From the NCBI RefSeq assembly GCF_030246885.1, contig NZ_CP126739.1, forward strand, positions 248,001 to 312,000: a stretch of 64,000 nt of DNA, in the 5' to 3' direction. Positions 1 to 64,000 of the stretch are shown one piece after another; positions within the stretch are counted from its first letter, which is position 1; the number at the start of each line of letters is the position of its first letter. The stretch is from Microbacterium sp. zg-B185 (GTDB taxonomy: Bacteria > Actinomycetota > Actinomycetes > Actinomycetales > Microbacteriaceae). The translations under genes and the position numbers were made by a program. The notes under the pieces were generated by a model. That model worked only from the letters and a program-made list of their open reading frames with translations. It did not search any database and was not told the DNA's origin.

Positions 1-440
1 ACCAGAAGGGCGCCTTGTGGCTGTGTCATTGATCATTCGCTTTCGATCACGCGGAGGTCTCGACTTCCGCTCATCAGGGGAAGTCGCAGCCAGTGCCCTC
101 GATCGGGCGCGAGGCTTCGCGTCTGCCTGCGAACGAGCCCACACTCTCAGCCCCGAGCACCGTCGGCAAGCGCGAGGAAACGCCGCTTAACAATCGCGAC
201 AACCCGGGTACAGATCGGCTCGACCCCGGCATCGCCGCGCTCGCGGAGGGCGACAACCACGCTGTCCGCTCGGCGATGGAGCGAGATACGGCGTCACCGC
301 GGGTTCCGCGGGCTTGGCAGCGGAAGCACAGCTCCCCTGGGAGGAGGCATATGCGTGCCAACGGCTGGCCGAATCCCTCCTGCGCGGCGCGGGGGGTGCG
401 CGTCGCCTCGGCGGTGCCCGCACCGCGATCCTTGGGTTAA
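1..440. other. Gene-poor flank left of IS30 element; possible regulator fragment
   Basis: No complete gene is supported here. A plus-strand frame at about 311-430, directly abutting the IS30 left end, reads like the helical repeat part of LuxR/ATPase regulators (PWEEAYACQRLAESLL). It lacks a start and is interrupted by the IS boundary. This is a weak resemblance only. Short open frames on both strands in this stretch have no recognisable motif. Confidence 0.25.
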
Positions 441-1640
441 TGCGGTGGTTGCAACACCTCGAGAGATGGTGTGCTGTGGCGATGTATTCACTTCGTATTC
501 GGCCTGACTTGCTCCAGGTGTTCTGGGTGGGGATGCAGGCGGGTGATTCTCTGACCGACGCGGTGCTCCCGCTCGGCGTCGATCGCAGGACCGGGGCGCG
601 GATTCTGGTCGCTGCCGGCGGTGTCAGACCACGCCGCGGCCGTGATCTCAAGGGGCGGTGTTTGACGTTCGCCGACCGGGAAGAGATCGCGGTCCTGCGG
701 GCGCCGGGGAACTCATTGCGGCAGATCGCGGCGGCGATCGGGAGAGCGGCATCGACAGTGTCGAGGGAGCTGTCCAGGAACACCGCCCGTGGGTCGGCGT
801 ATCGTGCGAGGACCGCGCATGTCCTGGCGTATGAGCGTGCGTCGCGGCCGAAGCCAGCCAAGCTCCATGTGAACCTCGAGCTGCGTGCGAAGGTGGAGCG
901 GGACCTTCGCAAGAAGTACTCGCCCGAGCAGATCTCGGGGCGCCTGAAACGGGAGTTCCCCGGCCGGGAGGAGATGCGGGTGTCGCCCGAGACGATCTAC
1001 CAGTCTCTCTACGTGCAGTCTCGGGGCGCGCTCAAGCAAGAGCTGACCAGGCATCTCCGGACCGGGAGGGCTTTGCGGAGCCCGTCGCGCAAGACCTGGC
1101 AGCGTAAGAACCGGATCCCGAACATGATCAACATCTCCGAGCGTCCCGCGCAGGCTAGCGACCGGGCCGTGCCGGGCAGCTGGGAGGGTGATCTGATCAT
1201 CGGGAAAGGCAACCTGTCAGCGATCGGCACGCTCGTCGAACGCTCCAGCAACTACACGATGCTGGTGGCCCTACCCGATGGATACAAGCCGGAGCAGGTC
1301 GCATCGGCGTTGACCCGGAAGATCCAGCAGCTTCCTGAGCAGCTGCGGGTCGCGTTGACCTGGGATCAGGGACCCGAGATGCGGGACTGGGAGAAAGTCC
1401 GCATCGACACCGGGATCGAGATCTTCTTCTGCGACCCGAAGTCGCCGTGGCAACGCGGCATCAACGAAAACACGAATGGGCTGCTGCGCCAATACTTCCC
1501 GAAAGGCACCGAGCTGGCCGGGTTCAGCGAGGAACACCTCGACGCCGTCGCCGCGGAACTGAACGACCGACCCCGCAAACGACTAGAGTTCCAAACCCCG
1601 ATCGAAGTCATCGGGAATGTCCTGTTGCAATGACCGCCAG
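440..1640 (+). mobile_element. IS30-family insertion sequence, complete
   Basis: The element is bounded by imperfect terminal inverted repeats. The left end at 441-456 (tgcggtggttgcaaca) matches the reverse complement of 1623-1638 at 13 of 16 positions, including the shared core ttgcaaca. The single transposase gene lies between them and its stop codon sits inside the right repeat, as is common in IS30 elements. I could not identify a target-site duplication with confidence; IS30 duplications are only 2-3 bp. The repeat match is seen in the sequence, and the exact outer base is uncertain by a few nucleotides. Confidence 0.82.
482..1633 (+). CDS. IS30-family transposase
   Basis: This 383-residue DDE transposase catalyses cut and rejoining of the IS30 ends. 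A helix-turn-helix of the IS30 N-terminal type lies around residues 60-100 (QIAAAIGRAASTVSRELSRN), for end recognition. The catalytic triad is visible as D237 (WEGDLIIG), D295 (TWDQGPEM) and E329 (RGINENTNGLLRQY). The 33-residue D-E spacing is characteristic of the family. The open frame extends upstream to 314, but ATG at 482 is chosen because it lies just inside the left inverted repeat and gives the usual family length. The gene looks intact, so the element may be active. Confidence 0.93.
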   Translation: MYSLRIRPDLLQVFWVGMQAGDSLTDAVLPLGVDRRTGARILVAAGGVRPRRGRDLKGRCLTFADREEIAVLRAPGNSLRQIAAAIGRAASTVSRELSRNTARGSAYRARTAHVLAYERASRPKPAKLHVNLELRAKVERDLRKKYSPEQISGRLKREFPGREEMRVSPETIYQSLYVQSRGALKQELTRHLRTGRALRSPSRKTWQRKNRIPNMINISERPAQASDRAVPGSWEGDLIIGKGNLSAIGTLVERSSNYTMLVALPDGYKPEQVASALTRKIQQLPEQLRVALTWDQGPEMRDWEKVRIDTGIEIFFCDPKSPWQRGINENTNGLLRQYFPKGTELAGFSEEHLDAVAAELNDRPRKRLEFQTPIEVIGNVLLQ

Positions 1641-1748
1641 AATCCGCCGATCCCTTACCGGGCGCAGGAGACGAGATTGGTGACAATCGTCTCGATGAGC
1701 GGCCGTCAATTGGCCATTCCCATCCGCGCGCAGGTCTGGGCGGTCGGC

Positions 1749-3728
1749 CTAGTCGCAGCCTCGGCTGGCGAACGGGGATCGGTCCCTCAAACGAATCTCG
1801 ACTGACGCGGCTGATGGGAGACTCGGAGCCGCGAAGGATTGAGTGCGGCCGGCCAGCTCGCGCTTTAGCTCCGAGTCGTCGCCAGAACGAATCGTGGCTA
1901 GTGCCCTGACGGCGAGGTCTCCGAGTGGGGTGTAGTCATGCTGGAGCGCGATCTGGCGCAGGCGGCGGAGGCGCGGAACTTGAGCAAGGTCTCCGCTTGT
2001 GACTGCGAACGCGAGGTATACGACAGCGAACTCGAGATCATCTTCTCTGAGTAGGCACGTATTGGACTGTGTCATTCGGTGCAGCAGCTCGATGAGGCCG
2101 AGCACCGAGTCTTCGCTGGTGGCGTTCGTCGAGCGTTCGGCGTAATCCTGATAGTCAGAAAGCGCGAGGGTAATTGGAGGAGTGGATGATCCGGCCGTGA
2201 CGACGGTAACGGAGTCACAAGCGGGGTCCGCGAGAGTTGCGAATCCGAGCGCAGCCACAAGAATGTCCTGCTCCCCAAACGTTGCCTCGATCCGCCAATG
2301 CCCGTTGCGCCGGACGGATTCAATAACCTCAATCCCTTTGGACCTGTGGAGCCAAAAGGCGGCGAGTTTCTCTTGGGTCAATCCCATGTGTGCAGCCGCG
2401 CCCGGAGGCAGCGGCACGTCGACTCCGCAGCGTTCGAGGGCGTTGCTGATGGTCCAGTTGAGCGCGAGGACAGATTCAAGGAACGCGTACGCCTTGTCGA
2501 TGTATTCGGGTGCACTGAACGTGGCGCTGAAGGATCGCAGATCGATGCTGATCGTCTCAGCAGCTGGGTCGATATTGATGCACCGGCCGTGATGGGCAGA
2601 ATGCCGAAGGAAGGAGGGTGCGTCCACAAACGTCGTCGGCATCGCGGCTGCGAGGCGCTCCACGTGGTGGGTGGCGTCTTTCTTGATGAGCCGCTGATAG
2701 TGCTCGATGCCTTCGATTTCGACGCTGAGAAGCCGGCTCCAGACGAGAAGCGGGAGTGCTGCCTCATAGAGCTCGCCAACAGTCTTCGACAACCGACGGA
2801 AGATGACGGTCGGGTCGGACTCCTCCCCGACGATTCGCTCGAAATGCAGCAGACACTCGAACACGTCACGTCGCGCAACTCCCAAGTCGTCCACCGCGCC
2901 GGTCAGCCGTGCCACTTGGCGGACTTTCAGCTCGTGTCGTCCTAATTGCGAAAGCTCGCGCAGCTTCGAGCCGAGGGCGTCGGGATCCAGGTAGGCCTTT
3001 CCAACAAGATCAACAATCAATAGGTCGACAGCGGATCCGGTCGCGACGTGACCGCCGCTGAGCGCCCTCCCGCGTTCTGTGCCGATCGCTATCAATCCTG
3101 GGAGGTCCATACCAGGGTGGAGGATGCTCAGGGCTTTGAAAGCGCGCTCAGCAATTGCCGGTTCGACCCGAATATTCGACAGAACGGCTGCCGCCTCTGA
3201 GACTGTGCGCAGGATTCCGAGTTGCTCAGTTGACCCATCGAGAACTGATTGCCCTCGCCGGGCGAGCTCCTGAGCCTTCGCGGGGTCCGCCGTCGTCATC
3301 GCTTCGAGGTAGATCGGCCACAGTCTGACTAACTGCGTGGCCACGCTCAAGTACGCGCGCGGCTCTCCAGTAGGTCGGAGCTTGGCTAAACCGCGCAGCA
3401 GCACGACCAATTGATCGATTCTGCGGACTGTCGCTGCCAACTCGCCCACGGCTTGATCTGGGTTCGATCCGCTTAGCAACGATCGCAGCCCCGACAAGAA
3501 TCGGCTCACCAGTGAACTGAACTCGTTGCTTAGTCGCTCGGGGACAAGAGTTGGGTCAGAGTCACCAGCGCTCAACACCGCCGAAGATACCTGTGATGCG
3601 AGCTGTCGACGACGCACCACGTGAGGGTTTACCTCGCCGACTCGTGGGGCCTTGCCGCAATCGGCGCAGGAAAGCGCCAGCACCCGTTGTCCACCGCATC
3701 CTGCGCAACGGATCGTGCTGAAGCTCAA
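1749..3728 (-). CDS. Hypothetical protein with N-terminal zinc ribbon, coupled to upstream gene
   Basis: I do not recognise this roughly 659-residue protein. Near the N-terminus it has a four-cysteine ribbon (CAGCGGQRVLALSCADCG) that probably binds zinc. The rest is a mainly helical, soluble-looking chain with no signal peptide, transmembrane segment or P-loop that I can see. The open frame extends to 3794, but TTG at 3728 is preferred: it overlaps the stop of the upstream gene as TTGA, a standard translational-coupling arrangement. The pair sits between an IS30 copy and the relaxase, a usual position for cargo in conjugative elements. Function is unknown. Defence or regulation is only a guess from context. 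Confidence 0.7.
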   Translation of the reverse strand: MSFSTIRCAGCGGQRVLALSCADCGKAPRVGEVNPHVVRRRQLASQVSSAVLSAGDSDPTLVPERLSNEFSSLVSRFLSGLRSLLSGSNPDQAVGELAATVRRIDQLVVLLRGLAKLRPTGEPRAYLSVATQLVRLWPIYLEAMTTADPAKAQELARRGQSVLDGSTEQLGILRTVSEAAAVLSNIRVEPAIAERAFKALSILHPGMDLPGLIAIGTERGRALSGGHVATGSAVDLLIVDLVGKAYLDPDALGSKLRELSQLGRHELKVRQVARLTGAVDDLGVARRDVFECLLHFERIVGEESDPTVIFRRLSKTVGELYEAALPLLVWSRLLSVEIEGIEHYQRLIKKDATHHVERLAAAMPTTFVDAPSFLRHSAHHGRCINIDPAAETISIDLRSFSATFSAPEYIDKAYAFLESVLALNWTISNALERCGVDVPLPPGAAAHMGLTQEKLAAFWLHRSKGIEVIESVRRNGHWRIEATFGEQDILVAALGFATLADPACDSVTVVTAGSSTPPITLALSDYQDYAERSTNATSEDSVLGLIELLHRMTQSNTCLLREDDLEFAVVYLAFAVTSGDLAQVPRLRRLRQIALQHDYTPLGDLAVRALATIRSGDDSELKRELAGRTQSFAAPSLPSAASVEIRLRDRSPFASRGCD

Positions 3729-4246
3729 CTGCCCGTCAAGTCCCAATGCCCACCGTCCCACTCCTGCTCGCAGACTACGACAGGCGAACGACATCGGTCG
3801 CTCAGCGGGCCGATAGGAGTTCGGACGTACTCCAGCGCCAGTCGTCTTGCAGCGGTATCCACGCCGTCGGGCTCCTGCCAGTAGCGCGCGAGATCGACCG
3901 ACACCTGCAGCGCCTCCCTCAGAATGTCTCCGCGGATATGAGTCAGGTCGACATCGTCGATGCGCGCCGCGAGGTCATCGGCGCTGAACGTCGGATCAGG
4001 TTCCGGGTCGGAAGTATCCCCAATGAGACGGAAGAGCGTGCCGGGGTTCGGATCGAGCTCGTGGCCGAGCCAGAACAACGCAGTGTGCACCGTCTCGTCG
4101 GTGCGGGCGGCGTACTCCAGGCACATCCGACGACCGCGCGGACCACGCAGCAGGGCATCCGCGAGATCGTCCACCGCCCCAGCTTGCCGGACAGTTGCGC
4201 ATCTCCTCCACAACTGCCGGCACCGCATCACTTGCGGCGCCTTCAC
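3725..4246 (-). CDS. Hypothetical protein, first gene of a coupled pair
   Basis: This 173-residue acidic, helical protein of unknown function contains the stretch ALLRGPRGRRMCLEYAARTD, a pattern found near the start of many uncharacterised actinobacterial proteins. No membrane segment or catalytic motif is visible. It is translated just ahead of the zinc-ribbon protein and their stop and start codons overlap, so they are very likely one unit. The true N-terminus is uncertain. A different frame running upstream to about 4469 also looks coding-like, so the gene may start elsewhere or carry a frameshift near 4170. The 240 bases between it and the relaxase probably hold divergent promoters, but I could not identify them. 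Confidence 0.6.
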   Translation of the reverse strand: MKAPQVMRCRQLWRRCATVRQAGAVDDLADALLRGPRGRRMCLEYAARTDETVHTALFWLGHELDPNPGTLFRLIGDTSDPEPDPTFSADDLAARIDDVDLTHIRGDILREALQVSVDLARYWQEPDGVDTAARRLALEYVRTPIGPLSDRCRSPVVVCEQEWDGGHWDLTGS

Positions 4247-4488
4247 CGGTCTTCGAACGAGTGAGTCGTTCGCCGGCGTTCAGCCGCTCCCGAATACAGC
4301 GATCCTGACGTGCTCCGATGCAGATACCCCGCCCAGCTAACTGCTCGATGAAGGCGCCGCAAACGCACGAGGCTACCTCGGTGAAGCTCGTCTCCCACAA
4401 CGACAGAGGCCCAAGAAGAACAGCAATGCACGCAGGCACTTTTTGTGGAACCCTCCACGAGTTAGGCAAGTGAGAGTACTCTGGGGTC

Positions 4489-7400
4489 GTGCGCGGAGGC
4501 CTCGAGCGGTGGAAGAGGGGTGTCGGATCGCAGGGTGTCCGACAGGCGCTGGCCTACGCCTTCGACGGCTCGTGTGACTCGCACATCCGGACCACCTCCG
4601 GCGTGAATGCGCTCGCCGACTACAGCGATGTAGCGGCGGCGGGCGTCTCGCGGTTCACCGTCGAGGCTGGAGTCATCAGCGCGGATCTTCTTGGTCCGGC
4701 GGAGTTGCGGCGATGGGTGGATGGCTATGACCCGGACACGGGGGAGCGGCGCGGGCGGGATCTGAGCTCTCCGGACGCGGATCTGATTCTTGACGGAACG
4801 ATCAACGCACCCAAGTCGTACAGCATCGCGGCGTTGCTCGATCCGGATCTGGCGCGAGAGTTCGAACAGCTGCAGGACCGGCTCCGGGACCGGGTCGTGC
4901 TGATCTGGCAGCGCGAGCTGAACGCGCGGCGCGGTGCGGGCGGGCGTGTCCGGGAGGCGCTGGATCGGGTGGAGGTGGTGGAGCTGCATCATCGCCGCTC
5001 CCGTGCGCTGGATCCGCACATTCACCGGCACCTGTGGTTGAGCGTAAAGGTGCGCGGGCAGGACGGCCGCTGGTCGAACGTGGACTCGCGGGTGGCGATG
5101 AAGCTGCACACGGTCATCAATGCCGAGGGCGAGCTGGCCGCCCGGACCGACCCGACCTGGATCGCAGCCCTCGCCCGGCACGGCTTCACCTTGGATGCCG
5201 ATGGCGAGATCGCCGAACTCGCGCACGCCGTGCGGCCGCTGTCGCGGCGGTCGAATCAGATCGAACGCAACCGGGCCGTTCTGCTGGCTCGGTGGCAGGA
5301 GGAGCACCTCGCTCAGGAGCCCACCCCGACCGTGCTGCAGCAGATCGATCGGATGGCGTGGGCAAAAGGCCGCCCGAACAAGCCCGGCGACCTTCGCGAG
5401 CACGATTGGGAATCCATGGTGCGCGAAGAACTCGGTGCGATCGATCCCGAGCTTCTTGGCCACCGGGGCGAGGTTCGACCTGCGGCCGCATCGCTGGCGG
5501 AGCTTGATGTGGAGCTGCTGGCGGCGCGGGCGATCGTGGAAGCGGATACACGATCCGCGGCCTGCGGGGGACGGTTCAGCCGGTTCGACATCCGCGCCGG
5601 CGCGACCCGTGCGCTGGCCGCATCCGGTGTCGTCCAAGCACGAGAGGACCTCCAAGGGACTCTGGATCTGATCGAGGCGCGGGCGCTGACCCACACCGTG
5701 GACCTGTTGCCCGACGCGCCCGACCGGCCCGACCACATCAAAGGGTTCATGGCCGCCGGCACGGCGGCCAGCAAGGTGGAACTGGGCGCCCGCTTCGACG
5801 CGCTGACCCGGCAGGGCGTGACGGTCGACGCCGAGGAGATCGCCGCCACCGCTGGCAATGTGCTCCCGGTCGGGGTCGGGCTGGACGAACGGCAGCTCGC
5901 GGCGGCCGGTGCGATCGCCGGCACCGACCGGCTGGTGTCGGTGACCGGGCCGGCCGGGGCGGGAAAGACCACGATGCTGCGGGTGGCCAAGATCGCACTG
6001 GCCCAGCGTGGGCATCTGATGGTGGTGGTCGCACCGACCAAGAAGGCGGCCTCGGTGGCAGGGCGGGAGATCGGAACGACCGCATCGAGCCTGCACGCGC
6101 TGCTTGCCGACTACGGCTGGAGATGGGCTCGGGACGCCGCTGGCGCGGAGGTCTGGACCCGACTGCGCCCCGGGGATGTCGACCCGGGCTCGGGGGTCGT
6201 GTTCGAGGGTCCGCGACGCTTCCCCCTGCGTAGCGGGGATCGGATCGTGGTCGATGAGGCAGGGATGGTTGATCTGCACACCGCGAACGCGCTGGCGGCG
6301 GTCGCCGCCGAGACGGGTACCGGGATCGCGATGGTGGGGGACCATCTGCAGGCGATGCCGGTTGGTCACGCCGGGGCGATGGCCTGTATGACCCGGCGCA
6401 GCACGGCGGTCATCGAACTGACCGCGGTGCACCGCTTCCACGACCCGGAGTACGCGGCCCTGACTCTGCGGATGCGGGAACCGGCATCCAAGGAAGAAGC
6501 CCTGACCGTGGCGGCGGAGCTGGACCGGCGCGGGCTGATCCACCGGGTGAGCGACCAGGTCCAGGCCCGGGACGTGATGGTGGAGGCGTACTTCCGGTTC
6601 GCCACCGGCCATCGTCGGGTTGCGTTGGTGACCGGCACCAACGAGGAAGCGGACGGGATCAACGAAGCCATCCAGCAGCGCCGCATCGACCAGGGGCAAC
6701 TCCGGACCACCCGGATCGCGCTCGGGCAGGGAGAGCAACGGCTCCTGGAGGGTGACACCGTGCAGACGAGACGTAACGACCGGCACGCGAACGTGGACAA
6801 CCGCGCGCTCTGGATCCTGCGGCGCATCACCGCGGACGGGCTAGAGCTGGCCAGCGTGGCTGACAGCGCAGAGGTTCGCAGGGTGTCTCACGAGTATGCG
6901 GCCGAGCACGTGCATTTGGCCTACGCCTCCACCGTGCACGGCATCCAGGGGGAGACCACCGACGCCTCCATCGTCGGGCCGGGTGTGGACGCCTCCGGGC
7001 TCTACGTCGGCATGACCCGAGGGCGTGCGCACAACGAAGCGATCGCAATCGCCGGCACCGACGCCGCGGCCAGGGACACGATCGCCGAGAGCATGCTCCG
7101 CGGCATCCCCGAAGTCAGCATCGATGACTCCATCCGCGCCGCACGCACCGAACTGCACCGCGCCGCCCGCACCCCAGACACCGACACCCACGCGGCGCCG
7201 GCGGCGTGGAAGGACCGGACCCGCCGGCCATGGGGACACGTGGTCGAGATCGAACGCGTCGCCGCACAGCAACGCGCGCGGGAGCGGGAGATGCGGGAGC
7301 GGCTGGAGCGGGTCAACGACTGGATGCACACGGCCGCCCGCACAATGCTGGAGCTGGACGCACGCATCGACACCCAATCCGCCGCCACTCATGGTCGGGT

Positions 7401-7671
7401 AATCGATGCCGCCACGTCGGCAGAGGCCGCGAACGGCCGCCGGAACCAACTGGCCGAGCGCTACACCGCGCGCCTGCAGGACCAGGCGCAACTTGCCCGA
7501 GAGTACCGCCAGTTCACGCAGCTCACCGATGAGCTGGAAGCCGAGCGCGCCGCACGCACAGTGCTCGACCCTCAGACGCGTGCCGTCGAAGACCGAGCCC
7601 GGCAGAGCGTGGCGCAAATGGCGACCGCGGTCACGGTGACCCGCGGTCCCGACGGGCCGCGGCGACGATAG
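4489..7671 (+). CDS. MobF-family conjugative relaxase with C-terminal helicase
   Basis: This 1060-residue protein nicks DNA at the transfer origin, stays bound to the 5' end and unwinds the strand to be exported. The N-terminal relaxase domain shows the histidine cluster DPHIHRHLW at about residues 175-183, which coordinates the metal. A tyrosine near residue 45 (LADYSDV) is a candidate nucleophile. The helicase part has Walker A GPAGAGKTT (about 486-494), Walker B VVDEAGM (about 587) and a late motif STVHGIQGETTD (about 813). A charged coiled-coil tail follows from about residue 920. It starts at GTG 4489 and lies opposite in strand to the secretion operon. No oriT could be defined by eye. 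The length matches actinobacterial TraA/MobF relaxases. Confidence 0.93.
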   Translation: MRGGLERWKRGVGSQGVRQALAYAFDGSCDSHIRTTSGVNALADYSDVAAAGVSRFTVEAGVISADLLGPAELRRWVDGYDPDTGERRGRDLSSPDADLILDGTINAPKSYSIAALLDPDLAREFEQLQDRLRDRVVLIWQRELNARRGAGGRVREALDRVEVVELHHRRSRALDPHIHRHLWLSVKVRGQDGRWSNVDSRVAMKLHTVINAEGELAARTDPTWIAALARHGFTLDADGEIAELAHAVRPLSRRSNQIERNRAVLLARWQEEHLAQEPTPTVLQQIDRMAWAKGRPNKPGDLREHDWESMVREELGAIDPELLGHRGEVRPAAASLAELDVELLAARAIVEADTRSAACGGRFSRFDIRAGATRALAASGVVQAREDLQGTLDLIEARALTHTVDLLPDAPDRPDHIKGFMAAGTAASKVELGARFDALTRQGVTVDAEEIAATAGNVLPVGVGLDERQLAAAGAIAGTDRLVSVTGPAGAGKTTMLRVAKIALAQRGHLMVVVAPTKKAASVAGREIGTTASSLHALLADYGWRWARDAAGAEVWTRLRPGDVDPGSGVVFEGPRRFPLRSGDRIVVDEAGMVDLHTANALAAVAAETGTGIAMVGDHLQAMPVGHAGAMACMTRRSTAVIELTAVHRFHDPEYAALTLRMREPASKEEALTVAAELDRRGLIHRVSDQVQARDVMVEAYFRFATGHRRVALVTGTNEEADGINEAIQQRRIDQGQLRTTRIALGQGEQRLLEGDTVQTRRNDRHANVDNRALWILRRITADGLELASVADSAEVRRVSHEYAAEHVHLAYASTVHGIQGETTDASIVGPGVDASGLYVGMTRGRAHNEAIAIAGTDAAARDTIAESMLRGIPEVSIDDSIRAARTELHRAARTPDTDTHAAPAAWKDRTRRPWGHVVEIERVAAQQRAREREMRERLERVNDWMHTAARTMLELDARIDTQSAATHGRVIDAATSAEAANGRRNQLAERYTARLQDQAQLAREYRQFTQLTDELEAERAARTVLDPQTRAVEDRARQSVAQMATAVTVTRGPDGPRRR

Positions 7672-7755
7672 GAATCACCCTGCCGTAAGCCTTCCACCGT
7701 CACGCGGTGTGGAAACCCCTGTGGTCGACCGCGCGGCGGCTCGGGCGGAGTTCTC

Positions 7756-8106
7756 TCAACCGCCACTGGTTCTGGTGGTGGTGCTCATCGGCGTGACCGC
7801 ATTGGCCCACACCCAGCAGCGGAGCTGCGTCGCGCCAACGGTGAATTGGATGCCGCAGGCCAGGTCGTTCCACACCACCACGACCGCATCAACCTCCACG
7901 GCGTGCGGGCCGAACCGCACCCACGCTTTGCACGGCTTGGGCTGCGGATCGCGGGTGACCGGCAGGGCATCCTTCCGCAGCTCCTGAGCGGTGAGGGTCT
8001 GGAGGGGATGCTGCGACGAGACGCGTTCCAGGATCCGGTCGTCCATCAGCCGGTCATAGCCCGCGCTATACCGCTTGTTCGTTCCCACACCCGGACATCC
8101 CTTCAC
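7756..8106 (-). CDS. Hypothetical protein next to conjugation genes
   Basis: This is a 116-residue protein of unknown function. The central part (CKAWVRFGPHAVEVDAVVVVWNDLACGIQF) alternates hydrophobic residues like a small beta-rich domain. It carries four cysteines and no membrane segment. GTG at 8106 gives the longest form. GTG at 8088 is an alternative with an AAGGGA Shine-Dalgarno nine bases upstream. It is transcribed divergently from the DUF6504 gene, and the SOS-box-like palindrome at 8135-8150 lies between them, so both may share regulation. It converges with the relaxase gene. Confidence 0.6.
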   Translation of the reverse strand: MKGCPGVGTNKRYSAGYDRLMDDRILERVSSQHPLQTLTAQELRKDALPVTRDPQPKPCKAWVRFGPHAVEVDAVVVVWNDLACGIQFTVGATQLRCWVWANAVTPMSTTTRTSGG

Positions 8107-8134
8107 CCGGTCCCGCAGGCAACACTAGATCATC

Positions 8135-8150
8135 TCGAATACATGTTCTA
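8135..8150. promoter_or_regulatory. Putative SOS box (LexA operator)
   Basis: The 16-base site tcgaatacatgttcta matches the actinobacterial LexA consensus TCGAAC-N4-GTTCGA at 10 of 12 specified positions. It sits in a locally AT-rich stretch that would suit a promoter, 12 bases before the ATG of the DUF6504 gene and 28 bases before the divergent hypothetical gene. DUF6504 genes are often found beside SOS polymerase genes in Actinobacteria, which fits. LexA control is inferred from the motif only. Confidence 0.55.
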
Positions 8151-8162
8151 TTCTTGTGTCCC

Positions 8163-8423
8163 ATGGGTGAGGTGACAGTCGAACGCCAGGTGACGCTGTG
8201 GATGGTGGACGAGGTACCCACTCGCATGTTCTACGCCGGTCGGCGGTGGCGCGTCAGTGACACTCCCACCCGGCTGCGCGAGTCGATCTGGACTTCCCCG
8301 GTCCCACACGGCGGCGGTCTCTACGGGTGGCGATTCCAGGGTACAAACGAGGACGGTGAGAGTCTCGTTTTCGACGTGTACCGCGCCGAGAACGGCTGGC
8401 ACGTGCACCACGCCTATACCTGA
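8163..8423 (+). CDS. DUF6504 family protein
   Basis: This 86-residue protein contains the tract MFYAGRRWRVSDTPTRL, the hallmark of the DUF6504 family, small beta-rich proteins often encoded beside error-prone polymerase genes (dinB/imuB). No polymerase gene is present here, so this copy is isolated within a mobile region. ATG at 8163 is chosen over an in-frame TTG at 8154 because it starts the conserved region and lies just downstream of the SOS-box-like site. The biochemical role of the family is unknown. A link to DNA damage is inferred from the operator and from usual gene neighbourhoods. Confidence 0.72.
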   Translation: MGEVTVERQVTLWMVDEVPTRMFYAGRRWRVSDTPTRLRESIWTSPVPHGGGLYGWRFQGTNEDGESLVFDVYRAENGWHVHHAYT

Positions 8424-8599
8424 CTCGCGCACTGTTCTGCGCGACTCCGGCTGAGGGCTGTGCCGCCCAGCCCTGGCCCCTTGCGGTTAGAGCAGCACCT
8501 GCGGGACTGACGACGAACGGGGGGCCTCCCGTGCGGCGCGCACGACACATCGCCTGTATCCGGGGGAAACGCATTCGTCGGACGAGGAGTCGGACGCAC

Positions 8600-8845
8600 C
8601 CACTGGCCGAGTTCGCCACCATCGGGATCGTGCAACGCCGAACCCTGCAAAGCCCACGCCGACCGGGCCGGGCAACTACAGCACGCCCTGGACAGCCGGG
8701 TGCTGATCGAGCAAGCCAAGGGTGCCGTCGCCTACCAACGCAACGTCCCCATCGATGACGCGTTCACGATCCCCCGCGACCACGCGCGCCGGACCCGCAC
8801 AAAGATCCGCGACGTCGCCGAACAGGTCCGCACCCCCGGCTGCAG
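8600..8845 (+). pseudogene. Remnant of a GAF-ANTAR transcription antiterminator gene
   Basis: Two adjacent frames together recreate the end of an ANTAR-domain protein. In one frame LAEFATIGIVQRRTLQ matches the linker after a GAF domain. After a frame change near 8652 the other reads HALDSRVLIEQAKGAVAYQR followed by DDAFTIPRDHARRTRTKIRDVAEQV, the core of the RNA-binding ANTAR domain. The N-terminal sensor domain is missing, the frame is broken and no natural start remains. ANTAR proteins bind paired RNA hairpins to prevent termination. This copy cannot make a functional protein. It is flanked by other non-coding debris, consistent with decay around mobile DNA. Confidence 0.72.
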
Positions 8846-8970
8846 ATCTAACCGGGCCTGCACACATCTGGGCAACGGGTCAGGGTGTACCGTGCGCGGG
8901 CGACACGGCGTTCCGGGCAGCACAGTGCCGGCCAGGACGAGGTTCTTGATCGCGAATTCGTCGATTTCGG

Positions 8971-9588
8971 CTAGGTGCGATGCCGCCGGCGGGCTACCGC
9001 CCGCGGTGCACGCCAGCGGAAGCGGAGCGACGCGAGCCTGAATGCGAATACGAGCACGCCGACCGCGAGTTGAGTCACCGGGTGGCGCCAGCCCACCAAC
9101 CACGCTGCTGTGATGATGGCGGCACCTAGCATCGCGGGGATCGCATACAGGTCGTTCGGGTCGAACAGTTGGGGATCCCGGTTAGCGACGACGTCACGCA
9201 GGAGGCCGCCACCGACCCCGGTTGTTACCCCAAGGAGCGCCGCGGCGACCGGATTCATACCCAGGTCCAGCGCCTTCGTCGCCCCGGTTGTGCAGAACAG
9301 CCCAAGTCCGGCTGCATCGAAGACGAGCAGGGTGCGCGGTAAGCGTTCGACGGCGGCGTAGAGGAAGAAGACCAGCCCTGCCGCGGCGAGGGGTGCAAGC
9401 AAGTAGATCGGTTGCGAGAAGGCGGTGGGGGTGACTCCCAGTATGAGGTCACGGATTACGCCGCCGCCGAGCCCTGTCAGGAAACCCAAGAGAACTGATC
9501 CCACGATGTCGAATCCCCTGTGTGCAGCGAGGAGGGAACCCGATACTGCGAAGAAGAATGTGCCGAGAAAATCGAGCAACGTGTCCAT
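8971..9588 (-). CDS. TRIC-type cation channel family protein (UPF0126/YadS-like)
   Basis: This 205-residue membrane protein has about seven hydrophobic helices and two internally similar glycine-rich halves: LGFLTGLGGGVIRDLILG and LGVTTGVGGGLLRDVVAN. The duplicated GGG-x2-RD motif is diagnostic of prokaryotic TRIC channels, which form trimeric potassium-permeable pores. ATG at 9588 gives a protein that begins directly at the first helix (MDTLLDFLGTFFFAVSG). The longer open frame upstream is arginine-rich and not family-like. It is transcribed divergently from the choloylglycine hydrolase gene. Confidence 0.88.
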   Translation of the reverse strand: MDTLLDFLGTFFFAVSGSLLAAHRGFDIVGSVLLGFLTGLGGGVIRDLILGVTPTAFSQPIYLLAPLAAAGLVFFLYAAVERLPRTLLVFDAAGLGLFCTTGATKALDLGMNPVAAALLGVTTGVGGGLLRDVVANRDPQLFDPNDLYAIPAMLGAAIITAAWLVGWRHPVTQLAVGVLVFAFRLASLRFRWRAPRAVARRRHRT

Positions 9589-9844
9589 GCGGTCTCTCCT
9601 CAAGGCGGCTCCTGCAGCCGTGGCGAGCGTAGGTCCGGGCATGGGTGCGGGCCAGAGCCATACGTCCCCGCGGGATCGCACCGCGGAAGTGGCGCGCGAA
9701 GGGCGGGGCGGGCCTGCGCTCCTGCATCGGGATCGCGCTCGCCGGCGTGGCGTGGTCGCGGGTCGTTCGGCCGTAGCAGGGCGGTTCGGGCGGACGTAGG
9801 GTGGCCGCACCGCGCGGGACGAACGAGCTCACATCGGAGGTCAC

Positions 9845-10867
9845 ATGTGCACAGGGGCGAACTACACGACGCGGGACCACTACTTCGGTCGCAACCTGGA
9901 TCTGGAGTTCTCGTACAACGAGACGGTGACCGTCACGCCGCGGAACTTCCCGTTCGAATTCCGCAAATCGGCTCCGCTTCCCACGCACCACGCGATCATT
10001 GGAATGGCGACCATCGCGGACGGATACCCGCTGTACTACGACGCGACCAACGAGAAGGGCCTCAGCATGGCGGGGCTGAACTTCCCGGAGAACGCCGACT
10101 ACAAGCCCGAAGCGCCGGACAAGACCAACATCACGCCGTTCGAGTTCATCCCGTGGATCCTGGGCCAGTTCGAGACCGTCGATGAGGTCAAGGCAGCCCT
10201 GGAGACGATGAGCCTGGTGAACATCTCGTTCAGCGAGACCTTCCCGCTCTCGCCGCTGCACTGGATCATCTCCGACCGCACCTCTTCCATCACGGTGGAG
10301 TGTGTGAAGGATGGCCTGAAGGTGTACGACAACCCCGTGGGGGTGCTGACCAACAACCCGACGTTCGATATCCAGCTGTTCAACCTGAACAACTACATGC
10401 ACCTGTCCAAGAACCCGCCCGAGAAGCACTTCTCCGACCAACTCGAGTTCGACGTGTACAGCCGGGGGATGGGTGCGATCGGCCTTCCCGGGGACCTGTC
10501 GTCCGCATCGCGTTTCGTCAAGGCCGCCTTCACGAAGATGAACTCGATATCGGGGGAGTCCGAGTCGGAATCGGTCAGTCAGTTCCTGCAGATCCTGGGG
10601 TCCGTGGCACAGCAGCGCGGGTGTGTTGAGGTCTCGCCGGGCAAATTCGAGATCACCATCTACTCCTCGTGCTGCAACACCGACAAGGGGATCTACTACT
10701 ACACGACCTACGAGAACAGTCAGGTGACCGGCGTGGACATGCACAACGAGGACCTCGACGGAAACACCCTCACCGACTACCCGCTGATCAAGGGCCAGCA
10801 GATCCACCTGGAGAACTCGCACGCCGAGCCGGCGTCCGCGGTGGCAGCGAGCGTCGCCGCAGGATAG
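9845..10867 (+). CDS. bsh: Choloylglycine hydrolase / bile salt hydrolase
   Basis: This 340-residue Ntn-hydrolase removes glycine or taurine from conjugated bile salts, or acyl groups from related linear amides such as penicillin V or homoserine lactones. Cys2 (MCTGANY) becomes the N-terminal nucleophile after Met removal. R16 and D19 in YFGRNLDLEF, the asparagine in ATNEKGLSMAGLN, the one in LTNNPTFD and the arginine in SSASRFV correspond to the conserved active-site set. Overall sequence resembles bile salt hydrolases of gut Firmicutes and bifidobacteria more than acylases of soil Actinobacteria. There is no signal peptide, so it is cytoplasmic. A GGAGG lies four bases before the ATG. It is cargo inside the conjugative region; transfer is inferred. 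Confidence 0.88.
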   Translation: MCTGANYTTRDHYFGRNLDLEFSYNETVTVTPRNFPFEFRKSAPLPTHHAIIGMATIADGYPLYYDATNEKGLSMAGLNFPENADYKPEAPDKTNITPFEFIPWILGQFETVDEVKAALETMSLVNISFSETFPLSPLHWIISDRTSSITVECVKDGLKVYDNPVGVLTNNPTFDIQLFNLNNYMHLSKNPPEKHFSDQLEFDVYSRGMGAIGLPGDLSSASRFVKAAFTKMNSISGESESESVSQFLQILGSVAQQRGCVEVSPGKFEITIYSSCCNTDKGIYYYTTYENSQVTGVDMHNEDLDGNTLTDYPLIKGQQIHLENSHAEPASAVAASVAAG

Positions 10868-10901
10868 AACACGCCGCGGGGTAGGACGCATCGAACGCAG
10901 G

Positions 10902-11076
10902 TCAGCGACCAAGCACGGCGTCCAGGAGCCGATCCACATCTGGAGCGCCCATGGTGCTGCGACTCAGCGCCCGCAGGATAACGGCGCCGATGAGTGCGTC
11001 GGCGACCTCGTCGACGGGCGCGCCTTCCGGCAGGTCAGGTACCGTGCCGATGGCACGCGTCAGACGGCCCGAGATC
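10902..11076 (-). pseudogene. 3' remnant of a TetR-family regulator gene
   Basis: On the minus strand a frame ending at TGA (10902-10904) reads TVPDLPEGAPVDEVADALIG followed by AVILRALSRSTMGAPDVDRL and LDAVLGR. This is typical of the C-terminal ligand-binding half of TetR/AcrR repressors. The DNA-binding helix-turn-helix is absent: continuing upstream the frame loses similarity near 11076. It is therefore a truncated stump. It lies directly behind the bile salt hydrolase gene on the opposite strand and may be what remains of that gene's former regulator. Confidence 0.68.
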
Positions 11077-11182
11077 AAATCTGACCCCCGACAGCTGTCG
11101 TGGCCCTATCGCGCAGCCGGAGCCCGACCTCGGCGTACGCCACTCTGGTCGTCCGGCTATGACGAACTGGCCCGTGCGCGCG

Positions 11183-11220
11183 GGGGCGGGGCGGGAGTAC
11201 AGTGACTCTCGCCCCGCCCC
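11183..11220 (-). terminator. Strong GC hairpin downstream of ssb
   Basis: Perfect 11-base arms (ggggcggggcg at 11183-11193 and its complement at 11210-11220) can extend inward by four more pairs and one wobble around a short loop. The hairpin lies 13 bases past the ssb stop at the end of the long transfer operon. No T-tract follows on the minus strand, so it may terminate poorly or protect the mRNA 3' end instead. Confidence 0.6.
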
Positions 11221-11232
11221 TGTTGGTTCAGG

Positions 11233-11685
11233 TCAGCGTGACATTCCGGTGCCGGCGTACGAGGCCGGTGCTGCTGTTGGCCCCGTAGCGGTTGGGTCTG
11301 CTGCGGGGCCGTTAGCTTTTGGGCTGCGGTCCAGGTCGACGCTGACGAATTTCAGTGAGGCGCCGACGTTGTCCGCGATGATGTCGCGGGTTTCCCGGGT
11401 CTGTCCGGTGTCCTTGTCGGTGTAGGTGCCGAAGCGCAGGTCACCGGAGACGAGGACGTTGTCGCCTTTGCGGAGCGAGTCGGCTACGTGTCGGGATTGC
11501 TGGTTGAACACGACGACGCGGTGATAGACGGTGCCGGCGTTTTCCCACCGTTTCGTGGTTTCGTTCAGGCGTCGGTCGTTGACGGCGATGGTGAATCGGG
11601 CGTATTCGTTGCCGGATTCTCCGGTGCCGTGTTCGGGGTCACCGGTGAGGTTGCCCTCGATGGTGACCGGGATCCTGGTGGTCAT
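11233..11685 (-). CDS. ssb: Single-stranded DNA-binding protein
   Basis: This 150-residue protein has an N-terminal OB fold (residues 1-110; VTIEGNLTGDPE, YARFTIAVNDRR, VVVFNQQSRHVADSLRKGDNVLVSGDL) and a disordered, alanine/proline-rich tail. It lacks the acidic DDDIPF-type tip of chromosomal SSB and ends in TGMSR, so it probably does not recruit the usual partner proteins. SSBs encoded by conjugative elements coat the transferred strand in the recipient. It is the last gene of the transfer operon and has a good AAGGAACG ribosome site. Confidence 0.9.
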   Translation of the reverse strand: MTTRIPVTIEGNLTGDPEHGTGESGNEYARFTIAVNDRRLNETTKRWENAGTVYHRVVVFNQQSRHVADSLRKGDNVLVSGDLRFGTYTDKDTGQTRETRDIIADNVGASLKFVSVDLDRSPKANGPAADPTATGPTAAPASYAGTGMSR

Positions 11686-11725
11686 CTTCCGTTCCTTTCT
11701 ATTGTCTGGGCCGCCGGGTGGTGGC

Positions 11726-12202
11726 TCAGTGGGCGTGGGCCTGGCTGGCCCACGCGTCCCATTCCTGCTCGTCGGGTGCCGAGCCGGTGGTGCGGGGGGT
11801 GATGTCGCGGTGTCCGTTGCTGCATCCGCCGGCGTACGCGCGGGTGAGCCGGGGCAGGGCGAGGGAGAGCCGTTCGTGCCAGCCGATCGGCCCGAAGCCG
11901 GTGTCGCTGGTGTCGAAGGCGGCGGTGTGTGCGGTGTGCAGGGCGGAGAGTTCTTCGACCAGTTGCCCGTGTTTCCACCAGCACGCCGGGACGGTCGATT
12001 CCGGGATCCGGTAGCGGAGGATGAACCACTCCACCCATCCGCGCAGCTCCTCCCACACCGCCCGGGCGTCGGCGTCGCTCAGGTGGCGCCAGTTCACGAT
12101 GCGCGCGCCGAGCGGTGTCGAATCGCCGTGCCGCGCGGTCGGGTCGAATGCGGTCATCTCGCCGGCGATCTGTGCTTCCACGTCGTCGTCGGGGTAGCTC
12201 AT
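11726..12202 (-). CDS. DUF4913-like conjugative element protein
   Basis: This 158-residue soluble protein has a conserved centre: LRGWVEWFILRYRIPESTVP then CWWKHGQLVEELSALHTAHT. It matches the DUF4913 family, small proteins found almost only in actinobacterial conjugative elements. ATG at 12202 is chosen because it overlaps the stop of the upstream gene by four bases (ATGA) and starts at an acidic N-terminus; the longer frame upstream is proline/arginine noise. Function is unknown. Operon position suggests a role in DNA processing or transfer regulation. Confidence 0.75.
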   Translation of the reverse strand: MSYPDDDVEAQIAGEMTAFDPTARHGDSTPLGARIVNWRHLSDADARAVWEELRGWVEWFILRYRIPESTVPACWWKHGQLVEELSALHTAHTAAFDTSDTGFGPIGWHERLSLALPRLTRAYAGGCSNGHRDITPRTTGSAPDEQEWDAWASQAHAH

Positions 12203-12591
12203 GGGGACTCCTGCGGTGGGGCGAGTTTGTGGCGGAGCCGTTCCAGGGCGAGGTGGGACGCGGCCCGGCGGGTGCGGTGTCGGGACAGGACGGTGTCGCG
12301 GTCGATGAGGCGGTGCAGCAGTTCGTGGCAGTACGGGTGCATGGGGACGAGGTCCTCGTGTGCTTCGCCGGCCTGCCAGCGGCCGTTGTCGATGACCATC
12401 CCGGCGTAGTCCAGGTGATGCAACTCCAGCTGCGTCTTCCCGGCTGGTTGTCCGCAGGCCGCGCACTGCAGGGGCCGTCCGGTGGCGAGTTCGTCGCGGA
12501 ACCACCGGTCGCGGCGGGCGAACCAGACGGGGGAGTGCAGGAACCCGTCCCGGTACAGGTTGAGGAATCCGGGGCGGCGGCGGTTGCTCAT
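12199..12591 (-). CDS. HNH-like zinc-binding protein in transfer operon
   Basis: This 130-residue basic protein has CAACGQP, then LELHHLDYAGM, then MHPYCHELLH. The CxxC pair, the histidine doublet and the C-terminal C-H pair are arranged like a beta-beta-alpha HNH nuclease finger. It could be a nicking accessory or a DNA-binding zinc protein. Catalysis is not certain because the canonical asparagine cannot be placed confidently. The ATG at 12591 overlaps the end of the coupling-protein gene (ATGA), and its stop overlaps the next start, so it is translated as part of the operon. Confidence 0.7.
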   Translation of the reverse strand: MSNRRRPGFLNLYRDGFLHSPVWFARRDRWFRDELATGRPLQCAACGQPAGKTQLELHHLDYAGMVIDNGRWQAGEAHEDLVPMHPYCHELLHRLIDRDTVLSRHRTRRAASHLALERLRHKLAPPQESP

Positions 12592-14399
12592 TCTTCGCTC
12601 ACCGCCTCCCCAGTGGGGTGGGGCAGGGTGGGGCGGGTGTGGGTGTGGAACACATCGCGTTGCTCGCGTTCGGTGTGCTGTTTGCCCAGCGCGATGGTGC
12701 GCGCGTCGCGGCGTTGGTCCCACCCGGACAGGTCCAGCAGCACCCCGCGGCGGTTGCGGTAGGCCAAAAGGCCGAGGGTTTGCGGCATCCGGCGGATCTC
12801 ATCCACCGACATCAGCGGGCGTCGTTCGTGTTGCTCGCTGGTGGTGTGCCCGGCCTGCTGGGTGGACCAGGATTTTTGTGAGCGGCGGGTGTCGCGGCTG
12901 CCCAGTAGTGCTTCGATGTCGCGGAGGTGATCGACGTGGCTGGCACCGCCCAGGAGCACTTTGGCGGTCGCGGCAGCCCAGATCGTGTCGGCCTCGGCGC
13001 GGGACCAGGACGTTTCGGCTTGGGAGAGGGCTTGCAGTACCACGAACGTGCAGATCCCGCGGCCACCACCGTCGGCCATGATCCGGGGCAGGTTCCCCCA
13101 CCGGAACATGTTCACGATCTCATCCAGGATCAGCCCGAGCGGGTGGGTCAGGCGGGAGCCGGGGGAGGCGAGCGCCCGGGTGCGGGCGACTTCGACGATG
13201 TCATCGAGCACCGCGCTGAGCCACCCGCCCATCGCTGCGGCGCCGGAGGAGGACCCGAGCAGGTACAGGGTGTTCGCCCCGTCCAGGAACTGGTTCGGGT
13301 CAAACACCGCGTCCCCAGGGTTGGGCATCAGGGTGGCCCGGATCTGGGGGACAGCGAGCGGGGCAACGGCGCCCTGGACGCCGAACCAGATGGAGGAGAC
13401 CAGTTTCTCGTCGCCGCTGATGGTCGCCTCAAGGTTGTCGCCCCAGCCGGGGGCGCCAGCGTTGCGGAGGATGTCGACGGCGTCGCGGGCTTGGGCGGGG
13501 CTGGTGCCCCAGTTGTACACCTCCGCGATGGATTGATTGCCGACGGCGGCGGCGTGCAGGAGCCGGCCGAGGACGACGCCGGAGGCTTGGGCCCATTCGC
13601 CGTTGGTGGTGGATGCGCCTAGGGCGGTGCCGGTGATGATCGCGGTGCCGCGTTGCATCGCCACCAGCGGGTCCTCGCAGCCGACGATCGGGTTGACCCG
13701 CATCGGATGCCGGATCCCGGAGAGGCCCTGCGGGTCGAACACGTGCACGGTGCCCCGCTGCTGGCGCATCCGCATGGTGGCGGTGAGGTTGTCGTTGGTG
13801 GTGGAGGTGGTGATCAGCGGCCCGGACCAGTCCACGATCGCCGAGATCAGCACCCGGTAGCCCTTCCCCGACCGGGGCGGGCCTTCCAGGGCGACGGAGT
13901 CTTCGATGGAGACATACACGTCGGTGCCGCGGGAGCTGCCCACCCGCCACCCGACATCGGTCGCGGCCGGCCGCGCAAGGTCGGGGCGCAACTGGCTCGC
14001 GCGGCGGAGCACCGCCTTGGCGGAGAGGTGTGCTCGGACCTCGGAGGCGGGCGCGAACCCGGGGCGGGTGCGGAGGTCGGCGATGAAGGCCTGGTCGGAC
14101 TGCCGGTACCGGCGCACCGCTACCCCGATCCCGACCCCCAGCGCACCGAGCAGGAGCACCGCGACGAGGTCCGCGACCCGGATCGGCAGCACCGGGATCG
14201 CGCACCCCGCCGGGGCGGTGTACCCGGTGGGGTCGCCGGTGACGGCAAGCCACAGCCCGGAGAACAGACTGGTGGGGGTGGGGCGGGACTGGCAGATCGC
14301 CCACGTGACCGCCTGGGCGAGGAAGGCGAACAGCAGCGACAGGACGAATGCGGCGCCGATCAGGCCGGCTAACGCCTTGCCCAGCACTCCCTCGTTCAT
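12588..14399 (-). CDS. VirD4/TraG-type type IV coupling protein
   Basis: This 603-residue inner-membrane ATPase delivers the relaxase-DNA complex to the secretion channel. The start at ATG 14399 places the first of two hydrophobic segments at residues 10-40; a second lies around 75-100. Walker A is GPPRSGKG (about 173-180) and Walker B is GLILDEIVNMF (about 422-432). The flank LVLLQALSQAET-like region (FVVLQALSQAE) is typical of the TraG/VirD4 core. It belongs to the minus-strand operon, with a four-base overlap into the HNH-like gene and a 17-base gap to the ParA-like gene upstream. Confidence 0.93.
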   Translation of the reverse strand: MNEGVLGKALAGLIGAAFVLSLLFAFLAQAVTWAICQSRPTPTSLFSGLWLAVTGDPTGYTAPAGCAIPVLPIRVADLVAVLLLGALGVGIGVAVRRYRQSDQAFIADLRTRPGFAPASEVRAHLSAKAVLRRASQLRPDLARPAATDVGWRVGSSRGTDVYVSIEDSVALEGPPRSGKGYRVLISAIVDWSGPLITTSTTNDNLTATMRMRQQRGTVHVFDPQGLSGIRHPMRVNPIVGCEDPLVAMQRGTAIITGTALGASTTNGEWAQASGVVLGRLLHAAAVGNQSIAEVYNWGTSPAQARDAVDILRNAGAPGWGDNLEATISGDEKLVSSIWFGVQGAVAPLAVPQIRATLMPNPGDAVFDPNQFLDGANTLYLLGSSSGAAAMGGWLSAVLDDIVEVARTRALASPGSRLTHPLGLILDEIVNMFRWGNLPRIMADGGGRGICTFVVLQALSQAETSWSRAEADTIWAAATAKVLLGGASHVDHLRDIEALLGSRDTRRSQKSWSTQQAGHTTSEQHERRPLMSVDEIRRMPQTLGLLAYRNRRGVLLDLSGWDQRRDARTIALGKQHTEREQRDVFHTHTRPTLPHPTGEAVSEE

Positions 14400-14416
14400 T
14401 GCTCTGTCTCCTTGGG

Positions 14417-15715
14417 TTAGAGGGCTCCGGCGGTGGAGGCGGCGGCTTTCAGCCACGCGTCCCGGGTGGCAGGGCGCAGGGTGTCAAACCGCAGCGGTCC
14501 CGCCTTCAGTGCCGGGTCGAAGGGAATGACTTCTACCGCCCGCACCCGTCCGGCAAACCCGTCCACGATCCGCTGCACGGTCCCGCGGGCGGATGGTTCG
14601 GATTGGGTGATGACCACCACGGCCCCGTCGGCCAGTGCGGCGGAGCGTTCGTCGCGGGCGTGCAGGGCGTCCAGCAGTAGTGCGGCGGATTCGGCCGATT
14701 CCGGGGCGGCGAGGGTGGGGATCACCAGTTGGGCGGAGGAGTCGATCATCCGCAGCCACCGCTCGGCGGATTCGTCGTTGCCGGAATCGAAGATCACCAG
14801 CCGGTAGTAGCGGGCGGCGACCTGCATGAGCAGGTCGAACTGCGCGGTGGCGATGCGCTGGTCGGTGGCCAGCAGTTCCGGGTTGGAGCGGAGCACGTCG
14901 TACCGGTCGCTGCTTTGGTGATGCACGAACGCGGTGATATCCGACACCCCCGCCGTGGGGGCGAGCAGGTCCGGGGCGGCGGGCAGCAGGTCGCGGATGG
15001 TGGTGTCGTACAGGCCCTGTTCGGTGCGCCAGCCGAGGGTGCCGCGGGTGTCGTTGTTATCCCAGGCCAGCACGTTCCCGCCCCCGTTTCGGGCGTACAC
15101 GGCGGCGAGCATCGCGGTGGTCATCGTCTTGCCCACCCCGCCCTTCCCGTTCGCGACCGCGATGGTGCGACAGCCCGCCCAATGCCGGGACACCAGCGCC
15201 GTGCAATCGGCCCGCCGCCGCGCCGCCGCAGACGGTTGCACCCGGATGCCCAGTCGGCGCAGCACCGCAGCCCACCTGCCCGGGTCGGGTGCGGTGGTGG
15301 TGGTGCCGATGAAGGAGGGGCGGGGTGGCGGCTCAGCAGCCGTCCCGGACGTGCCAGGGGTCGTGTGCGGCTGCTGAGCCTTCTCCCTCACCTCCCCTCG
15401 TAAACGCTGCGACCCCTCGGTGACCACCCGTGCCTGTGCCGGTTCCGGTTCGGGGGTGGGTGGGTCGGTGGTGATCGGGGCGAGTGTGCCGTCGGTGCCG
15501 ATCAGGAGGTGGTGGTCGCCGCGGTCGCCGGTGGTGACCAGCTCCAGCGGACTGCCGGTGCGGCGGGCTTCGTCGGTGGCGCGGCGGACGACGGCCTGGC
15601 GGATGTCTTCGTTGCCGTCCGGGATGACCGGTTCGTGGCGTCCATCCGGGGCGACGAAAGTGGCGGTCGGTCCGGTGACGGTGGCGTAGACGCGCGGGTG
15701 GGTGGCGATGCTCAT
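14417..15715 (-). CDS. ParA/CpaE-like P-loop ATPase of the transfer operon
   Basis: This roughly 432-residue protein has an N-terminal region of about 170 residues, proline-rich in part, of unknown role. A deviant Walker/MinD ATPase domain follows: GKGGVGKT at about 190-197, then LAWDNNDTRGTLG and LVIFDSGNDESAERWL. Such ATPases position DNA or secretion complexes, and in actinobacterial conjugation clusters they accompany VirB4 and VirD4. ATG at 15715 overlaps the VirB4 stop as TGATG. An alternative GTG one codon earlier exists. Localising the transfer machine at the membrane is inferred. Confidence 0.85.
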   Translation of the reverse strand: MSIATHPRVYATVTGPTATFVAPDGRHEPVIPDGNEDIRQAVVRRATDEARRTGSPLELVTTGDRGDHHLLIGTDGTLAPITTDPPTPEPEPAQARVVTEGSQRLRGEVREKAQQPHTTPGTSGTAAEPPPRPSFIGTTTTAPDPGRWAAVLRRLGIRVQPSAAARRRADCTALVSRHWAGCRTIAVANGKGGVGKTMTTAMLAAVYARNGGGNVLAWDNNDTRGTLGWRTEQGLYDTTIRDLLPAAPDLLAPTAGVSDITAFVHHQSSDRYDVLRSNPELLATDQRIATAQFDLLMQVAARYYRLVIFDSGNDESAERWLRMIDSSAQLVIPTLAAPESAESAALLLDALHARDERSAALADGAVVVITQSEPSARGTVQRIVDGFAGRVRAVEVIPFDPALKAGPLRFDTLRPATRDAWLKAAASTAGAL

Positions 15716-17322
15716 CACAGTTCCCTTTCCATCGGGGTTTGTTGGGCCGACAGCCAGCCGGCCAGATCAGAGTCGGCCGGCACCGGCTGCGGCCCGTACG
15801 CGGCCAACTGCCCGGCATCCGGCACCGGCGGGATGGTCTCGTCGCGGTCGGCGGGGGAGAGGGCATCGTCGGTCTTGAACAGGTCGTATTCCCAGGCAGT
15901 GGCGGTGGCGAAGCAGTCCACCAGGTAGGCGTACTGGCCCACGTAGGCGAGGAACTCGCCTTTGCGCAGCTGCCGGGCCATCTCCACGTGTGCCGCGGGC
16001 AGGCTGAGGCGTTGGCGGAGGGCGGCGTGTTCTTGGTGGTTGACGCGGAAGATGAACTTGTTCTCGATGTCACCGACGATCGAGTACGCCAGGGACCGTT
16101 CCAACGAGTCCGCGTCGCCGACCGCGTCCAGATCGCCCATCTTGTGCAGGATCACGATGTTGCTGATCCCGTAGTGGCGGGACAGTTTCAGCCACTGTTG
16201 GAACATCTGCAGGGACGCCAGCGAGGTCATATCCCGCCAGCCTTCTTCGCGGACCACGTAGCGGGTGCGGCGGGCGCCGCGGTCGGAGATGACCGCCTGA
16301 ATCCAGGCGGTGGAGCACACCTGGGTCAGCTGCGCGGCCAGATCGCCGCGGGCAAACAGCTCACTGGTGTCGGTGACCACGATCGGGGCGTCCTGATCGA
16401 ACTGGACGGTCGATTCGTCCTCGAACAGGCCGGACAGGTCCCCTTCCACGAACCGGCGTAGCACGAACCGCGGCTGGATCGCCCCTGCCGCGGCCCCGAA
16501 CGCGGCATCAGTGTCCCCGGCGATCCGGCTCAGTTCTTGGTAGACGCCGCGGAGGGTGGGGCGGTCGCCGGTGCGGGCGATGCAACCCTCCAGCGCGTCC
16601 AGGATCGCGGCATGCTCGACCGCGGTGAGACGCCCGTGCAGGGTCATTTCGATGATCGCGATCAGGGTGCCGATGCGGCGTTGTTTGACCATCTGCTCGT
16701 GCTGCTCATCGGAGGCATCGGAGCGCCTCGGGCCGCGATCCAAAGGGTTCAGGCGGGTGCCGGTGCCACCGCCGAGGCGGATCACCCGCCCGCCGGGGAT
16801 CGCCTCGGCCACGGTGACCCACTCGCCCTTCGGGTCGGAGGGGACCACCACCTGGTGGCCGAACGCGATCGACCGGGTGGTGAGGGTCTTGATTGTCCCG
16901 GATTTGCCGGACCGGTACGCACCCAACACCAGGATGTTGGTGCTGAACGTGCCCCGTTCGGAGGAGTCGATGTAAGACTCCCAGGGGGAGAAATGCCACA
17001 GCGCATCGGCGTTCAGATCCACCCCGACCACCGGCCCGCGATGCCCCAACCCCAGGTCCGCGACGAACGGATAGATCCCAGCGATGTGCTGCGAGGTGGC
17101 CTGATGGGCGGGGATCACCGCCTTGGCCAGGTTCCAGTACCCGCCCCGGATCAGTCCCGGCCCGAACGGCCCCGGCACCACCGCCTCCGGAAGGCCACGA
17201 TCCCGCCGCGTAGACCGGGCCGGCGTGTCATCCTGCACGGCGCGGGCGGCTTCGCGGCGGAGGGCGCGCTGTTGGGCGCGGCTGCTGTCTGCCGGGGTGA
17301 AAGTGACCGAGTGGCGGGTCAT
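15715..17322 (-). CDS. VirB4-like conjugation ATPase
   Basis: This roughly 535-residue cytoplasmic ATPase powers assembly of the mating channel. Walker A GAYRSGKSG lies at about residues 134-142. Downstream VVVPSDPKGEW and the late motif RYVVREEGWRDMTS, with paired glutamates in the Walker B position, fit the HerA/VirB4 class. SIVGDIENKFIFRVNHQEH is typical of the C-terminal lobe. The ATG overlaps the preceding stop as TGATG. It lacks the large N-terminal TraC-like domain, which is encoded separately by the upstream SCO6880-like gene, as is usual in Actinobacteria. Confidence 0.88.
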   Translation of the reverse strand: MTRHSVTFTPADSSRAQQRALRREAARAVQDDTPARSTRRDRGLPEAVVPGPFGPGLIRGGYWNLAKAVIPAHQATSQHIAGIYPFVADLGLGHRGPVVGVDLNADALWHFSPWESYIDSSERGTFSTNILVLGAYRSGKSGTIKTLTTRSIAFGHQVVVPSDPKGEWVTVAEAIPGGRVIRLGGGTGTRLNPLDRGPRRSDASDEQHEQMVKQRRIGTLIAIIEMTLHGRLTAVEHAAILDALEGCIARTGDRPTLRGVYQELSRIAGDTDAAFGAAAGAIQPRFVLRRFVEGDLSGLFEDESTVQFDQDAPIVVTDTSELFARGDLAAQLTQVCSTAWIQAVISDRGARRTRYVVREEGWRDMTSLASLQMFQQWLKLSRHYGISNIVILHKMGDLDAVGDADSLERSLAYSIVGDIENKFIFRVNHQEHAALRQRLSLPAAHVEMARQLRKGEFLAYVGQYAYLVDCFATATAWEYDLFKTDDALSPADRDETIPPVPDAGQLAAYGPQPVPADSDLAGWLSAQQTPMEREL

Positions 17323-18815
17323 CACTTCATCCCCAACCCGATCGGCAGAGCGTTGACCATCAGCGCTTCGGCTTGCTGGCAGTACAGGATTTGCGCCTCC
17401 ATTCCCGCCCGCGACAGCGCGTTACGCATCCCGGCGATCGCGCCATCCAGACGTTCCTGGTCGGGTGCGGAGATGGTCAGATAGGCGCCGTACCGGAACT
17501 CCCCGTGCCCGTTGGCGATCTCCTGCTCCTGCTGCTCCAACGCCGTCCAATCCGCCGCGTCCGCCGCCGACCCGTCCGCGCCGCGCTTGGCACGCAAATG
17601 CTCGTTGCCCCGCCACACCTTCTTCTCCTCCCGGATCCGCTTCAGTGCTTTGGCGACCGGGACCGGGGTGAGCACGATGGAGAAGATGTGCGTGATCGCC
17701 TCCCCGGTGGAGGGATGCCGGGCGAACACGACCGGGGAGAGGAACCCCACCGGTGCGTCCGTGCGGGGCCACTCGTGGATCCACATCGTGGTGTGGACCC
17801 CGGAGTCGGTGATCACGATCCCGTTGCGGCCCTTCGGCTCTTCCAGATACATCGGCCCAATCGCCACCGGATCCACCCCCGCCAGGTCTTCCGGACGGTT
17901 CTGCACGGTCGCGGCGAACTCCGGATCAAACGCCAACCGGCCCAGAGCCGCCACATCCCTAGGTCCGAGCCACCGCCGGACCGTGATCTTGGCCGCACCC
18001 AGCGCGTCCGACAGGTTCCCCGCCTCGATGCTCGCCAAGGTCAGGATCGCGGTCTTCCCGCCGCCGAGGGATTTCAGCTGCGCGGCCAGGGCGACCAGAT
18101 CCAGCGTGAAGACGATGTAGTTGCGGTGGGCGACCTCGAATCGTTCCGAATGGTCCATCACGTCCTGGTAGTTGCGGGCCACCGGGGAGTGCGGGTCCAG
18201 GTGCCGGAGCCGTTGGACGGTGTCATAGTGTTCCCGGGCGGCGCGGATCGTGGTCGGCAGGGTCCGTTCCTGCAACGTCACCCGTTTGATCCCGGGGCGT
18301 TGGGTCAGCGGGCCCAGGACCCGGTCGAACTGCTCGGCCAGGTCGAACCGTTCCGCGATGTCGTGCATCAAAAACCCCTGCACCTCCAACTCCGCGACCA
18401 CCGACACGGACCGGTCATGCGGGTTGTAGATCGCCGCGACCTGATCGACATCCCATAGCTGCACCGACGCCCGGGTGCCCGGCAGGTTCAGCGTCCCGGC
18501 CAGTGCGGTTCGCTCCGGCCGGTACGCATCCTTTGTGGCGCCGGCGGTGTGGCGGATCTGCTTCATCAGCCACAAGCCCGCCATCTTCGGGGTGGACACT
18601 CCGTGGATGCTGGTCAGCGCGGTCACCCCGAACCCCAAATACACCGGTGCCGTGTACAGCAGTCCGAGCGGTCCGAACCGGTTCACCGCGACCAGCACCA
18701 CCACCGCCGCGGTGGTGAGGAACACCAGCTGCCACGGATCCAACCCCATCACCACTCCTTGCCGGGATCGGCGCGGCAACCGCACAGGGCGGGCGTAATC
18801 GGGTGTGACACTCAT
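17322..18815 (-). CDS. SCO6880-like membrane component of the conjugation channel
   Basis: This 497-residue protein matches the SCO6880 family found in actinobacterial conjugation operons. Two hydrophobic segments near the N-terminus (LVFLTTAAVVVLVAVNRFG, then LLYTAPVYLGFGVTALT) resemble the PrgI membrane anchor. The long soluble remainder corresponds to the N-terminal half of VirB4-type proteins but has no P-loop. Together with the following VirB4-like ATPase it probably reconstitutes a PrgI-VirB4 unit. Start and stop codons overlap both neighbours by one base. Confidence 0.87.
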   Translation of the reverse strand: MSVTPDYARPVRLPRRSRQGVVMGLDPWQLVFLTTAAVVVLVAVNRFGPLGLLYTAPVYLGFGVTALTSIHGVSTPKMAGLWLMKQIRHTAGATKDAYRPERTALAGTLNLPGTRASVQLWDVDQVAAIYNPHDRSVSVVAELEVQGFLMHDIAERFDLAEQFDRVLGPLTQRPGIKRVTLQERTLPTTIRAAREHYDTVQRLRHLDPHSPVARNYQDVMDHSERFEVAHRNYIVFTLDLVALAAQLKSLGGGKTAILTLASIEAGNLSDALGAAKITVRRWLGPRDVAALGRLAFDPEFAATVQNRPEDLAGVDPVAIGPMYLEEPKGRNGIVITDSGVHTTMWIHEWPRTDAPVGFLSPVVFARHPSTGEAITHIFSIVLTPVPVAKALKRIREEKKVWRGNEHLRAKRGADGSAADAADWTALEQQEQEIANGHGEFRYGAYLTISAPDQERLDGAIAGMRNALSRAGMEAQILYCQQAEALMVNALPIGLGMK

Positions 18816-20314
18816 CAGGGCCTCCCTAGGGTCGGCGCGCCCGCCGAAGCAGGCGCTGACTGTGGCGAGGTGGGCTGGGACCGCGGCACATCAGCCTGAG
18901 GCCCCGCCGGCGAAGATTGAGCACCCGTCGACCGGGACGGGGTGGCGGCAGCGGCGCGTGAGCCGGCCGGACTTGCCGCGCCACTCGGCGCAGCGGCGGT
19001 GCGCGTGGTTGCCGGTCCGGGTGATCCTCCGCCGGTGGTCGGGCTGGATCCGCCGGGGCGGATGCCAGCGGGCAGGCCGCCGAGTCGGGTGGGGATGCGC
19101 ACCGCGGTGCGGGCCGCGCCGGTCGCCAGCCTTCCGCCGTGCGCGCCGAGCCGGGAGCCGATCCCGTCGGCGGCGACTGCGCCGACGAAACTGAACAGCC
19201 CGAAGACCGCGAACGGTGCGAACGCCACCAGCGCCAGGCCCACCAGCAGCGGCCAGGATTGCGGATCCCAGATCGTCTTCACATTGGCCAGGCCGTTGAT
19301 GATCAGCATCACGAACCCGATCGTCAGTGGCCCGGTCAAAAGCAGCACGACCACGGCCGAGACGTATCGGACTACCCACTGCGGGCCGAGCCCGCGCAGC
19401 GGGAACAGCATCCATGCGACCGGTCCGACCGCGATCAGGGCAGCCAGCACGATGTTGCGGAACGCGAAGACCAGCATGAGCAGTAGCATCCCGACCATCA
19501 ACAGCCCGTGGATCAGGAATGCGAAGAAGTAGTTCGCCTGCCCGCCTGCCCACATCACCGACTGCAACGTGGAGAACAATCCGAGCGGGCCGTCTCGGTT
19601 GGTGATGTACCAGGTCATCTCATCGATCGCGTTCAACAGGTGCCCGGTCAGCCATAGCGACAGCGGCACCGCGGGGATCGCGATGAAGGACCGCACCAGC
19701 GCCCCCACCAGTTCCTCACGGTCACCGGTCACCACCGCCGCCGCGATCGCCCACACCATCGCAGCGAAGGTGATCACCAGGACCGCCCACTGCCAGAACG
19801 ACCACTCCCCGACCGCCGCTGACCACAGCAAAGTGCTGGTATCAAAGCGCATGTTCTCGGCCACCACGGACATCATCCCCGTCGCGGACAGCGCCATTCC
19901 CCGGCCGGCGTTCTCGAAGCTCAGACACACGACATCGCCCAGACTGCACCCATACTTCACCAGTAGTTCTGTGCCGCCGGCGTTCTGCAGCGCCTTGGTG
20001 TGTTCTTCGAAGGTGGTGCAGACCGTCGTTCCTTCGCCGCGGTAGAGGACGTCCATGAAGCACTTTTGCGCCGCGACCGCGGCGGGATCGGTGGGTGTGC
20101 ACGTAACCTGCCCGCTTGAGACTTTGCAGTCCACTGGGTAGGCCGGCGCCGACCAGGGCGCGCCCGCGATGTCTTCCGCCGGGACGGTCCGCATCCCCGA
20201 CAACGTGGATGCGGTTGGTGGGGTCGCGGCGGCGGCTGCCGTGGGGGCCAGCGCGCTCAGGGCCACGGCGCTGCCGAGGACGGCACCGGCGATCAGAGCG
20301 GGCAGGGTGCGCAT
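18815..20314 (-). CDS. VirB6/TrbL-like polytopic channel protein
   Basis: This 499-residue protein begins with a clear signal peptide (LIAGAVLGSAVALSALAPTAAAAA). A cysteine-containing extracytoplasmic segment of about 130 residues follows. Six or more transmembrane helices then lie between about residues 165 and 390 (for example FWQWAVLVITFAAMVWAIAA and LLMVGMLLLMLVFAF). A disordered Ser/Pro/Ala tail of about 110 residues ends the protein. This is the layout of VirB6/TrbL pore proteins of Gram-positive conjugation systems. It sits between the pilin-like and SCO6880-like genes and overlaps the latter by one base. Confidence 0.87.
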   Translation of the reverse strand: MRTLPALIAGAVLGSAVALSALAPTAAAAATPPTASTLSGMRTVPAEDIAGAPWSAPAYPVDCKVSSGQVTCTPTDPAAVAAQKCFMDVLYRGEGTTVCTTFEEHTKALQNAGGTELLVKYGCSLGDVVCLSFENAGRGMALSATGMMSVVAENMRFDTSTLLWSAAVGEWSFWQWAVLVITFAAMVWAIAAAVVTGDREELVGALVRSFIAIPAVPLSLWLTGHLLNAIDEMTWYITNRDGPLGLFSTLQSVMWAGGQANYFFAFLIHGLLMVGMLLLMLVFAFRNIVLAALIAVGPVAWMLFPLRGLGPQWVVRYVSAVVVLLLTGPLTIGFVMLIINGLANVKTIWDPQSWPLLVGLALVAFAPFAVFGLFSFVGAVAADGIGSRLGAHGGRLATGAARTAVRIPTRLGGLPAGIRPGGSSPTTGGGSPGPATTRTAAAPSGAASPAGSRAAAATPSRSTGAQSSPAGPQADVPRSQPTSPQSAPASAGAPTLGRP

Positions 20315-20317
20315 GGT

Positions 20318-20614
20318 TTAGAAGCCGAAGTCGAAGTTGACGAACCAGGCGAATAGCCCGCTGGCGGCGCCCAGTACCGCGGCGGCGATGAAGATCCAGA
20401 GGATGTTCTCGCCCGCCCAGGTGCGCATCCGATCCGAGGCGAGGCCGCGGAAGGCCAACGCCGCGCCGGCCAGGATGAGCATGATCAGCACGACCAGCAT
20501 TGCCCCGGCGAGGATGTAGGAGGCGATGACTTGGAAGCCTTGGAAGAACGGGGCGGAGAAGTCCGGTTGGATGTCGGGGATATTGACGTCGGCGGGTGCC
20601 GTGTGTGCGGACAT
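20318..20614 (-). CDS. VirB2/pilin-like small membrane protein
   Basis: This is a 98-residue protein with two hydrophobic helices (SYILAGAMLVVLIMLILAGAA and ENILWIFIAAAVLGAASGLF) separated by a short basic loop (RGLASDRMR). Size, topology and gene position match the VirB2-like or TrbC-like subunits placed before VirB6 in Gram-positive systems. There is no classical cleavable signal peptide. It sits three bases upstream of the VirB6-like gene. Pilin function is inferred; it could also be a holin-like channel subunit. Confidence 0.8.
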   Translation of the reverse strand: MSAHTAPADVNIPDIQPDFSAPFFQGFQVIASYILAGAMLVVLIMLILAGAALAFRGLASDRMRTWAGENILWIFIAAAVLGAASGLFAWFVNFDFGF

Positions 20615-20633
20615 GATGTGCTCCTTGCTGTGC

Positions 20634-21248
20634 CTATTTCAGGGGGAGGCCGAGAGAGGCCATGAACGGCTGCGGATCGACCGCGGATCCGTCCTGCTGG
20701 ATTTCGTAGTGCAGGTGGCAGCCGAACGATTTGCCGGTGTTACCCTCGACGCCCAGCGGCGTTCCTGCCGTGACGGGTTGGCCGGCGCTGACCCGGATGG
20801 AGCCCCACTGCATGTGCCCATAGAGGGTGATTAGGCCGCCGCCGTGGTCGATACGAACCGTGTTGCCCCACCCGTAGAACGCGCCGGCGGTGATCACCAC
20901 CCCGGGGCCGGCGGCGAAGATGGTCGACCCGCACCCTTGGGCCATGTCGTATCCCTGGTGGTTCGTGGAGCAATAACTGCAGCCCACGACCGGGTTGTAA
21001 CCAAACCCGCGGCCCTTGGAGTAGCCCCCGGCAAGCGGATACCCCCACTCCCCGTTAGCCACGGGTGCGGCAGGGTCCGGTTCACTCAGTCCTGCGGTGG
21101 CGGTGCTGCCCGCGACGGCGAACGGGATCGCGATCAGCGGAGTCATCACCAACGCCAGAAGCAGAAGGACACCCACGATCGCTCCGGTCACGAGCTTGCG
21201 ACCAGTCCTCGTGGTTGCGAGGGCTGCGACGGCTACCGGAGCGCCCAC
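20634..21248 (-). CDS. M23 (LytM) peptidoglycan endopeptidase of the transfer apparatus
   Basis: This 204-residue enzyme opens cell-wall cross-links so that the mating channel can pass. An N-terminal hydrophobic segment (LVTGAIVGVLLLLALVMTPLIAI) anchors or exports it. The peptidase domain shows the zinc ligands in NHQGYDMAQG and CHLHYEI, and the GHM motif in LYGHMQWG, the HxxxD/HxH arrangement of LytM proteins. Paired cysteines (GCSYC, GCG) may form a disulfide outside the cell. It is encoded directly after the anchored VirB8-like protein, with one base between them. Confidence 0.92.
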   Translation of the reverse strand: MGAPVAVAALATTRTGRKLVTGAIVGVLLLLALVMTPLIAIPFAVAGSTATAGLSEPDPAAPVANGEWGYPLAGGYSKGRGFGYNPVVGCSYCSTNHQGYDMAQGCGSTIFAAGPGVVITAGAFYGWGNTVRIDHGGGLITLYGHMQWGSIRVSAGQPVTAGTPLGVEGNTGKSFGCHLHYEIQQDGSAVDPQPFMASLGLPLK

Positions 21249-21249
21249 C

Positions 21250-21981
21250 TCAGGGCTCCAAGGGCTCCGTGAAATAGCGGACCACCTTGCAGTCCCCCGC
21301 GCGCTGTCCCGTCTGCAGGGTGGGCACGGACTCCGGACCGCACAGCACTTGCACGCTCACACGCACCGTCTCCTCATACGAACTCTCGCCACCTTCGCTG
21401 GAACGGGTGAACGTCAACACGACATCCGCGGTCCCGAGCGACATGTCACCCGAGGGGTCCTCGGCTACGGGCACGAAGCTCACCTCCCCGGCGACTGTGG
21501 CGACAACCCGACCATCCTCGGCCGCGAGGGACTCCCATTCCTCCTCCGGAAGAACGACTCCCTGTCGAAGTTCCACCTGCGCGGACTTCATCCGCGCCGG
21601 CCGGTCGGCTGCGTTGTATCGGGTGTCTGGGGTGAACCAGGTGTCGACGTAGTTCAGCCAGTCAGCGCGCGAACTCTTGGTCGTGTCGAAGGTGGACGCG
21701 GCCTCGAGCGCGGCGCGGATGTATGTTTCGGGATCGGTCGTGATGGGCTCAGGCGTCCAGCCGCGCGCTTCGGCGGTTGGATCCACGACCAGGCCATCAT
21801 CGTCCGGGCCGGCAGACGGCGCGGATGTCTCGGAATCCGGGCTGCGTTCCGAACTGGCCGACGGAAGGGTTTGACCCGTGATGGATGCCACGATGATGGC
21901 CACCACGCCGACCACCAGCACCACACCGCCAATGACCGCCCAGATCAGGCCCGTTCGGCGGGAACGTTGCGTCGCCATCAT
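21250..21981 (-). CDS. Membrane-anchored VirB8/TcpC-like conjugation protein
   Basis: This 243-residue protein has one N-terminal transmembrane helix (LIWAVIGGVVLVVGVVAIIVAS), an acidic serine-rich linker and an extracytoplasmic domain of about 170 residues. The domain contains NTF2-like features (TYIRAALEAASTFD, ADWLNYVDTWFTPDTRY). This is the layout of TcpC/VirB8-like proteins of Gram-positive conjugation systems, usually the first structural gene. The assignment comes from topology and position, because the sequence itself diverges. A GGGAGG site lies seven bases before the start, and the operon promoter is expected in the 380-base gap upstream. Confidence 0.68.
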   Translation of the reverse strand: MMATQRSRRTGLIWAVIGGVVLVVGVVAIIVASITGQTLPSASSERSPDSETSAPSAGPDDDGLVVDPTAEARGWTPEPITTDPETYIRAALEAASTFDTTKSSRADWLNYVDTWFTPDTRYNAADRPARMKSAQVELRQGVVLPEEEWESLAAEDGRVVATVAGEVSFVPVAEDPSGDMSLGTADVVLTFTRSSEGGESSYEETVRVSVQVLCGPESVPTLQTGQRAGDCKVVRYFTEPLEP

Positions 21982-22322
21982 TGTGCGCCCTCCCGATCGA
22001 TCAGGACGGCGACGACACGTGGACGGATGGGGTCCAGCGAAGGTCGCCGTTGCGGCATCCTACGCAGAGAACCAACGCGTGGAAATGGTTTTGGAACACG
22101 ATTGTGCAGAACCGCGAGTGGGCAGCAACGTGTGGGGGAAACCACGTCCCTGGCACAGAGGTATGCAGACTGTACTCGCACGCTCGGGCGACTGTCTGTC
22201 GGAAATATGGGGGACATGGCAGCCCGGCAGTGTGCCCCTGCGGGCCGGGCTTCTGTGCACCTCCACACCATGCCCACACTGTATAGCGATGTAGGTCGAA
22301 TGTACATAGGTAAGGAGTGTTG

Positions 22323-22356
22323 TTGTCTCGACGTTGCGCACGTCGCTGCGCGACAA
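22323..22356. promoter_or_regulatory. Nested palindromes before the HTH gene (putative operator)
   Basis: Two inverted repeats overlap just before the start of the HTH gene. A perfect hexamer pair, cgacgt/acgtcg, lies around a five-base centre at 22329-22345. An outer pair, ttgtctcg at 22323-22330, matches the reverse complement of 22349-22356 at 7 of 8 positions. This lies between the divergent transfer operon and the regulator gene and is a plausible binding site for the regulator itself. The rest of the 21982-22363 gap shows an AT-richer patch near 22280-22310 that could hold promoters. Confidence 0.42.
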
Positions 22357-22363
22357 TGGCTGC

Positions 22364-22681
22364 ATGCCTCGCCTCGCACAGCCCGCAGGATCCGAAGACG
22401 CGCAAGAGCCCGTCGCACTCCTCGGGAACCTGGTCCGCGCAGGAATCCTGCGCTTCCTGCGCGAAAACCCCGGAGTGACGATCGGGCCCATCTGCGACGC
22501 GCTCCAACTCACCTCGGCGACCATCCTCCCGAAGCTCGGCGAACTAGAAGCCGCGAACATGGTGATCGGCGACCCGCCCATCGGCACCGACCGACGCGGA
22601 CTGTGGGTCACCTACCGGGTCAATAATGAAGCCGTCACCGACCTCTACCTGCGACTCGGTCTAGCGATCGGCGAGTTCTAG
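22364..22681 (+). CDS. Winged-helix (ArsR-like) transcriptional regulator
   Basis: This 105-residue protein consists essentially of one winged-helix domain: LGNLVRAGILRFLRENPGVT, GPICDALQLTSATILPKLGE (recognition helix), then the wing VIGDPPIGTDRRGLWVTYRV. It has no cysteine metal site, so it is not a classical metal sensor. It is transcribed divergently from the transfer operon and is preceded by nested palindromes. A role in repressing conjugation is therefore reasonable but unproven. ATG 22364 is preferred over an in-frame TTG at 22334 that lies inside the palindrome. Confidence 0.8.
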   Translation: MPRLAQPAGSEDAQEPVALLGNLVRAGILRFLRENPGVTIGPICDALQLTSATILPKLGELEAANMVIGDPPIGTDRRGLWVTYRVNNEAVTDLYLRLGLAIGEF

Positions 22682-23038
22682 CTCCAGCCGGCTCGTAGGT
22701 CGTGGGATCGACTCAAGGTGCCCGCGGTTCCACCGCAAGCGGGGATCAGGTGTTGGGCTGGCGCGACCCAGGAACGTGAACCAGTGCGCGAACTTGCCCC
22801 AGATGTCACGCGCACCATCGCCTTACAGATCCTTCATGGCCGAGCCGCCAGCGGGCTCGTGTTCGAGCAAGCAGACCCCGGGCCGGTGATGCGAACTCCT
22901 GAAGTCCTCGTAGAGGCTGGTGAGCTCGATTTGACGCGTCATCCCAGCGATGAGCGGCGTGGAAGATAGACGGACAACGTTCAGGAGTAGGTCGAGGCTC
23001 TGAACGTTCCGGCAATCCCCAGTCAAGGAGCGACGACG
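22682..23038. other. Intergenic stretch between conjugation block and catabolic island
   Basis: No gene is supported in these 357 bases. A short plus-strand open frame at 22718-22969 has no family features. The notable element is the perfect inverted repeat at 22976-23008, described separately. The switch from conjugation genes to catabolic genes happens here, so a recombination junction is possible. I see no IS end, tRNA piece or integrase. Confidence 0.6.
22976..23008. promoter_or_regulatory. Perfect 9+9 inverted repeat before the racemase-like gene
   Basis: The arms aacgttcag (22976-22984) and ctgaacgtt (23000-23008) are perfect complements separated by 15 bases. The site ends 30 bases before the start codon of the racemase-like gene. 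Centre-to-centre spacing of 24 bases suits a dimeric regulator contacting two major grooves. The cognate regulator is unknown; LysR or PucR of the island are candidates. Confidence 0.5.
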
Positions 23039-24160
23039 ATGACGCAGGACAACTCTCCGACAGTAAATCAGCCGCTTCGTGGCATTCGAGTCATCGAGTT
23101 CGAAGGGCTGGGCGTGATCCCCTACGTGGGGATGCTGCTCGCCGACCTCGGCGCTTCCGTTGTCCGAGTCGCACGAGTAGCGGCTCCAGATGTCCTCTCG
23201 GATGGGCCTGCCCGCATCGATCCTGCATTCGACTTCACCTCCCGAGGGAGGCTGGTGTGGCGTCTCAATCTGAAGAAGGACGATCGAGCCGAGCTTCAAG
23301 GACTGCTCAGGTGTGCTGACGTCCTCCTGGAGGGCTATCGCCCTGGGGTCATGGAACGGCTGTCGTTGGGGCCGACTGACGTGTTCGCTCTGAATCGCAG
23401 GATCATTTACTCCCGATTGACCGGTCTGCCCCGCCGGCTTGACTCCAGCCGCGCTCCGGTACATGACATCAACGCGCTCGCATTATCCGGTGCGTTGCAC
23501 GCGCTGGGTTCGCCAGGTCGCGCGCCGCGACTGCCGATGAACTTCGTCGCGGACTACGGCGGTGGCTCATTGGTCGGCGTCGCGGTCTGCGCAGCACTGT
23601 CGCAGCGGAGCGGCCCCATGGAGGATCGGATTCTCGATCTCTCCATTCTCGGAACCCTCTCGACCCTCCTGACTGGCTACTTCGGGCTCACGGGGCAGGG
23701 GACCATTCAGTCGCCCGGCACCAGCTACCTGGATGGAGCGGCCCCCTTCTATGGGACTTATGGGACCAGCGATGGTCGGTTTCTGGCAGTCGGCGCGATG
23801 GAAGCGCACTTTTATGCGAATTTCCTAAGTGCACTCGGGCTGACGATCGGCGACGTAGGCGAACAAAACGATGCCGCATGTTGGCCGTCTGGACGGGCTG
23901 TCATTGCGAAGGTAATCGAATCCCGGACGCTGGAGCACTGGATCGCTCGTTACCGAGACGTGGAGGCCTGTGTGTCGCCGGTCCTAACACCATCGGAAGC
24001 AGCGGTGCAGGATCCGATGAGGTCGACGCTCGCGGACGTCGGATCCTGGGTTCAACCGCTGCCATTGCTGGGTGGAGCGATGCCGACCCCCGCGAAGTAC
24101 GTCTCAGAGGAGGAGATCTCTCACGTGAGGTCTCAATGGACACGCCAGTTATCGCAGTGA
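23039..24160 (+). CDS. Alpha-methylacyl-CoA racemase-like CaiB/BaiF family protein
   Basis: This 373-residue protein of the class III CoA-transferase superfamily looks closer to alpha-methylacyl-CoA racemases than to transferases. The racemase base pair is visible: His in the motif VHDINALALSGALHALG (the GHDINY site) and Asp in MNFVADYGGGSLVG. The N-terminal Rossmann-like segment (GIRVIEFEGLGVIPYVGMLLADLGA) is standard. Racemases invert the 2-methyl centre so that acyl-CoA dehydrogenases can act. The RLTG-x-G motif is altered (RLTGLPRRLD). An AGGAG lies upstream of ATG 23039. It is the first gene of the catabolic island and is followed by a 214-base gap. Confidence 0.8.
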   Translation: MTQDNSPTVNQPLRGIRVIEFEGLGVIPYVGMLLADLGASVVRVARVAAPDVLSDGPARIDPAFDFTSRGRLVWRLNLKKDDRAELQGLLRCADVLLEGYRPGVMERLSLGPTDVFALNRRIIYSRLTGLPRRLDSSRAPVHDINALALSGALHALGSPGRAPRLPMNFVADYGGGSLVGVAVCAALSQRSGPMEDRILDLSILGTLSTLLTGYFGLTGQGTIQSPGTSYLDGAAPFYGTYGTSDGRFLAVGAMEAHFYANFLSALGLTIGDVGEQNDAACWPSGRAVIAKVIESRTLEHWIARYRDVEACVSPVLTPSEAAVQDPMRSTLADVGSWVQPLPLLGGAMPTPAKYVSEEEISHVRSQWTRQLSQ

Positions 24161-24374
24161 TATCGGTTGGCCCTGCGCCGGACATGAGGGCGGATAGCAC
24201 GGTCGCCGTGCCGCGATTCAGGAGAACTCACAAAACCGGGGGGTCGGACCACGTTATTTGACCAAGGCGGGCTCGCGCTGCCGACTTTAGGCTGACGGCA
24301 GGTCGGGGAGCAGCGTGCCTGCCCGGACATGTTGAGCCCGTCGCCCCGCATATCTCTCATGGAGAGGACCTCTG

Positions 24375-25556
24375 ATGACCGCAGCTGAGATCGCACCATC
24401 CCTTGCGACGACACCGATGCCAGGTGCCTTGCAGGTTCGAGTTAATGCCCTCGGCAAGCGATTCCGACGTCGCAAAGACGTCGTGCAGGTCCTCCAGGAC
24501 GTATCAATCGACATCGCCAAGGGTGAATTCCTCGTGCTCCTCGGTCCGAGCGGCTGCGGGAAGACCACGTTGCTCCGATGCCTGGTGGGCTTGGAGCAGC
24601 CGGATGAGGGGACGATCGAACTGCGCGGCGAGAGGGTGGTGGATGCAGACCGCAACCGATATACACCGCCGAATCGTCGTGATGTCGCCATGGTGTTCCA
24701 GGACTACGCGCTGTGGCCGCACATGACCGTCAGTAAGAACGTGGCTTACCCCCTCAAGGCGCGGCGGATGCGTGATGCGCTGAAATCCGGAAGGGTTGCC
24801 GAGGCGCTCCGTGTGGTGCAGTGCGAGGATCTCGCCGATCGCTATCCACCGGAGCTGAGCGGAGGGCAGCAGCAGCGCGTCTCCCTGGCGAGGGCTCTCG
24901 CGTCGCACCCGAGCCTGCTCCTGCTCGATGAACCCCTTAGCAATCTTGATGTTCTCCTTCGGGTCGAACTCCGCGCGCAGTTGCGGCTCCTGCATATGGA
25001 ACTGGGCTTCACAGCCGTGCATGTGACTCACGACCAAGAAGAAGCGCTCGCTCTCGGTACGAGAGTCGCCGTTATGAACAAGGGCCGAATCGAGCAGGTG
25101 GGACCGCCTCAAGAGGTCTGGAGCGCGCCCGCGACGGAGTACGTCGCGGATTTCCTGGGGGCCCGCAACAGATTGACGGCTTCCATCGACGATTCCGGTC
25201 GTGGGGAAATCCTCGGGCAACCCTTCGCGACTATCTTCGAACGCCGATCGGCAGGCGAGTTCGTCGGCCGGGCGCGTGACCACCATTTGACGATCCGATC
25301 GAGGGAGGGCTCCGAGCGTGAGGGAGAAGTGGCCTGGCTCTCGGGCGCCCGACTCGTTGAAATACTCCCTGGAGGCGAGTCCAGCGAGTGCGTCGTAGAC
25401 GTCGCCGGCCGGCGGTTGTTCGTAAAAACCCCCAACTCGGACATCACATTTCGAGCGGGAGACACCGTAGACGTCGGCGTGCATCTCGATGAGGTCTTCT
25501 GGTACGAGAACGACCGCCTCATTCCGTCGCGCGATGTGAGAGGGCGGACCTCGTGA
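24375..25556 (+). CDS. ABC transporter ATP-binding protein, FbpC/PotA type
   Basis: This 393-residue ATPase energises import by the adjoining permease. Walker A is GPSGCGKTT (57-65), followed by a Q-loop (MVFQDYALWPH), signature LSGGQQQRVSLARA (about 165) and Walker B LLLLDEPLSNLD (about 187). The switch histidine is in VTHDQEEA, and a C-terminal TOBE-like regulatory domain spans about residues 250-385. It is the first gene of a three-gene importer operon. Its TGA overlaps the permease GTG (GTGA). FbpC-type ATPases serve iron, polyamine, sulfonate, phosphonate or carboxylate importers, so the substrate is not set by this subunit. Confidence 0.93.
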   Translation: MTAAEIAPSLATTPMPGALQVRVNALGKRFRRRKDVVQVLQDVSIDIAKGEFLVLLGPSGCGKTTLLRCLVGLEQPDEGTIELRGERVVDADRNRYTPPNRRDVAMVFQDYALWPHMTVSKNVAYPLKARRMRDALKSGRVAEALRVVQCEDLADRYPPELSGGQQQRVSLARALASHPSLLLLDEPLSNLDVLLRVELRAQLRLLHMELGFTAVHVTHDQEEALALGTRVAVMNKGRIEQVGPPQEVWSAPATEYVADFLGARNRLTASIDDSGRGEILGQPFATIFERRSAGEFVGRARDHHLTIRSREGSEREGEVAWLSGARLVEILPGGESSECVVDVAGRRLFVKTPNSDITFRAGDTVDVGVHLDEVFWYENDRLIPSRDVRGRTS

Positions 25557-27292
25557 CGGACGTCACCGAGCTCCCGAGTGCCTCGGCGCCACCCGGTTTG
25601 CAATCCCGCTCGCGCGGACCGCGGTCTGCGGGCAGCCTCCGACGCCAGCTCGGTTGGATAGCTCTGACTGTCGTCGTCATGATTGCGGTGGCGATTCCGA
25701 TCGTCCCGCTGCTGGTACGAGCCTTCGCGGACGATGCGGCAGGTTTCCGCACTCTGCTCGCGATGCCTGATCTGGGCAGCGTGCTCTGGATGACGGTGAT
25801 ACTCGGAGTGGGCGCGGCCGTTGTCGCGATGTTCCTGGGCGTCACGCTGGCTCTGTGCGTCCGAGCGATTGCACCCCGAACTCGCAGGTATCTCTCCGCG
25901 CTTCCGGTGCTGCCGATGGTGATCCCTAACGTGGCACATGTCATCGGCTTCGTCTTCCTCCTCTCCCCGGAGAACGGGTACCTGAACGTGGCACTCCGGA
26001 GTCTCTTCGGAAATGAGGGGTCCTCCGGCCCGTTCAATGTCTACTCGCCCGAGGGAATCGTCCTGTACACGGGACTCAATCTGACGGCAATCGTCTACCT
26101 CTTCGTCTACACAGGGCTCCGCAACCTGGGCACCGGATACTCCCTGGCTGCGCGAGTCAACGGCGCGGGAGGCGTGCGAACGCTACTCACGGTGACATTG
26201 CCGTTGCTGAGGCCCGTCCTCGTCTACGCGGGGAGCGTAGCGCTCCTTCTTTCACTCGGACAGTTCACCGGTCCGCTGATCCTAGGCCGCAGAGAAGGCG
26301 TCAGCGTGATCACGACGAAAATGTTCAACGCCACTCTCCAGTATCCGATCGACTACTCCTTCATCTCCGCGATGGGCTTCCCTCTTGTGTTGGTCGCCCT
26401 GGTCCTGGTTGTGTTCCAGCGTCGGTTCATTGGCCAGCAGAATCGCTTCGTAGGTCGGGTCGACGCAATGGAGTCGAGCTCGAAGAATCGACTTGCCCGG
26501 GCCCTGTCGATCACGATCGTGATCGGGTTCGGAATAGTGTCAGCCGGATTGCCCCTCCTCGCTCTGCTGTTCGTCGCTGTTTCCCCCTTCTGGAGTGGAA
26601 CCGTGAGTCTGGCGACGATGACCTTCCAGAACTTCGCGTTGGCTTTCGAGAACGAGGTCTTCATCAGCTCGATCTGGACGAGCATCGCCGTGTCGGGGGT
26701 GGCCGTCCTCCTGGTGATCCCCCTCGGGCTGTTCATAGCGCTCGGCATCCAAAATCGAGCGCGTCTGTGGGCACCGATCCCTGTCGTGCTCGACACGATC
26801 GCCAACATTCCGCTGAGCATGCCGGCGGCTCTGCTCGGATTCGGGTACCTGTTCGTCTTTACGTCTCCCGGTCTCGCGCTATACGGCACGCCGGCGAGCT
26901 TCATCCTCGCCTACATCACGCTGATGATCCCGTACTCCGTGCGCTATCAACTGGCGACTCTGGTGGCGCTGGGCCATCAGACAGTCGATGCTTCGCGGGT
27001 GAGCGGTGCCGGACATATCCGTACACTCCTCCAGATCATCCTTCCGCTCTCCCGAGCAGGCATCGCTTCGTCTGCCGCGATCATGTTCATTCTGCTCATT
27101 CAGGAGTTCGGGGTCTCTCTCTTGCTTCGATCGCGAGATGTGAACGTGATGTCGGTGGTCCTGTTCGAGCAGTACGACACCGGGTCGTACCCGATCGTCG
27201 CAGTCATGGCACTCGTTATGACCGCGATCACCGCAGCCGGAGTGGGAATCGCTCTGCTGTTCGGAGGCAGCCGTGCCCTCGAGAGACTCTGA
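25553..27292 (+). CDS. ABC transporter permease, fused double domain (FbpB type)
   Basis: This 579-residue membrane protein consists of two BinB-type permease halves, each with about six helices. The EAA-like loops are recognisable as YSLAARVNGAGGVRTLLTVT in the first half and VDASRVSGAGHIRTLLQIIL in the second. These contact the ATPase. A single polypeptide serving as both pores is typical of the iron(III)/2-aminoethylphosphonate/organic-anion FbpABC group. It is translationally coupled to the ATPase gene and followed 72 bases later by the binding protein. Confidence 0.92.
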   Translation: MTDVTELPSASAPPGLQSRSRGPRSAGSLRRQLGWIALTVVVMIAVAIPIVPLLVRAFADDAAGFRTLLAMPDLGSVLWMTVILGVGAAVVAMFLGVTLALCVRAIAPRTRRYLSALPVLPMVIPNVAHVIGFVFLLSPENGYLNVALRSLFGNEGSSGPFNVYSPEGIVLYTGLNLTAIVYLFVYTGLRNLGTGYSLAARVNGAGGVRTLLTVTLPLLRPVLVYAGSVALLLSLGQFTGPLILGRREGVSVITTKMFNATLQYPIDYSFISAMGFPLVLVALVLVVFQRRFIGQQNRFVGRVDAMESSSKNRLARALSITIVIGFGIVSAGLPLLALLFVAVSPFWSGTVSLATMTFQNFALAFENEVFISSIWTSIAVSGVAVLLVIPLGLFIALGIQNRARLWAPIPVVLDTIANIPLSMPAALLGFGYLFVFTSPGLALYGTPASFILAYITLMIPYSVRYQLATLVALGHQTVDASRVSGAGHIRTLLQIILPLSRAGIASSAAIMFILLIQEFGVSLLLRSRDVNVMSVVLFEQYDTGSYPIVAVMALVMTAITAAGVGIALLFGGSRALERL

Positions 27293-27364
27293 TCAGGATC
27301 TGTGGCCGCCAGCATTCCCGTGCCGTGTCAACCGATGCGGCAAACGATACGAAGGAGAGATGAA

Positions 27365-28435
27365 GTGAAGAGACGAACGTACGCAACTCGCGCCGCGGCT
27401 GTAGCCGTCGGGGCATTCGCGCTCATTCTGGCCGGATGCGCGAGCGCCGCGCCTGAGTCCGCTACGGCGTCACCTGATTCCGGCGCTGACGGCGCACCGT
27501 CCTGGGAGTCGGTGGTCGAAAAGGCTCGCGCGGAGGGAACGGTGACGCTTTACAGTCACGCGGTCCCCACGATGCTGGACTCGCTCGTCGAAGCGTTCGC
27601 GCTCGAGTACCCAGACATCAAGGTCGAGTATGTTCGAGGGGCGACGGAATTGCCCGCGCGAGTCGATGCCGAGATCGCCGGCAAGACCCCCGGCGCAGAC
27701 ATCGTCATGTTCGCAGGCGACAACTGGATGCTGGCCAACGCCGAACACCTCGCCCCGGTCGGCGACCTGCCCTCCCTGGCGGAATGGCCGGAGGACGCCT
27801 GGGTGATCGATGGCGTCGCCCCCATCACCGCCATTGTTCCGCTGAGCATCATCGCCTGGAACACCCAGATCTTTCCGGACGGTTTCGAGGAGTGGAGCGA
27901 TCTGCTCTCCTCAGATCTGGACGGTCGCCTGGGAACACGCGATGGCATCGGTGCCACCGAAGCACTCTTCTACCAGTTCTTCGAGGACAACCAGGGTGAG
28001 GACTATCTCCCGAGTCTCGCTGCACAAAACCCGCGGTTCTACCCCTCGGCGGTGCCGATGGCGCAGGCCGTAGCCTCGGGAGAGATCGGAGTCGCCATCT
28101 ACTCGGTGGTGCCGACCCTGAAGGAGTTGCAAGATCAGGGTGCACCGATCGACTACATCCTTCCGCAGGAAGTGATCGCCAATCCCTATCCGGCGGCGAT
28201 TCTGAAGAAGTCGGAGAACCAGAACGCAGCTCAGGTGTTCATGGACTTCTGGTTGTCTGAGAAGGGTCAGACCGCCTTCAACACGAACGAATCCGGTGTC
28301 AGCGCGCTCCCTGACATAGACGGCTCTCTCGACTTGGCAGGGCATGACCTGACCTACTTCGACTCCGCTCGCGCGACGCCCGATTTCATCAGCGAGTGGG
28401 ACGCGAAGTTCCGTGAGATCTTCCACGGCAACTGA
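27365..28435 (+). CDS. Lipoprotein solute-binding protein of the ABC importer
   Basis: This 356-residue protein has an N-terminal lipoprotein signal (FALILAGC; lipid-anchored Cys) followed by a Ser/Ala linker. The type II periplasmic-binding fold begins at WESVVEKARAEGTVTLYSHA. It belongs to the FbpA/AfuA-like family. The adjacent tyrosines that bind ferric iron in true FbpA are not evident, so an organic anion is more likely; the catabolic neighbourhood supports this. GTG 27365 is chosen because GGAGAG lies about eight bases upstream and the signal peptide starts there. A strong hairpin follows the gene. Confidence 0.88.
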   Translation: MKRRTYATRAAAVAVGAFALILAGCASAAPESATASPDSGADGAPSWESVVEKARAEGTVTLYSHAVPTMLDSLVEAFALEYPDIKVEYVRGATELPARVDAEIAGKTPGADIVMFAGDNWMLANAEHLAPVGDLPSLAEWPEDAWVIDGVAPITAIVPLSIIAWNTQIFPDGFEEWSDLLSSDLDGRLGTRDGIGATEALFYQFFEDNQGEDYLPSLAAQNPRFYPSAVPMAQAVASGEIGVAIYSVVPTLKELQDQGAPIDYILPQEVIANPYPAAILKKSENQNAAQVFMDFWLSEKGQTAFNTNESGVSALPDIDGSLDLAGHDLTYFDSARATPDFISEWDAKFREIFHGN

Positions 28436-28451
28436 GACGCCCTGAGTGGCG

Positions 28452-28487
28452 GAGGCTCGTCGTCGGCTGGCACGGACGACGAGCCTC
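28452..28487 (+). terminator. Hairpin terminator after the ABC importer operon
   Basis: Perfect 13-base arms (gaggctcgtcgtc at 28452-28464 and its complement at 28475-28487) flank a 10-base loop, 16 bases after the stop of the binding-protein gene. The T-run after the stem is short (ttg), so it may be a moderate terminator. Its position separates the importer from the dehydrogenase genes. Confidence 0.65.
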
Positions 28488-28659
28488 TTGCCGACGGCTG
28501 CATTGAGGGATCCCGCGGCGACGGTTCGCGGTATCTGGATGATCCCCAATAATTCTGGAGAGCCGTTGAACGCAGGACGATGCAGGGCGGGAATGGGATC
28601 GCGAGGCTCGTCCTAAGGGCGCATCAGACGCGGGTCGCGGTGCGAGGATCGAGGACGAC

Positions 28660-29697
28660 GTGAAAGCGCTGCGCTACATGGGTGCCGGGGTGACCCAGCT
28701 CGTAGATCTCCCCGTTCCGGAGCCCGGGAGAGGTCAGGTGCGAATCCGCGTCGCCGCGGCCGGCATCTGCCACAGCGATGTCCGCATGATCGAGGGGACG
28801 TCTGTCGGGGCGGTGGACGCCTTCGCGCCCTTCACTCTCGGCCACGAGATAAGCGGGGTCGTGGATGAGTTGGGTGCGGACGTCGATCCAGCCATGCTCG
28901 GAATGGAAGTCGCGGTGTACGGTCCCGAGGGCTGCCTCGTGTGCATGAGCTGCACCGAGGGAAAATGGAACTACTGCGACCGCCGAACGCCGAACGCCGC
29001 AGCAGGTGTCGGAATCGGGCGCGACGGCGGACTGGCTGAGTATGTCGTGGTGGATCCGCGGCGACTCGTAGCGGCGCGCGGCGTCGATATGGCAGCAGCC
29101 GCTGTGCTCACCGACGCGGGCCTGACGTCCCACCACGCGGTGTCGACGCTGGATTGGAAGGCAGCCGGACCGCGCACCGCCGTCGTCCTCGGCGTGGGGG
29201 GGCTGGGCCATCTGGCTGTGCAGGCTCTCGCTTTCGAGGCTGATGTAACAGTCATTGCAGTCGATGGCCGTCCAGAGGCGAGCGACCTGGCGATGCGGTC
29301 CGGGGCCCACGCATTCGCTCAACCTCATGAATTGGAAGACGTCGTCGGGGAACTGACGCGCGGCCGCGGCGTCGCGGCTGTGCTCGATTTCGTTGGCTCC
29401 TCTTCTACGATGCTCCTCGGTGAAAGCGTCCTGGGCTCGCTAGGCGAGTTCGTGCTCGTCGGGAGCGCGGGCGGTGGCCTCCAGCTGAGCAAAGGCCGTG
29501 TCGGACCCCGCCGCGGTCTCTCTTATCGGGTGCCGATCTGGGGCAGCCTCGGGGAGCTCAGCGACGTGCTCGATCGAGCGCGCCTTGGTCGGCTTCGGCC
29601 GGAGATGCATTTTATCTCCCTCGTGGAGGCGGAACAGGGGATGCGCGATCTGGCAGCGGGCACGGTCTCCGGACGCCTGGTAGTCACCGAATTCTGA
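28660..29697 (+). CDS. Zinc-dependent alcohol dehydrogenase (MDR superfamily)
   Basis: This 345-residue enzyme oxidises or reduces an alcohol/aldehyde pair with NAD(P). Catalytic zinc ligands are visible in AGICHSDVR and LGHEISG. The structural zinc lobe is complete with four cysteines (GCLVCMSCTEGKWNYC). The nucleotide-binding motif is VVLGVGGLGHLAVQ, and the following acidic position (VIAVDGRP) suggests NAD. The GTG start has a GAGGA ribosome site. It lies 17 bases before a second MDR dehydrogenase and probably shares its transcript. Substrate is unknown; a primary alcohol or hydroxyacyl intermediate of the island is likely. Confidence 0.88.
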   Translation: MKALRYMGAGVTQLVDLPVPEPGRGQVRIRVAAAGICHSDVRMIEGTSVGAVDAFAPFTLGHEISGVVDELGADVDPAMLGMEVAVYGPEGCLVCMSCTEGKWNYCDRRTPNAAAGVGIGRDGGLAEYVVVDPRRLVAARGVDMAAAAVLTDAGLTSHHAVSTLDWKAAGPRTAVVLGVGGLGHLAVQALAFEADVTVIAVDGRPEASDLAMRSGAHAFAQPHELEDVVGELTRGRGVAAVLDFVGSSSTMLLGESVLGSLGEFVLVGSAGGGLQLSKGRVGPRRGLSYRVPIWGSLGELSDVLDRARLGRLRPEMHFISLVEAEQGMRDLAAGTVSGRLVVTEF

Positions 29698-29714
29698 GAT
29701 CCGGAGGAATTTCG

Positions 29715-30752
29715 ATGCGTGCAACCTTTCTCTTTGGTGCCGGCGATGTCCGCGTGATCGACGTCCCGGATCCGAAGCTGCGAGATGCCACCGACGCGAT
29801 CGTTCGGGTGGTGCTCACGTGCGTTTGCGGTTCGGATATCACCCAGTTCCGCACGATGCCGGACGCTGCGATCGGTAGATCGATGGGGCATGAATTCGTC
29901 GGCGTCGTCGAGGAGATCGGCGCTCACGTGCGAACCCTGAACGTGGGCGATTTCGTCATCGCGCCACTTGTGTGGGCGGACGGGGTATGCGAGTTCTGCC
30001 TGGCAGGGCTGCACACCTCCTGCCGCCGCGGCGGTCGGTGGAACGACGAGAATTGCGGCGGTTGCCAGGCAGAACTCGTGCGGGTGCCTTTCGCCGACGG
30101 AACTCTGGTTCGCGCTGAGGTGGACGAGTCGTCCGCTCTCGTACCCTCGCTGCTCGCTGTGTCCGATGTCTACGGTACCGGGTATCATGCCGCTCACATG
30201 GCTCGAGTGGGCCCATCGACCTCCGTGTGCGTGATCGGCGACGGCGCCGTGGGCTTGATGGCCGTCATGTCCGCACGCCAACTCGGCGCGGAGCGGATCA
30301 TCCTCATGACTGGTCGGCAGGGGCGCGCGGCGCTGGGTCGTTCGTTCGGCGCGTCGGATATTGTTGCGTCCCGAGGCGACGAGGCCGTCTCAACAGTGGC
30401 AGAGCTGACCGGCGGCGTGGGCACGAACGTCGTCATTGAAGCCGTTGGAAGTACTGCAGCCTTCGAGCAGGCGCTCGGATTGGTCCGCGACGGCGGGACG
30501 ATCAGTCAGATCGGCGTTCCGAGCAGCCCGGGTCATCTCGAGAGCTTCACGAACGCGTTCACCCGGAATCTCACACTCACAGGCGGTCTCGCGCCGACAC
30601 GCGCGTATACGGAGAGGCTGATGGCGCACATTCTCGACGGGGGAGCGGACCCTGGCCGGGTGTTTGATCTGGAGGTGCCGCTCGATGATATTGGAGAGGG
30701 TTACAGGGCCATGGATGACCGTCGCGCGATGAAGGCCGCGGTACGGCCATGA
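29715..30752 (+). CDS. Zinc-dependent alcohol dehydrogenase, second copy
   Basis: This 345-residue MDR protein is only distantly related to its neighbour. Catalytic zinc ligands lie in CVCGSDITQ and MGHEFVG. The structural zinc lobe has three of the usual four cysteines (DGVCEFCLAGLHTSC), with Asp in the first position, as in some threonine/sorbitol-type members. The nucleotide motif is VCVIGDGAVGLMAV. A GGAGG lies seven bases before ATG 29715. The tandem pair suggests two sequential or alternative dehydrogenation steps, or two chain-length or stereo-specific forms. Confidence 0.87.
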   Translation: MRATFLFGAGDVRVIDVPDPKLRDATDAIVRVVLTCVCGSDITQFRTMPDAAIGRSMGHEFVGVVEEIGAHVRTLNVGDFVIAPLVWADGVCEFCLAGLHTSCRRGGRWNDENCGGCQAELVRVPFADGTLVRAEVDESSALVPSLLAVSDVYGTGYHAAHMARVGPSTSVCVIGDGAVGLMAVMSARQLGAERIILMTGRQGRAALGRSFGASDIVASRGDEAVSTVAELTGGVGTNVVIEAVGSTAAFEQALGLVRDGGTISQIGVPSSPGHLESFTNAFTRNLTLTGGLAPTRAYTERLMAHILDGGADPGRVFDLEVPLDDIGEGYRAMDDRRAMKAAVRP

Positions 30753-30806
30753 ACCGGACGTTCGAGTCACTCCGGACCAGCTTCTCCGGGGACCTACTCT
30801 GGGTCT

Positions 30807-31712
30807 GTGGAAGTCCATAAAGCGCGCGCCTTTCTCGCTGTGGCGGAAGAACTTCATTTCGGCCGCGCAGCGGCGCGACTTCACATCGCGCAACCACCTT
30901 TGAGTCGGATGATCCGCAAGCTCGAGGACGAGCTGGGCGCCGCCCTCTTCGAGAGGAACCCACGACGAGTCGCCCTCACTGCGGTCGGCGAAGCGCTCGT
31001 CGCCCCTGCGCGCGAGTTGGTGATGCAATCCGAACGCATGGCAGAGGTCGTGCGTGCGGCTCAGCACGGCGAGACAGGCCGGGTGCGTGTCGGGTTCGCC
31101 GGTGCTTCGGTGAACAGCGTTGTGAGCGCGCTGGCCCGCCGCATACGCGCGGAACTCCCGAACGTCACCTTGGAGTTGTACGGATCGCAGCTTTCGCATC
31201 CGGGGCTCGAGCGACTCCGCGCAGGAACGCTGGACGCGGTGATCGGGCGCTGGGATTATCTCCCCAAGGAGGTTCGATCCCGCGTCCTGGCAGAGGAGGA
31301 ACTCCTCGTCGCGCTTCCGGACGACCATCGTCTCGCCCACCTACTGACCATCTCGGCCACCGAGATCTCGAACGAGCCATGGATCGTACTTCCGGGCGGA
31401 AGTGGGGCAACGCTTTCCAATCGCCTCTACATGCTGGGTATGCGAGCGCGCTTCGTACCACGCGTTGTGCAGACGGCGGTCGATTCCGCGACGCAATTGC
31501 TGCTGGTCGATGCCGGGATGGGGATCGCGCTGACGTTCTCCGGAGTGCGGGAGAACGTCCCTGCACACGCAGTCGTCTTCCGGCCCGTGCTGCCGGACCT
31601 GGGCTCCGTCGATGTGAGGCTGGCCTGGCGTGCCTCAGACCAGAACCCTGCCCTTGCTGCTGTCGTCGAAGTGTCGCGCTTGCTGGACCACGGCGTGTAT
31701 GGATCCTCATGA
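30807..31712 (+). CDS. LysR-family transcriptional regulator
   Basis: This 301-residue regulator has an N-terminal winged HTH (FLAVAEELHFGRAAARLHIA, QPPLSRMIRKLEDELGAALF, ERNPRRVALT). A periplasmic-binding-like effector domain of about 200 residues follows. LysR proteins of this type (BenM/CatR-like N-terminus) usually sense an aromatic or other carboxylate pathway intermediate. It starts at GTG 30807, runs in the same direction as the dehydrogenases and converges with the acyl-CoA dehydrogenase gene. Its targets could be the importer/dehydrogenase block or the CoA-transferase operon. Confidence 0.9.
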   Translation: MEVHKARAFLAVAEELHFGRAAARLHIAQPPLSRMIRKLEDELGAALFERNPRRVALTAVGEALVAPARELVMQSERMAEVVRAAQHGETGRVRVGFAGASVNSVVSALARRIRAELPNVTLELYGSQLSHPGLERLRAGTLDAVIGRWDYLPKEVRSRVLAEEELLVALPDDHRLAHLLTISATEISNEPWIVLPGGSGATLSNRLYMLGMRARFVPRVVQTAVDSATQLLLVDAGMGIALTFSGVRENVPAHAVVFRPVLPDLGSVDVRLAWRASDQNPALAAVVEVSRLLDHGVYGSS

Positions 31713-31730
31713 CATCTGAGGACCGCGGAC

Positions 31731-32927
31731 TTAGCGGAACGCGGCGTGACCGGTGAGCACCTGACCCAGGACCAGCGTGTGCATCTCGACCGTGCCCTCG
31801 TATGTCAGCACGGATTCGAGATTGTTCTGGTGACGGATGACCGGGTATTCGAGGGAGATGCCGTTCGCCCCCAGGATCGTGCGCGAGGTGCGGCAGATCT
31901 CGATCGCCTCGCGCACGTTGTTCAGCTTGCCGATGCTGACCTGCTCCGGACGCAGGAGGTTAGCATCCTTCCGCCGGCCCAGGTGCACGGCGAGGAGGTA
32001 CCCCTTGACGTACTCCAGTGACATGTCGGCGAGTTTCTGCTGCGTGAGCTGGAAGGCAGCAATCGGCTTGCCGAACTGAACGCGATCAAGCGCGTACGTC
32101 CTCGCCGCTTCCAGGCTGGATCGAGCGGCACCGAGAGAGCCCCAGACGATGCCGTAACGCGCTTCGTTCAGACACGCGAGAGGGCCTTTGAGCCCGCGCA
32201 CGTCCGGAAACACAGCATCCGCCGGTACGCGGACGTTGTCCAGCACCAGTTCGCCGGTAGCCGAAGCGCGCAGCGACATCTTGTGTTTGATCTCAGGAGT
32301 GGAGAATCCTGGCGTGTTCGTGGGCACCACGAATCCGCGAATCCCCTCATCGGTCTGGGCCCACACGATGGCCACATCGGCGTAGGGAGCATTCGAGATC
32401 CACAGCTTCCGTCCGTCCAGCACCCAGTCGGAGCCGTCACGGCGGGCGCGCGTAGTCAGGCTCGCGGGATCCGATCCGGCATCCGGCTCGGTGAGACCGA
32501 AGCATCCGATGAACTCTCCCGCTGCCATCCCCGGGAGCCACTGCTGCTTGTGCTCCTCGGTGCCCCAACGCCAGATTGCGAACATCGCGAGCGAACCCTG
32601 CACCGAGACCAGCGATCGGATTCCGGAATCAGTAGCTTCGAGCTCCAGGCAGGCGAGTCCGTACTCCGTTGCGGACATCCCGGCACACCCGTACCCCTCG
32701 AGGTGCATGCCGAGGACTCCCAGAGAACCGAGTTCCCGGGTCAGCGAGCGAATGTCTGGGATCGAGCCGTTCTCGAACCACTCGTTGATGTGAGGCTCCA
32801 CTGACGAGTCGAGCATCTGTCGAACCGCCCCGCGGACCTCCTTCTCATCTTCCGAGAGGAGATCGTCGAGACTGGCGGGATCGGCCGGATCGAGCGCCGG
32901 GAGCTTGGTGGGATCGTGGTGAGTCAT
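31731..32927 (-). CDS. gcdH: Glutaryl-CoA dehydrogenase-type acyl-CoA dehydrogenase
   Basis: This 398-residue flavoprotein probably oxidises and decarboxylates glutaryl-CoA to crotonyl-CoA, or acts on a close homologue. FAD/substrate motifs are CFGLTEPDAGSDP and KLWISNAPYADVAIVWAQTD. The C-terminal RHQNNLESVLTYEGTVEMHT contains the catalytic glutamate in TYEGT and matches the glutaryl-CoA dehydrogenase subgroup. The ATG overlaps the stop of the CoA-transferase gene (ATGA), so transferase and dehydrogenase are coupled. This is the arrangement seen for glutarate activation and breakdown. Substrate is inferred from subgroup and partner. Confidence 0.85.
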   Translation of the reverse strand: MTHHDPTKLPALDPADPASLDDLLSEDEKEVRGAVRQMLDSSVEPHINEWFENGSIPDIRSLTRELGSLGVLGMHLEGYGCAGMSATEYGLACLELEATDSGIRSLVSVQGSLAMFAIWRWGTEEHKQQWLPGMAAGEFIGCFGLTEPDAGSDPASLTTRARRDGSDWVLDGRKLWISNAPYADVAIVWAQTDEGIRGFVVPTNTPGFSTPEIKHKMSLRASATGELVLDNVRVPADAVFPDVRGLKGPLACLNEARYGIVWGSLGAARSSLEAARTYALDRVQFGKPIAAFQLTQQKLADMSLEYVKGYLLAVHLGRRKDANLLRPEQVSIGKLNNVREAIEICRTSRTILGANGISLEYPVIRHQNNLESVLTYEGTVEMHTLVLGQVLTGHAAFR

Positions 32928-34081
32928 CGGATTCTCTCTTCGTGGAGCCAGCGGCGGATGTCGTCGCTGTCTTGTCCGAGTCGGGGTGGGGCGACGTAGT
33001 TCGTGATGGGTGTTTCTGAGAACGTGAGCGGGTTGCGTACTTGTGCGGGAACGTCCTCTCCGACCGGCACCGAGGGTTCCAATCCGAGTCGCTGTGCGAG
33101 TGCGAACCCGTCTTCGATAGACCCGACTTTCCCTGCCGGAACCCCGATGGAAGAGAATCGATCGACCCAGCGATCCACGGTGTCGTCCGCGAGGCGACGT
33201 TCGAGTTCCGCCACCAGGACTTCCCTGTTCATGACCCGGCTGGCGTTTGTGGCGAATCGTTCGTCATCTGCGAGCGAGACATCGCCGGTCGCCGCCGCCA
33301 GCTTTCGGAACTGGCCGTCGTTTCCGCAGGCCATCGCCAGTTCGCCGTCGGCGCACCGCAACAGCTCGTACGGGGCGATTGAGGGATGCGCGTTTCCCAT
33401 CCGTCGGGGAGAGTCTCCTGTGGTCAGGAATGCCGAGGCCTGGTTCACGAGTGAGGCGAGGAGGCTGGAGAGCAGATTGGCCTCCACTCGTTGGCCCTTG
33501 CCCGTGGTCGTCCGTGCGATGAGACTGGCGAGGATGCCGATGGCCGCGTCCTTCGAGGTGAGCACGTCGACCAGCGCCACCCCTACTTTCGTCGGGCCTG
33601 CACCCGATCCGCTCGCCGCGCCGGTGACAGACATGAGTCCACCGACTGCTTGCACCAGAAAGTCGTACCCGGGCAGGTCGGCTCCGGCCCCGGTGCTGCC
33701 GAAGCCGGAGATCGAACAGTAGACGACACCTTCGTTGCCGGCGCGGACCTGTTCGTATCCGAGGTCGTACCTGTCGAGTGTTCCTGCTCGGAAGTTCTCC
33801 ACGACCACATCCGCGCGTCGCGCCAGCTCTTGCGCCACGGCACGGTCGCGGTGGTCGGCGAGATCCAGCGTCAATGACTCCTTATTGCGGTTCGCGCTGT
33901 GGAAGTAGGACGCGCCGTCTGCGGCCCACGGCGGTCCCCAGGAACGTGTGTCGTCACCGGTGCCCGGTCGCTCCACCTTGATGACCCGCGCTCCGAGGTC
34001 GGCCAACATGCTGGTGGCCAACGGCCCCGCGAGGACTCTGCTGAAGTCAGCCACGAGCACGCCATCGAGAGGTAAGGGCAT
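32924..34081 (-). CDS. CaiB/BaiF class III CoA transferase
   Basis: This 385-residue enzyme transfers CoA to a free acid, possibly glutarate or a similar dicarboxylate from succinyl-CoA. VLVADFSRVLAGPLATSMLA is the family N-terminus, and the catalytic Asp lies in LPGYDFLVQAVGGLMSVTG. The open frame extends upstream to 34177. ATG 34081 is preferred because GAAGGAG lies eight bases before it and family members begin here; ATG 34126 is the alternative. It is the first gene of a two-gene unit with gcdH and is transcribed divergently from the hydroxyacyl-CoA dehydrogenase gene. Confidence 0.88.
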   Translation of the reverse strand: MPLPLDGVLVADFSRVLAGPLATSMLADLGARVIKVERPGTGDDTRSWGPPWAADGASYFHSANRNKESLTLDLADHRDRAVAQELARRADVVVENFRAGTLDRYDLGYEQVRAGNEGVVYCSISGFGSTGAGADLPGYDFLVQAVGGLMSVTGAASGSGAGPTKVGVALVDVLTSKDAAIGILASLIARTTTGKGQRVEANLLSSLLASLVNQASAFLTTGDSPRRMGNAHPSIAPYELLRCADGELAMACGNDGQFRKLAAATGDVSLADDERFATNASRVMNREVLVAELERRLADDTVDRWVDRFSSIGVPAGKVGSIEDGFALAQRLGLEPSVPVGEDVPAQVRNPLTFSETPITNYVAPPRLGQDSDDIRRWLHEERIR

Positions 34082-34279
34082 CAGGTCGGCTCCTTCGGTG
34101 GTCGGGTCCGCGGCTTGTGGTCGCATCTCTTGATCCTTTTCAGGATGCCCGTGAGCTTCGATGATGTGAAGTATCAAATCTGAACGTGGACGATACCGAT
34201 CGGGTATTCATCCGATCGTGCCTGGCGCTCCCCGCTCATCGGCGGTCAAGCTGGACTCCACTTATCGGAAAGGTCGGCA

Positions 34280-35161
34280 GTGAGCGTCGGAAAGAGAATC
34301 ACCAGGATCCTTGTCATCGGTGCGGGGACGATGGGGACCCAGATCGGGGCGGTCTTCGCACTCGGCGGGTTCGACGTCGTGGTCACCGATGTGACGGCTG
34401 TCGCGCTGAAGCGCGCAGGGCATGAGGCGGGCGCACGGATCCGGCGTCTTGCGGAGACGGACCGGCTCTCAGTCGAGGACGCAGAAGCTGCGATCGCGAG
34501 GATGTCTTGGACGACAGACGTCCCCCTTGCGGCCGCGGAGGCGGACCTCATCGTCGAGGCTGCGACCGAGCGGCTCGACTTGAAGCGCGCGATCTTCGCT
34601 CAGCTCGCGGAGGTCGCTCCTGCGCGTGCCATCTTCTCCACGAACTCTTCGACCATCCCCTCTTCGGCGGTCGCTGAAGCGTCAGGCCGGCCAGATCGGC
34701 TCTGCAATCTGCATTTCTTTAATCCCGCGCTGGTGATGCGCTGCGTCGAGATCGTCCCCAACCCGCGGACATCGGAGGAGACGATCTCGGCTGTGCTGGC
34801 CGTCGTCGCGCGGTTGGGGAAGGAGCCCGTTCGTCTCAGCGCGGAGACGCCCGGATTCATCGCCAATCGACTGATGCTCGCGGTTCAGGATGAAGCGATC
34901 TCTCTCTACGAGAACGGTATTGCGGGTATCGAGGACATCGACACCGCCGCGCGGCTCGCCCTCGGACACCCCATGGGCCCATTCGCCCTGATGGACCTCG
35001 TCGGTTTGGACGTCATCGAGCTTATCCACCGCGCCCAGTACGACATCTCCGGCGACACCAGCGATCTGCCCGCATCGAGCATCGTCGATCGCGTCGCCGC
35101 AGGTGACCTCGGGCGCAAGTCAGGTCGCGGCTGGTTTTCATACGATCGCCGGCCCGCGTGA
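34280..35161 (+). CDS. 3-hydroxyacyl-CoA dehydrogenase
   Basis: This 293-residue single-function enzyme oxidises (S)-3-hydroxyacyl-CoA to 3-ketoacyl-CoA with NAD. The Rossmann motif VIGAGTMGTQIGAVFALGG is at the N-terminus. The catalytic His is in NLHFFNPALVMRCVEIV, with the Ser/Asn motif in STNSSTIPSS. The C-terminal dimer domain includes GFIANRLMLAVQDEA and GPFALMDLVGLD. It starts at GTG 34280. With the transferase and glutaryl-CoA dehydrogenase it could complete glutaryl-CoA to acetoacetyl-CoA, except that no enoyl-CoA hydratase is encoded in this window. Confidence 0.92.
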   Translation: MSVGKRITRILVIGAGTMGTQIGAVFALGGFDVVVTDVTAVALKRAGHEAGARIRRLAETDRLSVEDAEAAIARMSWTTDVPLAAAEADLIVEAATERLDLKRAIFAQLAEVAPARAIFSTNSSTIPSSAVAEASGRPDRLCNLHFFNPALVMRCVEIVPNPRTSEETISAVLAVVARLGKEPVRLSAETPGFIANRLMLAVQDEAISLYENGIAGIEDIDTAARLALGHPMGPFALMDLVGLDVIELIHRAQYDISGDTSDLPASSIVDRVAAGDLGRKSGRGWFSYDRRPA

Positions 35162-35189
35162 ACACAGTTGCGGCGGAGGGAAGGGACAC

Positions 35190-35864
35190 ATGCGAAACGA
35201 ACAGTACGCCGCACCGCACGGGACGGTCCTCGCATTCCAGGCGGGATGCCGGTCGCGTGGGGGATGCCCGCATCACCGATCATCGGAATACTTGACCTGC
35301 GCCGACGCTGTCGTGGCTCGTCGCTCGGATTTCGCGGTTGCGCGTCTGCCATTGAACCAGCCCGTCCGCCGCGGGCGCGCGCCGGCTGCGCTACGTCGCA
35401 CCCTCGAACCCCCGGCCCCCTCCGGTGTCAAGCGTCCGCGCGCAGATGAACCCCCCGCTCACCCGCCATCGGCAGCCAGACGGGCTGTACCCTCATCGCC
35501 ACCACGCCACGGGACGACGACCGGATATCTCCGAGGGTGCAGGGATCACAACAGCTGCCCGAAAAATTCCGCGGGTCTGAGCTGTTGGGATGTGAGGAAC
35601 CACAGCAGAAGGGAATCAGCGCGCAAGCGTGGCGTGACAGCCCGCCCGGAGGTCTTGGACGCGTCATCGGCCGCGAGCCTCGTAGATCAGCTTCGAGAAC
35701 GAGGTCTGTCGCTGCGAGAGATCGCCCGGGTGAGTGGTGTCGGTCACACCACCGTCACCAACATCGCTCGCGGTACAGCCGTTCGCATCTGGCCCAAGAC
35801 GCTGACGCAGATTCGAGACGCGGCCGTCGCGTCTGGTGTGGGGACCGACCCCTCCGGGCGATGA
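35190..35864 (+). CDS. Putative DNA-binding protein with duplicated HGT-GC cysteine motif
   Basis: This is a 224-residue protein. Two related cysteine-rich modules are visible: HGTVLAFQAGCRSRGGCPHH (ending SEYLTCADAV) near residue 10, and HGTTTGYLRGCRDHNSCPKN (ending AGLSCWDV) near residue 110. They are separated by a basic, proline-rich linker. A helix-turn-helix follows at about 165-205 (LREIARVSGVGHTTVTNIAR). The modules extend the HGT-x-Y-x2-GC motif seen in many actinobacterial and phage proteins and could bind zinc. A GGAGGGAAGGG tract precedes ATG 35190, and the gene lies just after the dehydrogenase gene. A regulatory role is inferred. Confidence 0.6.
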   Translation: MRNEQYAAPHGTVLAFQAGCRSRGGCPHHRSSEYLTCADAVVARRSDFAVARLPLNQPVRRGRAPAALRRTLEPPAPSGVKRPRADEPPAHPPSAARRAVPSSPPRHGTTTGYLRGCRDHNSCPKNSAGLSCWDVRNHSRRESARKRGVTARPEVLDASSAASLVDQLRERGLSLREIARVSGVGHTTVTNIARGTAVRIWPKTLTQIRDAAVASGVGTDPSGR

Positions 35865-35887
35865 GCCGATGGGTGCTGAGCCGGGGC

Positions 35888-36820
35888 TCACATCCCGAGA
35901 TCACGACGGGCGTTGCCGCCCAGGACGAGGGCTAAGTCCTCCTGGGTGAGGACAGCCCCGTGGGCGAGGACGCGCTCGGGTAGTTCGCGGTAAATGGAGA
36001 GGACGATCTTCTGGAAGTCGTCACCGCGCACCTTGCGTCCTGACACGTTGTCAGATCCAAACAGAAGTCGTCGGGCACCGACGGACGCGACAGCCTCTGC
36101 AACATGGGCGGCGAGGATGTCCTTGGCCTCCTCGGTCGAATCGTCCCAAACCCAGACGGAGAGTTCGAGCCGGACGTTCTCGAACCTCTCCGACAGCGTC
36201 AGTGCCTCGCGCCACCAGCGCGGTGCCCCCGCATGCCCGAGCCAGACCGGCATGTCGGGATAGTCCGCCGCGACAGCGGAGAGGAGGGCCGGGTTGCTCG
36301 CATCTCGGTCCATGAGCGGCAGCGGGTCGCCCGTGTGGAACAGGACCGGAAGCTTCGCGACATTGCAGAGTTCATAGATGACCCGTGCGTCGTCGCCGAC
36401 GGGGTCCCACCCGCAGGCGGGGTACAGCTTGAGGCCACGAGCGCCCGACTCGATCCATTCTGCGACGAGTCGACTCGCGTCCTCACGGCGTGGATCGATT
36501 CCCGCGAACGGGATCAGGCGACCTGGATGCCGCCGCGCAAGGTCGAGCACGTGGGCGACCGTTTGCGTGATAGGTCGCGTGCCGGTGAAATCGGGTCCCC
36601 AGTCGATGGGGAGCACGACACTCGCATCGACTCCGGCACCGTCCATCTGCGAGATCAGGCGCGACCCGTCCGGATCGATGAGCCCGGCCTCGATTCGACC
36701 GATCACCTGGTCCGGCGTCCGTCCGCGCTGTTGCGCGGCCCAATCGTCGGCCACCCACTTCCACCACTCGTTTGGCCAGTCGCCGGTGTCGAGCAGGTGT
36801 GTGTGGGTGTCGATGATCAT
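35888..36820 (-). CDS. Amidohydrolase family 2 (TIM-barrel) hydrolase/decarboxylase
   Basis: This 310-residue metal-dependent enzyme has an N-terminal IIDTHTHLLDTGD (HxH metal site), then LKLYPACGWDP, VLFHTGDP, VWLGHAGAP and LLFGSDNVS (final Asp). This is the amidohydrolase-2 pattern shared by decarboxylases, lactonases and a ring or beta-keto-thioester hydrolase in some CoA-dependent aromatic pathways. ATG 36820 has AGGAG five bases upstream; a TTG one codon earlier is less likely. It is divergent from the PucR gene. It could hydrolyse a cyclic or beta-keto intermediate of the island. The exact reaction cannot be read from the sequence. Confidence 0.82.
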   Translation of the reverse strand: MIIDTHTHLLDTGDWPNEWWKWVADDWAAQQRGRTPDQVIGRIEAGLIDPDGSRLISQMDGAGVDASVVLPIDWGPDFTGTRPITQTVAHVLDLARRHPGRLIPFAGIDPRREDASRLVAEWIESGARGLKLYPACGWDPVGDDARVIYELCNVAKLPVLFHTGDPLPLMDRDASNPALLSAVAADYPDMPVWLGHAGAPRWWREALTLSERFENVRLELSVWVWDDSTEEAKDILAAHVAEAVASVGARRLLFGSDNVSGRKVRGDDFQKIVLSIYRELPERVLAHGAVLTQEDLALVLGGNARRDLGM

Positions 36821-37180
36821 CAAGTCTCCTGACGTCCGCGGGTCCTTGCCATCGTCGCGGATCGGATGCGGGCGCGCGTCGTGAGATTTCCAAGCTCATG
36901 CTGTGGGACCGATCGATTGCATGAAAGTCTTGCCTATAGATCGGGGCGAAGATGGCTACGTGATGATTCGATCGTTGGATCGCGTGAGGTACAATCGGGC
37001 GGCACCGGGCGCGACAATGTTCCCGAGATCGTCGTCACCTCGCTGTGGGACCGCCGATCGTGTATCGCGACTTGGTCGGCATTAATCTCTCGGAAACGTC
37101 CGGTGAAGTCGGGCGAAACCCTAGAGCGGGAAGATCGATGAACGCTCGACCGACGCACCTATCCAAAGGTGGAGGACTCG
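36821..37180. promoter_or_regulatory. Divergent promoter region between amidohydrolase and PucR genes
   Basis: About 360 bases separate the two divergent genes and hold no coding sequence I can support. A candidate plus-strand promoter has ttcgat (36967-36972), a 17-base spacer and tacaat (36990-36995), leaving a leader of about 180 bases before the PucR gene. An AT-richer tatagat lies at about 36934. Both calls are by eye. Confidence 0.35.
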
Positions 37181-38749
37181 ATGGACGTCAATTACACGCT
37201 CCGCGATCTGATCGCTGACTCACGCTTGAACGTGAGGCTTCTGACGGGAGATGGAGCGGCACTCGACCGTCCGCTCATGGGCGCTCATCCGACCGAGCTC
37301 GAGAATCCGACGCGCTGGATCGACCCCGACTGGTTAATGCTCACGATGGGAACCAAGCTCCGCCAACGACCTTCAGCGCAACGCCAGCTCATCGCTGAGC
37401 TCGACGCCTTGGGAGCCACGGCCCTCGGCTTCGGCGTGGGTGTGGCGTTCCAGTCGGTTCCTCCAGCGCTTCTCGAGGAGGCTGAGGCGCGGAACTTCCC
37501 CGTTCTGAGCATCCCGCAGGAAACACAGTTCCAATCGATCAGTCGCGTCATCTTCCAGTCGACGGTCAGCACCGAGGCACAGACATACGTACGGTTGACC
37601 TCGCTTCAGCAGAACCTGATGCGGGCCTTCAGCGACAGCGAGCCCATCGACTCGGCCCTGCGGCGTCTGGCGCAGTTCTCCAACTCCGTGGTTGCGCTCG
37701 TCAGCCAAGATGGCCACCTGCTCGGCGCGACGGGCATGCTCCCGCTGGAGTCAATTGTGCCTCTCCTCGACGGGGGCGGGTTGCGTGGACAACAGGAACG
37801 AGTAGGCGAGTGGGACGTAATGTTCGCCCCGCTCCAGGCGTGGCCGGGTGGACGGGCCACCATCGTGCTGGCCTTGCGCCATCCCGCCGTTTCCCATTCA
37901 TTCGTGCGAATGATCCTCGACGGTGCTGCGCCCGTCTTCGAGGCTCTCGGCGGGCTGATGGGAACCAACCGACGTCACAGCCAGGCACTCACGAGCGGCA
38001 TGCTCGACGGCGTGCTGTCGCGCTCGCTCACCGACCTGGAGGTCGATCAGGTCGAGAGCGTATTCAAGGCGTGCGGATTGGAGATGTCCACCGGCGTCAG
38101 GTGCGTAGTGGTGAGCAGCCCCGACTCCGCCGCTCTGGCGCCTGTCGTCGACTTCGTGGTCGGAGGGTTCAGCAAGATCGCCACGATCGCCACTGTCCGC
38201 GACGGCAGACTCGCAATGGTGCTGCCCGCAGAGTTCGCCTGCGAAGAGCAACTGCACCTTGCATTCGGCTCACGGCGACTACCAGGCGTGCAGGTCGGCA
38301 TCGGCCGTGAGGTCACGTCGTCGACCGAACTGAGCACGTCATTCCGTGACGCACAGATCGCGTTGCGACACCTTCAGCGCGATTCGCAGGTCAGCACCAT
38401 GGCATTCGACGAGCTCGGGCTCGCGCACCAGTTGCTCGCCGAAGTCCCGGTGAGTCGTGTCGCTGCGAAGGTGAAGGTCATCGCCGACGTCCTGATCAGC
38501 AACCCCATCCAATTCGAAGCGCTTCGCGCCTACTTCGATTCGCACCAGGACGTGCAGGTGGCGGCGAAGAAGATCTTCGTACATCCGAACACGTTGCGGT
38601 ACCGTCTTGAGCGCTTCGAGCACGCTCTGGGTCAGTCACTTCGCGACCCCGCGGTCATCGCATCGTTGCACTACGTCTTGGGCGCGATGGAGGAGCAAGC
38701 GAGTGCGTCGGCTCACTCCGACGAATTGACGGCTGTTCGCAGCGCCTGA
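37181..38749 (+). CDS. PucR-family transcriptional regulator
   Basis: This roughly 522-residue regulator has an N-terminal PucR sensor domain (LRDLIADSRLNVRLLTGDGA, and DWLMLTMGTKLRQRP). A central GGDEF-like/CdaR region follows, and the C-terminal HTH_30 lies near residues 450-490 (FDSHQDVQVAAKKIFVHPNT, LRYRLERFEHALG). PucR-type proteins control catabolic genes, often for amines, purines or amino acids, in response to a pathway metabolite. ATG 37181 is preferred, with GGAGG five bases upstream; a GTG at 37169 lacks a ribosome site. It likely controls the divergent amidohydrolase gene or the seven-gene run beyond the terminator. Confidence 0.9.
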   Translation: MDVNYTLRDLIADSRLNVRLLTGDGAALDRPLMGAHPTELENPTRWIDPDWLMLTMGTKLRQRPSAQRQLIAELDALGATALGFGVGVAFQSVPPALLEEAEARNFPVLSIPQETQFQSISRVIFQSTVSTEAQTYVRLTSLQQNLMRAFSDSEPIDSALRRLAQFSNSVVALVSQDGHLLGATGMLPLESIVPLLDGGGLRGQQERVGEWDVMFAPLQAWPGGRATIVLALRHPAVSHSFVRMILDGAAPVFEALGGLMGTNRRHSQALTSGMLDGVLSRSLTDLEVDQVESVFKACGLEMSTGVRCVVVSSPDSAALAPVVDFVVGGFSKIATIATVRDGRLAMVLPAEFACEEQLHLAFGSRRLPGVQVGIGREVTSSTELSTSFRDAQIALRHLQRDSQVSTMAFDELGLAHQLLAEVPVSRVAAKVKVIADVLISNPIQFEALRAYFDSHQDVQVAAKKIFVHPNTLRYRLERFEHALGQSLRDPAVIASLHYVLGAMEEQASASAHSDELTAVRSA

Positions 38750-38763
38750 CTCGCTAACGGCAG

Positions 38764-38796
38764 GTGACGCGTCGATCTATGAGATCGACGCGTCAC
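38764..38796. terminator. Bidirectional hairpin terminator between convergent operons
   Basis: Perfect 14-base arms (gtgacgcgtcgatc at 38764-38777, complement at 38783-38796) surround a five-base loop. The hairpin starts 15 bases after the PucR stop and overlaps the last codons of the MBL-hydrolase gene on the other strand. It can therefore end transcription from both sides. T-runs are short. Confidence 0.68.
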
Positions 38797-39604
38797 GTTG
38801 CAGCGCTCGCGAGTTGATTTCATCCGCCAGATGCTGAAGGTGGGCAGCCGTCATCATCAGCACCGCTGGTCGCCGCGGATCGAGCAGCTCGCCGTAGAGC
38901 CGGCCTGCCACCGCTTCTACCGTCGCGGCATCTGCCTGAGCCGGGATGTCGAGGTTTCGTAGCGCTTGGGTGATGGCGGTAAGCCGCGCGGTCGTGTGTC
39001 GAATCTGTGACGCCGCCAGCTCGCGGACATCACGCGCGGTGGGACCGTGACCAGGAAGGGCCAGTCCAGCCTCTTCCGTCTCAAGCCACGCGAGAGAGCG
39101 GAGATACTCCGCCAGCGATCCGTCGGCTTCGTCGATGACTGGGCTCCCTTTTCCAAGCAAAGTATCACCCGTCAGGATCGCACCTCCTGGCGTCGACGCT
39201 TCCTCGACGGCGAAGCACGCCGAGTCGGCGGTGTGGCCGGGGGTGGCGATCACCCGGATGTCGCACCCTCCCGCTCGGATGATCTCGTTGTGACGCAGGT
39301 TCTCTGCCCCGTGCGAATGCAGGGGGCTCAGTGCTCGGATGGGGGCCCCGGTCTCCCATGAGAGAGCGGGAGCGGCATCGCTGTGATCATGATGGTGATG
39401 CGTCAGGAGAATCAGCTCGACGGGCCCACCGGCGCGCAAGGCGCGCCGGTGGGCCCTCGAGTGCGGGCCCGGGTCGACCACGACTGATCCGGAGGACCCG
39501 GGTCGCCTTATCACGTACGAGTTCGTCCCGTCCAGAGTCCAGTAACTGGGGTTCGGAGCGCCGACGCGTTGAATGAGCGGTGTGATCGGCTCGGCCGTCG
39601 ACAT
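38777..39604 (-). CDS. MBL-fold metallo-hydrolase, LACTB2-like
   Basis: This 275-residue metallo-beta-lactamase-fold enzyme has the metal site LLTHHHHDHSDAAP (residues about 67-80), further ligands in VIATPGHTADS, AILTGDTLLG and LPGHGPT, and a C-terminal helical part. The sequence resembles LACTB2/SNM1-like hydrolases more than antibiotic lactamases. In this operon a thioesterase or lactonase role acting on a CoA ester or cyclic product is plausible. It is the last gene of the seven-gene minus-strand run. Its ATG overlaps the TAA of the DUF35 gene by one base. Confidence 0.85.
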   Translation of the reverse strand: MSTAEPITPLIQRVGAPNPSYWTLDGTNSYVIRRPGSSGSVVVDPGPHSRAHRRALRAGGPVELILLTHHHHDHSDAAPALSWETGAPIRALSPLHSHGAENLRHNEIIRAGGCDIRVIATPGHTADSACFAVEEASTPGGAILTGDTLLGKGSPVIDEADGSLAEYLRSLAWLETEEAGLALPGHGPTARDVRELAASQIRHTTARLTAITQALRNLDIPAQADAATVEAVAGRLYGELLDPRRPAVLMMTAAHLQHLADEINSRALQRDASIS

Positions 39605-40059
39605 TATGCCGCGCTCGCCGCGGGCTCCTCGGGGGAGGACTCGACCACTGTGAATAGCGGGACGTTCTGTCCGGAAGGGCTACGGGCGAAGATCACCTGC
39701 ACGGGCGTGCCGAAGTCGACTGCTTCTGGATCACCGCCCACGATCTTGCTGAGCATCTTCACTCCGCCCTCGAGTTCGACCAGGCCTACGACGTACGGCA
39801 CATCCTCGTTGTACTCGGGCGTGGCATTGCGATAGACCACGGAGAAGGTCCAGACCGTTCCGCGACCCGACGACGGGAGGTCCTCGATTTCGCTCGACCA
39901 GCAGTGAGAGCAATGCGCGCGGTAGTAATACTGCGTGCGAGCACACGCTGCGCACTTCTGCAAGAGCAGGACACCGGCGTTCGCGGCTTTCCAGTAGGGC
40001 TCCGTTTCAGGAGTTGTCGTGGGGAGCCATCCGGTCCACTCCATTTGCTGGTTCGTCAT
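39604..40059 (-). CDS. DUF35 OB-fold/zinc-ribbon acyl-CoA-binding partner
   Basis: This 151-residue protein has a rubredoxin-like zinc ribbon (C36-x2-C39, C50-x2-C53) followed by an OB fold (GRGTVWTFSVVYRNATPEYN, VPYVVGLVELEGG, GTPVQVIF). DUF35 proteins pair with thiolase-superfamily enzymes and form the acyl-CoA-binding half of complexes such as Ltp2-ChsH2 retro-aldolase in sterol side-chain breakdown or BbsA-BbsB. It lies two bases behind the Cys-less thiolase gene, so the two very probably form a complex. ATG 40059 starts the conserved region. Confidence 0.9.
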   Translation of the reverse strand: MTNQQMEWTGWLPTTTPETEPYWKAANAGVLLLQKCAACARTQYYYRAHCSHCWSSEIEDLPSSGRGTVWTFSVVYRNATPEYNEDVPYVVGLVELEGGVKMLSKIVGGDPEAVDFGTPVQVIFARSPSGQNVPLFTVVESSPEEPAASAA

Positions 40060-40061
40060 CG

Positions 40062-41261
40062 TTAGACTCCTAACAGGTGGGCGGCGGATCCGCGGCGCGC
40101 GATGAATGCGGCACCGGTCGCGGTGCACAGGGCAGTCTTGGCGCCCTCGACCTGGCGGCCGACGGCCTCACCCCGCAATTGACGGACCGCTTCGACGAAG
40201 AGAAAGATGCCGCGCCGGCCGGGGTGGTTCGACGACAGCCCGCCGCCATCGGGATTGGTCGGGAGCGAACCGCCCTTGAGTTTGAGGTTGCCGTCTGCTG
40301 CGAATGCGCCGCCCTCACCGATCTTGCAGAAGCCGGCGCCCTCGAGGTCGATCGGCACGTTGAGGGTGAAGGCGTCGTAGATCATCGCCGTGTCGACGGC
40401 CGCGGGTCGGAGGCCGGCCATGTCGTAAGCATCGTCGCAGGCGCGGCGCACCATCTCGCGGCTCTCCGCAGCCCAGTCGGTGTGACCGCCGCCATGACCC
40501 ATGTAGCTTTCACCGAAGCCGAGGATGTGGACGGGCTTCTTCTTCGTCTCCGGCAATAGATCGGGGTGCACCAGCACGATCGCCGCACCGCCGTCGGAGA
40601 TCACACAGCAGTCGTTGCGATGGAGCGGCGAGGCGATCATGGGAGAGTTCAGCACGTCGTCGATCGTCATAGGGTCTCGGTACAACGCGTCGGGGTTGAG
40701 TGCTGCGTGCTCACGCATAGTGACGGCGACGGAGGCCAGCTGCTCGGAAGTCAGGCTGTAGTCGCGCATGTACCGCTGAGCCACCATGCCCATGAAGGAG
40801 ATCACGGTCGTGCCATAGATCTGCTCGAACGAGTCCGGCGTGGGTAAGAGCTCCTGCACGCTGAGTTGGTTGTACCCGATGGTCCCCACCTTGATCTTGC
40901 GCGACTTGGTGTTGGCGCCGTAGGAGATGAGTGCACACTTGGCCATGCCCGACTGGATGGCGAGTACGGCTCGATTCACGTAGTAGCCGAACGACGCCCC
41001 GCCGACGTCTGTTTCGTCGATGAATCTCGGTTGGATGCCGAGATAGTCCGCCATCATGACGGCGGCGCAGCCGCCGAGGTAGCCGCCCTCGGATGCGGTT
41101 GAGGCGGTGAAGAACGCGTCGACGTGGGCAGGAGTGAGCCCCGCGTCCTCGAGAGCGCCCTTCGCCGACTCGGCGTTGATCTGCCACTCGCTCTTGTCGG
41201 GGGAGTAGCGCGTCGGGTGCTCGTAGGCACCGACGATGGCGATGTCCTGAGGTTTGATCAT
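40062..41261 (-). CDS. Thiolase-superfamily lipid-transfer-type protein lacking the catalytic Cys
   Basis: This 399-residue protein has the thiolase fold. At the place of the nucleophilic cysteine it reads DVGGASFGYYV (about 85-95), with no Cys. Conserved features of the Ltp subgroup remain: Tyr295 in TAMIYDAFTLNVPIDLEGAG, FCKIGEGGAF, GGGLSSNHPG (His346) and EAVRQLRGEAVGRQV. In Ltp2 a tyrosine at this position catalyses retro-aldol cleavage of a 3-hydroxy-acyl-CoA, so a Cys-less member paired with DUF35 is expected to be a retro-aldolase, not a thiolase. Substrate is unknown. The gene belongs to the minus-strand run between ligase and DUF35. Confidence 0.87.
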   Translation of the reverse strand: MIKPQDIAIVGAYEHPTRYSPDKSEWQINAESAKGALEDAGLTPAHVDAFFTASTASEGGYLGGCAAVMMADYLGIQPRFIDETDVGGASFGYYVNRAVLAIQSGMAKCALISYGANTKSRKIKVGTIGYNQLSVQELLPTPDSFEQIYGTTVISFMGMVAQRYMRDYSLTSEQLASVAVTMREHAALNPDALYRDPMTIDDVLNSPMIASPLHRNDCCVISDGGAAIVLVHPDLLPETKKKPVHILGFGESYMGHGGGHTDWAAESREMVRRACDDAYDMAGLRPAAVDTAMIYDAFTLNVPIDLEGAGFCKIGEGGAFAADGNLKLKGGSLPTNPDGGGLSSNHPGRRGIFLFVEAVRQLRGEAVGRQVEGAKTALCTATGAAFIARRGSAAHLLGV

Positions 41262-41326
41262 GCGATGTCAGCCTTACTTCTTGGGGTTGTCGAGCGGGGC
41301 GGTCGTAGGTACAGCGGCTGCGTCGC

Positions 41327-42877
41327 CTACGTGGCGGGCACGGAGCCGGCCCCGGTTACCAATTGGTGTGCGATGTCGGATGCGGCACGACGGTCCTTCT
41401 TGCCGTTCACCCCGTGGGGAAGATCCACATCGAAGAAAATGTGCGTGGGGATCTTGAAGGAGGCAAGTCGCGAGGCCAGCGCGGTGCGGAGAGAATCGAC
41501 ACTCACGCTGGGGTCGAGGAGGGAGACAAACGCGGCGACAGCCTCGCCATTCTGCTCGTCAGGCACCGACACCACAGTTGCGTCGTGAACTCCTTCGACG
41601 GAGACGAGAGCATGCTCAATCTCCGAAGGAGCGATGTTCGCTCCCCCGCGAATGATCATGTCACCGAGGCGGCCCACGATGTAGTAATAGCCCTGTGCAT
41701 CCCGCCGCACGAGGTCGCCGCTGCGCACCCAGCCGTCATCGGTGAGCCGTTGGCGAGTGAGCTCCGGTTCACGGAAGTACTCGAGCATTCGGCCGGGACA
41801 CGTGAACTGGGCTTCGCCCGGTTCGCCCTCCGGCGCGGCGTCACCACTCGAGTCCACGATTCGCAGCTGCGCGCCCGGCACAAGACGCCCGCAGGTGCCG
41901 TTCGGGGCATCAAGATCGCGGCCCGGGTTGGTAACGATGATCGGGTAGGCCTCGGTGGCCGCGTAGCCTTCCCAGACTTTCGTGCCGATGACCGCCTCGA
42001 AGGCAGTGACGGCTGTCCTGTTGATCGGCTCAGCGCCTACGTAGCACCTGCGCAACGAAGACAGATTCGTCGGGCGTTTCCGGTAGGCGTCCATGATCTT
42101 GACGAACATCGTGCTGGAGCCGGCGTAGAGCGTCACGGAGAGGCGCTCGATCTCGTCGAGAACCCGGACGGGATTGAAATGAGATAGGAGCACGATGGTG
42201 GCCCCCGCCGTGAGGAGACCGGTCGTGGTCGTCGAGATCCCGTAAGCCCAGGAGAGCGGTAGCGCGATCAATGCGCGGTCGGACGACCGGTAGTCCCAGA
42301 CATCGGCGTACTTTCCACCGCTCCACGTCTCCGCGCCATGACTGTGCAGGACCGGCTTCGGCGTCGATGTGCTCCCGGACGTGTAGGAGATCAGGAGAGG
42401 CGCGTCTTCGGGCAGGTCGAGGGCTCCAGCTTCGGAAGCCCATGACCGAACGCTCTCGAAGTTCTCACGTTCGCCGTCGTATCCGTCGCCGACGATGACG
42501 ACGTCCTGGGGAAGCTCTGGGATGCTCAGGGCGAACTTGGCGAAGCTCTCAGCGAGGTCCGCGGCAACGAAGGCGATCGTCGCATCCGCATTCTTGGCGA
42601 CGTACCGCAGTTCTCGCTCCATGAAGCTGGGATGCACCGGAGCGAAGATCGCACCAATCCGAGCGGCGCCTAGATACGTGGCGAGATACTCGATGCTGTT
42701 GTGGGAGTAGAAGAGGACGCGTTCACCTCGTCTCACTCCGCGGGCACGGAGCCATCCGCCCACGCGGGCGCCCAACCTATCGAGTTCTTCGTACGTGACT
42801 TCGGTATCGTCCATCACGAGCGCAGGATGATTCGGCCGATTCCGAGCATGACCGCTGATGACGTCGGAGAGATTCAT
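41327..42877 (-). CDS. AMP-forming acyl-CoA ligase (benzoate-CoA-ligase-like)
   Basis: This 516-residue ANL-superfamily ligase has phosphate-loop motif SYTSGSTSTPKPVLHSH, followed by GYAATEAYPI, GWVRSGDLVRRD, IVGRLGDMIIRGGANIAPSE and the C-terminal lysine in GVNGKKDRR. All core residues are present, so it should activate a carboxylic acid with ATP and CoA. DVWDYRSSDRALIALPLSWAYG resembles aromatic/alicyclic acid ligases. It starts at ATG 42877, 23 bases behind the acyl-CoA dehydrogenase gene, with 65 bases to the next gene. A paralogue is encoded at 48853-50475. Confidence 0.9.
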   Translation of the reverse strand: MNLSDVISGHARNRPNHPALVMDDTEVTYEELDRLGARVGGWLRARGVRRGERVLFYSHNSIEYLATYLGAARIGAIFAPVHPSFMERELRYVAKNADATIAFVAADLAESFAKFALSIPELPQDVVIVGDGYDGERENFESVRSWASEAGALDLPEDAPLLISYTSGSTSTPKPVLHSHGAETWSGGKYADVWDYRSSDRALIALPLSWAYGISTTTTGLLTAGATIVLLSHFNPVRVLDEIERLSVTLYAGSSTMFVKIMDAYRKRPTNLSSLRRCYVGAEPINRTAVTAFEAVIGTKVWEGYAATEAYPIIVTNPGRDLDAPNGTCGRLVPGAQLRIVDSSGDAAPEGEPGEAQFTCPGRMLEYFREPELTRQRLTDDGWVRSGDLVRRDAQGYYYIVGRLGDMIIRGGANIAPSEIEHALVSVEGVHDATVVSVPDEQNGEAVAAFVSLLDPSVSVDSLRTALASRLASFKIPTHIFFDVDLPHGVNGKKDRRAASDIAHQLVTGAGSVPAT

Positions 42878-42900
42878 GGTGCGTATGTCCTCGGCAGCCT

Positions 42901-44070
42901 TCAGTACGATCGGGGCAGACCGAGACCGGCCTGAGCTATGTGATTGAGCATCATGTGCGGGGTGATCGGCGAAAGGCGCAGCACACGCATCTCGCGGGCG
43001 TAGCGCTCCACCTGACCTTCGCGGGCATATCCCATCCCGCCGAGGGTCTGAACCGCAGCATCACAGGCCTGCCAGCCGGCGTCCACCGCCAAAAAGTACG
43101 CCTCATTGCCCTCCGTGCGCAGCGCGACGCCGTTGTCGTACGCGCTCATCGCGGCCATCAGGTAGGCCCATGCGGCATCCAGTCGTGTGGCAGCTTCCGC
43201 GAGGGGGTGGCTGATCGCCTGATTCGCGCCGATCGGGCGATCGAAGACGACTCGGTCCTTCGCGAAGGTCACAGCACGGGCGAGCGCTGCACGGCCGACC
43301 CCGATTGCCTCGGCCGACATCACGAGACGCTCCCGGTTGAGGGCATCCAGCAGATATCGGAAGCCCTGACCCTCTTCCCCGATCAACCGGGCGGAAGGGA
43401 CGAAAGCGTCATCGAAGAACACTTCGCACGTCTGGATGGCGTTCATGCCATGCTTCTCGATCGAGCGGATCTCGATGCCTTGCGCACTCTTGTAATCGAC
43501 GAGGAAGAGGCTCAACCCGGAGAATCGGGATGACGAGTCGGCGGACGACGTACGGGCGATCACGAGTGCGACGTCGGCGACATCGGCCTGCGTCGTGTAG
43601 ATCTTCTGGCCGGTGAGCAAGTACCCGCCGTCTACGGCACGAGCACTGGTGGCGATCTTCGACGTGTCCAGACCAGCATTGGGTTCTGTCACGGAGAAGG
43701 CGATCTTGATCTCTCCGGAGGCCAGCGCGGGGAGGAATTGCTGCTTGAGCTCTTCGGAGCCGAACTTGATGATCGGTTCAGCCGCGAACATCGGGTTGTG
43801 CGTGACGACGCATCCGACTTCGGCCGCACCGGATGCTCCGATCTCGTGAAGCATCACGGCGCCCTGACGAGTGCCCTGGCCACCCCCGCCATACTCCTCA
43901 GGAATGGTGAGACCCAGCCAGCCGCCTTGCGCCATCGCGTCGAAGAACGCGTCGGGGTAGGTCTTCGTCCTTTCGCACTCAGACCAATACGCGTCGTCGA
44001 ACGCCGCGCATCGCTCGCGGACCGCCTGCGCGATCCCGTCATCGAGTTCGTCGTACTGGAAGATGGTCAT
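42901..44070 (-). CDS. Acyl-CoA dehydrogenase
   Basis: This 389-residue flavoprotein has FAD motifs IAFSVTEPNAGLDTS and GQKIYTTQADVADVALVIAR, and a C-terminal QTLGGMGYAREGQVERYARE. The usual catalytic glutamate of short-chain enzymes (YEGT) is replaced by RLSPITPHMMLN, so the base must lie elsewhere, as in isovaleryl- or long-chain-type enzymes, or the enzyme handles an unusual substrate. It follows the aminotransferase gene after a 186-base gap and precedes the ligase gene. The expected step is introduction of the alpha-beta double bond into the ligase product. Confidence 0.9.
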   Translation of the reverse strand: MTIFQYDELDDGIAQAVRERCAAFDDAYWSECERTKTYPDAFFDAMAQGGWLGLTIPEEYGGGGQGTRQGAVMLHEIGASGAAEVGCVVTHNPMFAAEPIIKFGSEELKQQFLPALASGEIKIAFSVTEPNAGLDTSKIATSARAVDGGYLLTGQKIYTTQADVADVALVIARTSSADSSSRFSGLSLFLVDYKSAQGIEIRSIEKHGMNAIQTCEVFFDDAFVPSARLIGEEGQGFRYLLDALNRERLVMSAEAIGVGRAALARAVTFAKDRVVFDRPIGANQAISHPLAEAATRLDAAWAYLMAAMSAYDNGVALRTEGNEAYFLAVDAGWQACDAAVQTLGGMGYAREGQVERYAREMRVLRLSPITPHMMLNHIAQAGLGLPRSY

Positions 44071-44256
44071 GCTCCCGCCTCAAGCTCATGCGGCCGGTTC
44101 GTGCCGCAGTCAAAACAATCGCAGTGGATCCGGCCATCCCGCATCGTCCGACCTTCAGACCGGTGCGGGAGTTCTTGGCCGTCGTCCGAAGAATCAGAGT
44201 TGTTGCGAGTCGCGGGTCGGCCGTGCAGGGTCGCTCGGATCACGACTCGGGCTTCG

Positions 44257-45597
44257 TCAATCGGCCAGGGTCATCACGCCTGCGGCGAGTACGTCCAGCG
44301 CATCCTCGAGTAGCTCATCGCCGATCACTAGAGGCGGCAAAAGTCGGATGACGTTGTGATAGGTGCCGGTCGTCAGTGTGAGCACACCGTTGCCGTTCGC
44401 GAAGGCGGCCACCTTCTTCGCCGCAGCTGCATCGGGCTCGAAACCGTCCGGACCGACGAACTCGATCGCGAGCATCGCGCCACGCCCGCGTACTTCGCCG
44501 ATGGCCCCGCCGGATTGGTCGGCGATCTGCTCCAACCGGGGGCGCGCGATCTGCTCGATGCGCCGAGCACGAGCAGGAAGATCATCACGCTCGATGATGT
44601 CGAGTGCGGCCAGCGCCGCGGCGCACGCTACGGGATTGCCCCCGTACGTTCCGCCCAATCCGCCAGCCGGCACGGCATCCATGATCTCTGCGCGACCGGT
44701 GACGGCCGCCAACGGCATGCCGCCGGCGAGAGCCTTCGCTGTTGTGATCAGGTCAGGCACAACGCCTTCGTGGTCGACCGCGAACATACGTCCTGTCCGA
44801 CCGAGCCCGGTCTGGATCTCGTCTGCCACGAAGACGATGTCGTTGGCACGCGCGAAAGCCGCGACCTTCGCCAGATAGCCGGCCGGGGGAACGATGAATC
44901 CGCCCTCTCCTTGGATCGGCTCGATGACGATCGCCGCGACGTTGGAAGCTCCCACTTGAGTCGTCACGATGTCGACGAGCTGTTGGAATGCTTCCTCAGC
45001 GATGTCGACACCAGGGCCGCGCCACCGGAACGGATACGGAGCGGGCACGCGGTAGACCTCTGGGGCGAATGGGCCAAAACCGTCCTTGTAAGGTTCGTTC
45101 TTCGCCGTCATTGTCATGGTGAGAAGGCTGCGGCCGTGGAAAGCGTGGCTCAGAACGATCACCGCGTCTCGTCCTGTGTAGGTCCGCGCGATCTTCACCG
45201 CGTTCTCGACCGCCTCCGCGCCGGTGGAGTAAAGGGCTGTGCGCTTCTCGAAGTCTCCGGGCGTGAGCCGGTTGAGACGTTCGGCCACCTCGACTGCGAG
45301 TTCGTACTGGGTGGACACAAATCCCAGATGAGTGAACTTCGCCGCCTGCTCGCCGATGCGGGCCACGACGTCAGGGTGCGAGGCCCCCACACCGGTGACC
45401 CCGATGCCACTCGCGAGATCGATGATGTGGTTGCCGTCGACATCCACCAGGATGCCGCCGCCGGCATCGGTGACGAAGACCGGCAGCGTGACGCCGAAAC
45501 CGCGCGCGACGGCGGCGTGCCGACGAGCGGAGAGTCGCTGGGATTCGGGTCCGGGCAGGGACGTCTTGAGAATCCTCTTCTGCGTCGGTTGTGTCAT
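44257..45597 (-). CDS. gabT: Class III omega-aminotransferase (4-aminobutyrate/5-aminovalerate type)
   Basis: This 446-residue PLP enzyme moves a terminal amino group from an omega-amino acid to 2-oxoglutarate, giving a semialdehyde. FTHLGFVSTQYELAVEVAER and ALYSTGAEAVENAVKIAR bind PLP phosphate. IVFVADEIQTGLGRTGRMFA holds the PLP Asp, and the Schiff-base Lys lies in TTAKALAGGMPL. The sequence is closest to GabT/DavT types. ATG 45597 has GGAGAT five bases upstream; the longer frame upstream is not family-like. The aldehyde dehydrogenase encoded at 47330-48772 would oxidise the product. GABA itself is only one of several candidate substrates. Confidence 0.88.
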   Translation of the reverse strand: MTQPTQKRILKTSLPGPESQRLSARRHAAVARGFGVTLPVFVTDAGGGILVDVDGNHIIDLASGIGVTGVGASHPDVVARIGEQAAKFTHLGFVSTQYELAVEVAERLNRLTPGDFEKRTALYSTGAEAVENAVKIARTYTGRDAVIVLSHAFHGRSLLTMTMTAKNEPYKDGFGPFAPEVYRVPAPYPFRWRGPGVDIAEEAFQQLVDIVTTQVGASNVAAIVIEPIQGEGGFIVPPAGYLAKVAAFARANDIVFVADEIQTGLGRTGRMFAVDHEGVVPDLITTAKALAGGMPLAAVTGRAEIMDAVPAGGLGGTYGGNPVACAAALAALDIIERDDLPARARRIEQIARPRLEQIADQSGGAIGEVRGRGAMLAIEFVGPDGFEPDAAAAKKVAAFANGNGVLTLTTGTYHNVIRLLPPLVIGDELLEDALDVLAAGVMTLAD

Positions 45598-45748
45598 GGC
45601 ATCTCCTCGGGGCGGGCGTCGATATTCGCGCGTGCGTCTCGAGAAACCTATGGGCCGGCTGGACACGACGTCTTTGGAAAGCCCCCAAGTTATCGCGCGC
45701 ATATTCTCCCGCCGGAGAGTCGAGTCACGCAGAAGTGCGTGCCGCGTT

Positions 45749-46309
45749 CTAGCGATCGTGGGCGAAGACCGCGAGTACGTCGGCCAGAAAGCGGTAATAC
45801 CCGACTAGTGCCGTGATCTCCAGAACTCCGGCCTCCGTCAGCTCGGCGACGCACGAGCCGTACGCGGCGTCGTCTAGGGTTCCCGTGCGCAGAAGCTGGA
45901 GCACGGCGTTCGCGACGACAGTCTCGTCGACGGATGCCGATGGCGGCGGTTCGAGTTCGGCCAACGACACGAGCTCGTCGGCGGTGAGCCCGACGCGGCG
46001 TGCGACAGCCTCGTGAGACCTCACTTCGAACGCGCTCTCGCAGTAGTGCCCGATCAACAGGATCGCCATCTCCCGTGAGCGAGCTGAGAGCCGCCCCTGG
46101 AAGCGGAGAACCGCGCCGAAAGCCTGGATGGCCTCCCCCAGCGGCGGATCCAGGAGCAGCGCATCGAAGGGACCCACCAGCGCGCCCTTCTCGTCTACCA
46201 GTGCGAAGGCGGACTCTGCGGCTCGAGCGCCCGATGCGATCCTCGCGTACAACGCGGCCTGCGCCTGGTCCATGCCCTCCGGTGTGAGCCGTGCCTTGCG
46301 AAAAGTCAT
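45749..46309 (-). CDS. Carboxymuconolactone-decarboxylase/AhpD-like protein
   Basis: This 186-residue alpha-helical protein of the AhpD/CMD superfamily contains SREMAILLIGHYCESAFEVR then SHEAVARRVGLTADELVSLA, and VLQLLRTGTLDDAAYG. The CxxC redox pair of AhpD is absent: only one Cys occurs, in HYCES. It is therefore more like the non-peroxidase subfamily with decarboxylase or unknown hydrolytic roles. It is first in the minus-strand run. ATG 46309 is directly preceded by GGCAGGAG, a ribosome site with very short spacing. Function within the pathway is unknown. Confidence 0.75.
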   Translation of the reverse strand: MTFRKARLTPEGMDQAQAALYARIASGARAAESAFALVDEKGALVGPFDALLLDPPLGEAIQAFGAVLRFQGRLSARSREMAILLIGHYCESAFEVRSHEAVARRVGLTADELVSLAELEPPPSASVDETVVANAVLQLLRTGTLDDAAYGSCVAELTEAGVLEITALVGYYRFLADVLAVFAHDR

Positions 46310-46516
46310 CTCCTGCCTTCCGACGAAGCCTCGTGCGTCGTCCACCACCTAGCCCACCGCGCCGCGAGGCCCAGCGGTATTGCGATTCGCACAACATTCC
46401 GAAGCACTCTTTGCGTCAGGTGAGAGGCCGGCAGGTTCACGAGCCGAATAGCGTGATCGCACGGCGCGCCCGAATCGGTGTTCGCGCGACGTGAGCATCG
46501 ATGAAAGGAACCGCGC

Positions 46517-47302
46517 GTGAGCAGGATTGCACAGCCGCAGATCAGCAAGTCCTGGCTGGGGTTGGACGGCCGACCCGTCCTCGTCGTCGGCGCGGGTGGG
46601 CTCGGTGCCGCGATCACCCATACGCTACGGACGAACGGGGCGCGCGTGGCTCTCCTGGACCTTAGTGCAGAGCGGCTCGAGCAGGTCGCACAGGAACAAG
46701 CAGGGATGCCCGGCGAATTGGTGCAGTACGCGGTCGATCTCACAGTTGCCGGCGACGCGCGGCGTGCCGTCGTCGAGGCGTCCCAGAGGCTCGGCGGGCT
46801 GGAAGGCTTCGTCCACGCTGTCGGCGTCAATGACCGCCGGCCGGTGCTGGACTTGAACGATGACGACTGGTCGCGGCTCATCGACACCAATCTGTCGACG
46901 GCGTTCTGGACAGGCCAAGCCGCGGGACGGACCATGTGCGAGGCGGGCTCGGGAAGGCTGGTTTTCCTGTCTTCCGTCGCGGGTCTGCTCGCCCACCCGA
47001 ACCACAGCATCTATGCGGCATCGAAGGGGGGACTTAATCAGCTAATGCGTTCGATGGCCCGCGAATGGGCTGCGAGGGGTGTGCAGGCCAACGCCGTCGC
47101 TCCGGGATACATCGAAACTCCTCTGACAGCTGGTCACCTCGCGAAGGACGACAACCGTGCCCAATTGGAGTCACTCGTGCCTGCCGGACGTCTGGGCGCT
47201 CCCGACGAGGTGGCTGATCTTGTGGCCTTCCTCCTATCGCCCCGAGCGGCCTTTATCACAGGGCAGGTCGTCTACGTCGACGGCGGCCGATCCCTGGTCT
47301 GA
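46517..47302 (+). CDS. Short-chain dehydrogenase/reductase
   Basis: This 261-residue SDR oxidises a hydroxyl or reduces a keto group with NAD(P). The cofactor motif is [13 protein letters not shown], with DLSAER afterwards favouring NAD. The active site comprises the Asn of [10 protein letters not shown], Ser of FLSSVAG and Tyr/Lys of [18 protein letters not shown] and [12 protein letters not shown] are the standard C-terminal motifs. GTG 46517 has AAGGAA upstream. It is divergent from the CMD-like gene and 27 bases before the aldehyde dehydrogenase gene. It could act on a 3-hydroxyacyl-CoA or on a ring alcohol. Confidence 0.92.
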
Positions 47303-47329
47303 CCGGAACACCGCACAGAGGATTCAGCT

Positions 47330-48772
47330 ATGACCATCCGCAGCAATCACATCGCCGGACGCTGGGTCGAGGGACCCGACGCGGTACCCAACATCAATCC
47401 CTCTGACACCGACGATGTCGTCGGACACTACGCGCGTGCAGACGCGGCACAGGTCTCCGACGCCATCGGCGCGGCCGCAGAGGCCTTCGCCGGCTGGTCG
47501 GTCACTACGGGACAGGCACGCGCCGACATCCTCGAGACCGCAGCTTCAGAGGTGCGGGCGCGCCAAGAAGAGCTGGCTGACCTGTTGGCGCGCGAGGAGG
47601 GCAAGACGATCGGCGAGGCCCGCGGAGAGGTCGACCGAACTGTGCGCGTGATCCGATATCACGCCGCGCAGGCGCTGATGCCCGTCGGCGAGGTCGTCCA
47701 CTCGATCCGACCCGGTGTGAAAATCGACGTGGTTCGCGAGCCGGTCGGAGTGGTGGGTGTCATCACCCCATGGAACTTCCCACTTGCGATCCCGGCGTGG
47801 AAAATCATTCCTGCTCTCGCGTATGGCAACACGGTCGTTTTCAAGCCCGCCGATCTCGTTCCTGCGAGCGCTTGGGAACTCGTGGATATTCTGGTGGGAG
47901 CGGGGCTGCCTGCCGGCGTGCTGAATCTCACGATGGGTCAGGGAAGCGTGGTGGGCGACGCCATCACGCGCGATCCCCGCGTGGCAGCGGTCTCGTTCAC
48001 GGGTTCCGTTCCGACCGGGGCTCGAGTACTGGAGGCGACGCAGAGCCACCAGGCTCGTGTGCAGCTGGAGATGGGTGGCAAGAATCCCCTCATCATCAGC
48101 GACGACGCCGACCTCGAAATCGCGGTCTCGGTTGCCGTGGAGGGCAGCTTCGGTTCCACCGGGCAGCGCTGCACGGCCGCCGAACGCTTCATCGTCGACG
48201 AGAGAATCCATGACGCGTTCGTGGAGGCGCTCACTGTCCGGATGTCGGCGCTGGTGGTTGGCGACGCCCGCGACCCGCGAACGCAGATGGGCCCAGTCGT
48301 CGACGGCCGTCAGCTTGAGCAGAACCAGCTGGCACTCCGACGAGCCGCAGCCGATTCGGGTCAGGTGATCGGTGGCGAACTCGTGGGGGCATCCCGGCCA
48401 GGCTTCTACATGCGACCCGCTGCAGTGATCGGGACCCATCAGGCGGATTGGATCAACACCGAAGAGGTGTTCGGGCCCGTGGTGTCGATCGTAAAGAGCC
48501 GTGATCATGACGAGGCAGTTGCCCTCGCGAATGATACCGAGTTCGGCCTCTCGTCTGGGATCGTCACCACTTCCTTGGCGAAGGCAGCCGATTTCCAGCG
48601 CAGATCCAAGGCCGGGATGGTCATGGTGAACGTGCCGACGGCCGGGGTCGACTACCACGTCCCATTCGGGGGCCGCGCTCGGAGCTCGTACGGACCGCGG
48701 GAGCAGGGCACGTACGCTCGAGAGTTCTACACAACGGTGAAGACCAACTACGTGGCCTGGGGAACAGTCTGA
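47330..48772 (+). CDS. Aldehyde dehydrogenase (semialdehyde dehydrogenase type)
   Basis: This 480-residue enzyme oxidises an aldehyde to an acid with NAD(P). Motifs are ITPWNFPLAIPAWKIIPAL, VSFTGSVPTGARV, the general-base Glu in QLEMGGKNPL and the catalytic Cys in GSTGQRCTAAERF. The C-terminal VDYHVPFGGRARSSYGPREQ is characteristic of the 2-oxoglutarate semialdehyde dehydrogenase subgroup, which also takes succinic and glutaric semialdehyde. This fits oxidation of the aminotransferase product to a dicarboxylic acid. It lies between the SDR and second ligase genes on one transcript. Confidence 0.92.
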   Translation: MTIRSNHIAGRWVEGPDAVPNINPSDTDDVVGHYARADAAQVSDAIGAAAEAFAGWSVTTGQARADILETAASEVRARQEELADLLAREEGKTIGEARGEVDRTVRVIRYHAAQALMPVGEVVHSIRPGVKIDVVREPVGVVGVITPWNFPLAIPAWKIIPALAYGNTVVFKPADLVPASAWELVDILVGAGLPAGVLNLTMGQGSVVGDAITRDPRVAAVSFTGSVPTGARVLEATQSHQARVQLEMGGKNPLIISDDADLEIAVSVAVEGSFGSTGQRCTAAERFIVDERIHDAFVEALTVRMSALVVGDARDPRTQMGPVVDGRQLEQNQLALRRAAADSGQVIGGELVGASRPGFYMRPAAVIGTHQADWINTEEVFGPVVSIVKSRDHDEAVALANDTEFGLSSGIVTTSLAKAADFQRRSKAGMVMVNVPTAGVDYHVPFGGRARSSYGPREQGTYAREFYTTVKTNYVAWGTV

Positions 48773-48852
48773 GCTTGGCAGGCCGCTCGCGCAGTGTGTG
48801 ATAATTCCGTGATCAGACAGTTTGAGCCGCGTTCGCAACCATCCGAACGCGG

Positions 48853-50475
48853 ATGCGAATCGATCTCATAGCAGCAGAGAACGGACGAACTGTGGCGAAC
48901 CTCGCGGAGCTCTTCTATAGGAACGCAAGGCTCAGGGGTGACAGGACGGCGATCCTCATGGGGGGTTGCTCCCTGTCCTATCGCGATCTGTGGGACGAGA
49001 GCACACGTGTCGCCGCACTCCTGCGGAGGTCGGGGGTGACGGTCGGAGATCGGGTGATGATCTTCGCGGACAACTCGCCCGCGCACTTCGTGGTGTACCT
49101 GGCGAGCGCCCGACTGGGCGCGGTGTTCACACCGGCGCACGTCGGGTTCCGCCCGTCCGACCTCGATTACGCGATCGCCAACAGTTCTCCGCGCGTAATC
49201 GTGGGGGATGAGCACTCCGTCCGCGCCCTGGCGAAGTCGGGCGCCCGCATCCAAGTCGGCGCCGCGATCCTTCGGCTGGACGAGTGGCCGGAGGACGAGG
49301 ATTACACGGCGCCAGGTCATCCGGTGGCGGCTTTCCTGGATCTTCCCGCCGACGCGCCGGCTCTCATCACCTATACCTCTGGAAGTACGTCGCGCACCCC
49401 CGCGCCTGTCACGCGGTCGCATGAGACGGAGATCTGGAACGCGGAGACGTACACCGACGTCTGGGACTTCCGCCCTGGGGATCACGTCCTCGTTCCGCTG
49501 CCACTCTCATGGGTGTACGGCCTAACGACCGTGGGCCTGAGCGCGCTGTCTGCCGGATCGACGATCGTCCTGCAGTCCGCTCGTGACGCTGAGCCGTTGC
49601 TGCCCGCCATCCAACGTCACGGGGTAGCAATTCTGGCGGGCACGATGGACATGTACTCACGGATGGTCGGCGAATTGCAGGAGGGGCATTTCGATTTGTC
49701 CTCTCTGCGCCATCTCTACATCGGTGGTGAATCGATCGTGCAGCCGATTGTCGAGCTCGTCGAGCACTTCACCGGCATCCGTCCCTTGCAGGCCTACGCT
49801 GCCACCGAGGTCGCGCCTGTGCTGGCGGTAGATCCGATCCGAGATGCCTCGGCCCCGCGGGGCACCGCAGGTAGAATCCTGGAGGGCAGCGAGATCCGTC
49901 TCGTGGACGCAGACGGAGCGGACGTTCCGGTAGGCGCAGTCGGCGAGGCCTGGTTGAGGGGACGCGGCTCGATGCTCTCCTACTGGCGGGAGCAGTCGCT
50001 GACGGAGATGCGCGTCACCGCCGATGGATGGTATCGGAGCGGAGACTATCTGTGGCGCGATCCAGACGGCTTCTACTTCATGGTTGGTCGAATGGAGGAC
50101 GTGATATTGCGCGAGGGCTCGCCTGTCTCGCTCTCCGAGGTGGAAACCGCGATCGCCGAGCTCCCCGGCATCGAGGACGTCGTCGTGGTCGGCGTCCCAG
50201 ACGACGATTTCGGCGAGGCGCTCATCGCCTTCGTCGTCACAGCAGCGGACCAGCGCCCGTCCGTCGATATCATCTACGAGAATCTCGAGACGCGCATTGC
50301 GCGTGTGAAGGTTCCGCGCGAGATCTACATCATTGATCGGCTGCCGCTCGGCATTACCGGCAAGCGCGACCGTCAACAGCTCAGAGAGATAGCAAGTTCC
50401 GCCGTCTCGGGCGACCGCAGCATCGTGACGATGGCGGAGTGGCTCGCTGAACGCTCGGAGCGCCGACGATCCTGA
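48853..50475 (+). CDS. AMP-forming acyl-CoA ligase paralogue with altered phosphate loop
   Basis: This 540-residue ANL-superfamily protein is clearly paralogous to the ligase at 41327-42877, sharing the segments FTPAHVGF, PLPLSWVYG, TDVWDF and a C-terminal GITGKRDRQ with its lysine. Its phosphate loop reads TYTSGSTSRTPAPVTRSH, where the usual Lys is replaced and one residue is inserted, so activity may be reduced or specialised. GTG at 48892 (VANLAELFYRNA) is a possible alternative start. It is last in the SDR-ALDH-ligase unit, and IS remnants follow directly. It might activate a different intermediate, such as the acid made by the aldehyde dehydrogenase. Confidence 0.87.
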   Translation: MRIDLIAAENGRTVANLAELFYRNARLRGDRTAILMGGCSLSYRDLWDESTRVAALLRRSGVTVGDRVMIFADNSPAHFVVYLASARLGAVFTPAHVGFRPSDLDYAIANSSPRVIVGDEHSVRALAKSGARIQVGAAILRLDEWPEDEDYTAPGHPVAAFLDLPADAPALITYTSGSTSRTPAPVTRSHETEIWNAETYTDVWDFRPGDHVLVPLPLSWVYGLTTVGLSALSAGSTIVLQSARDAEPLLPAIQRHGVAILAGTMDMYSRMVGELQEGHFDLSSLRHLYIGGESIVQPIVELVEHFTGIRPLQAYAATEVAPVLAVDPIRDASAPRGTAGRILEGSEIRLVDADGADVPVGAVGEAWLRGRGSMLSYWREQSLTEMRVTADGWYRSGDYLWRDPDGFYFMVGRMEDVILREGSPVSLSEVETAIAELPGIEDVVVVGVPDDDFGEALIAFVVTAADQRPSVDIIYENLETRIARVKVPREIYIIDRLPLGITGKRDRQQLREIASSAVSGDRSIVTMAEWLAERSERRRS

Positions 50476-50481
50476 GTGCTC

Positions 50482-50640
50482 CCTATGTTGGTGCGGTGTG
50501 CCCGCGTCTGGTCCGAGTGCCGTCGTGATCCGCGACTGAAGAGCGAGTACAACCACGACCGCCGGCACTCATCGCTCGGGTACCTGCCGCTCGCCGACTA
50601 CCCTCGGCAAAGCAGCCATCGAATGGCACCCAAGACTCAC
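50482..50640 (+). pseudogene. 3' stump of an IS3-family transposase gene
   Basis: The translated stretch SEYNHDRRHSSLGYLPLADY is the C-terminal signature of IS3-family OrfB integrases. The DDE core upstream is missing; its place is taken by the end of the ligase gene. Only the last 40-50 codons survive. It marks an old insertion or deletion at the right end of the catabolic island. Confidence 0.82.
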
Positions 50641-50782
50641 GCAACCGCCGGACCTACCAAAGGGGTCGGCACATCCAGATAGCGCTGCGGGTGTCGCAAG
50701 TGAGAAGGCGGGTGGGAAACGATCAAGCGAATCTGCTGACGCCGTGAACAGCAACGAAACGTCAAACCGGCGTGAAATCAAC

Positions 50783-51103
50783 TCAACGGACGCCGACCCA
50801 CAGACACTCTCGCCTACTCATGCATCCCTTCTTCAGCCATGCCCGAGTTGCACTGACCCAGGCCGCATGGTCGAAGTCTTCGTACTCCTGGTAGCCGACT
50901 CGGTGATACCCATAGAGTCCGTCCCGCTCACCGGCCTGTCCGCGCCGGTACCTTCGACTCGACCTCGTCAACTTCTGACCCTGTGCCCTGAAACGCCAGC
51001 AGCCGTCAGTTATCGGTGACTCTTCGCAGGCGACGTCGGTGAGAACAACCTGAGAACAGACGAAGCACACATTACACATCTCGCCGGGCTTGGGGAATCT
51101 CAA
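50783..51103 (-). CDS. Possible hypothetical protein or gene fragment
   Basis: This 106-codon frame has codon usage that looks coding in its second half (LYGYHRVGYQEYEDFDHAAW then VSATRAWLKKGCMSR). It has five cysteines, including CNVCFVC near the start. No family is recognised and no good ribosome site is visible. It lies among transposon debris, so it may be a remnant. The stretches on each side (50641-50782 and 51104-51157) hold nothing I can identify. Confidence 0.33.
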   Translation of the reverse strand: MRFPKPGEMCNVCFVCSQVVLTDVACEESPITDGCWRFRAQGQKLTRSSRRYRRGQAGERDGLYGYHRVGYQEYEDFDHAAWVSATRAWLKKGCMSRRECLWVGVR

Positions 51104-51157
51104 GTAGCGCTCATCGAGGGAACTCGCCCAGATGCGGGCGAGGAAATGTCGCTGCGC

Positions 51158-51182
51158 CAGAGTTCAAATCCCTCCGACTCCG
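51158..51182 (+). other. tRNA 3'-end-like fragment (possible att remnant)
   Basis: A T-loop sequence ttcaaat (51163-51169) is followed by five bases of 3' T-stem, seven bases fitting an acceptor 3' strand (cgactcc) and a G discriminator. The 5' T-stem does not pair and no anticodon or D arm exists upstream, so this is only a fragment. It matches the second such fragment near 52830 at 18 of 22 aligned positions. Pieces like this arise when elements integrate into the 3' end of tRNA genes. Confidence 0.45.
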
Positions 51183-51281
51183 CTCACGAACCCCTGCTGA
51201 CGTCGGCAATATGAGGGATGTATAACGGGGATAGCTCGACGCCGGCGGCGTCGGAACGGAGCAGTCGATCGGGCTCTCTGG

Positions 51282-52664
51282 TGTGATCTATCAGGACATC
51301 CCTGACGGTTCCGAATCAATAGTTCTCTGACGCTTCGGTGTCGTTTGGTCCTGACACTTCTACCTCTATGTGTGAGGTATGAGCCGTGTCGAGCCTGTTG
51401 ATCCCGTGTCCGCCTCGCGATCGCACAGTGGCCGCCGGATGCGCCGCGTGGGTCGGTGACGACCTTCTGTTCGGAGCACGGGATCTCGAGGGAGACGTTC
51501 TACGCGATCCGGAGAAGAGCCGCGGCCGACGGGCCGGCGGCGGCGTTGGAGCCGCGGTCGAGGCGTCCGAACCGCAGCCCTGGCAAGCTGAGCGACGGGA
51601 TCGCCGCTCATGCGGTTGCGGTGCGTGCGGCGTTGGAGCAGTCCGGTTTGGATCATGGGCCGATCAGCGTGCACGAGAAGATGCGGTCGCTCGGGATGGA
51701 GCCCGTTCCGTCGACGGCGTCGTTGGCGCGGATCTTTCGGGACGCCGGGGTGGCGAAGATCGAGCCGCGGAAGAAGCCGAGGGCCGCGTTCCGCCGGTTC
51801 GTCTATCCCGCGCCGAACGCATGCTGGCAGCTCGACGCGACCGAATACGTCCTCACCGGCGGCCGCAAATGCGTGATCTTCCAGCTCATCGACGACCATT
51901 CGCGTCTCGCCGTCGCTTCCCACGTTGCGTGGGGGGAGACTTCCGAGGGCGCGATCGTTGTCGTAAAGAAGGGCGTCGCGACCTGGGGGGTTCCGCAGCG
52001 GCTGCTCTCGGACAACGGCGCCGCGTTGAATCCATCCCGACGCGGCGTGCTCGGACAGCTCGTCGCCTACCTGCGATCCTTGGGCGTCGAGCCGATCACC
52101 GGAAAGCCGTACAAGCCGACTACCCAAGGCAAGAACGAGCGGTTCCACCAGACCCTGTTCCGCTACCTCGACAAGCAGCCACTCGCCGAGAACCTCGAAC
52201 GGCTGCAGGCCCAGGTCGACGCGTTCGACGCCATCTATAACGTCGAGGGTCCTCACCAAGCACTGCCCGGACGGATCACGCCGCAGCAGGCGTGGGACGC
52301 GATACCCACCGTCGATCCTCCTCGACCCGCGGCGCCGATTCCGCCTCCGGCCGTCACCGACGACATCCGGGTCAGGATCGTGCAAGACAGCGGCTCGGTC
52401 GAGTTCCGCGGCATCAAGTTCGGCATCGGCCGCGCTCTCGGCGGGCACCGGGTCTGCGTCATGGACGCCGGAAAGACGGTGATGATCTTCGACCTGCAAG
52501 GCACCCTCATCATCGAGCACCCATGGCCCAAGCCCGGCGTCACCTACGTCTGCAACCGCCGACCCCGCGGCCCTCGGACGAGCCGATCGTCAGAGATGTC
52601 CTGATACATCGACTGTCAGAGATGTCCTGATGCAGATTCGTCAGGGATGTCCTGATACATCACA
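51282..52664 (+). mobile_element. IS481-family insertion sequence with near-perfect terminal repeats
   Basis: The left end 51282-51307 and the reverse complement of 52639-52664 agree at 25 of 26 bases, beginning tgtgat and containing tatcaggacatccctgacg. Two further degenerate direct copies of the right-end motif (gtcagagatgtcctgat) lie just inside the right terminus at about 52590-52632. The element is about 1.38 kb and carries one transposase gene, which is frameshifted. No target duplication is evident in the immediate flanks. Confidence 0.88.
51379..52602 (+). pseudogene. IS481-family transposase gene, frameshifted near its start
   Basis: From ATG 51379 the frame reads MSRVEPVDPV, the usual start of this IS481 subgroup. 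One base appears to be missing at about 51407: the continuation VRLAIAQWPPDAPRGSVTTF is in another frame and runs on uninterrupted to the end at 52602. In that frame the earliest usable start is GTG 51456, giving a 382-residue protein that begins just before the HTH (FCSEHGISRETFY). The DDE core is intact: WQLDATEY, LLSDNGAAL and QGKNERFHQTLFR. The shortened product may still be made; loss of the first 25-30 residues probably impairs it. Confidence 0.83.
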
Positions 52665-52824
52665 GCGGACTGGTTGGGCGCAGTCGAGGCCGTGCCCACA
52701 TCCTGCCCACAAGCGACGGCGATCGGGGCCCATTGAACCGAGTCCGGCCAAGCTTCCACCCGGCCCAGAACGGCGTGATTCCGCGGTTTCTGACCGATCA
52801 GGAACGAGGAGGACCCAACCTCTT

Positions 52825-52851
52825 TGGGTTCAAATCCCACCGTCACCGCCA
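52825..52851 (+). other. 3' portion of a tRNA-Ser-like gene (integration site remnant)
   Basis: The bases after 52825 read as the 3' end of a tRNA: T-stem ggg, loop ttcaaat, cccac, a seven-base acceptor strand cgtcacc, discriminator g and encoded cca (52849-52851). A 5' acceptor ggtgacg, D arm and anticodon arm are absent upstream, where unrelated sequence joins. The isotype serine is an informed guess from the tail. A strong terminator follows eight bases later, as after a native tRNA gene. This fits the chromosomal side of an island integrated into that tRNA. Confidence 0.62.
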
Positions 52852-52857
52852 GCGTCG

Positions 52858-52899
52858 AAGCCCCGCGATCCCTTGTAAACACTGGGATCGCGGGGCTTT
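52858..52899 (+). terminator. Rho-independent terminator after the tRNA remnant
   Basis: A perfect 13-base stem (gccccgcgatccc at 52860-52872, complement at 52884-52896) can extend by two A-T pairs at its base. It has an 11-base loop and is followed by tttc. It is the strongest terminator in the window and lies just after the tRNA-like 3' end, consistent with being the original terminator of that tRNA gene. The rest of 52665-53119 holds no gene I can support. Confidence 0.85.
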
Positions 52900-53119
52900 C
52901 ACTTGCCCAGGGGAGGCGTCGATCGCTGGCATCAGCCGAGGGGGTTGACTCAGGGCTCACTCAACAGGGCTACCGGACCCAGTCATCAACGGTAGAAATG
53001 CCGCATGCTCAACAGGATCGATCGTGCTGCCGGAGTCGGCCACGGCTCGGTCACGGTCGCGCCGCGCGGTGAGGTGATATCCCAGCGGGGTGGCTGCCCT
53101 ATGGAACGGTCGGGCGCCT

Positions 53120-54286
53120 TCACTTTGCCGCGGGGGTGAACTTCTGGAGGAATGCGGTCAGTTTTGATTCGTAAGACTGCGGGTCGACATTCCAACTTTG
53201 GATGTGGCCCGCGTCCGGCACCGGGACGTACTGCGCGTCGGGGAGCGAGTCCGCGAACTGCTGGCTCTCGCTCGGCGGCACGAGCGGATCTGCGAGTCCC
53301 TGGAAGAGCAGGATCGGGAGCCGTTCGAAGGTCTCCGTCTGGTCCAGTTCGTTGAGCACCCCGAGATCGATGCCGCCCCGCCGGCTCACCGCAAGCTGCA
53401 CAAGGCCGCTGAAGGCCCCGAGGTGGAGGCGGTCGGCCTGGTGCTGAAGCACTCCGGACCAGTTGAGGACGGGCGCGTCGAGCACCATGCCGACGACTTG
53501 GTCCGCGTACTCGGACTGGTGCATGAACTGGGTCACGATGCTGCCGCCCATCGAGTCCCCGTACAGCACGAACTGCGTTGCTCCCTGCCCGACCGCATAC
53601 TGCGCGGCGGCTTCCAGGTCGCGCCACTCCGTCTCACCGAGCGCGAAGAGCCCGTTCGGGCTGGGCGGTGACCCCGCGTCGTTCCGGTAGCTGATGATCA
53701 ACGCGGGCAGGTCGGCATCCACGATCGTCGACAGCGGCCGCAGCGCGCTCTGACGGAGACCGTCGATCCCATGGACGAACAGCACCCAGGTCGATCCGGT
53801 CCCGTCGACCTGCCACGCGGGCATCACGCCAAGCTCGCCTTCGATGTCGACGGTCGTAAACGGGATGCCCAGTGCCGCGGCGGGATCGGTGTTCCACACG
53901 TTCGGGTTGAGAAGCACCGTGGTGCCTACCGGCAGATCACCGACAATCCCCGAGATCGGCCGGGTGACCGTGGTGCCGGTCGAGGCGGAAACCGGACCGA
54001 CGATCGCGGACCCGGACTGCGGGCCCGCCGCGGTGTCCCACACGAGCCCATACGTGCCAACCCGCTGGCCGGCGTCGGTCTTGGAAAGGGTGACCTCGCC
54101 ATCGGTGACTGAGATCACCTCGCCTGCCGCCGTCGTCATGTCGTGGTGCGGGACCAGGAGCGCCTGCGCGCTGAGAAGGGGGATGACCACTGCGGAGGCG
54201 AGCGCGGCGATCGCGACCGAAGCACCGACAATCCAGGGCCAGCGACGCCGGCGATGTCTCGGCGCTGCGTGCTCGGGTTTGCCCAA
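53120..54286 (-). CDS. Membrane-anchored alpha/beta hydrolase
   Basis: This roughly 388-residue protein has an N-terminal basic stretch and a transmembrane segment (WPWIVGASVAIAALASAVVI), a beta-rich region of about 120 residues and then an alpha/beta hydrolase domain. The nucleophile Ser lies in VLYGDSMGGSI, the Asp probably in GLADPLVP and the His in PDAGHIQSW. TTG 54286 is chosen: it lies five bases after a GGAGG and begins right before the basic/TM region, whereas the long frame upstream is not protein-like. It acts outside or at the membrane as an esterase or peptidase of unknown substrate, and is the first chromosome-like gene right of the island. Confidence 0.83.
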   Translation of the reverse strand: MGKPEHAAPRHRRRRWPWIVGASVAIAALASAVVIPLLSAQALLVPHHDMTTAAGEVISVTDGEVTLSKTDAGQRVGTYGLVWDTAAGPQSGSAIVGPVSASTGTTVTRPISGIVGDLPVGTTVLLNPNVWNTDPAAALGIPFTTVDIEGELGVMPAWQVDGTGSTWVLFVHGIDGLRQSALRPLSTIVDADLPALIISYRNDAGSPPSPNGLFALGETEWRDLEAAAQYAVGQGATQFVLYGDSMGGSIVTQFMHQSEYADQVVGMVLDAPVLNWSGVLQHQADRLHLGAFSGLVQLAVSRRGGIDLGVLNELDQTETFERLPILLFQGLADPLVPPSESQQFADSLPDAQYVPVPDAGHIQSWNVDPQSYESKLTAFLQKFTPAAK

Positions 54287-55302
54287 TCCAACCTCCAAGA
54301 CGACAGCGCTGCAGGGCATACCCCACAGGAAGACGGGACAGGGAAACTGAAATCCTGCTTCCGCGAACCACCATACTGGGCGACCGTGCGGGCGAGGGAA
54401 CGACCCTGGTCCGCAGACACCACGGAGCGCGATCGTCTGCGAGGTTCTCCCTCTCACTCGACCGAAACCGGAACCAACCTCATGGACCGGCCCCGCTGGC
54501 CGCCTGGATGTACGGGGACGCTGAGGGAACCTTCCTTGCTTGGCGACACAGCGCACCTCCCAGGGACGCCCGTCATCGCCAGTCATCGGGGCAGCGCCGT
54601 GGCCGTCGCGCGTAGATGGAGTCGATTGACTCAAGCGGGCACCGCGCCCGTGCCACGACACTGCACGTGGGCGCCTCATCTGCGGATCCGGCGGCACACG
54701 ACCAGTTTCAGGAAGAGGCAGACATGCCGGGCACACTTCACTACGCGGTGAAGACCTCGTCGGGGGAGCCGGATCGGCGGACCGGAGTGGCCGCGCCCAT
54801 GACACGTTCGTGTTCGGATGCGGATGCCGTGGCGGTCCACCCCCGCGCGACAGCGTTCACAGGGCTGCGGGCTGCGGGCTGCGGGCTGCGGGCGAATCGT
54901 GAACGTGTCATCGGTGCCAGGACCTGTCGATGCATACGGCGGCGACGTTGCGTACCACGCGGCGAAGGTGGCATGGTCGGGCTGACGCGTGCGACCGCGA
55001 TCGATACGGCCGTGGCTGGCATCAAGGTCAAGAAGCTGGTCCAGACGGAGTCACGATGGCCACCCCTGCCCGGGATCCGCAGCTGGAATCTTGAACTGCC
55101 GTCGAGTACGCACAAGCTAAGCGATCGTGGCGGCAGCGCGATCCTTCCGGAGAGTTTGATGTCGAGCGGCTCGGTTCAGTATCGCTCGCCCGACTGATGT
55201 CCTGGGATCCAAACGCACGCTTGCGCTTGACCTGGTGGCTGGCACACGGTTTTTGCTCGGTTCGTACAGCTGCACCACACTCACCCAGAGGATCAACTGC
55301 CC
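54287..55302. other. Long stretch without a recognisable gene
   Basis: About 1 kb separates the hydrolase from pyruvate oxidase. Open frames on both strands give arginine/proline/serine-rich sequences with no motif. A plus-strand ATG at 54724 opens a short frame (MPGTLHYAVKTSSGEPDRRT) without family resemblance. A heptamer repeat at 54862-54893 is the only clear structure. Promoters for the flanking genes must lie here. Decayed genes are likely, but I cannot identify them. Confidence 0.6.
54862..54893. repeat. Tandem heptamer repeat (gggctgc)x4.5
   Basis: Four perfect copies of gggctgc plus a partial fifth lie in non-coding DNA. No coding or regulatory role is evident. Copy number may vary between isolates by slippage. 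Confidence 0.9.
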
Positions 55303-57027
55303 ATGGCCACTGTCGCAACGAACATCGTCAAGACCCTCCGCGCCAACGGTATCGACCACGTCTACGGTCTTCCGGGTGACTCCCTAAACGGGTTCACCGA
55401 CGCACTTCGTAAGGACGGCAGCGTCCGTTGGGTGCACGTGAGGCACGAGGAGTCTGCGGCCTTCGCGGCCGCGGCGGATGCAGCGCTCACAGGAGACCTC
55501 GCCGTGGTGGCGGGCTCGTGCGGGCCCGGGAACCTGCACCTGATCAATGGTCTCTATGACGCCAACCGCTCGCGGGTGCCGGTGCTCGCCGTCGCCGCTC
55601 ATATCCCGACGAGCGAGATCGGCACCGGGTACTTCCAGGAGACGCACCCGCAGGAGCTTTTCCGCGAGTGCAGCGTCTACGTCGAGTACGTCGCCGATCC
55701 GAAGCAGATGCCGCGCCTGCTCGAGATCGCGATGCGTGCGGCGATCGAGCTGCGCGGAGTCGCGGTGCTGGTCATCCCTGGTGACATCGCCCTGTCGGAG
55801 GTCGCGGACGATCGCGCGGTGGTCATCGAGCGCACTCGTCCGGTGATCGTGCCGAGCGGCGGCGAGCTCGAGCGCGCGGCCACACTGCTGAACGCCGCGA
55901 AGAAGATCACGATCCTCGCCGGTGCCGGCGTTGAGGGAGCGCACGACGAGGTCATCGCCCTGGCCGACCGGCTCTGCGCGCCGATCGTGCACGCACTGCG
56001 CGGTAAGGAGTTCATCGAATACGACAATCCCTTCGATGTCGGTATGACGGGTCTTCTCGGGTTCGCATCCGGATACCGGGCCATGGAGTCGGCCGACACC
56101 CTTCTGGTGCTGGGTAGCGACTTCCCCTACGAGCAGTTCTACCCGGAGCACGCGACGACGATCCAGGTCGACATCCGGGGCGCGCAGCTGGGGAAGCGGC
56201 ATCCCCTCGATCTCGGACTCGTCGGTGACGTCCGCGCGACGGCCGAAGCCCTGCTGCCGCGGCTCGCTGAGAAGAGCGACCGAGAACACCTCGACGACGC
56301 GACCGCCCACTACCGCAAGACGAGGGCGAAGCTCGATGACCTCGCCACCCCAACCAAGGCGGGCCGGCCGATCCACCCGCAGTACCTCGCCAGACTGTTG
56401 AACGAGCAGGCGGCGGATGATGCGGTCTTCACCGCGGACGTCGGCTCTCCCACGGTGTGGGCCGCCCGCTACTTCTCGATGACCGAGAACCGGCGCCTGA
56501 TTGGATCGTTCACGCACGGATCCATGGCGAACGCCCTGTTGCACGGCATCGGTGCCCAGGTGTCACATCCTGACCGCCAAGTGATCGCCCTCGCGGGCGA
56601 CGGCGGCCTGGCGATGATGCTGGGCGAGCTGCTGACACTTACGCAGAACCACCTCCCGGTCAAGACCATCGTGGTGAACAATTCGTCGCTGAACTTCGTA
56701 GAGCTGGAGATGAAGGCCGCTGGGTTCGTGACCTACGGCACCGAGCTCACGAACCCGAGTTTCGCCGCGATCGCTGAGGCCATGGGCATCTTCGCCCGCC
56801 GCGTCGAGAACAGCAAGGACCTGCCGGACGCCGTCCGCCAGGTGCTGGAGCACGACGGACCCGCACTGCTGGATGTCGTCACCGAACGCCAGGAGCTGTC
56901 CATGCCGCCGGCGATCGAGGCCGCGCAGGTCAGGGGCTTCGCGCTGTACGCGATCCGCACCGTCATGTCGGGTCGAGGCGACGAACTCCTCGATCTCGCA
57001 CGCGCGAACTGGCGCCAATTCCTCTAG
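55303..57027 (+). CDS. poxB: Pyruvate oxidase / pyruvate:quinone oxidoreductase
   Basis: This 574-residue ThDP- and FAD-dependent enzyme decarboxylates pyruvate to acetate, passing electrons to quinone or oxygen. The N-terminal glutamate that activates ThDP lies in VRHEESAAFAAAADA. The pyrophosphate-binding motif is LAGDGGLAMMLGELLTLTQN, ending VNNSSLNF. The central FAD domain includes LAGAGVEGAHDEVIALADRL. The C-terminal tail (FALYAIRTVMSGRGDELLDL) resembles the membrane-recruiting end of PoxB. Acetolactate synthase is less likely given PoxB-like features such as VPVLAVAAHIPTSEIGTGYF. It has its own upstream region. Confidence 0.92.
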   Translation: MATVATNIVKTLRANGIDHVYGLPGDSLNGFTDALRKDGSVRWVHVRHEESAAFAAAADAALTGDLAVVAGSCGPGNLHLINGLYDANRSRVPVLAVAAHIPTSEIGTGYFQETHPQELFRECSVYVEYVADPKQMPRLLEIAMRAAIELRGVAVLVIPGDIALSEVADDRAVVIERTRPVIVPSGGELERAATLLNAAKKITILAGAGVEGAHDEVIALADRLCAPIVHALRGKEFIEYDNPFDVGMTGLLGFASGYRAMESADTLLVLGSDFPYEQFYPEHATTIQVDIRGAQLGKRHPLDLGLVGDVRATAEALLPRLAEKSDREHLDDATAHYRKTRAKLDDLATPTKAGRPIHPQYLARLLNEQAADDAVFTADVGSPTVWAARYFSMTENRRLIGSFTHGSMANALLHGIGAQVSHPDRQVIALAGDGGLAMMLGELLTLTQNHLPVKTIVVNNSSLNFVELEMKAAGFVTYGTELTNPSFAAIAEAMGIFARRVENSKDLPDAVRQVLEHDGPALLDVVTERQELSMPPAIEAAQVRGFALYAIRTVMSGRGDELLDLARANWRQFL

Positions 57028-57036
57028 GAAAGCGGA

Positions 57037-57501
57037 GTGTCTGGGGGCATAGCGAGGACCTCAGGATCCACTGCCGAAGAGCAGTACCTCGAGGCGATCG
57101 CTCGAATCCGGGCGTCGGGGATGACGGGCAATCGCGCCCGCCCGCACCTCGCGTACGGGGAGTGGCTCCGCCGGGAAGGGCGGCGCCAAGATGCCCGGGA
57201 ACAGCTGCGGGTCGCGCACGAGTTGCCGTCGACTATGGGCGCCGAGGCGTTCGCCGAACGCACCGCCCGGGAGTTGCGCGCGACAGGCGAGTATCCGCGA
57301 ACGCGCACCGCTTCGCCGGCGACCGCACTCACTGACCACGAATTGCAGATCGCTCGACTGGTCGCGACGGGCGCGACATCCCGGGAGGTCGGTGTGCAGC
57401 TCTTCCTGAGTCCTCGGACGATCGAGGCTGACCTGCGCAACATCTTCCGCAAGCTCGGCGTCACCTCTCGGCGCCAACTCAGGGAGATGCGGCTCCCCTG
57501 A
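57037..57501 (+). pseudogene. C-terminal remnant of a LuxR-family ATPase regulator
   Basis: The 154-codon frame encodes the end of a large LuxR/AAA regulator. It contains helical repeats (ARPHLAYGEWLRREGRRQDA, EQLRVAHELPSTMG) then the DNA-binding domain LTDHELQIARLVATGATSRE with VGVQLFLSPRTIEADLRNIF and RKLGVTSRRQLRE. Full-length members have about 900 residues and an N-terminal ATPase; both are missing. The frame begins ten bases after the poxB stop at a GTG with no ribosome site. The HTH is intact, so a free DNA-binding fragment cannot be ruled out. A possible fragment of the same family lies at 311-430. Confidence 0.75.
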
Positions 57502-57520
57502 ACCCCAGGTTCGGAGCGAT

Positions 57521-57898
57521 TCATCTGTCAGTGTGCACGTGTCGACCCTGCGATCGGCTCGGGACGTCGGTCGCGGACGATCTTTGAAGGATCGCCGCGA
57601 TCTCCGCTCGGGCACGCTGCAGCCGTTCGATGCTCAGGGACAGGTCGGCGACGATCTCCGCGAGCGCCTCTGGCGATGCGTCACCGCGTCCGCCGACATG
57701 CGCGATCTGTTCGAGCGGTACTCCGAGCGCCCGGAGGCGCCGAATCTGCAGCAGCCGCACAAGGTGGCCCACCTGATACTGCTTGTAACCGTTCGACATC
57801 CGGTCTGGCACGTCGAGGATCCCGACGCGGTGGTAATGGCGCACGGCGTTGACGGTGGTGCCGGCGAGATCCGCGACCTCCCGTGTGCTCCATCCCAT
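57521..57898 (-). CDS. MerR-family transcriptional regulator
   Basis: This 125-residue protein has an N-terminal winged HTH (WSTREVADLAGTTVNAVRHY, then HRVGILDVPDRMSNGYKQYQ). A dimerisation helix follows (LALSIERLQRARAEIAAIL-like segment at 95-115). It has no cysteines for metal binding, so it senses something else. ATG 57898 has AAAGGGA eight bases upstream; ATG 57916 is possible. A MerR-type promoter with a 19-base spacer lies 65-95 bases upstream on the same strand, implying autoregulation. The divergent alpha/beta hydrolase gene is the likely second target. Confidence 0.88.
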   Translation of the reverse strand: MGWSTREVADLAGTTVNAVRHYHRVGILDVPDRMSNGYKQYQVGHLVRLLQIRRLRALGVPLEQIAHVGGRGDASPEALAEIVADLSLSIERLQRARAEIAAILQRSSATDVPSRSQGRHVHTDR

Positions 57899-57962
57899 GA
57901 GGCGGTCCCTTTTCATTCGGCGGACATGTCTGCGGTGCGTCCGCGCGTGAGAATCGGACCTC

Positions 57963-57993
57963 ATTCAACGCCCTGTGCCGGGCACAGGGTCAA
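57963..57993 (-). promoter_or_regulatory. MerR-type promoter with dyad in a 19-bp spacer
   Basis: On the minus strand, ttgacc (57993-57988) is followed by exactly 19 bases and then ttgaat (57968-57963). The over-long spacer is the hallmark of MerR-activated promoters. A perfect dyad, ccctgtgcc-g-ggcacaggg (57971-57989), occupies the spacer where MerR dimers bind and untwist DNA. It drives the merR-like gene starting at 57898. Control of the divergent hydrolase from the same operator is inferred. The remainder of 57899-58282 contains no gene. Confidence 0.75.
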
Positions 57994-58204
57994 GCGATGC
58001 GGTGAGTATGCGGAACGCCACACCGCTTCCGCGTCCTCGATCACAGGGTGCACCGCGTCTCCGCCGGGGGCAACGCGAGCTTGATCAGGTAGTCGGCGAA
58101 CCCGAGGGTGGCAGCGGCAGGCCAGGCCCCGCAGGCGTGGCGCGTGGTGCCGGCCTGGCATGTCTGACGAGCCGATACGGCGTCGAGAGGCCGGGAGCGC
58201 TTGA

Positions 58205-59159
<955 letters not shown>

Positions 59160-59246
59160 AGGACGGACGTGTCGTGAATGCGCGGAGTAGGGCGTCTTCA
59201 ACGAGGCTCGCAGCGTCCACTGCGCCGGGTTGGCCGGAGATCCTGG

Positions 59247-59277
<31 letters not shown>

Positions 59278-59427
59278 CGGTCTACGGCCTCGCGGGAAAG
59301 TCGTCCGGAGATCGGCATCCGCACCCACGCGGATCAGCTGCCGGTCTTCCTGACCCCACTCACGAGTGGGTTACGAGATGAAACCCGTCTAGGACCCGGG
59401 CCAGACCGCGACTCTAGACTCAGTTCA

Positions 59428-60138
59428 ATGGTCACCACCCGACACCTCAGCGACACGGCGCGAGCGAACTGGAGCTCCCTGCTGTCAGCACTCATCGGCG
59501 TGGGGGGCGCGCTGGCCATCGCCGCGATCAATGGTGAGCTGGCCCGCATGGACCTGATCTTCCTGGGCATCAGCGTCTATCTGTTCGCCTGGCCGTCGTT
59601 CGCGGCGATCTACCTCGTCTGGACCCATGCTGCGTACGCGGCGCACAGCTCGTGGGAACTGGGCGTCCGTGCACAGCGGGAGAGCGAGTCCCGGCGTCAC
59701 TGGTGGTCGACGCTCCTGGGCTACGGCGGCGCGTCCAGTTGGACACTGACGGCCGCCCTCGTCGCGGTGCTCGTGACCGTCATCATCGCCCAGAATCCCG
59801 CGTACCGCAGCGACCTGCTGTACGTCGCGCTGGGCCTGCTGTGCGTGGCCGCCTCGTGGGCGCTGATGGTGTATTCGTTCGCGCTGCAGTATCTGCGGCT
59901 GGAGGCGGGTGACCCCCAGGTGCAGCACGTCGACGTCGCGGTGGACGGGCACGCCCGGTTCGGCGATTATCTGACGCTGGCGGTGCTGGTCTCCACGATG
60001 GCGGCGACCGTCTCGGCGACAATCCGCACGCGCCCTGCCTGGTCGCTGGTGCGCACGAACGTCCTGTTCGCGTTCACGTTCAACTCGGTGATCGTGGCGA
60101 TGGTGGTGTCGCTTCTGCTGGGGGGTCTGGTCGGCTGA
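59428..60138 (+). CDS. DUF1345 integral membrane protein
   Basis: This 236-residue protein has about five or six hydrophobic helices ([85 protein letters not shown]) and a conserved central [10 protein letters not shown]. These features define DUF1345, a family of unknown function in the cytoplasmic membrane. ATG 59428 is chosen; the frame extends upstream through the G-run but that part is not protein-like. Its 3' end overlaps the MmcQ/YjbR gene on the other strand by about 59 bases. Confidence 0.85.
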
Positions 60139-60526
60139 CCGGTGCCGTGTCGTCCCGTTCCGCCCGGAGATACTTCGGCGCCTGCACCCGCCAGGCCTCG
60201 GTCACCAGTTCGGTGAGATGATCCGGGTCGATGCCGCGCATTCGGAACGCCACCTTCGGCTCGCCCCACGTCGTGGTCGTGCGCAGGAACACCTCGGGAG
60301 CCATCTCGACCAGGGCGAGCGCGTCCAGCCGATCGGCCACTTTCACTCCGACCACCAGTTCGGCGGAGATCACGGCACGAATGTCCGGCGGGATGCTGGG
60401 CCATGGGTGGCACTCCCACGCGTAGAGCTTGCCGCGCACGAACCATGCCGTGCCCCCGGTCGTGTCGCGCTCCTCGGAGCCGGGAAGTGCGGACGCGATG
60501 CGTCGCAGGTCGTCGAGGTCCGCCAC
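60080..60526 (-). CDS. MmcQ/YjbR family protein
   Basis: This 148-residue small alpha/beta protein contains [57 protein letters not shown] and [15 protein letters not shown]. These match the MmcQ/YjbR (CyaY-like fold) family, proposed DNA-binding proteins of unknown role. GTG 60526 gives the standard family start; the longer frame upstream is not conserved. It converges with and overlaps the DUF1345 gene, and is divergent from the kinase-like gene with 91 bases between their starts. Confidence 0.85.
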
Positions 60527-60617
60527 GAACCCGACCCTACGCCGCACCCACGACAGCAGTGCCACCGGGTGGGGGTCGGCACGCGCCGCAGCCGGGTGGC
60601 TTCGGTACAGTGACCGG

Positions 60618-61505
60618 ATGGCATCCGAGCCCTCGGCCGTCGACGCTGCCCGCATCGACGAGAAGCTCGTCAGGATGCTGGTGCGCGAGCAGTTCCCGCA
60701 GTGGGCGCAGCTTTCGCTCACGTTCGTCGAGCGCGGCGGCAACGACCACCGCATGTTCCGGCTCGGCGGGGACCTGGTGGTGCGGTTGCCCAGCGCACCC
60801 GGCTATGTGGCACAGGTGCAGAAGGAGCAACAGTGGCTGCCGCGTCTTGCTCCGGCGGTACCGCTGCCGATCCCCGTCGTGCACGGCTCGGGCCGCCCGA
60901 GCCGGGACTTTCCCGCTCCCTGGTCGATCTACAGCTGGCTGGCCGGTGAGCCCGCCGCGCGCGTGAGCATCGACGATCCAGTGGGACTGGCCGCCGCGCT
61001 GGCCGAGTTCCTGGTCGCGCTCCGGCACGCCGACACGACGGGAGCACCCAGGCCGGGGCAGCACAGCGCCTTCCGCGGTGGTCCCCTGCAGCACTGGGAC
61101 GACGAGATGGGAGATCTGTTCGCCCGCCTCCAGGGTGCGCGACGCGCGGACGCGCAGGCGCTCTGGCGCGATGCCCTGGACGCGCGATCCACCGGCGAGC
61201 CGGGCTGGGTGCACGGCGACGTGTCCCTCAACAACCTGCTCATGCGCGACGGCCACCTGGGCGCGGTGATCGATTTCGGATGCGCGGCGGTGGGTGATCC
61301 GGCGTGCGACACAGTCATCCTGTGGACCTTCTTCACCGGTGAAGCGCGCGCCGTGTTCCGGCGGGAGCTGGCGGTGGACGACGCGACCTGGATGCGCGGG
61401 CAGGGCTGGGCGTTGTGGAAGGCGCTGATCATGCTCACCAACATCCCGGCGCAGCAGCGCGCCCTGGCCGACCACGTGCTGGACCAGCTGCTGAGAAGCA
61501 GATGA
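60618..61505 (+). CDS. Aminoglycoside phosphotransferase-family kinase
   Basis: This 295-residue protein-kinase-like phosphotransferase has catalytic loop GWVHGDVSLNNLL (Asp, with His and Asn) and metal-binding Asp in AVIDFGCAAVGDPACD. The N-lobe includes FVERGGNDHRMFRLGGDLVV, with RLPSAP holding the ATP-binding position. It belongs to the broad APH/ChoK family, which phosphorylates aminoglycosides, macrolides, homoserine, choline or sugars. Nothing points to a resistance gene specifically; chromosomal copies like this are common in Actinobacteria. ATG 60618 is the first Met in the conserved region. Confidence 0.87.
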   Translation: MASEPSAVDAARIDEKLVRMLVREQFPQWAQLSLTFVERGGNDHRMFRLGGDLVVRLPSAPGYVAQVQKEQQWLPRLAPAVPLPIPVVHGSGRPSRDFPAPWSIYSWLAGEPAARVSIDDPVGLAAALAEFLVALRHADTTGAPRPGQHSAFRGGPLQHWDDEMGDLFARLQGARRADAQALWRDALDARSTGEPGWVHGDVSLNNLLMRDGHLGAVIDFGCAAVGDPACDTVILWTFFTGEARAVFRRELAVDDATWMRGQGWALWKALIMLTNIPAQQRALADHVLDQLLRSR

Positions 61506-61625
61506 GCATCGCCGATCACTGACGGATGCCGCGGGGCGAAGGGAGGTCGCTATCGCGAAGGTTGCGCCCTGCGCTGGTGTCCGCCTACGCCACCGGCTTC
61601 GAATGCCGTCGCGCCGAACGTGCGC

Positions 61626-62120
61626 TCAGTAGTACTGCTTGGCGGCCGCCACCCGGATCGAGTCCTGCGTGATGTCGTGCCACCCGAGCGCGATCTCGGC
61701 TGCGGTGCCGGCCGGAGTTTCAGCGGCTTCGATGATCCGATCGCGGAGCAACTCGCCGTCTTCCCAGCCGGTGACGTCCAAAGCGATGACATCCAGGGAT
61801 CGGCCGCGGCTTCGCTCAATGGTTGCGTGCAGTCGCGTGGCGGCCTGACCAGCCGTGGACAAGCAGGTCCCCTCACGCAGCGCGCCCCCGTGCGTGTAGA
61901 CGACGAACAGGTGATTCAGGCGTGGTTGGGCGGCGGCGTACTCGCCGAGCTCAGCGCATATCCGGCGGAGCCGCTTCTGCGCGGAACGGCGTGATGATTC
62001 GGCGGCGAGGTCAACGCTCCACACCATCGCCGTCGGTAACACCGATCCAGCGGCTTGGGCGACGGCCAGCGGAACGAGGACAGGAAGCTGGTCGCCTCGA
62101 ACGATGATGTCTGCAGTCAT
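61626..62120 (-). CDS. Hypothetical protein
   Basis: This is a 164-residue soluble protein of unknown function. It contains LPVLVPLAVAQAAGSVLPTA, a basic helix SSRRSAQKRLRRICAELGEY and a conserved-looking core LNHLFVVYTHGGALREGTCL. No catalytic motif is recognised. It has a GAGGA ribosome site before ATG 62120. It lies 181 bases beyond the TctB gene on the same strand, so it could be distal in that transcript, though no functional link is visible. Confidence 0.7.
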   Translation of the reverse strand: MTADIIVRGDQLPVLVPLAVAQAAGSVLPTAMVWSVDLAAESSRRSAQKRLRRICAELGEYAAAQPRLNHLFVVYTHGGALREGTCLSTAGQAATRLHATIERSRGRSLDVIALDVTGWEDGELLRDRIIEAAETPAGTAAEIALGWHDITQDSIRVAAAKQYY

Positions 62121-62301
62121 GGCATTTCCTCTGGTCGGCGTCACGAACGAACGTGCCGACCAGACTTCCCGGCTCACCATGTCTGCGGACCGAACCGCAG
62201 ACATCCATGACCCTACGTCATGTTCGCCGTGAGGAGCAGATCCCTCCCGCTTTGCACTGCGCACACGCGACCTGCCGCTTGACCACATTCGCGGGGTGCC
62301 A

Positions 62302-62802
62302 TTATCCCCATCCAGTCAGCAATGCCGGCGGAACGTGGATTGCCAGCAGCACGATCAGAAGATTCAGGACCACCCCGAAGCTGACCACGGATATCGCGAT
62401 GTATATCCAGCTTCGACCCCCGGAGAAGCGAAGCACCGCGACCAGCCAAAGCAGGGACGCGTAGAAGAACGGAACCACGAGGGCCAGTGCTGGCAACGCG
62501 ATCAGCCACAGAACCCAGACCAGAACTCGTCGGCGTATGACCGACGAGTCCAGGACTTCACCGTCGGTGACCGATGCGCCGAGATCCGTCACCTCGCCGT
62601 CGACGACGGATTCACCCGCCATCACTTTTCGCAAGTCCCGGCCGAACCCGTACCCTGATGCAAGGGCACCCCCCACGGCAATGAAGGCGGGGAACCAGTA
62701 CGTGGGACTGGCGATCGCGCCCAGCGCCAGTATTGCCGCTGCGGTGAAGACGATGAAGACGACTCCCGTCGAGATCACGCGGATAACGCTGAGGTTAGGC
62801 AC
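62302..62802 (-). CDS. tctB: TctB-type small membrane subunit of a tripartite tricarboxylate transporter
   Basis: This 166-residue protein has four predicted helices (IRVISTGVVFIVFTAAAILALG, WFPAFIAVGGALASGYGFG, VLVWVLWLIALPALALVVPF, SWIYIAISVVSFGVVLNLLI) with a hydrophilic loop after the second. This is the TctB layout. It starts at GTG 62802 inside the end of tctA (eight-base overlap), so translation is coupled. With TctA and an extracytoplasmic TctC it imports a di- or tricarboxylate or aromatic acid driven by an ion gradient. Confidence 0.82.
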   Translation of the reverse strand: MPNLSVIRVISTGVVFIVFTAAAILALGAIASPTYWFPAFIAVGGALASGYGFGRDLRKVMAGESVVDGEVTDLGASVTDGEVLDSSVIRRRVLVWVLWLIALPALALVVPFFYASLLWLVAVLRFSGGRSWIYIAISVVSFGVVLNLLIVLLAIHVPPALLTGWG

Positions 62803-64000
62803 TGTTCACCTTCTCTCTGGTCCAGATCGACTTGGTAATGCTCCAGAGTTTGCCGGACCCGTTTGCGAAGCCCGCGACGAGCGTGGCGATGACCAGCAAC
62901 CCGATGACGATCGTGGCGGGCTGGGTCAACCAGCTCCAGTCGTATCTGCTCACGGAGATCCAAAGATAGTTCTCGGCACCCTGCCCTAACACGAATCCGA
63001 TGATCAGCGGTGGGCGCGGCCACTTGATGGCTTGCATGCCCCAAGACAGGATCGCGAGGATGATGACGCTCGCGATGTCTCCCCAGTGAATTCCCGACTG
63101 GTACGCGGCCAGGACCATCACGATGATCAGGAAGGGGGCGTAGCTGTATGGTTTGAGCAGACTGAGTTTGCTCAGCGGTCCCGTCAGACTGGCGCTGGCG
63201 ATTGCCCCGAGCGCGTTCGCCAGGGCCAGGGTCCAGACGAAAACGAAGATCAGGTAGATGTTCTCCGGTCGCAGGATAGTCGGCCCGGTCGCGACGCCCA
63301 TGGTTGCCAGACCGCCGAGGAGAATCGCGGCGGTGGCGCTGCCGGGAATGCCGAACATCAGCGTCGGGACGAGGACCCCGCCGTCCTTTGCATTGTTTGC
63401 TGCCTCGGGTGCGATGACACCGCGGATGTCGCCCTTGCCGAAGTTGTCACGATCCTTCTTGACGAGCCGTTTTGTTGCACCATACGCGATCCAGTCGATG
63501 ACACTTCCCCCGATCCCTGGGATGATTCCCAAGGCGGTACCGAGGAGGGAGTTGCCGACGACCACCCGCTTGTGGCGGAACACTTCTCTCGCCCCGCGGA
63601 GGACTCCACCCTTCGTGAGCGTGGCATTCTTTGCCACGGATTCCCCCTGTACGAGAAGGGACAGCACGGAGGGAATCGCGAAAAGGCCAATGGCAAGCAC
63701 CGCCAAATCTATTCCGTCGAACAGATACAGCACGTCCCCCGTGAAGCGGTAGTCGCCTGTCATGTTGGCACTGCCGATCATGGCCAGGAGCATGCCCAAC
63801 AATCCGGTGATGAGCGCTGGTGCCAGCGCGCCACGTGATATGACGATCACCAGACACAGTCCAAGTAGCGAAAGCATGAAGAGTTGTGGCGATCCGATGC
63901 CGACGATGATCGGTCGGGCGACGGGTATCAACAGGAAAAGAGCGACCGCGCCGATTATGCCGCCGATCATGTTGGACGTGAACGCTGCCCCCAGTGCCAC
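62795..64000 (-). CDS. tctA: TctA-type large permease subunit, 5' end beyond the window
   Basis: About 401 residues of the large TctA subunit are visible; the family norm is about 500, so roughly the first 100 lie outside the window. GIIPGIGGSVIDWIAYGATK and PTLMFGIPGSATAAILLGGL are the duplicated glycine-rich TctA motifs. About ten hydrophobic helices are present. The binding protein TctC is usually encoded upstream of tctA and would also lie outside. Substrate cannot be told without it. Confidence 0.92.
   Translation of the reverse strand: MALGAAFTSNMIGGIIGAVALFLLIPVARPIIVGIGSPQLFMLSLLGLCLVIVISRGALAPALITGLLGMLLAMIGSANMTGDYRFTGDVLYLFDGIDLAVLAIGLFAIPSVLSLLVQGESVAKNATLTKGGVLRGAREVFRHKRVVVGNSLLGTALGIIPGIGGSVIDWIAYGATKRLVKKDRDNFGKGDIRGVIAPEAANNAKDGGVLVPTLMFGIPGSATAAILLGGLATMGVATGPTILRPENIYLIFVFVWTLALANALGAIASASLTGPLSKLSLLKPYSYAPFLIIVMVLAAYQSGIHWGDIASVIILAILSWGMQAIKWPRPPLIIGFVLGQGAENYLWISVSRYDWSWLTQPATIVIGLLVIATLVAGFANGSGKLWSITKSIWTREKVNSA

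Follow-up and report, generated by a model that had tools for sequence, protein, structure and literature searches.

In the literature searched, as far as the accessible parts of its sources go, genes for lupin-alkaloid breakdown are named solely for the first step, that of lupanine hydroxylase, and none were found for later lupanine steps; in one strain breakdown ends with a quinolizidine carboxylic acid, a known end product of lupanine (PMC7071741, excerpt). The lupanine 17-hydroxylase luh of Pseudomonas putida has a 62% homologue, next closest after three from Pseudomonas, on plasmid pl2WSM5005 of Paraburkholderia sprentiae (PMC6208669, excerpt). Adjacent genes for a LysR regulator, a glutaryl-CoA dehydrogenase (GCDH) and a CoA-transferase constitute gcdR-gcdH-gcoT of P. 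putida KT2440 (PMC6667623, excerpt). The pairs Ltp2-ChsH2 and Sal-Shy combine a conserved Tyr in a YDxF motif with a DUF35 partner, and the steroid aldolase Sal carries that Tyr together with Gly in place of the nucleophilic Cys of thiolases (PMC12329534, excerpt). CouO of Rhodococcus jostii RHA1, a member of the amidohydrolase superfamily, acts last, as a deacetylase, in the CoA-thioester side-chain pathway of p-hydroxycinnamate and yields the free acid (PMC4737184, excerpt).

Here we analysed a 64-kb stretch of DNA (the window, 64,000 nucleotides) from Microbacterium sp. zg-B185, an actinobacterium of soil type, in which 22 genes at 23039-50475 form a catabolic island. This rare enzyme set probably opens lupin-alkaloid-type nitrogen rings via CoA esters and feeds the known glutarate pathway. 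We tentatively read the island, with a confidence just short of even, as a catabolic module that was acquired horizontally, rides on an element of integrative conjugative type and would degrade a lysine-derived (quinolizidine or piperidine) cyclic amine carboxylic acid to glutarate, the substrate being one that we infer.

Gene content of the island

An earlier note had placed catabolic gene classes, from importer to regulators, at these positions and had seen neither an oxygenase nor an enoyl-CoA hydratase. Domain and profile scans recovered every class it named, and expected motifs were seen in all nine island proteins inspected; one gene beyond the 21 listed had been overlooked, encoding a CMD-family protein (45749-46348, minus strand; PF02627) with 50% identity to the Salinibacterium CMD gene that adjoins its acyl-CoA dehydrogenase 2 (ACAD2). 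Pfam scans bore out both absences, with oxygenase and crotonase families matched by 0 of the 22 island proteins. The eight ECH_1 (crotonase) matches in the genome all lie outside the window, and island ACAD2 scored 24-28 bits against two NCBIfam models for flavin monooxygenases within the acyl-CoA dehydrogenase superfamily, models with cut-offs of 450-850. GC3 ranges from 0.69 to 0.84 in the island and from 0.85 to 0.88 in three flanking genes.

The first gene (23039-24160, plus strand) encodes a CaiB-family protein typed by homology as alpha-methylacyl-CoA racemase-like; AMACR/MCR structures score 225 bits, and the best structure of CoA-transferase type reaches 71. Its HDIN (142) and ADYGGGS (171) align with racemase structures, at positions that we take to be the catalytic His and Asp of alpha-methylacyl-CoA racemase. 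An ABC importer follows on the same strand, made up of an ATPase of 2-AEP/polyamine type (24375-25556; TIGR03265, 310 bits, below the cut-off of 458), a fused permease with two BPD_transp_1 stretches (25553-27292) and a solute-binding protein of SBP_bac families (27302-28435), and then two zinc alcohol dehydrogenases (28660-29697, with ADH_N, ADH_zinc_N and zinc motifs; 29715-30752, by domain scan). Further along, profile and domain scans identified a PucR-type regulator with a PmfR-like N-terminus (37169-38749, plus), a short-chain dehydrogenase (SDR; 46517-47302, plus) and acyl-CoA ligase 2 (AMP ligase; 48853-50475, plus; 48% to Salinibacterium). An MBL-fold hydrolase with an HHHHDH motif (38777-39604), acyl-CoA ligase 1 (AMP ligase; 41327-42877, Pfam) and ACAD2 (42901-44070, Pfam and alignment) are encoded on the minus strand; in ACAD2, Pro368 replaces the usual catalytic Glu, and Glu247 adjoins Arg248.

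The glutarate half

By homology, about one third of the set matches the route from 5-aminovalerate through glutarate to crotonyl-CoA, which qualifies the earlier note's statement that the set fits no single pathway; no characterised pathway equal to all of it was found in the literature searched. The third comprises a LysR regulator, GcdR-like by position (30807-31712, plus; Pfam; 79% to Salinibacterium), GCDH (31731-32927, minus; YEGT motif; 569.5 bits to PDB 3sf6), a glutarate-like CaiB-type CoA-transferase (CaiB2; 32924-34177, minus; 354 bits to the NCBIfam succinate-glutarate CoA-transferase, below the cut-off of 750), a 3-hydroxyacyl-CoA dehydrogenase (34280-35161, plus; 3HCDH_N and 3HCDH), a GABA/5-aminovalerate-type aminotransferase (44257-45702, minus) and a semialdehyde dehydrogenase (ALDH) nearest to the 2,5-dioxovalerate type (47330-48772, plus; 463.5 bits, below the cut-off of 750). 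The aminotransferase, a putative GABA or 5-aminovalerate transaminase, exceeds the cut-offs of NF004714 (673.5 versus 639) and TIGR00700 (559.7 versus 506.65). Nine of the top ten PDB rows for GCDH are named (putative) glutaryl-CoA dehydrogenase and the tenth acyl-CoA dehydrogenase; the island enzyme shares 86% with Salinibacterium and 58% with its own genome's second copy. The GCDH and CaiB2 genes overlap and lie beside the LysR gene as in gcdR-gcdH-gcoT, an arrangement counted in favour of the main reading. The island differs from the P. putida locus in joining these genes to a CoA-ligase/aldolase module and in having GCDH and the transferase opposite to LysR.

Mobile islands accumulate cargo, and the element might carry two unrelated cargoes, a glutarate part for lysine, cadaverine or 5-aminovalerate and a ligase/dehydrogenase/aldolase part for an unrelated branched or alicyclic acid. 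The gene groups do lie on both strands, the partner amidohydrolase is separated here from the aldolase genes, and GCDH, taken on its own, has a match in 33 of the 118 other genus members sampled. We nevertheless regard two cargoes as unlikely, given that the aminotransferase gene immediately precedes those for ACAD2 and ligase 1 and runs head to tail with the aldolase gene, and that both halves recur together, differently ordered in the Salinibacterium cluster and with another glutarate enzyme in P. sprentiae. In the genus, family and phylum samples searched, the thiolase does not behave as a housekeeping gene with a fixed location, although GCDH is found in those 33 genomes.

A thiolase-fold protein without the nucleophilic Cys

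The thiolase-fold protein (40062-41261, minus; profile and alignment) has Gly87-Gly88 where the nucleophile would be, and the DUF35 gene overlapping it (39604-40128, minus) encodes a 174-aa OB-fold partner with a C4 zinc ribbon, consisting of zf-ChsH2 and OB domains only (PF12172, PF01796; zinc motif). By homology the nucleophile is absent throughout: Gly occupies the Cys position in the query and in all 64 close relatives covered there (at least 60% identity, among the matches listed), and in 114 of 114 covered rows among the best 120 thiolase relatives. A canonical thiolase was ruled out on this ground. The Tyr of YDxF (Y295 in the query) is present in 70/70 close relatives and 120/120 of all matches listed, and the third motif position (YDAF in the query) is Ala in 67 and Pro in 3 of the 70 close relatives among the matches listed. 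Since this residue is neither the His of Ltp2 nor the Cys of Sal, full membership of the Ltp2/Sal family was rejected and the protein was filed as aldolase-like. The island pair further differs from Ltp2-ChsH2 and Sal-Shy in that Pfam detected no fused MaoC-type hydratase domain on the DUF35 protein, an amidohydrolase being linked instead.

BbsB is a genuine thiolase, and genes for an acyl-CoA dehydrogenase and an SDR are likewise part of bbs operons. The island shares the thiolase-DUF35 pairing with the benzoylsuccinyl-CoA thiolase BbsAB (7pxp), yet its thiolase matches that structure more weakly (115 bits) than 4u4e (226 bits). We read the thiolase, DUF35 protein and linked amidohydrolase as a putative module for retro-aldol cleavage of a CoA thioester, which holds the novelty of the locus.

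Sterol side-chain degradation has a gene pattern of racemase, acyl-CoA dehydrogenase and aldolase. The island's racemase, acyl-CoA dehydrogenase and Cys-less thiolase/DUF35 pair resemble it, as a steroid or terpenoid side-chain pathway with an Ltp2/Sal-like aldolase would. We consider such a pathway highly improbable, because the DUF35 protein lacks the hydratase domain, 0 of the 22 genes are steroid-ring genes, the YDAF motif sets the aldolase apart, and the aminotransferase and glutarate enzymes would have no place in it.

The linked amidohydrolase

The amidohydrolase (Amidohydro_2, domain scan; 35888-36823, minus) may partner the aldolase as a hydratase or hydrolase. Its presumed metal ligands H7, H9, H163, H197 and D258 are invariant in 45/45 aligned rows including the query, and its structure model has a pLDDT of 95. 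Matches to the amidohydrolase and the thiolase fell on contigs of identical size in 23 of 36 cases, versus 0.07 expected; the best 120 matches per search were used, with 120/120 thiolase, 119/120 amidohydrolase and 73/120 ACAD2 rows entered, and the chance level was obtained from 2,000 rounds in which one list was jittered by 3% (mean 0.072, maximum 2). As judged from these matches, the putative amidohydrolase is linked to the Cys-less thiolase across phyla. Among 52 loci of wider thiolase relatives (best segments at most 40% identical, many loci short), tblastn at E <= 1e-4 found DUF35 at 21 and the amidohydrolase at 0, suggesting that the predicted link is confined to the close thiolase clade. 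The likeness to CouO, drawn by description, is one of superfamily; CouO releases a free acid (PMC4737184, excerpt), whereas the island enzyme is linked to a thiolase-fold protein.

Distribution and related loci

The thiolase is absent from nearly all relatives sampled. At E <= 1e-120 it matched its own genome and 0/246 other genomes of the genus and 0/395 others in a phylum sample, and, in searches without a positive control, 0/343 of genus g91 and 0/351 of family f6 (the samples partly overlap); under the looser limit of E <= 1e-40 it matched 13 of the 149 other genomes of the family, one alone above 45% identity. Elsewhere, thiolase matches include Streptomyces sp. BH106, an R. opacus plasmid, Microvirga zambiensis and Bradyrhizobium sp. 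Pear77. The amidohydrolase at E <= 1e-50 matched 0/148 genomes of genus g93 and 0/155 of genus g91, again without a positive control. Megablast with a 23.96-kb query matched 4 of 72,556 plasmid records, each over at most 4% of the query.

A related gene set occurs elsewhere in Actinobacteria, in Salinibacterium sp. ZJ450, where a single 60-kb stretch holds, in reshuffled order, the reciprocal best hits of 14 of 21 tested genes (SDR and ALDH weakly, at 34-35%), indicating a grouping beyond chance. That cluster adds RedAm-like (imine reductase), amine-oxidase and CN-hydrolase-domain genes and a distant caprolactamase-beta match, and its LhgO exceeds the cut-off.

P. sprentiae is a legume root-nodule bacterium, and its plasmid pl2WSM5005 carries an orthologous ligase/thiolase/DUF35/amidohydrolase block at distances of 13 and 18 kb from the genes of two PQQ dehydrogenases. 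One PQQ dehydrogenase (CSACH at 612), gabT, ALDH and the thiolase block form a single co-oriented array with pqqA-E on its far side, and the glutarate dioxygenase gene GlaH lies about 31 kb from the thiolase. A predicted glutarate exit is present in different form at the two loci, as LhgO in Salinibacterium and as GlaH in P. sprentiae. Rieske and nitronate-monooxygenase genes also occur in P. sprentiae. The luh homologue shares its plasmid with the island-type block (PMC6208669, excerpt), and a P. sprentiae PQQ protein, used as query in place of luh and without a positive control, had no match in the present genome.

The same chemistry could serve another ring, such as a lactam, a piperidine pollutant or drug, or a plant alkaloid other than a quinolizidine. 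This would suit the caprolactamase-beta-like, RedAm-like and amine-oxidase-type genes of Salinibacterium and the lupanine-hydroxylase-like gene of P. sprentiae that is unmatched here; we think it rather unlikely, because P. sprentiae connects the block with lupanine hydroxylase in particular.

Proposed pathway

For a lysine-derived cyclic amine carboxylic acid, in the step order that we infer, the ABC importer would take up the substrate, the alcohol dehydrogenases would oxidise a hydroxymethyl or aldehyde substituent to give the acid, and the CoA ligases would form the thioester. The AMACR-like protein would epimerise the alpha carbon, and ACAD2 would desaturate the alpha,beta position toward the carbon that bears the nitrogen. 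The amidohydrolase is the candidate for adding water, with a carbinolamine as the product; its C-C bond could then be cleaved in a retro-aldol reaction by the Cys-less thiolase/DUF35 pair, leaving a lactam or amide, whose hydrolysis would yield 5-aminovalerate, free or N-substituted. Conversion of this to glutarate may fall to the GABA-type aminotransferase and ALDH, and CaiB2, GCDH and the 3-hydroxyacyl-CoA dehydrogenase may carry glutarate to acetoacetyl-CoA.

A more far-reaching proposal, possible but in our view doubtful, is that no earlier gene set has been described for the lower half of lupin-type (quinolizidine) alkaloid breakdown and that the island would supply it. Ring-acid CoA esters would be racemised and desaturated toward the ring-nitrogen carbon; an enoyl-CoA hydratase of the amidohydrolase superfamily would add water, and a YDAF retro-aldolase, a third catalytic type, would open the ring with release of a lactam; 5-aminovalerate and glutarate would form the exit, and the module would move between Actinobacteria and legume symbionts. 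For the steps after lupanine hydroxylation the island supplies candidate genes, and three loci can be compared. Its thiolase-fold protein, a putative aldolase, differs in motif from both Ltp2 and Sal and is linked to an amidohydrolase that is a candidate hydratase or hydrolase. Such enzymes might aid lupin protein debittering and waste-water treatment.

The mobile element

The island lies at the right end of an element of about 73 kb at tRNA-Ser(CGA). The 3' end of the tRNA gene (contig C1:227845-227935) is repeated in direct orientation at 52825-52908 of the window (plus strand), an attR-like end holding the tRNA 3' end and a hairpin with 94% identity over 85 bp to contig C1:227909-227993; ARAGORN found no whole tRNA within the window. 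A tyrosine integrase (Phage_integrase) is encoded near one element end (contig C1:229619-230701). The left flank, where the earlier note had seen conjugation genes, holds a TraG/TraD coupling protein (12588-14456, minus; PF12696, PF02534) and one ParA-like gene; the IS/tRNA debris that it had seen on the right was confirmed, as an rve-type IS and the end repeat. Relaxase families were matched by 0 of 10 left-flank proteins scanned, a part of the flank ORFs. With the integrase, the end repeats, the two related gene sets and the rarity of the thiolase in relatives, the note's mobile CoA-thioester pathway for a branched or alicyclic (amino) acid is partly supported: mobility, CoA chemistry and a cyclic or branched amino acid agree with it and are here sharpened. 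A relative genome (G606) retains the tRNA-Ser and some of the left flank, with a right-flank match of only 75 bp. The IS (about 51277-52669) has 55-bp inverted ends that are 80% complementary, and 1,357 bp of it are 98.9% identical to another genomic copy.

Gene content and glutarate branch of the island

The genome carrying the window is a single contig of 3.57 Mb from a member of the Microbacteriaceae, and its island (window 23039-50475) contains 22 genes, all with a Pfam match and most with an NCBIfam match. These scans recovered every enzyme and regulator class that the earlier note had named, and the expected motifs were found in all nine island proteins checked, but the gene list proved incomplete, a CMD-family gene having been overlooked. 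The reported absence of oxygenases and of an enoyl-CoA hydratase held in Pfam scans of the 22 proteins; the eight ECH_1 matches of the whole genome all lie outside the window. Window 35161-35888, between the 3HCDH and amidohydrolase genes, looks non-coding with a weak HTH_3 match and is perhaps a scar of cargo joining.

The earlier statement that the set matches no single known pathway stood for an unusual remainder and failed for about one third of the island, which by homology is the known 5-aminovalerate/glutarate route. ACAD1 (31731..32927, minus strand) scored 569.5 bits against the glutaryl-CoA dehydrogenase (GCDH) structure 3sf6 and is assigned as a GCDH on sequence grounds. The CaiB protein encoded beside it (32924..34177, minus strand) has succinate-glutarate CoA-transferase as its best model, with a score below cut-off, and a LysR gene adjoins the pair; gcdR-gcdH-gcoT of P. 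putida, as described in PMC6667623, has the same gene content, likewise bringing together LysR, GCDH and CoA-transferase. The aminotransferase exceeded the cut-offs of two curated GABA-transaminase models. The route would run from 5-aminovalerate through glutarate semialdehyde, glutarate, glutaryl-CoA and crotonyl-CoA to acetoacetyl-CoA, completed by the semialdehyde-type ALDH and 3HCDH, with a crotonase supplied from elsewhere. The GCDH is 86% identical to that of Salinibacterium sp. ZJ450 versus 58% to the second GCDH of its own genome, so this copy probably arrived with the island.

A putative retro-aldolase and its partners

The thiolase-fold protein (40062..41261, minus strand), which has a DUF35 partner (39604..40128, minus strand), carries Gly at the nucleophilic-Cys position of thiolases, as do all 64 relatives (at least 60% identity) covering that position. 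At the same threshold all 70 relatives retain the Tyr of its YDAF motif (YDAF in 67, YDPF in three) and 69 of 70 retain His346. Because Gly replaces the Cys, as in Sal, and the motif Tyr is retained, as in Ltp2 and Sal, the pair may be read as a retro-aldolase. In the account of PMC12329534, this Gly is the stated reason why Sal is incapable of thiolysis, the motif is YDHF in Ltp2 and YDCY in Sal, and changing the third motif residue of Sal to Ala abolished activity. In contrast to both, the island thiolase has Ala at this third position, which argues against a simple Sal-like mechanism, and because of this residue we have filed the protein, on its sequence, in neither family. Given the effect of Ala in Sal, the catalytic acid would have to be another residue, with His346 and Cys379 as candidates.

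The amidohydrolase (35888..36823, minus strand) belongs with this aldolase. Its gene directly follows DUF35 in Salinibacterium and in Paraburkholderia sprentiae WSM5005, and lies 2.8 kb from it in the window. Among the protein matches listed, 36 thiolases had at least 60% identity and lay on contigs of 5 kb or longer; for 23 of these an amidohydrolase match was listed on a contig of exactly equal length, six of the 23 under 9 kb (chance 0.07 for the matches listed). All 45 aligned proteins, the query among them, share the presumed metal ligands, and the structure model, though confident, does not tell hydratase, decarboxylase and hydrolase relatives apart. Superfamily precedents include LigJ, a hydratase according to the title of its report, and CouO, described as catalyzing the final step of p-hydroxycinnamate side-chain removal (PMC4737184). 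Since no crotonase is nearby, our first guess would be a hydratase and our second a lactam or amide hydrolase.

In ACAD2 (42901..44070, minus strand) and all 12 relatives aligned with it, Pro stands at the position of the catalytic Glu of most acyl-CoA dehydrogenases, and 120 residues upstream of that Pro a Glu directly precedes an invariant Arg. We take this Glu to occupy the site of the catalytic base in isovaleryl-CoA dehydrogenase, an arrangement suggestive of a substrate branched at the beta carbon. The first CaiB protein (23039..24160, plus strand) scored 225 bits to alpha-methylacyl-CoA racemases versus 71 bits to CoA-transferase-type structures. Thiolase, ACAD2 and racemase-like CaiB would together fit an acyl-CoA with an alpha-carbon stereocentre and a beta carbon bearing a tertiary hydroxyl, at which normal thiolysis would be impossible and retro-aldol cleavage needed.

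Related clusters and candidate substrate

Two relatives, in Salinibacterium and P. sprentiae, may be said to point to the kind of substrate. Within 60 kb of Salinibacterium sp. ZJ450, 14 of the 21 island genes tested had reciprocal best hits, in changed order, and CMD had a match in addition; racemase, importer, ADHs and MBL had no reciprocal best hit in this stretch. Of the 14, SDR and ALDH matched weakly (34-35%), and the SDR and ALDH links as a whole were weak (31-35%). Two genes with a RedAm-like (imine-reductase-type) C-terminal domain flank the aldolase block on either side (L077:10462-11481 and L078:10836-11933, parts of this cluster). The cluster also encodes an amine-oxidase-type protein, a CN-hydrolase, a polysaccharide-deacetylase/allantoinase-like protein, a hydantoinase B with caprolactamase beta as its best model (171 bits versus a cut-off of 1000) and an L-2-hydroxyglutarate oxidase above its cut-off. 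By their families, these neighbours may be read as a toolkit for cyclic amines and lactams that exits through glutarate.

Plasmid pl2 of P. sprentiae WSM5005, a bacterium from nodules of Lebeckia ambigua, carries in a row the ligase, thiolase (71%), DUF35 and amidohydrolase, continuing with a nitronate-monooxygenase-family gene, LysR, polysaccharide deacetylase, Rieske oxygenase, serine hydrolase, SDR and ALDH, then two transporter genes, one for a PQQ dehydrogenase, gabT and another aminotransferase gene, all on one strand save one hypothetical gene. On the other side, past ETF genes and IS66, lie F420 genes, a second PQQ dehydrogenase, pqqABCDE and the glutarate dioxygenase GlaH. The F420 set (L080:280-5870, pl2WSM5005 391-397 kb) comprises cofC, cofD, cofE, cofH and npdG, beside PQQ and alkaloid-type genes. 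A further catabolic region at 310-341 kb of pl2 (L081), set off by transposases, holds crotonase/3HCDH, Rieske protein, LLM oxidoreductase, maleylacetate reductase, dioxygenase and benzoylformate decarboxylase genes.

The chemistry, together with the hosts being legumes, had made quinolizidine or piperidine alkaloids a candidate substrate independently of the plasmid homologue described next. Plasmid pl2 has two PQQ dehydrogenase places (E <= 1e-100), their proteins 49% identical, and that of the thiolase array (698 aa) has CSACH at 612. As presented in PMC6208669 (2018), lupanine hydroxylase has CGACH at 613-617, Lebeckia is rich in lupanine and sparteine, and a lupanine 17-hydroxylase homologue on pl2 (62%; either PQQ copy) is the next closest after three Pseudomonas ones. 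Lupanine-fed P. putida is described as accumulating 6-oxo-octahydroquinolizine-3-carboxylic acid (PMC7071741), the kind of acid that a CoA ligase could accept. The searchable literature on lupanine hydroxylase names no breakdown genes past the first step. The P. sprentiae PQQ gene has no match in this genome or Salinibacterium, so the entry step differs; moreover, the P. sprentiae region carries oxygenase genes, whereas the island has none, and 353-410 kb of pl2 contains no annotated acyl-CoA dehydrogenase. The lupanine link is circumstantial, because catabolic plasmids gather clusters.

We propose, from chemical reasoning, that the substrate would be a ring acid whose alpha carbon adjoins a nitrogen-bearing carbon. 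Ligase, racemase and ACAD2 would yield an enamine thioester, water addition a carbinolamine, and retro-aldol cleavage at the carbinolamine carbon an amide, opening the ring and releasing an acyl-CoA. Lupininic acid would thus give 5-(2-oxopiperidinyl)pentanoyl-CoA, and hydrolysis with N-dealkylation would give 5-aminovalerate and glutarate semialdehyde, the input needed by aminotransferase, ALDH and GCDH; a hydroxymethyl group, as found on lupinine, would be a fitting target for the two ADHs. We put a little under an even chance on breakdown of a cyclic-amine acid by way of the aldolase module, with glutarate as the exit, and consider the full quinolizidine version rather unlikely.

Rarity and mobility

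At E <= 1e-120 the thiolase matched none of the 246 other genomes of the genus (247 sampled, own genome included) and none of 395 others in the phylum sample; at E <= 1e-40, 13 of 149 other family genomes matched, only Salinibacterium above 45% identity. The thiolase is thus no housekeeping gene kept at a conserved site; housekeeping orthologues at conserved separate locations were one of the outcomes that the earlier note had named as refuting its reading. GCDH taken by itself is more widespread, occurring in 33 of 118 other genus genomes sampled.

The suspected mobility is borne out by an integrase, a conjugation gene and tRNA-Ser end repeats. TraG/TraD and a ParA-like gene lie left of the island; a tyrosine integrase (G000:C1:229619-230701, contig coordinates) and a second ParA-like gene lie outside the window. 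The 3' end of an intact tRNA-Ser(CGA) (G000:C1:227845-227935) and its following hairpin are repeated at window 52825-52908 (94% over 85 bp; other copy within G000:C1:227845-227993). This direct repeat delimits an element of ~73 kb, spanning the entire window leftward of 52825-52908; the island occupies the right end of this element. No exact empty site was found in the relative compared (G606), nor a relaxase among ten left-flank proteins scanned. The island sits just inside an IS with a 98.9% identical copy elsewhere in the genome, and its cargo looks foreign even to the carrier element, because GC3 is 0.69-0.84 in island genes versus 0.85-0.88 in TraG, poxB and a gene for an alpha/beta hydrolase. 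Another tRNA-like 3' end (GTTCAAATCC type) lies at window 51162-51183, 1.67 kb to the left of the repeated one and separated from it by an IS, possibly a sign of two accreted elements. The left part of the element carries a Zeta-toxin family gene (G000:C1:234846-236264; L085:14847-16265), followed at about 241-246 kb by peptide-type ABC importer genes (ABC ATPase, SBP_bac_5).
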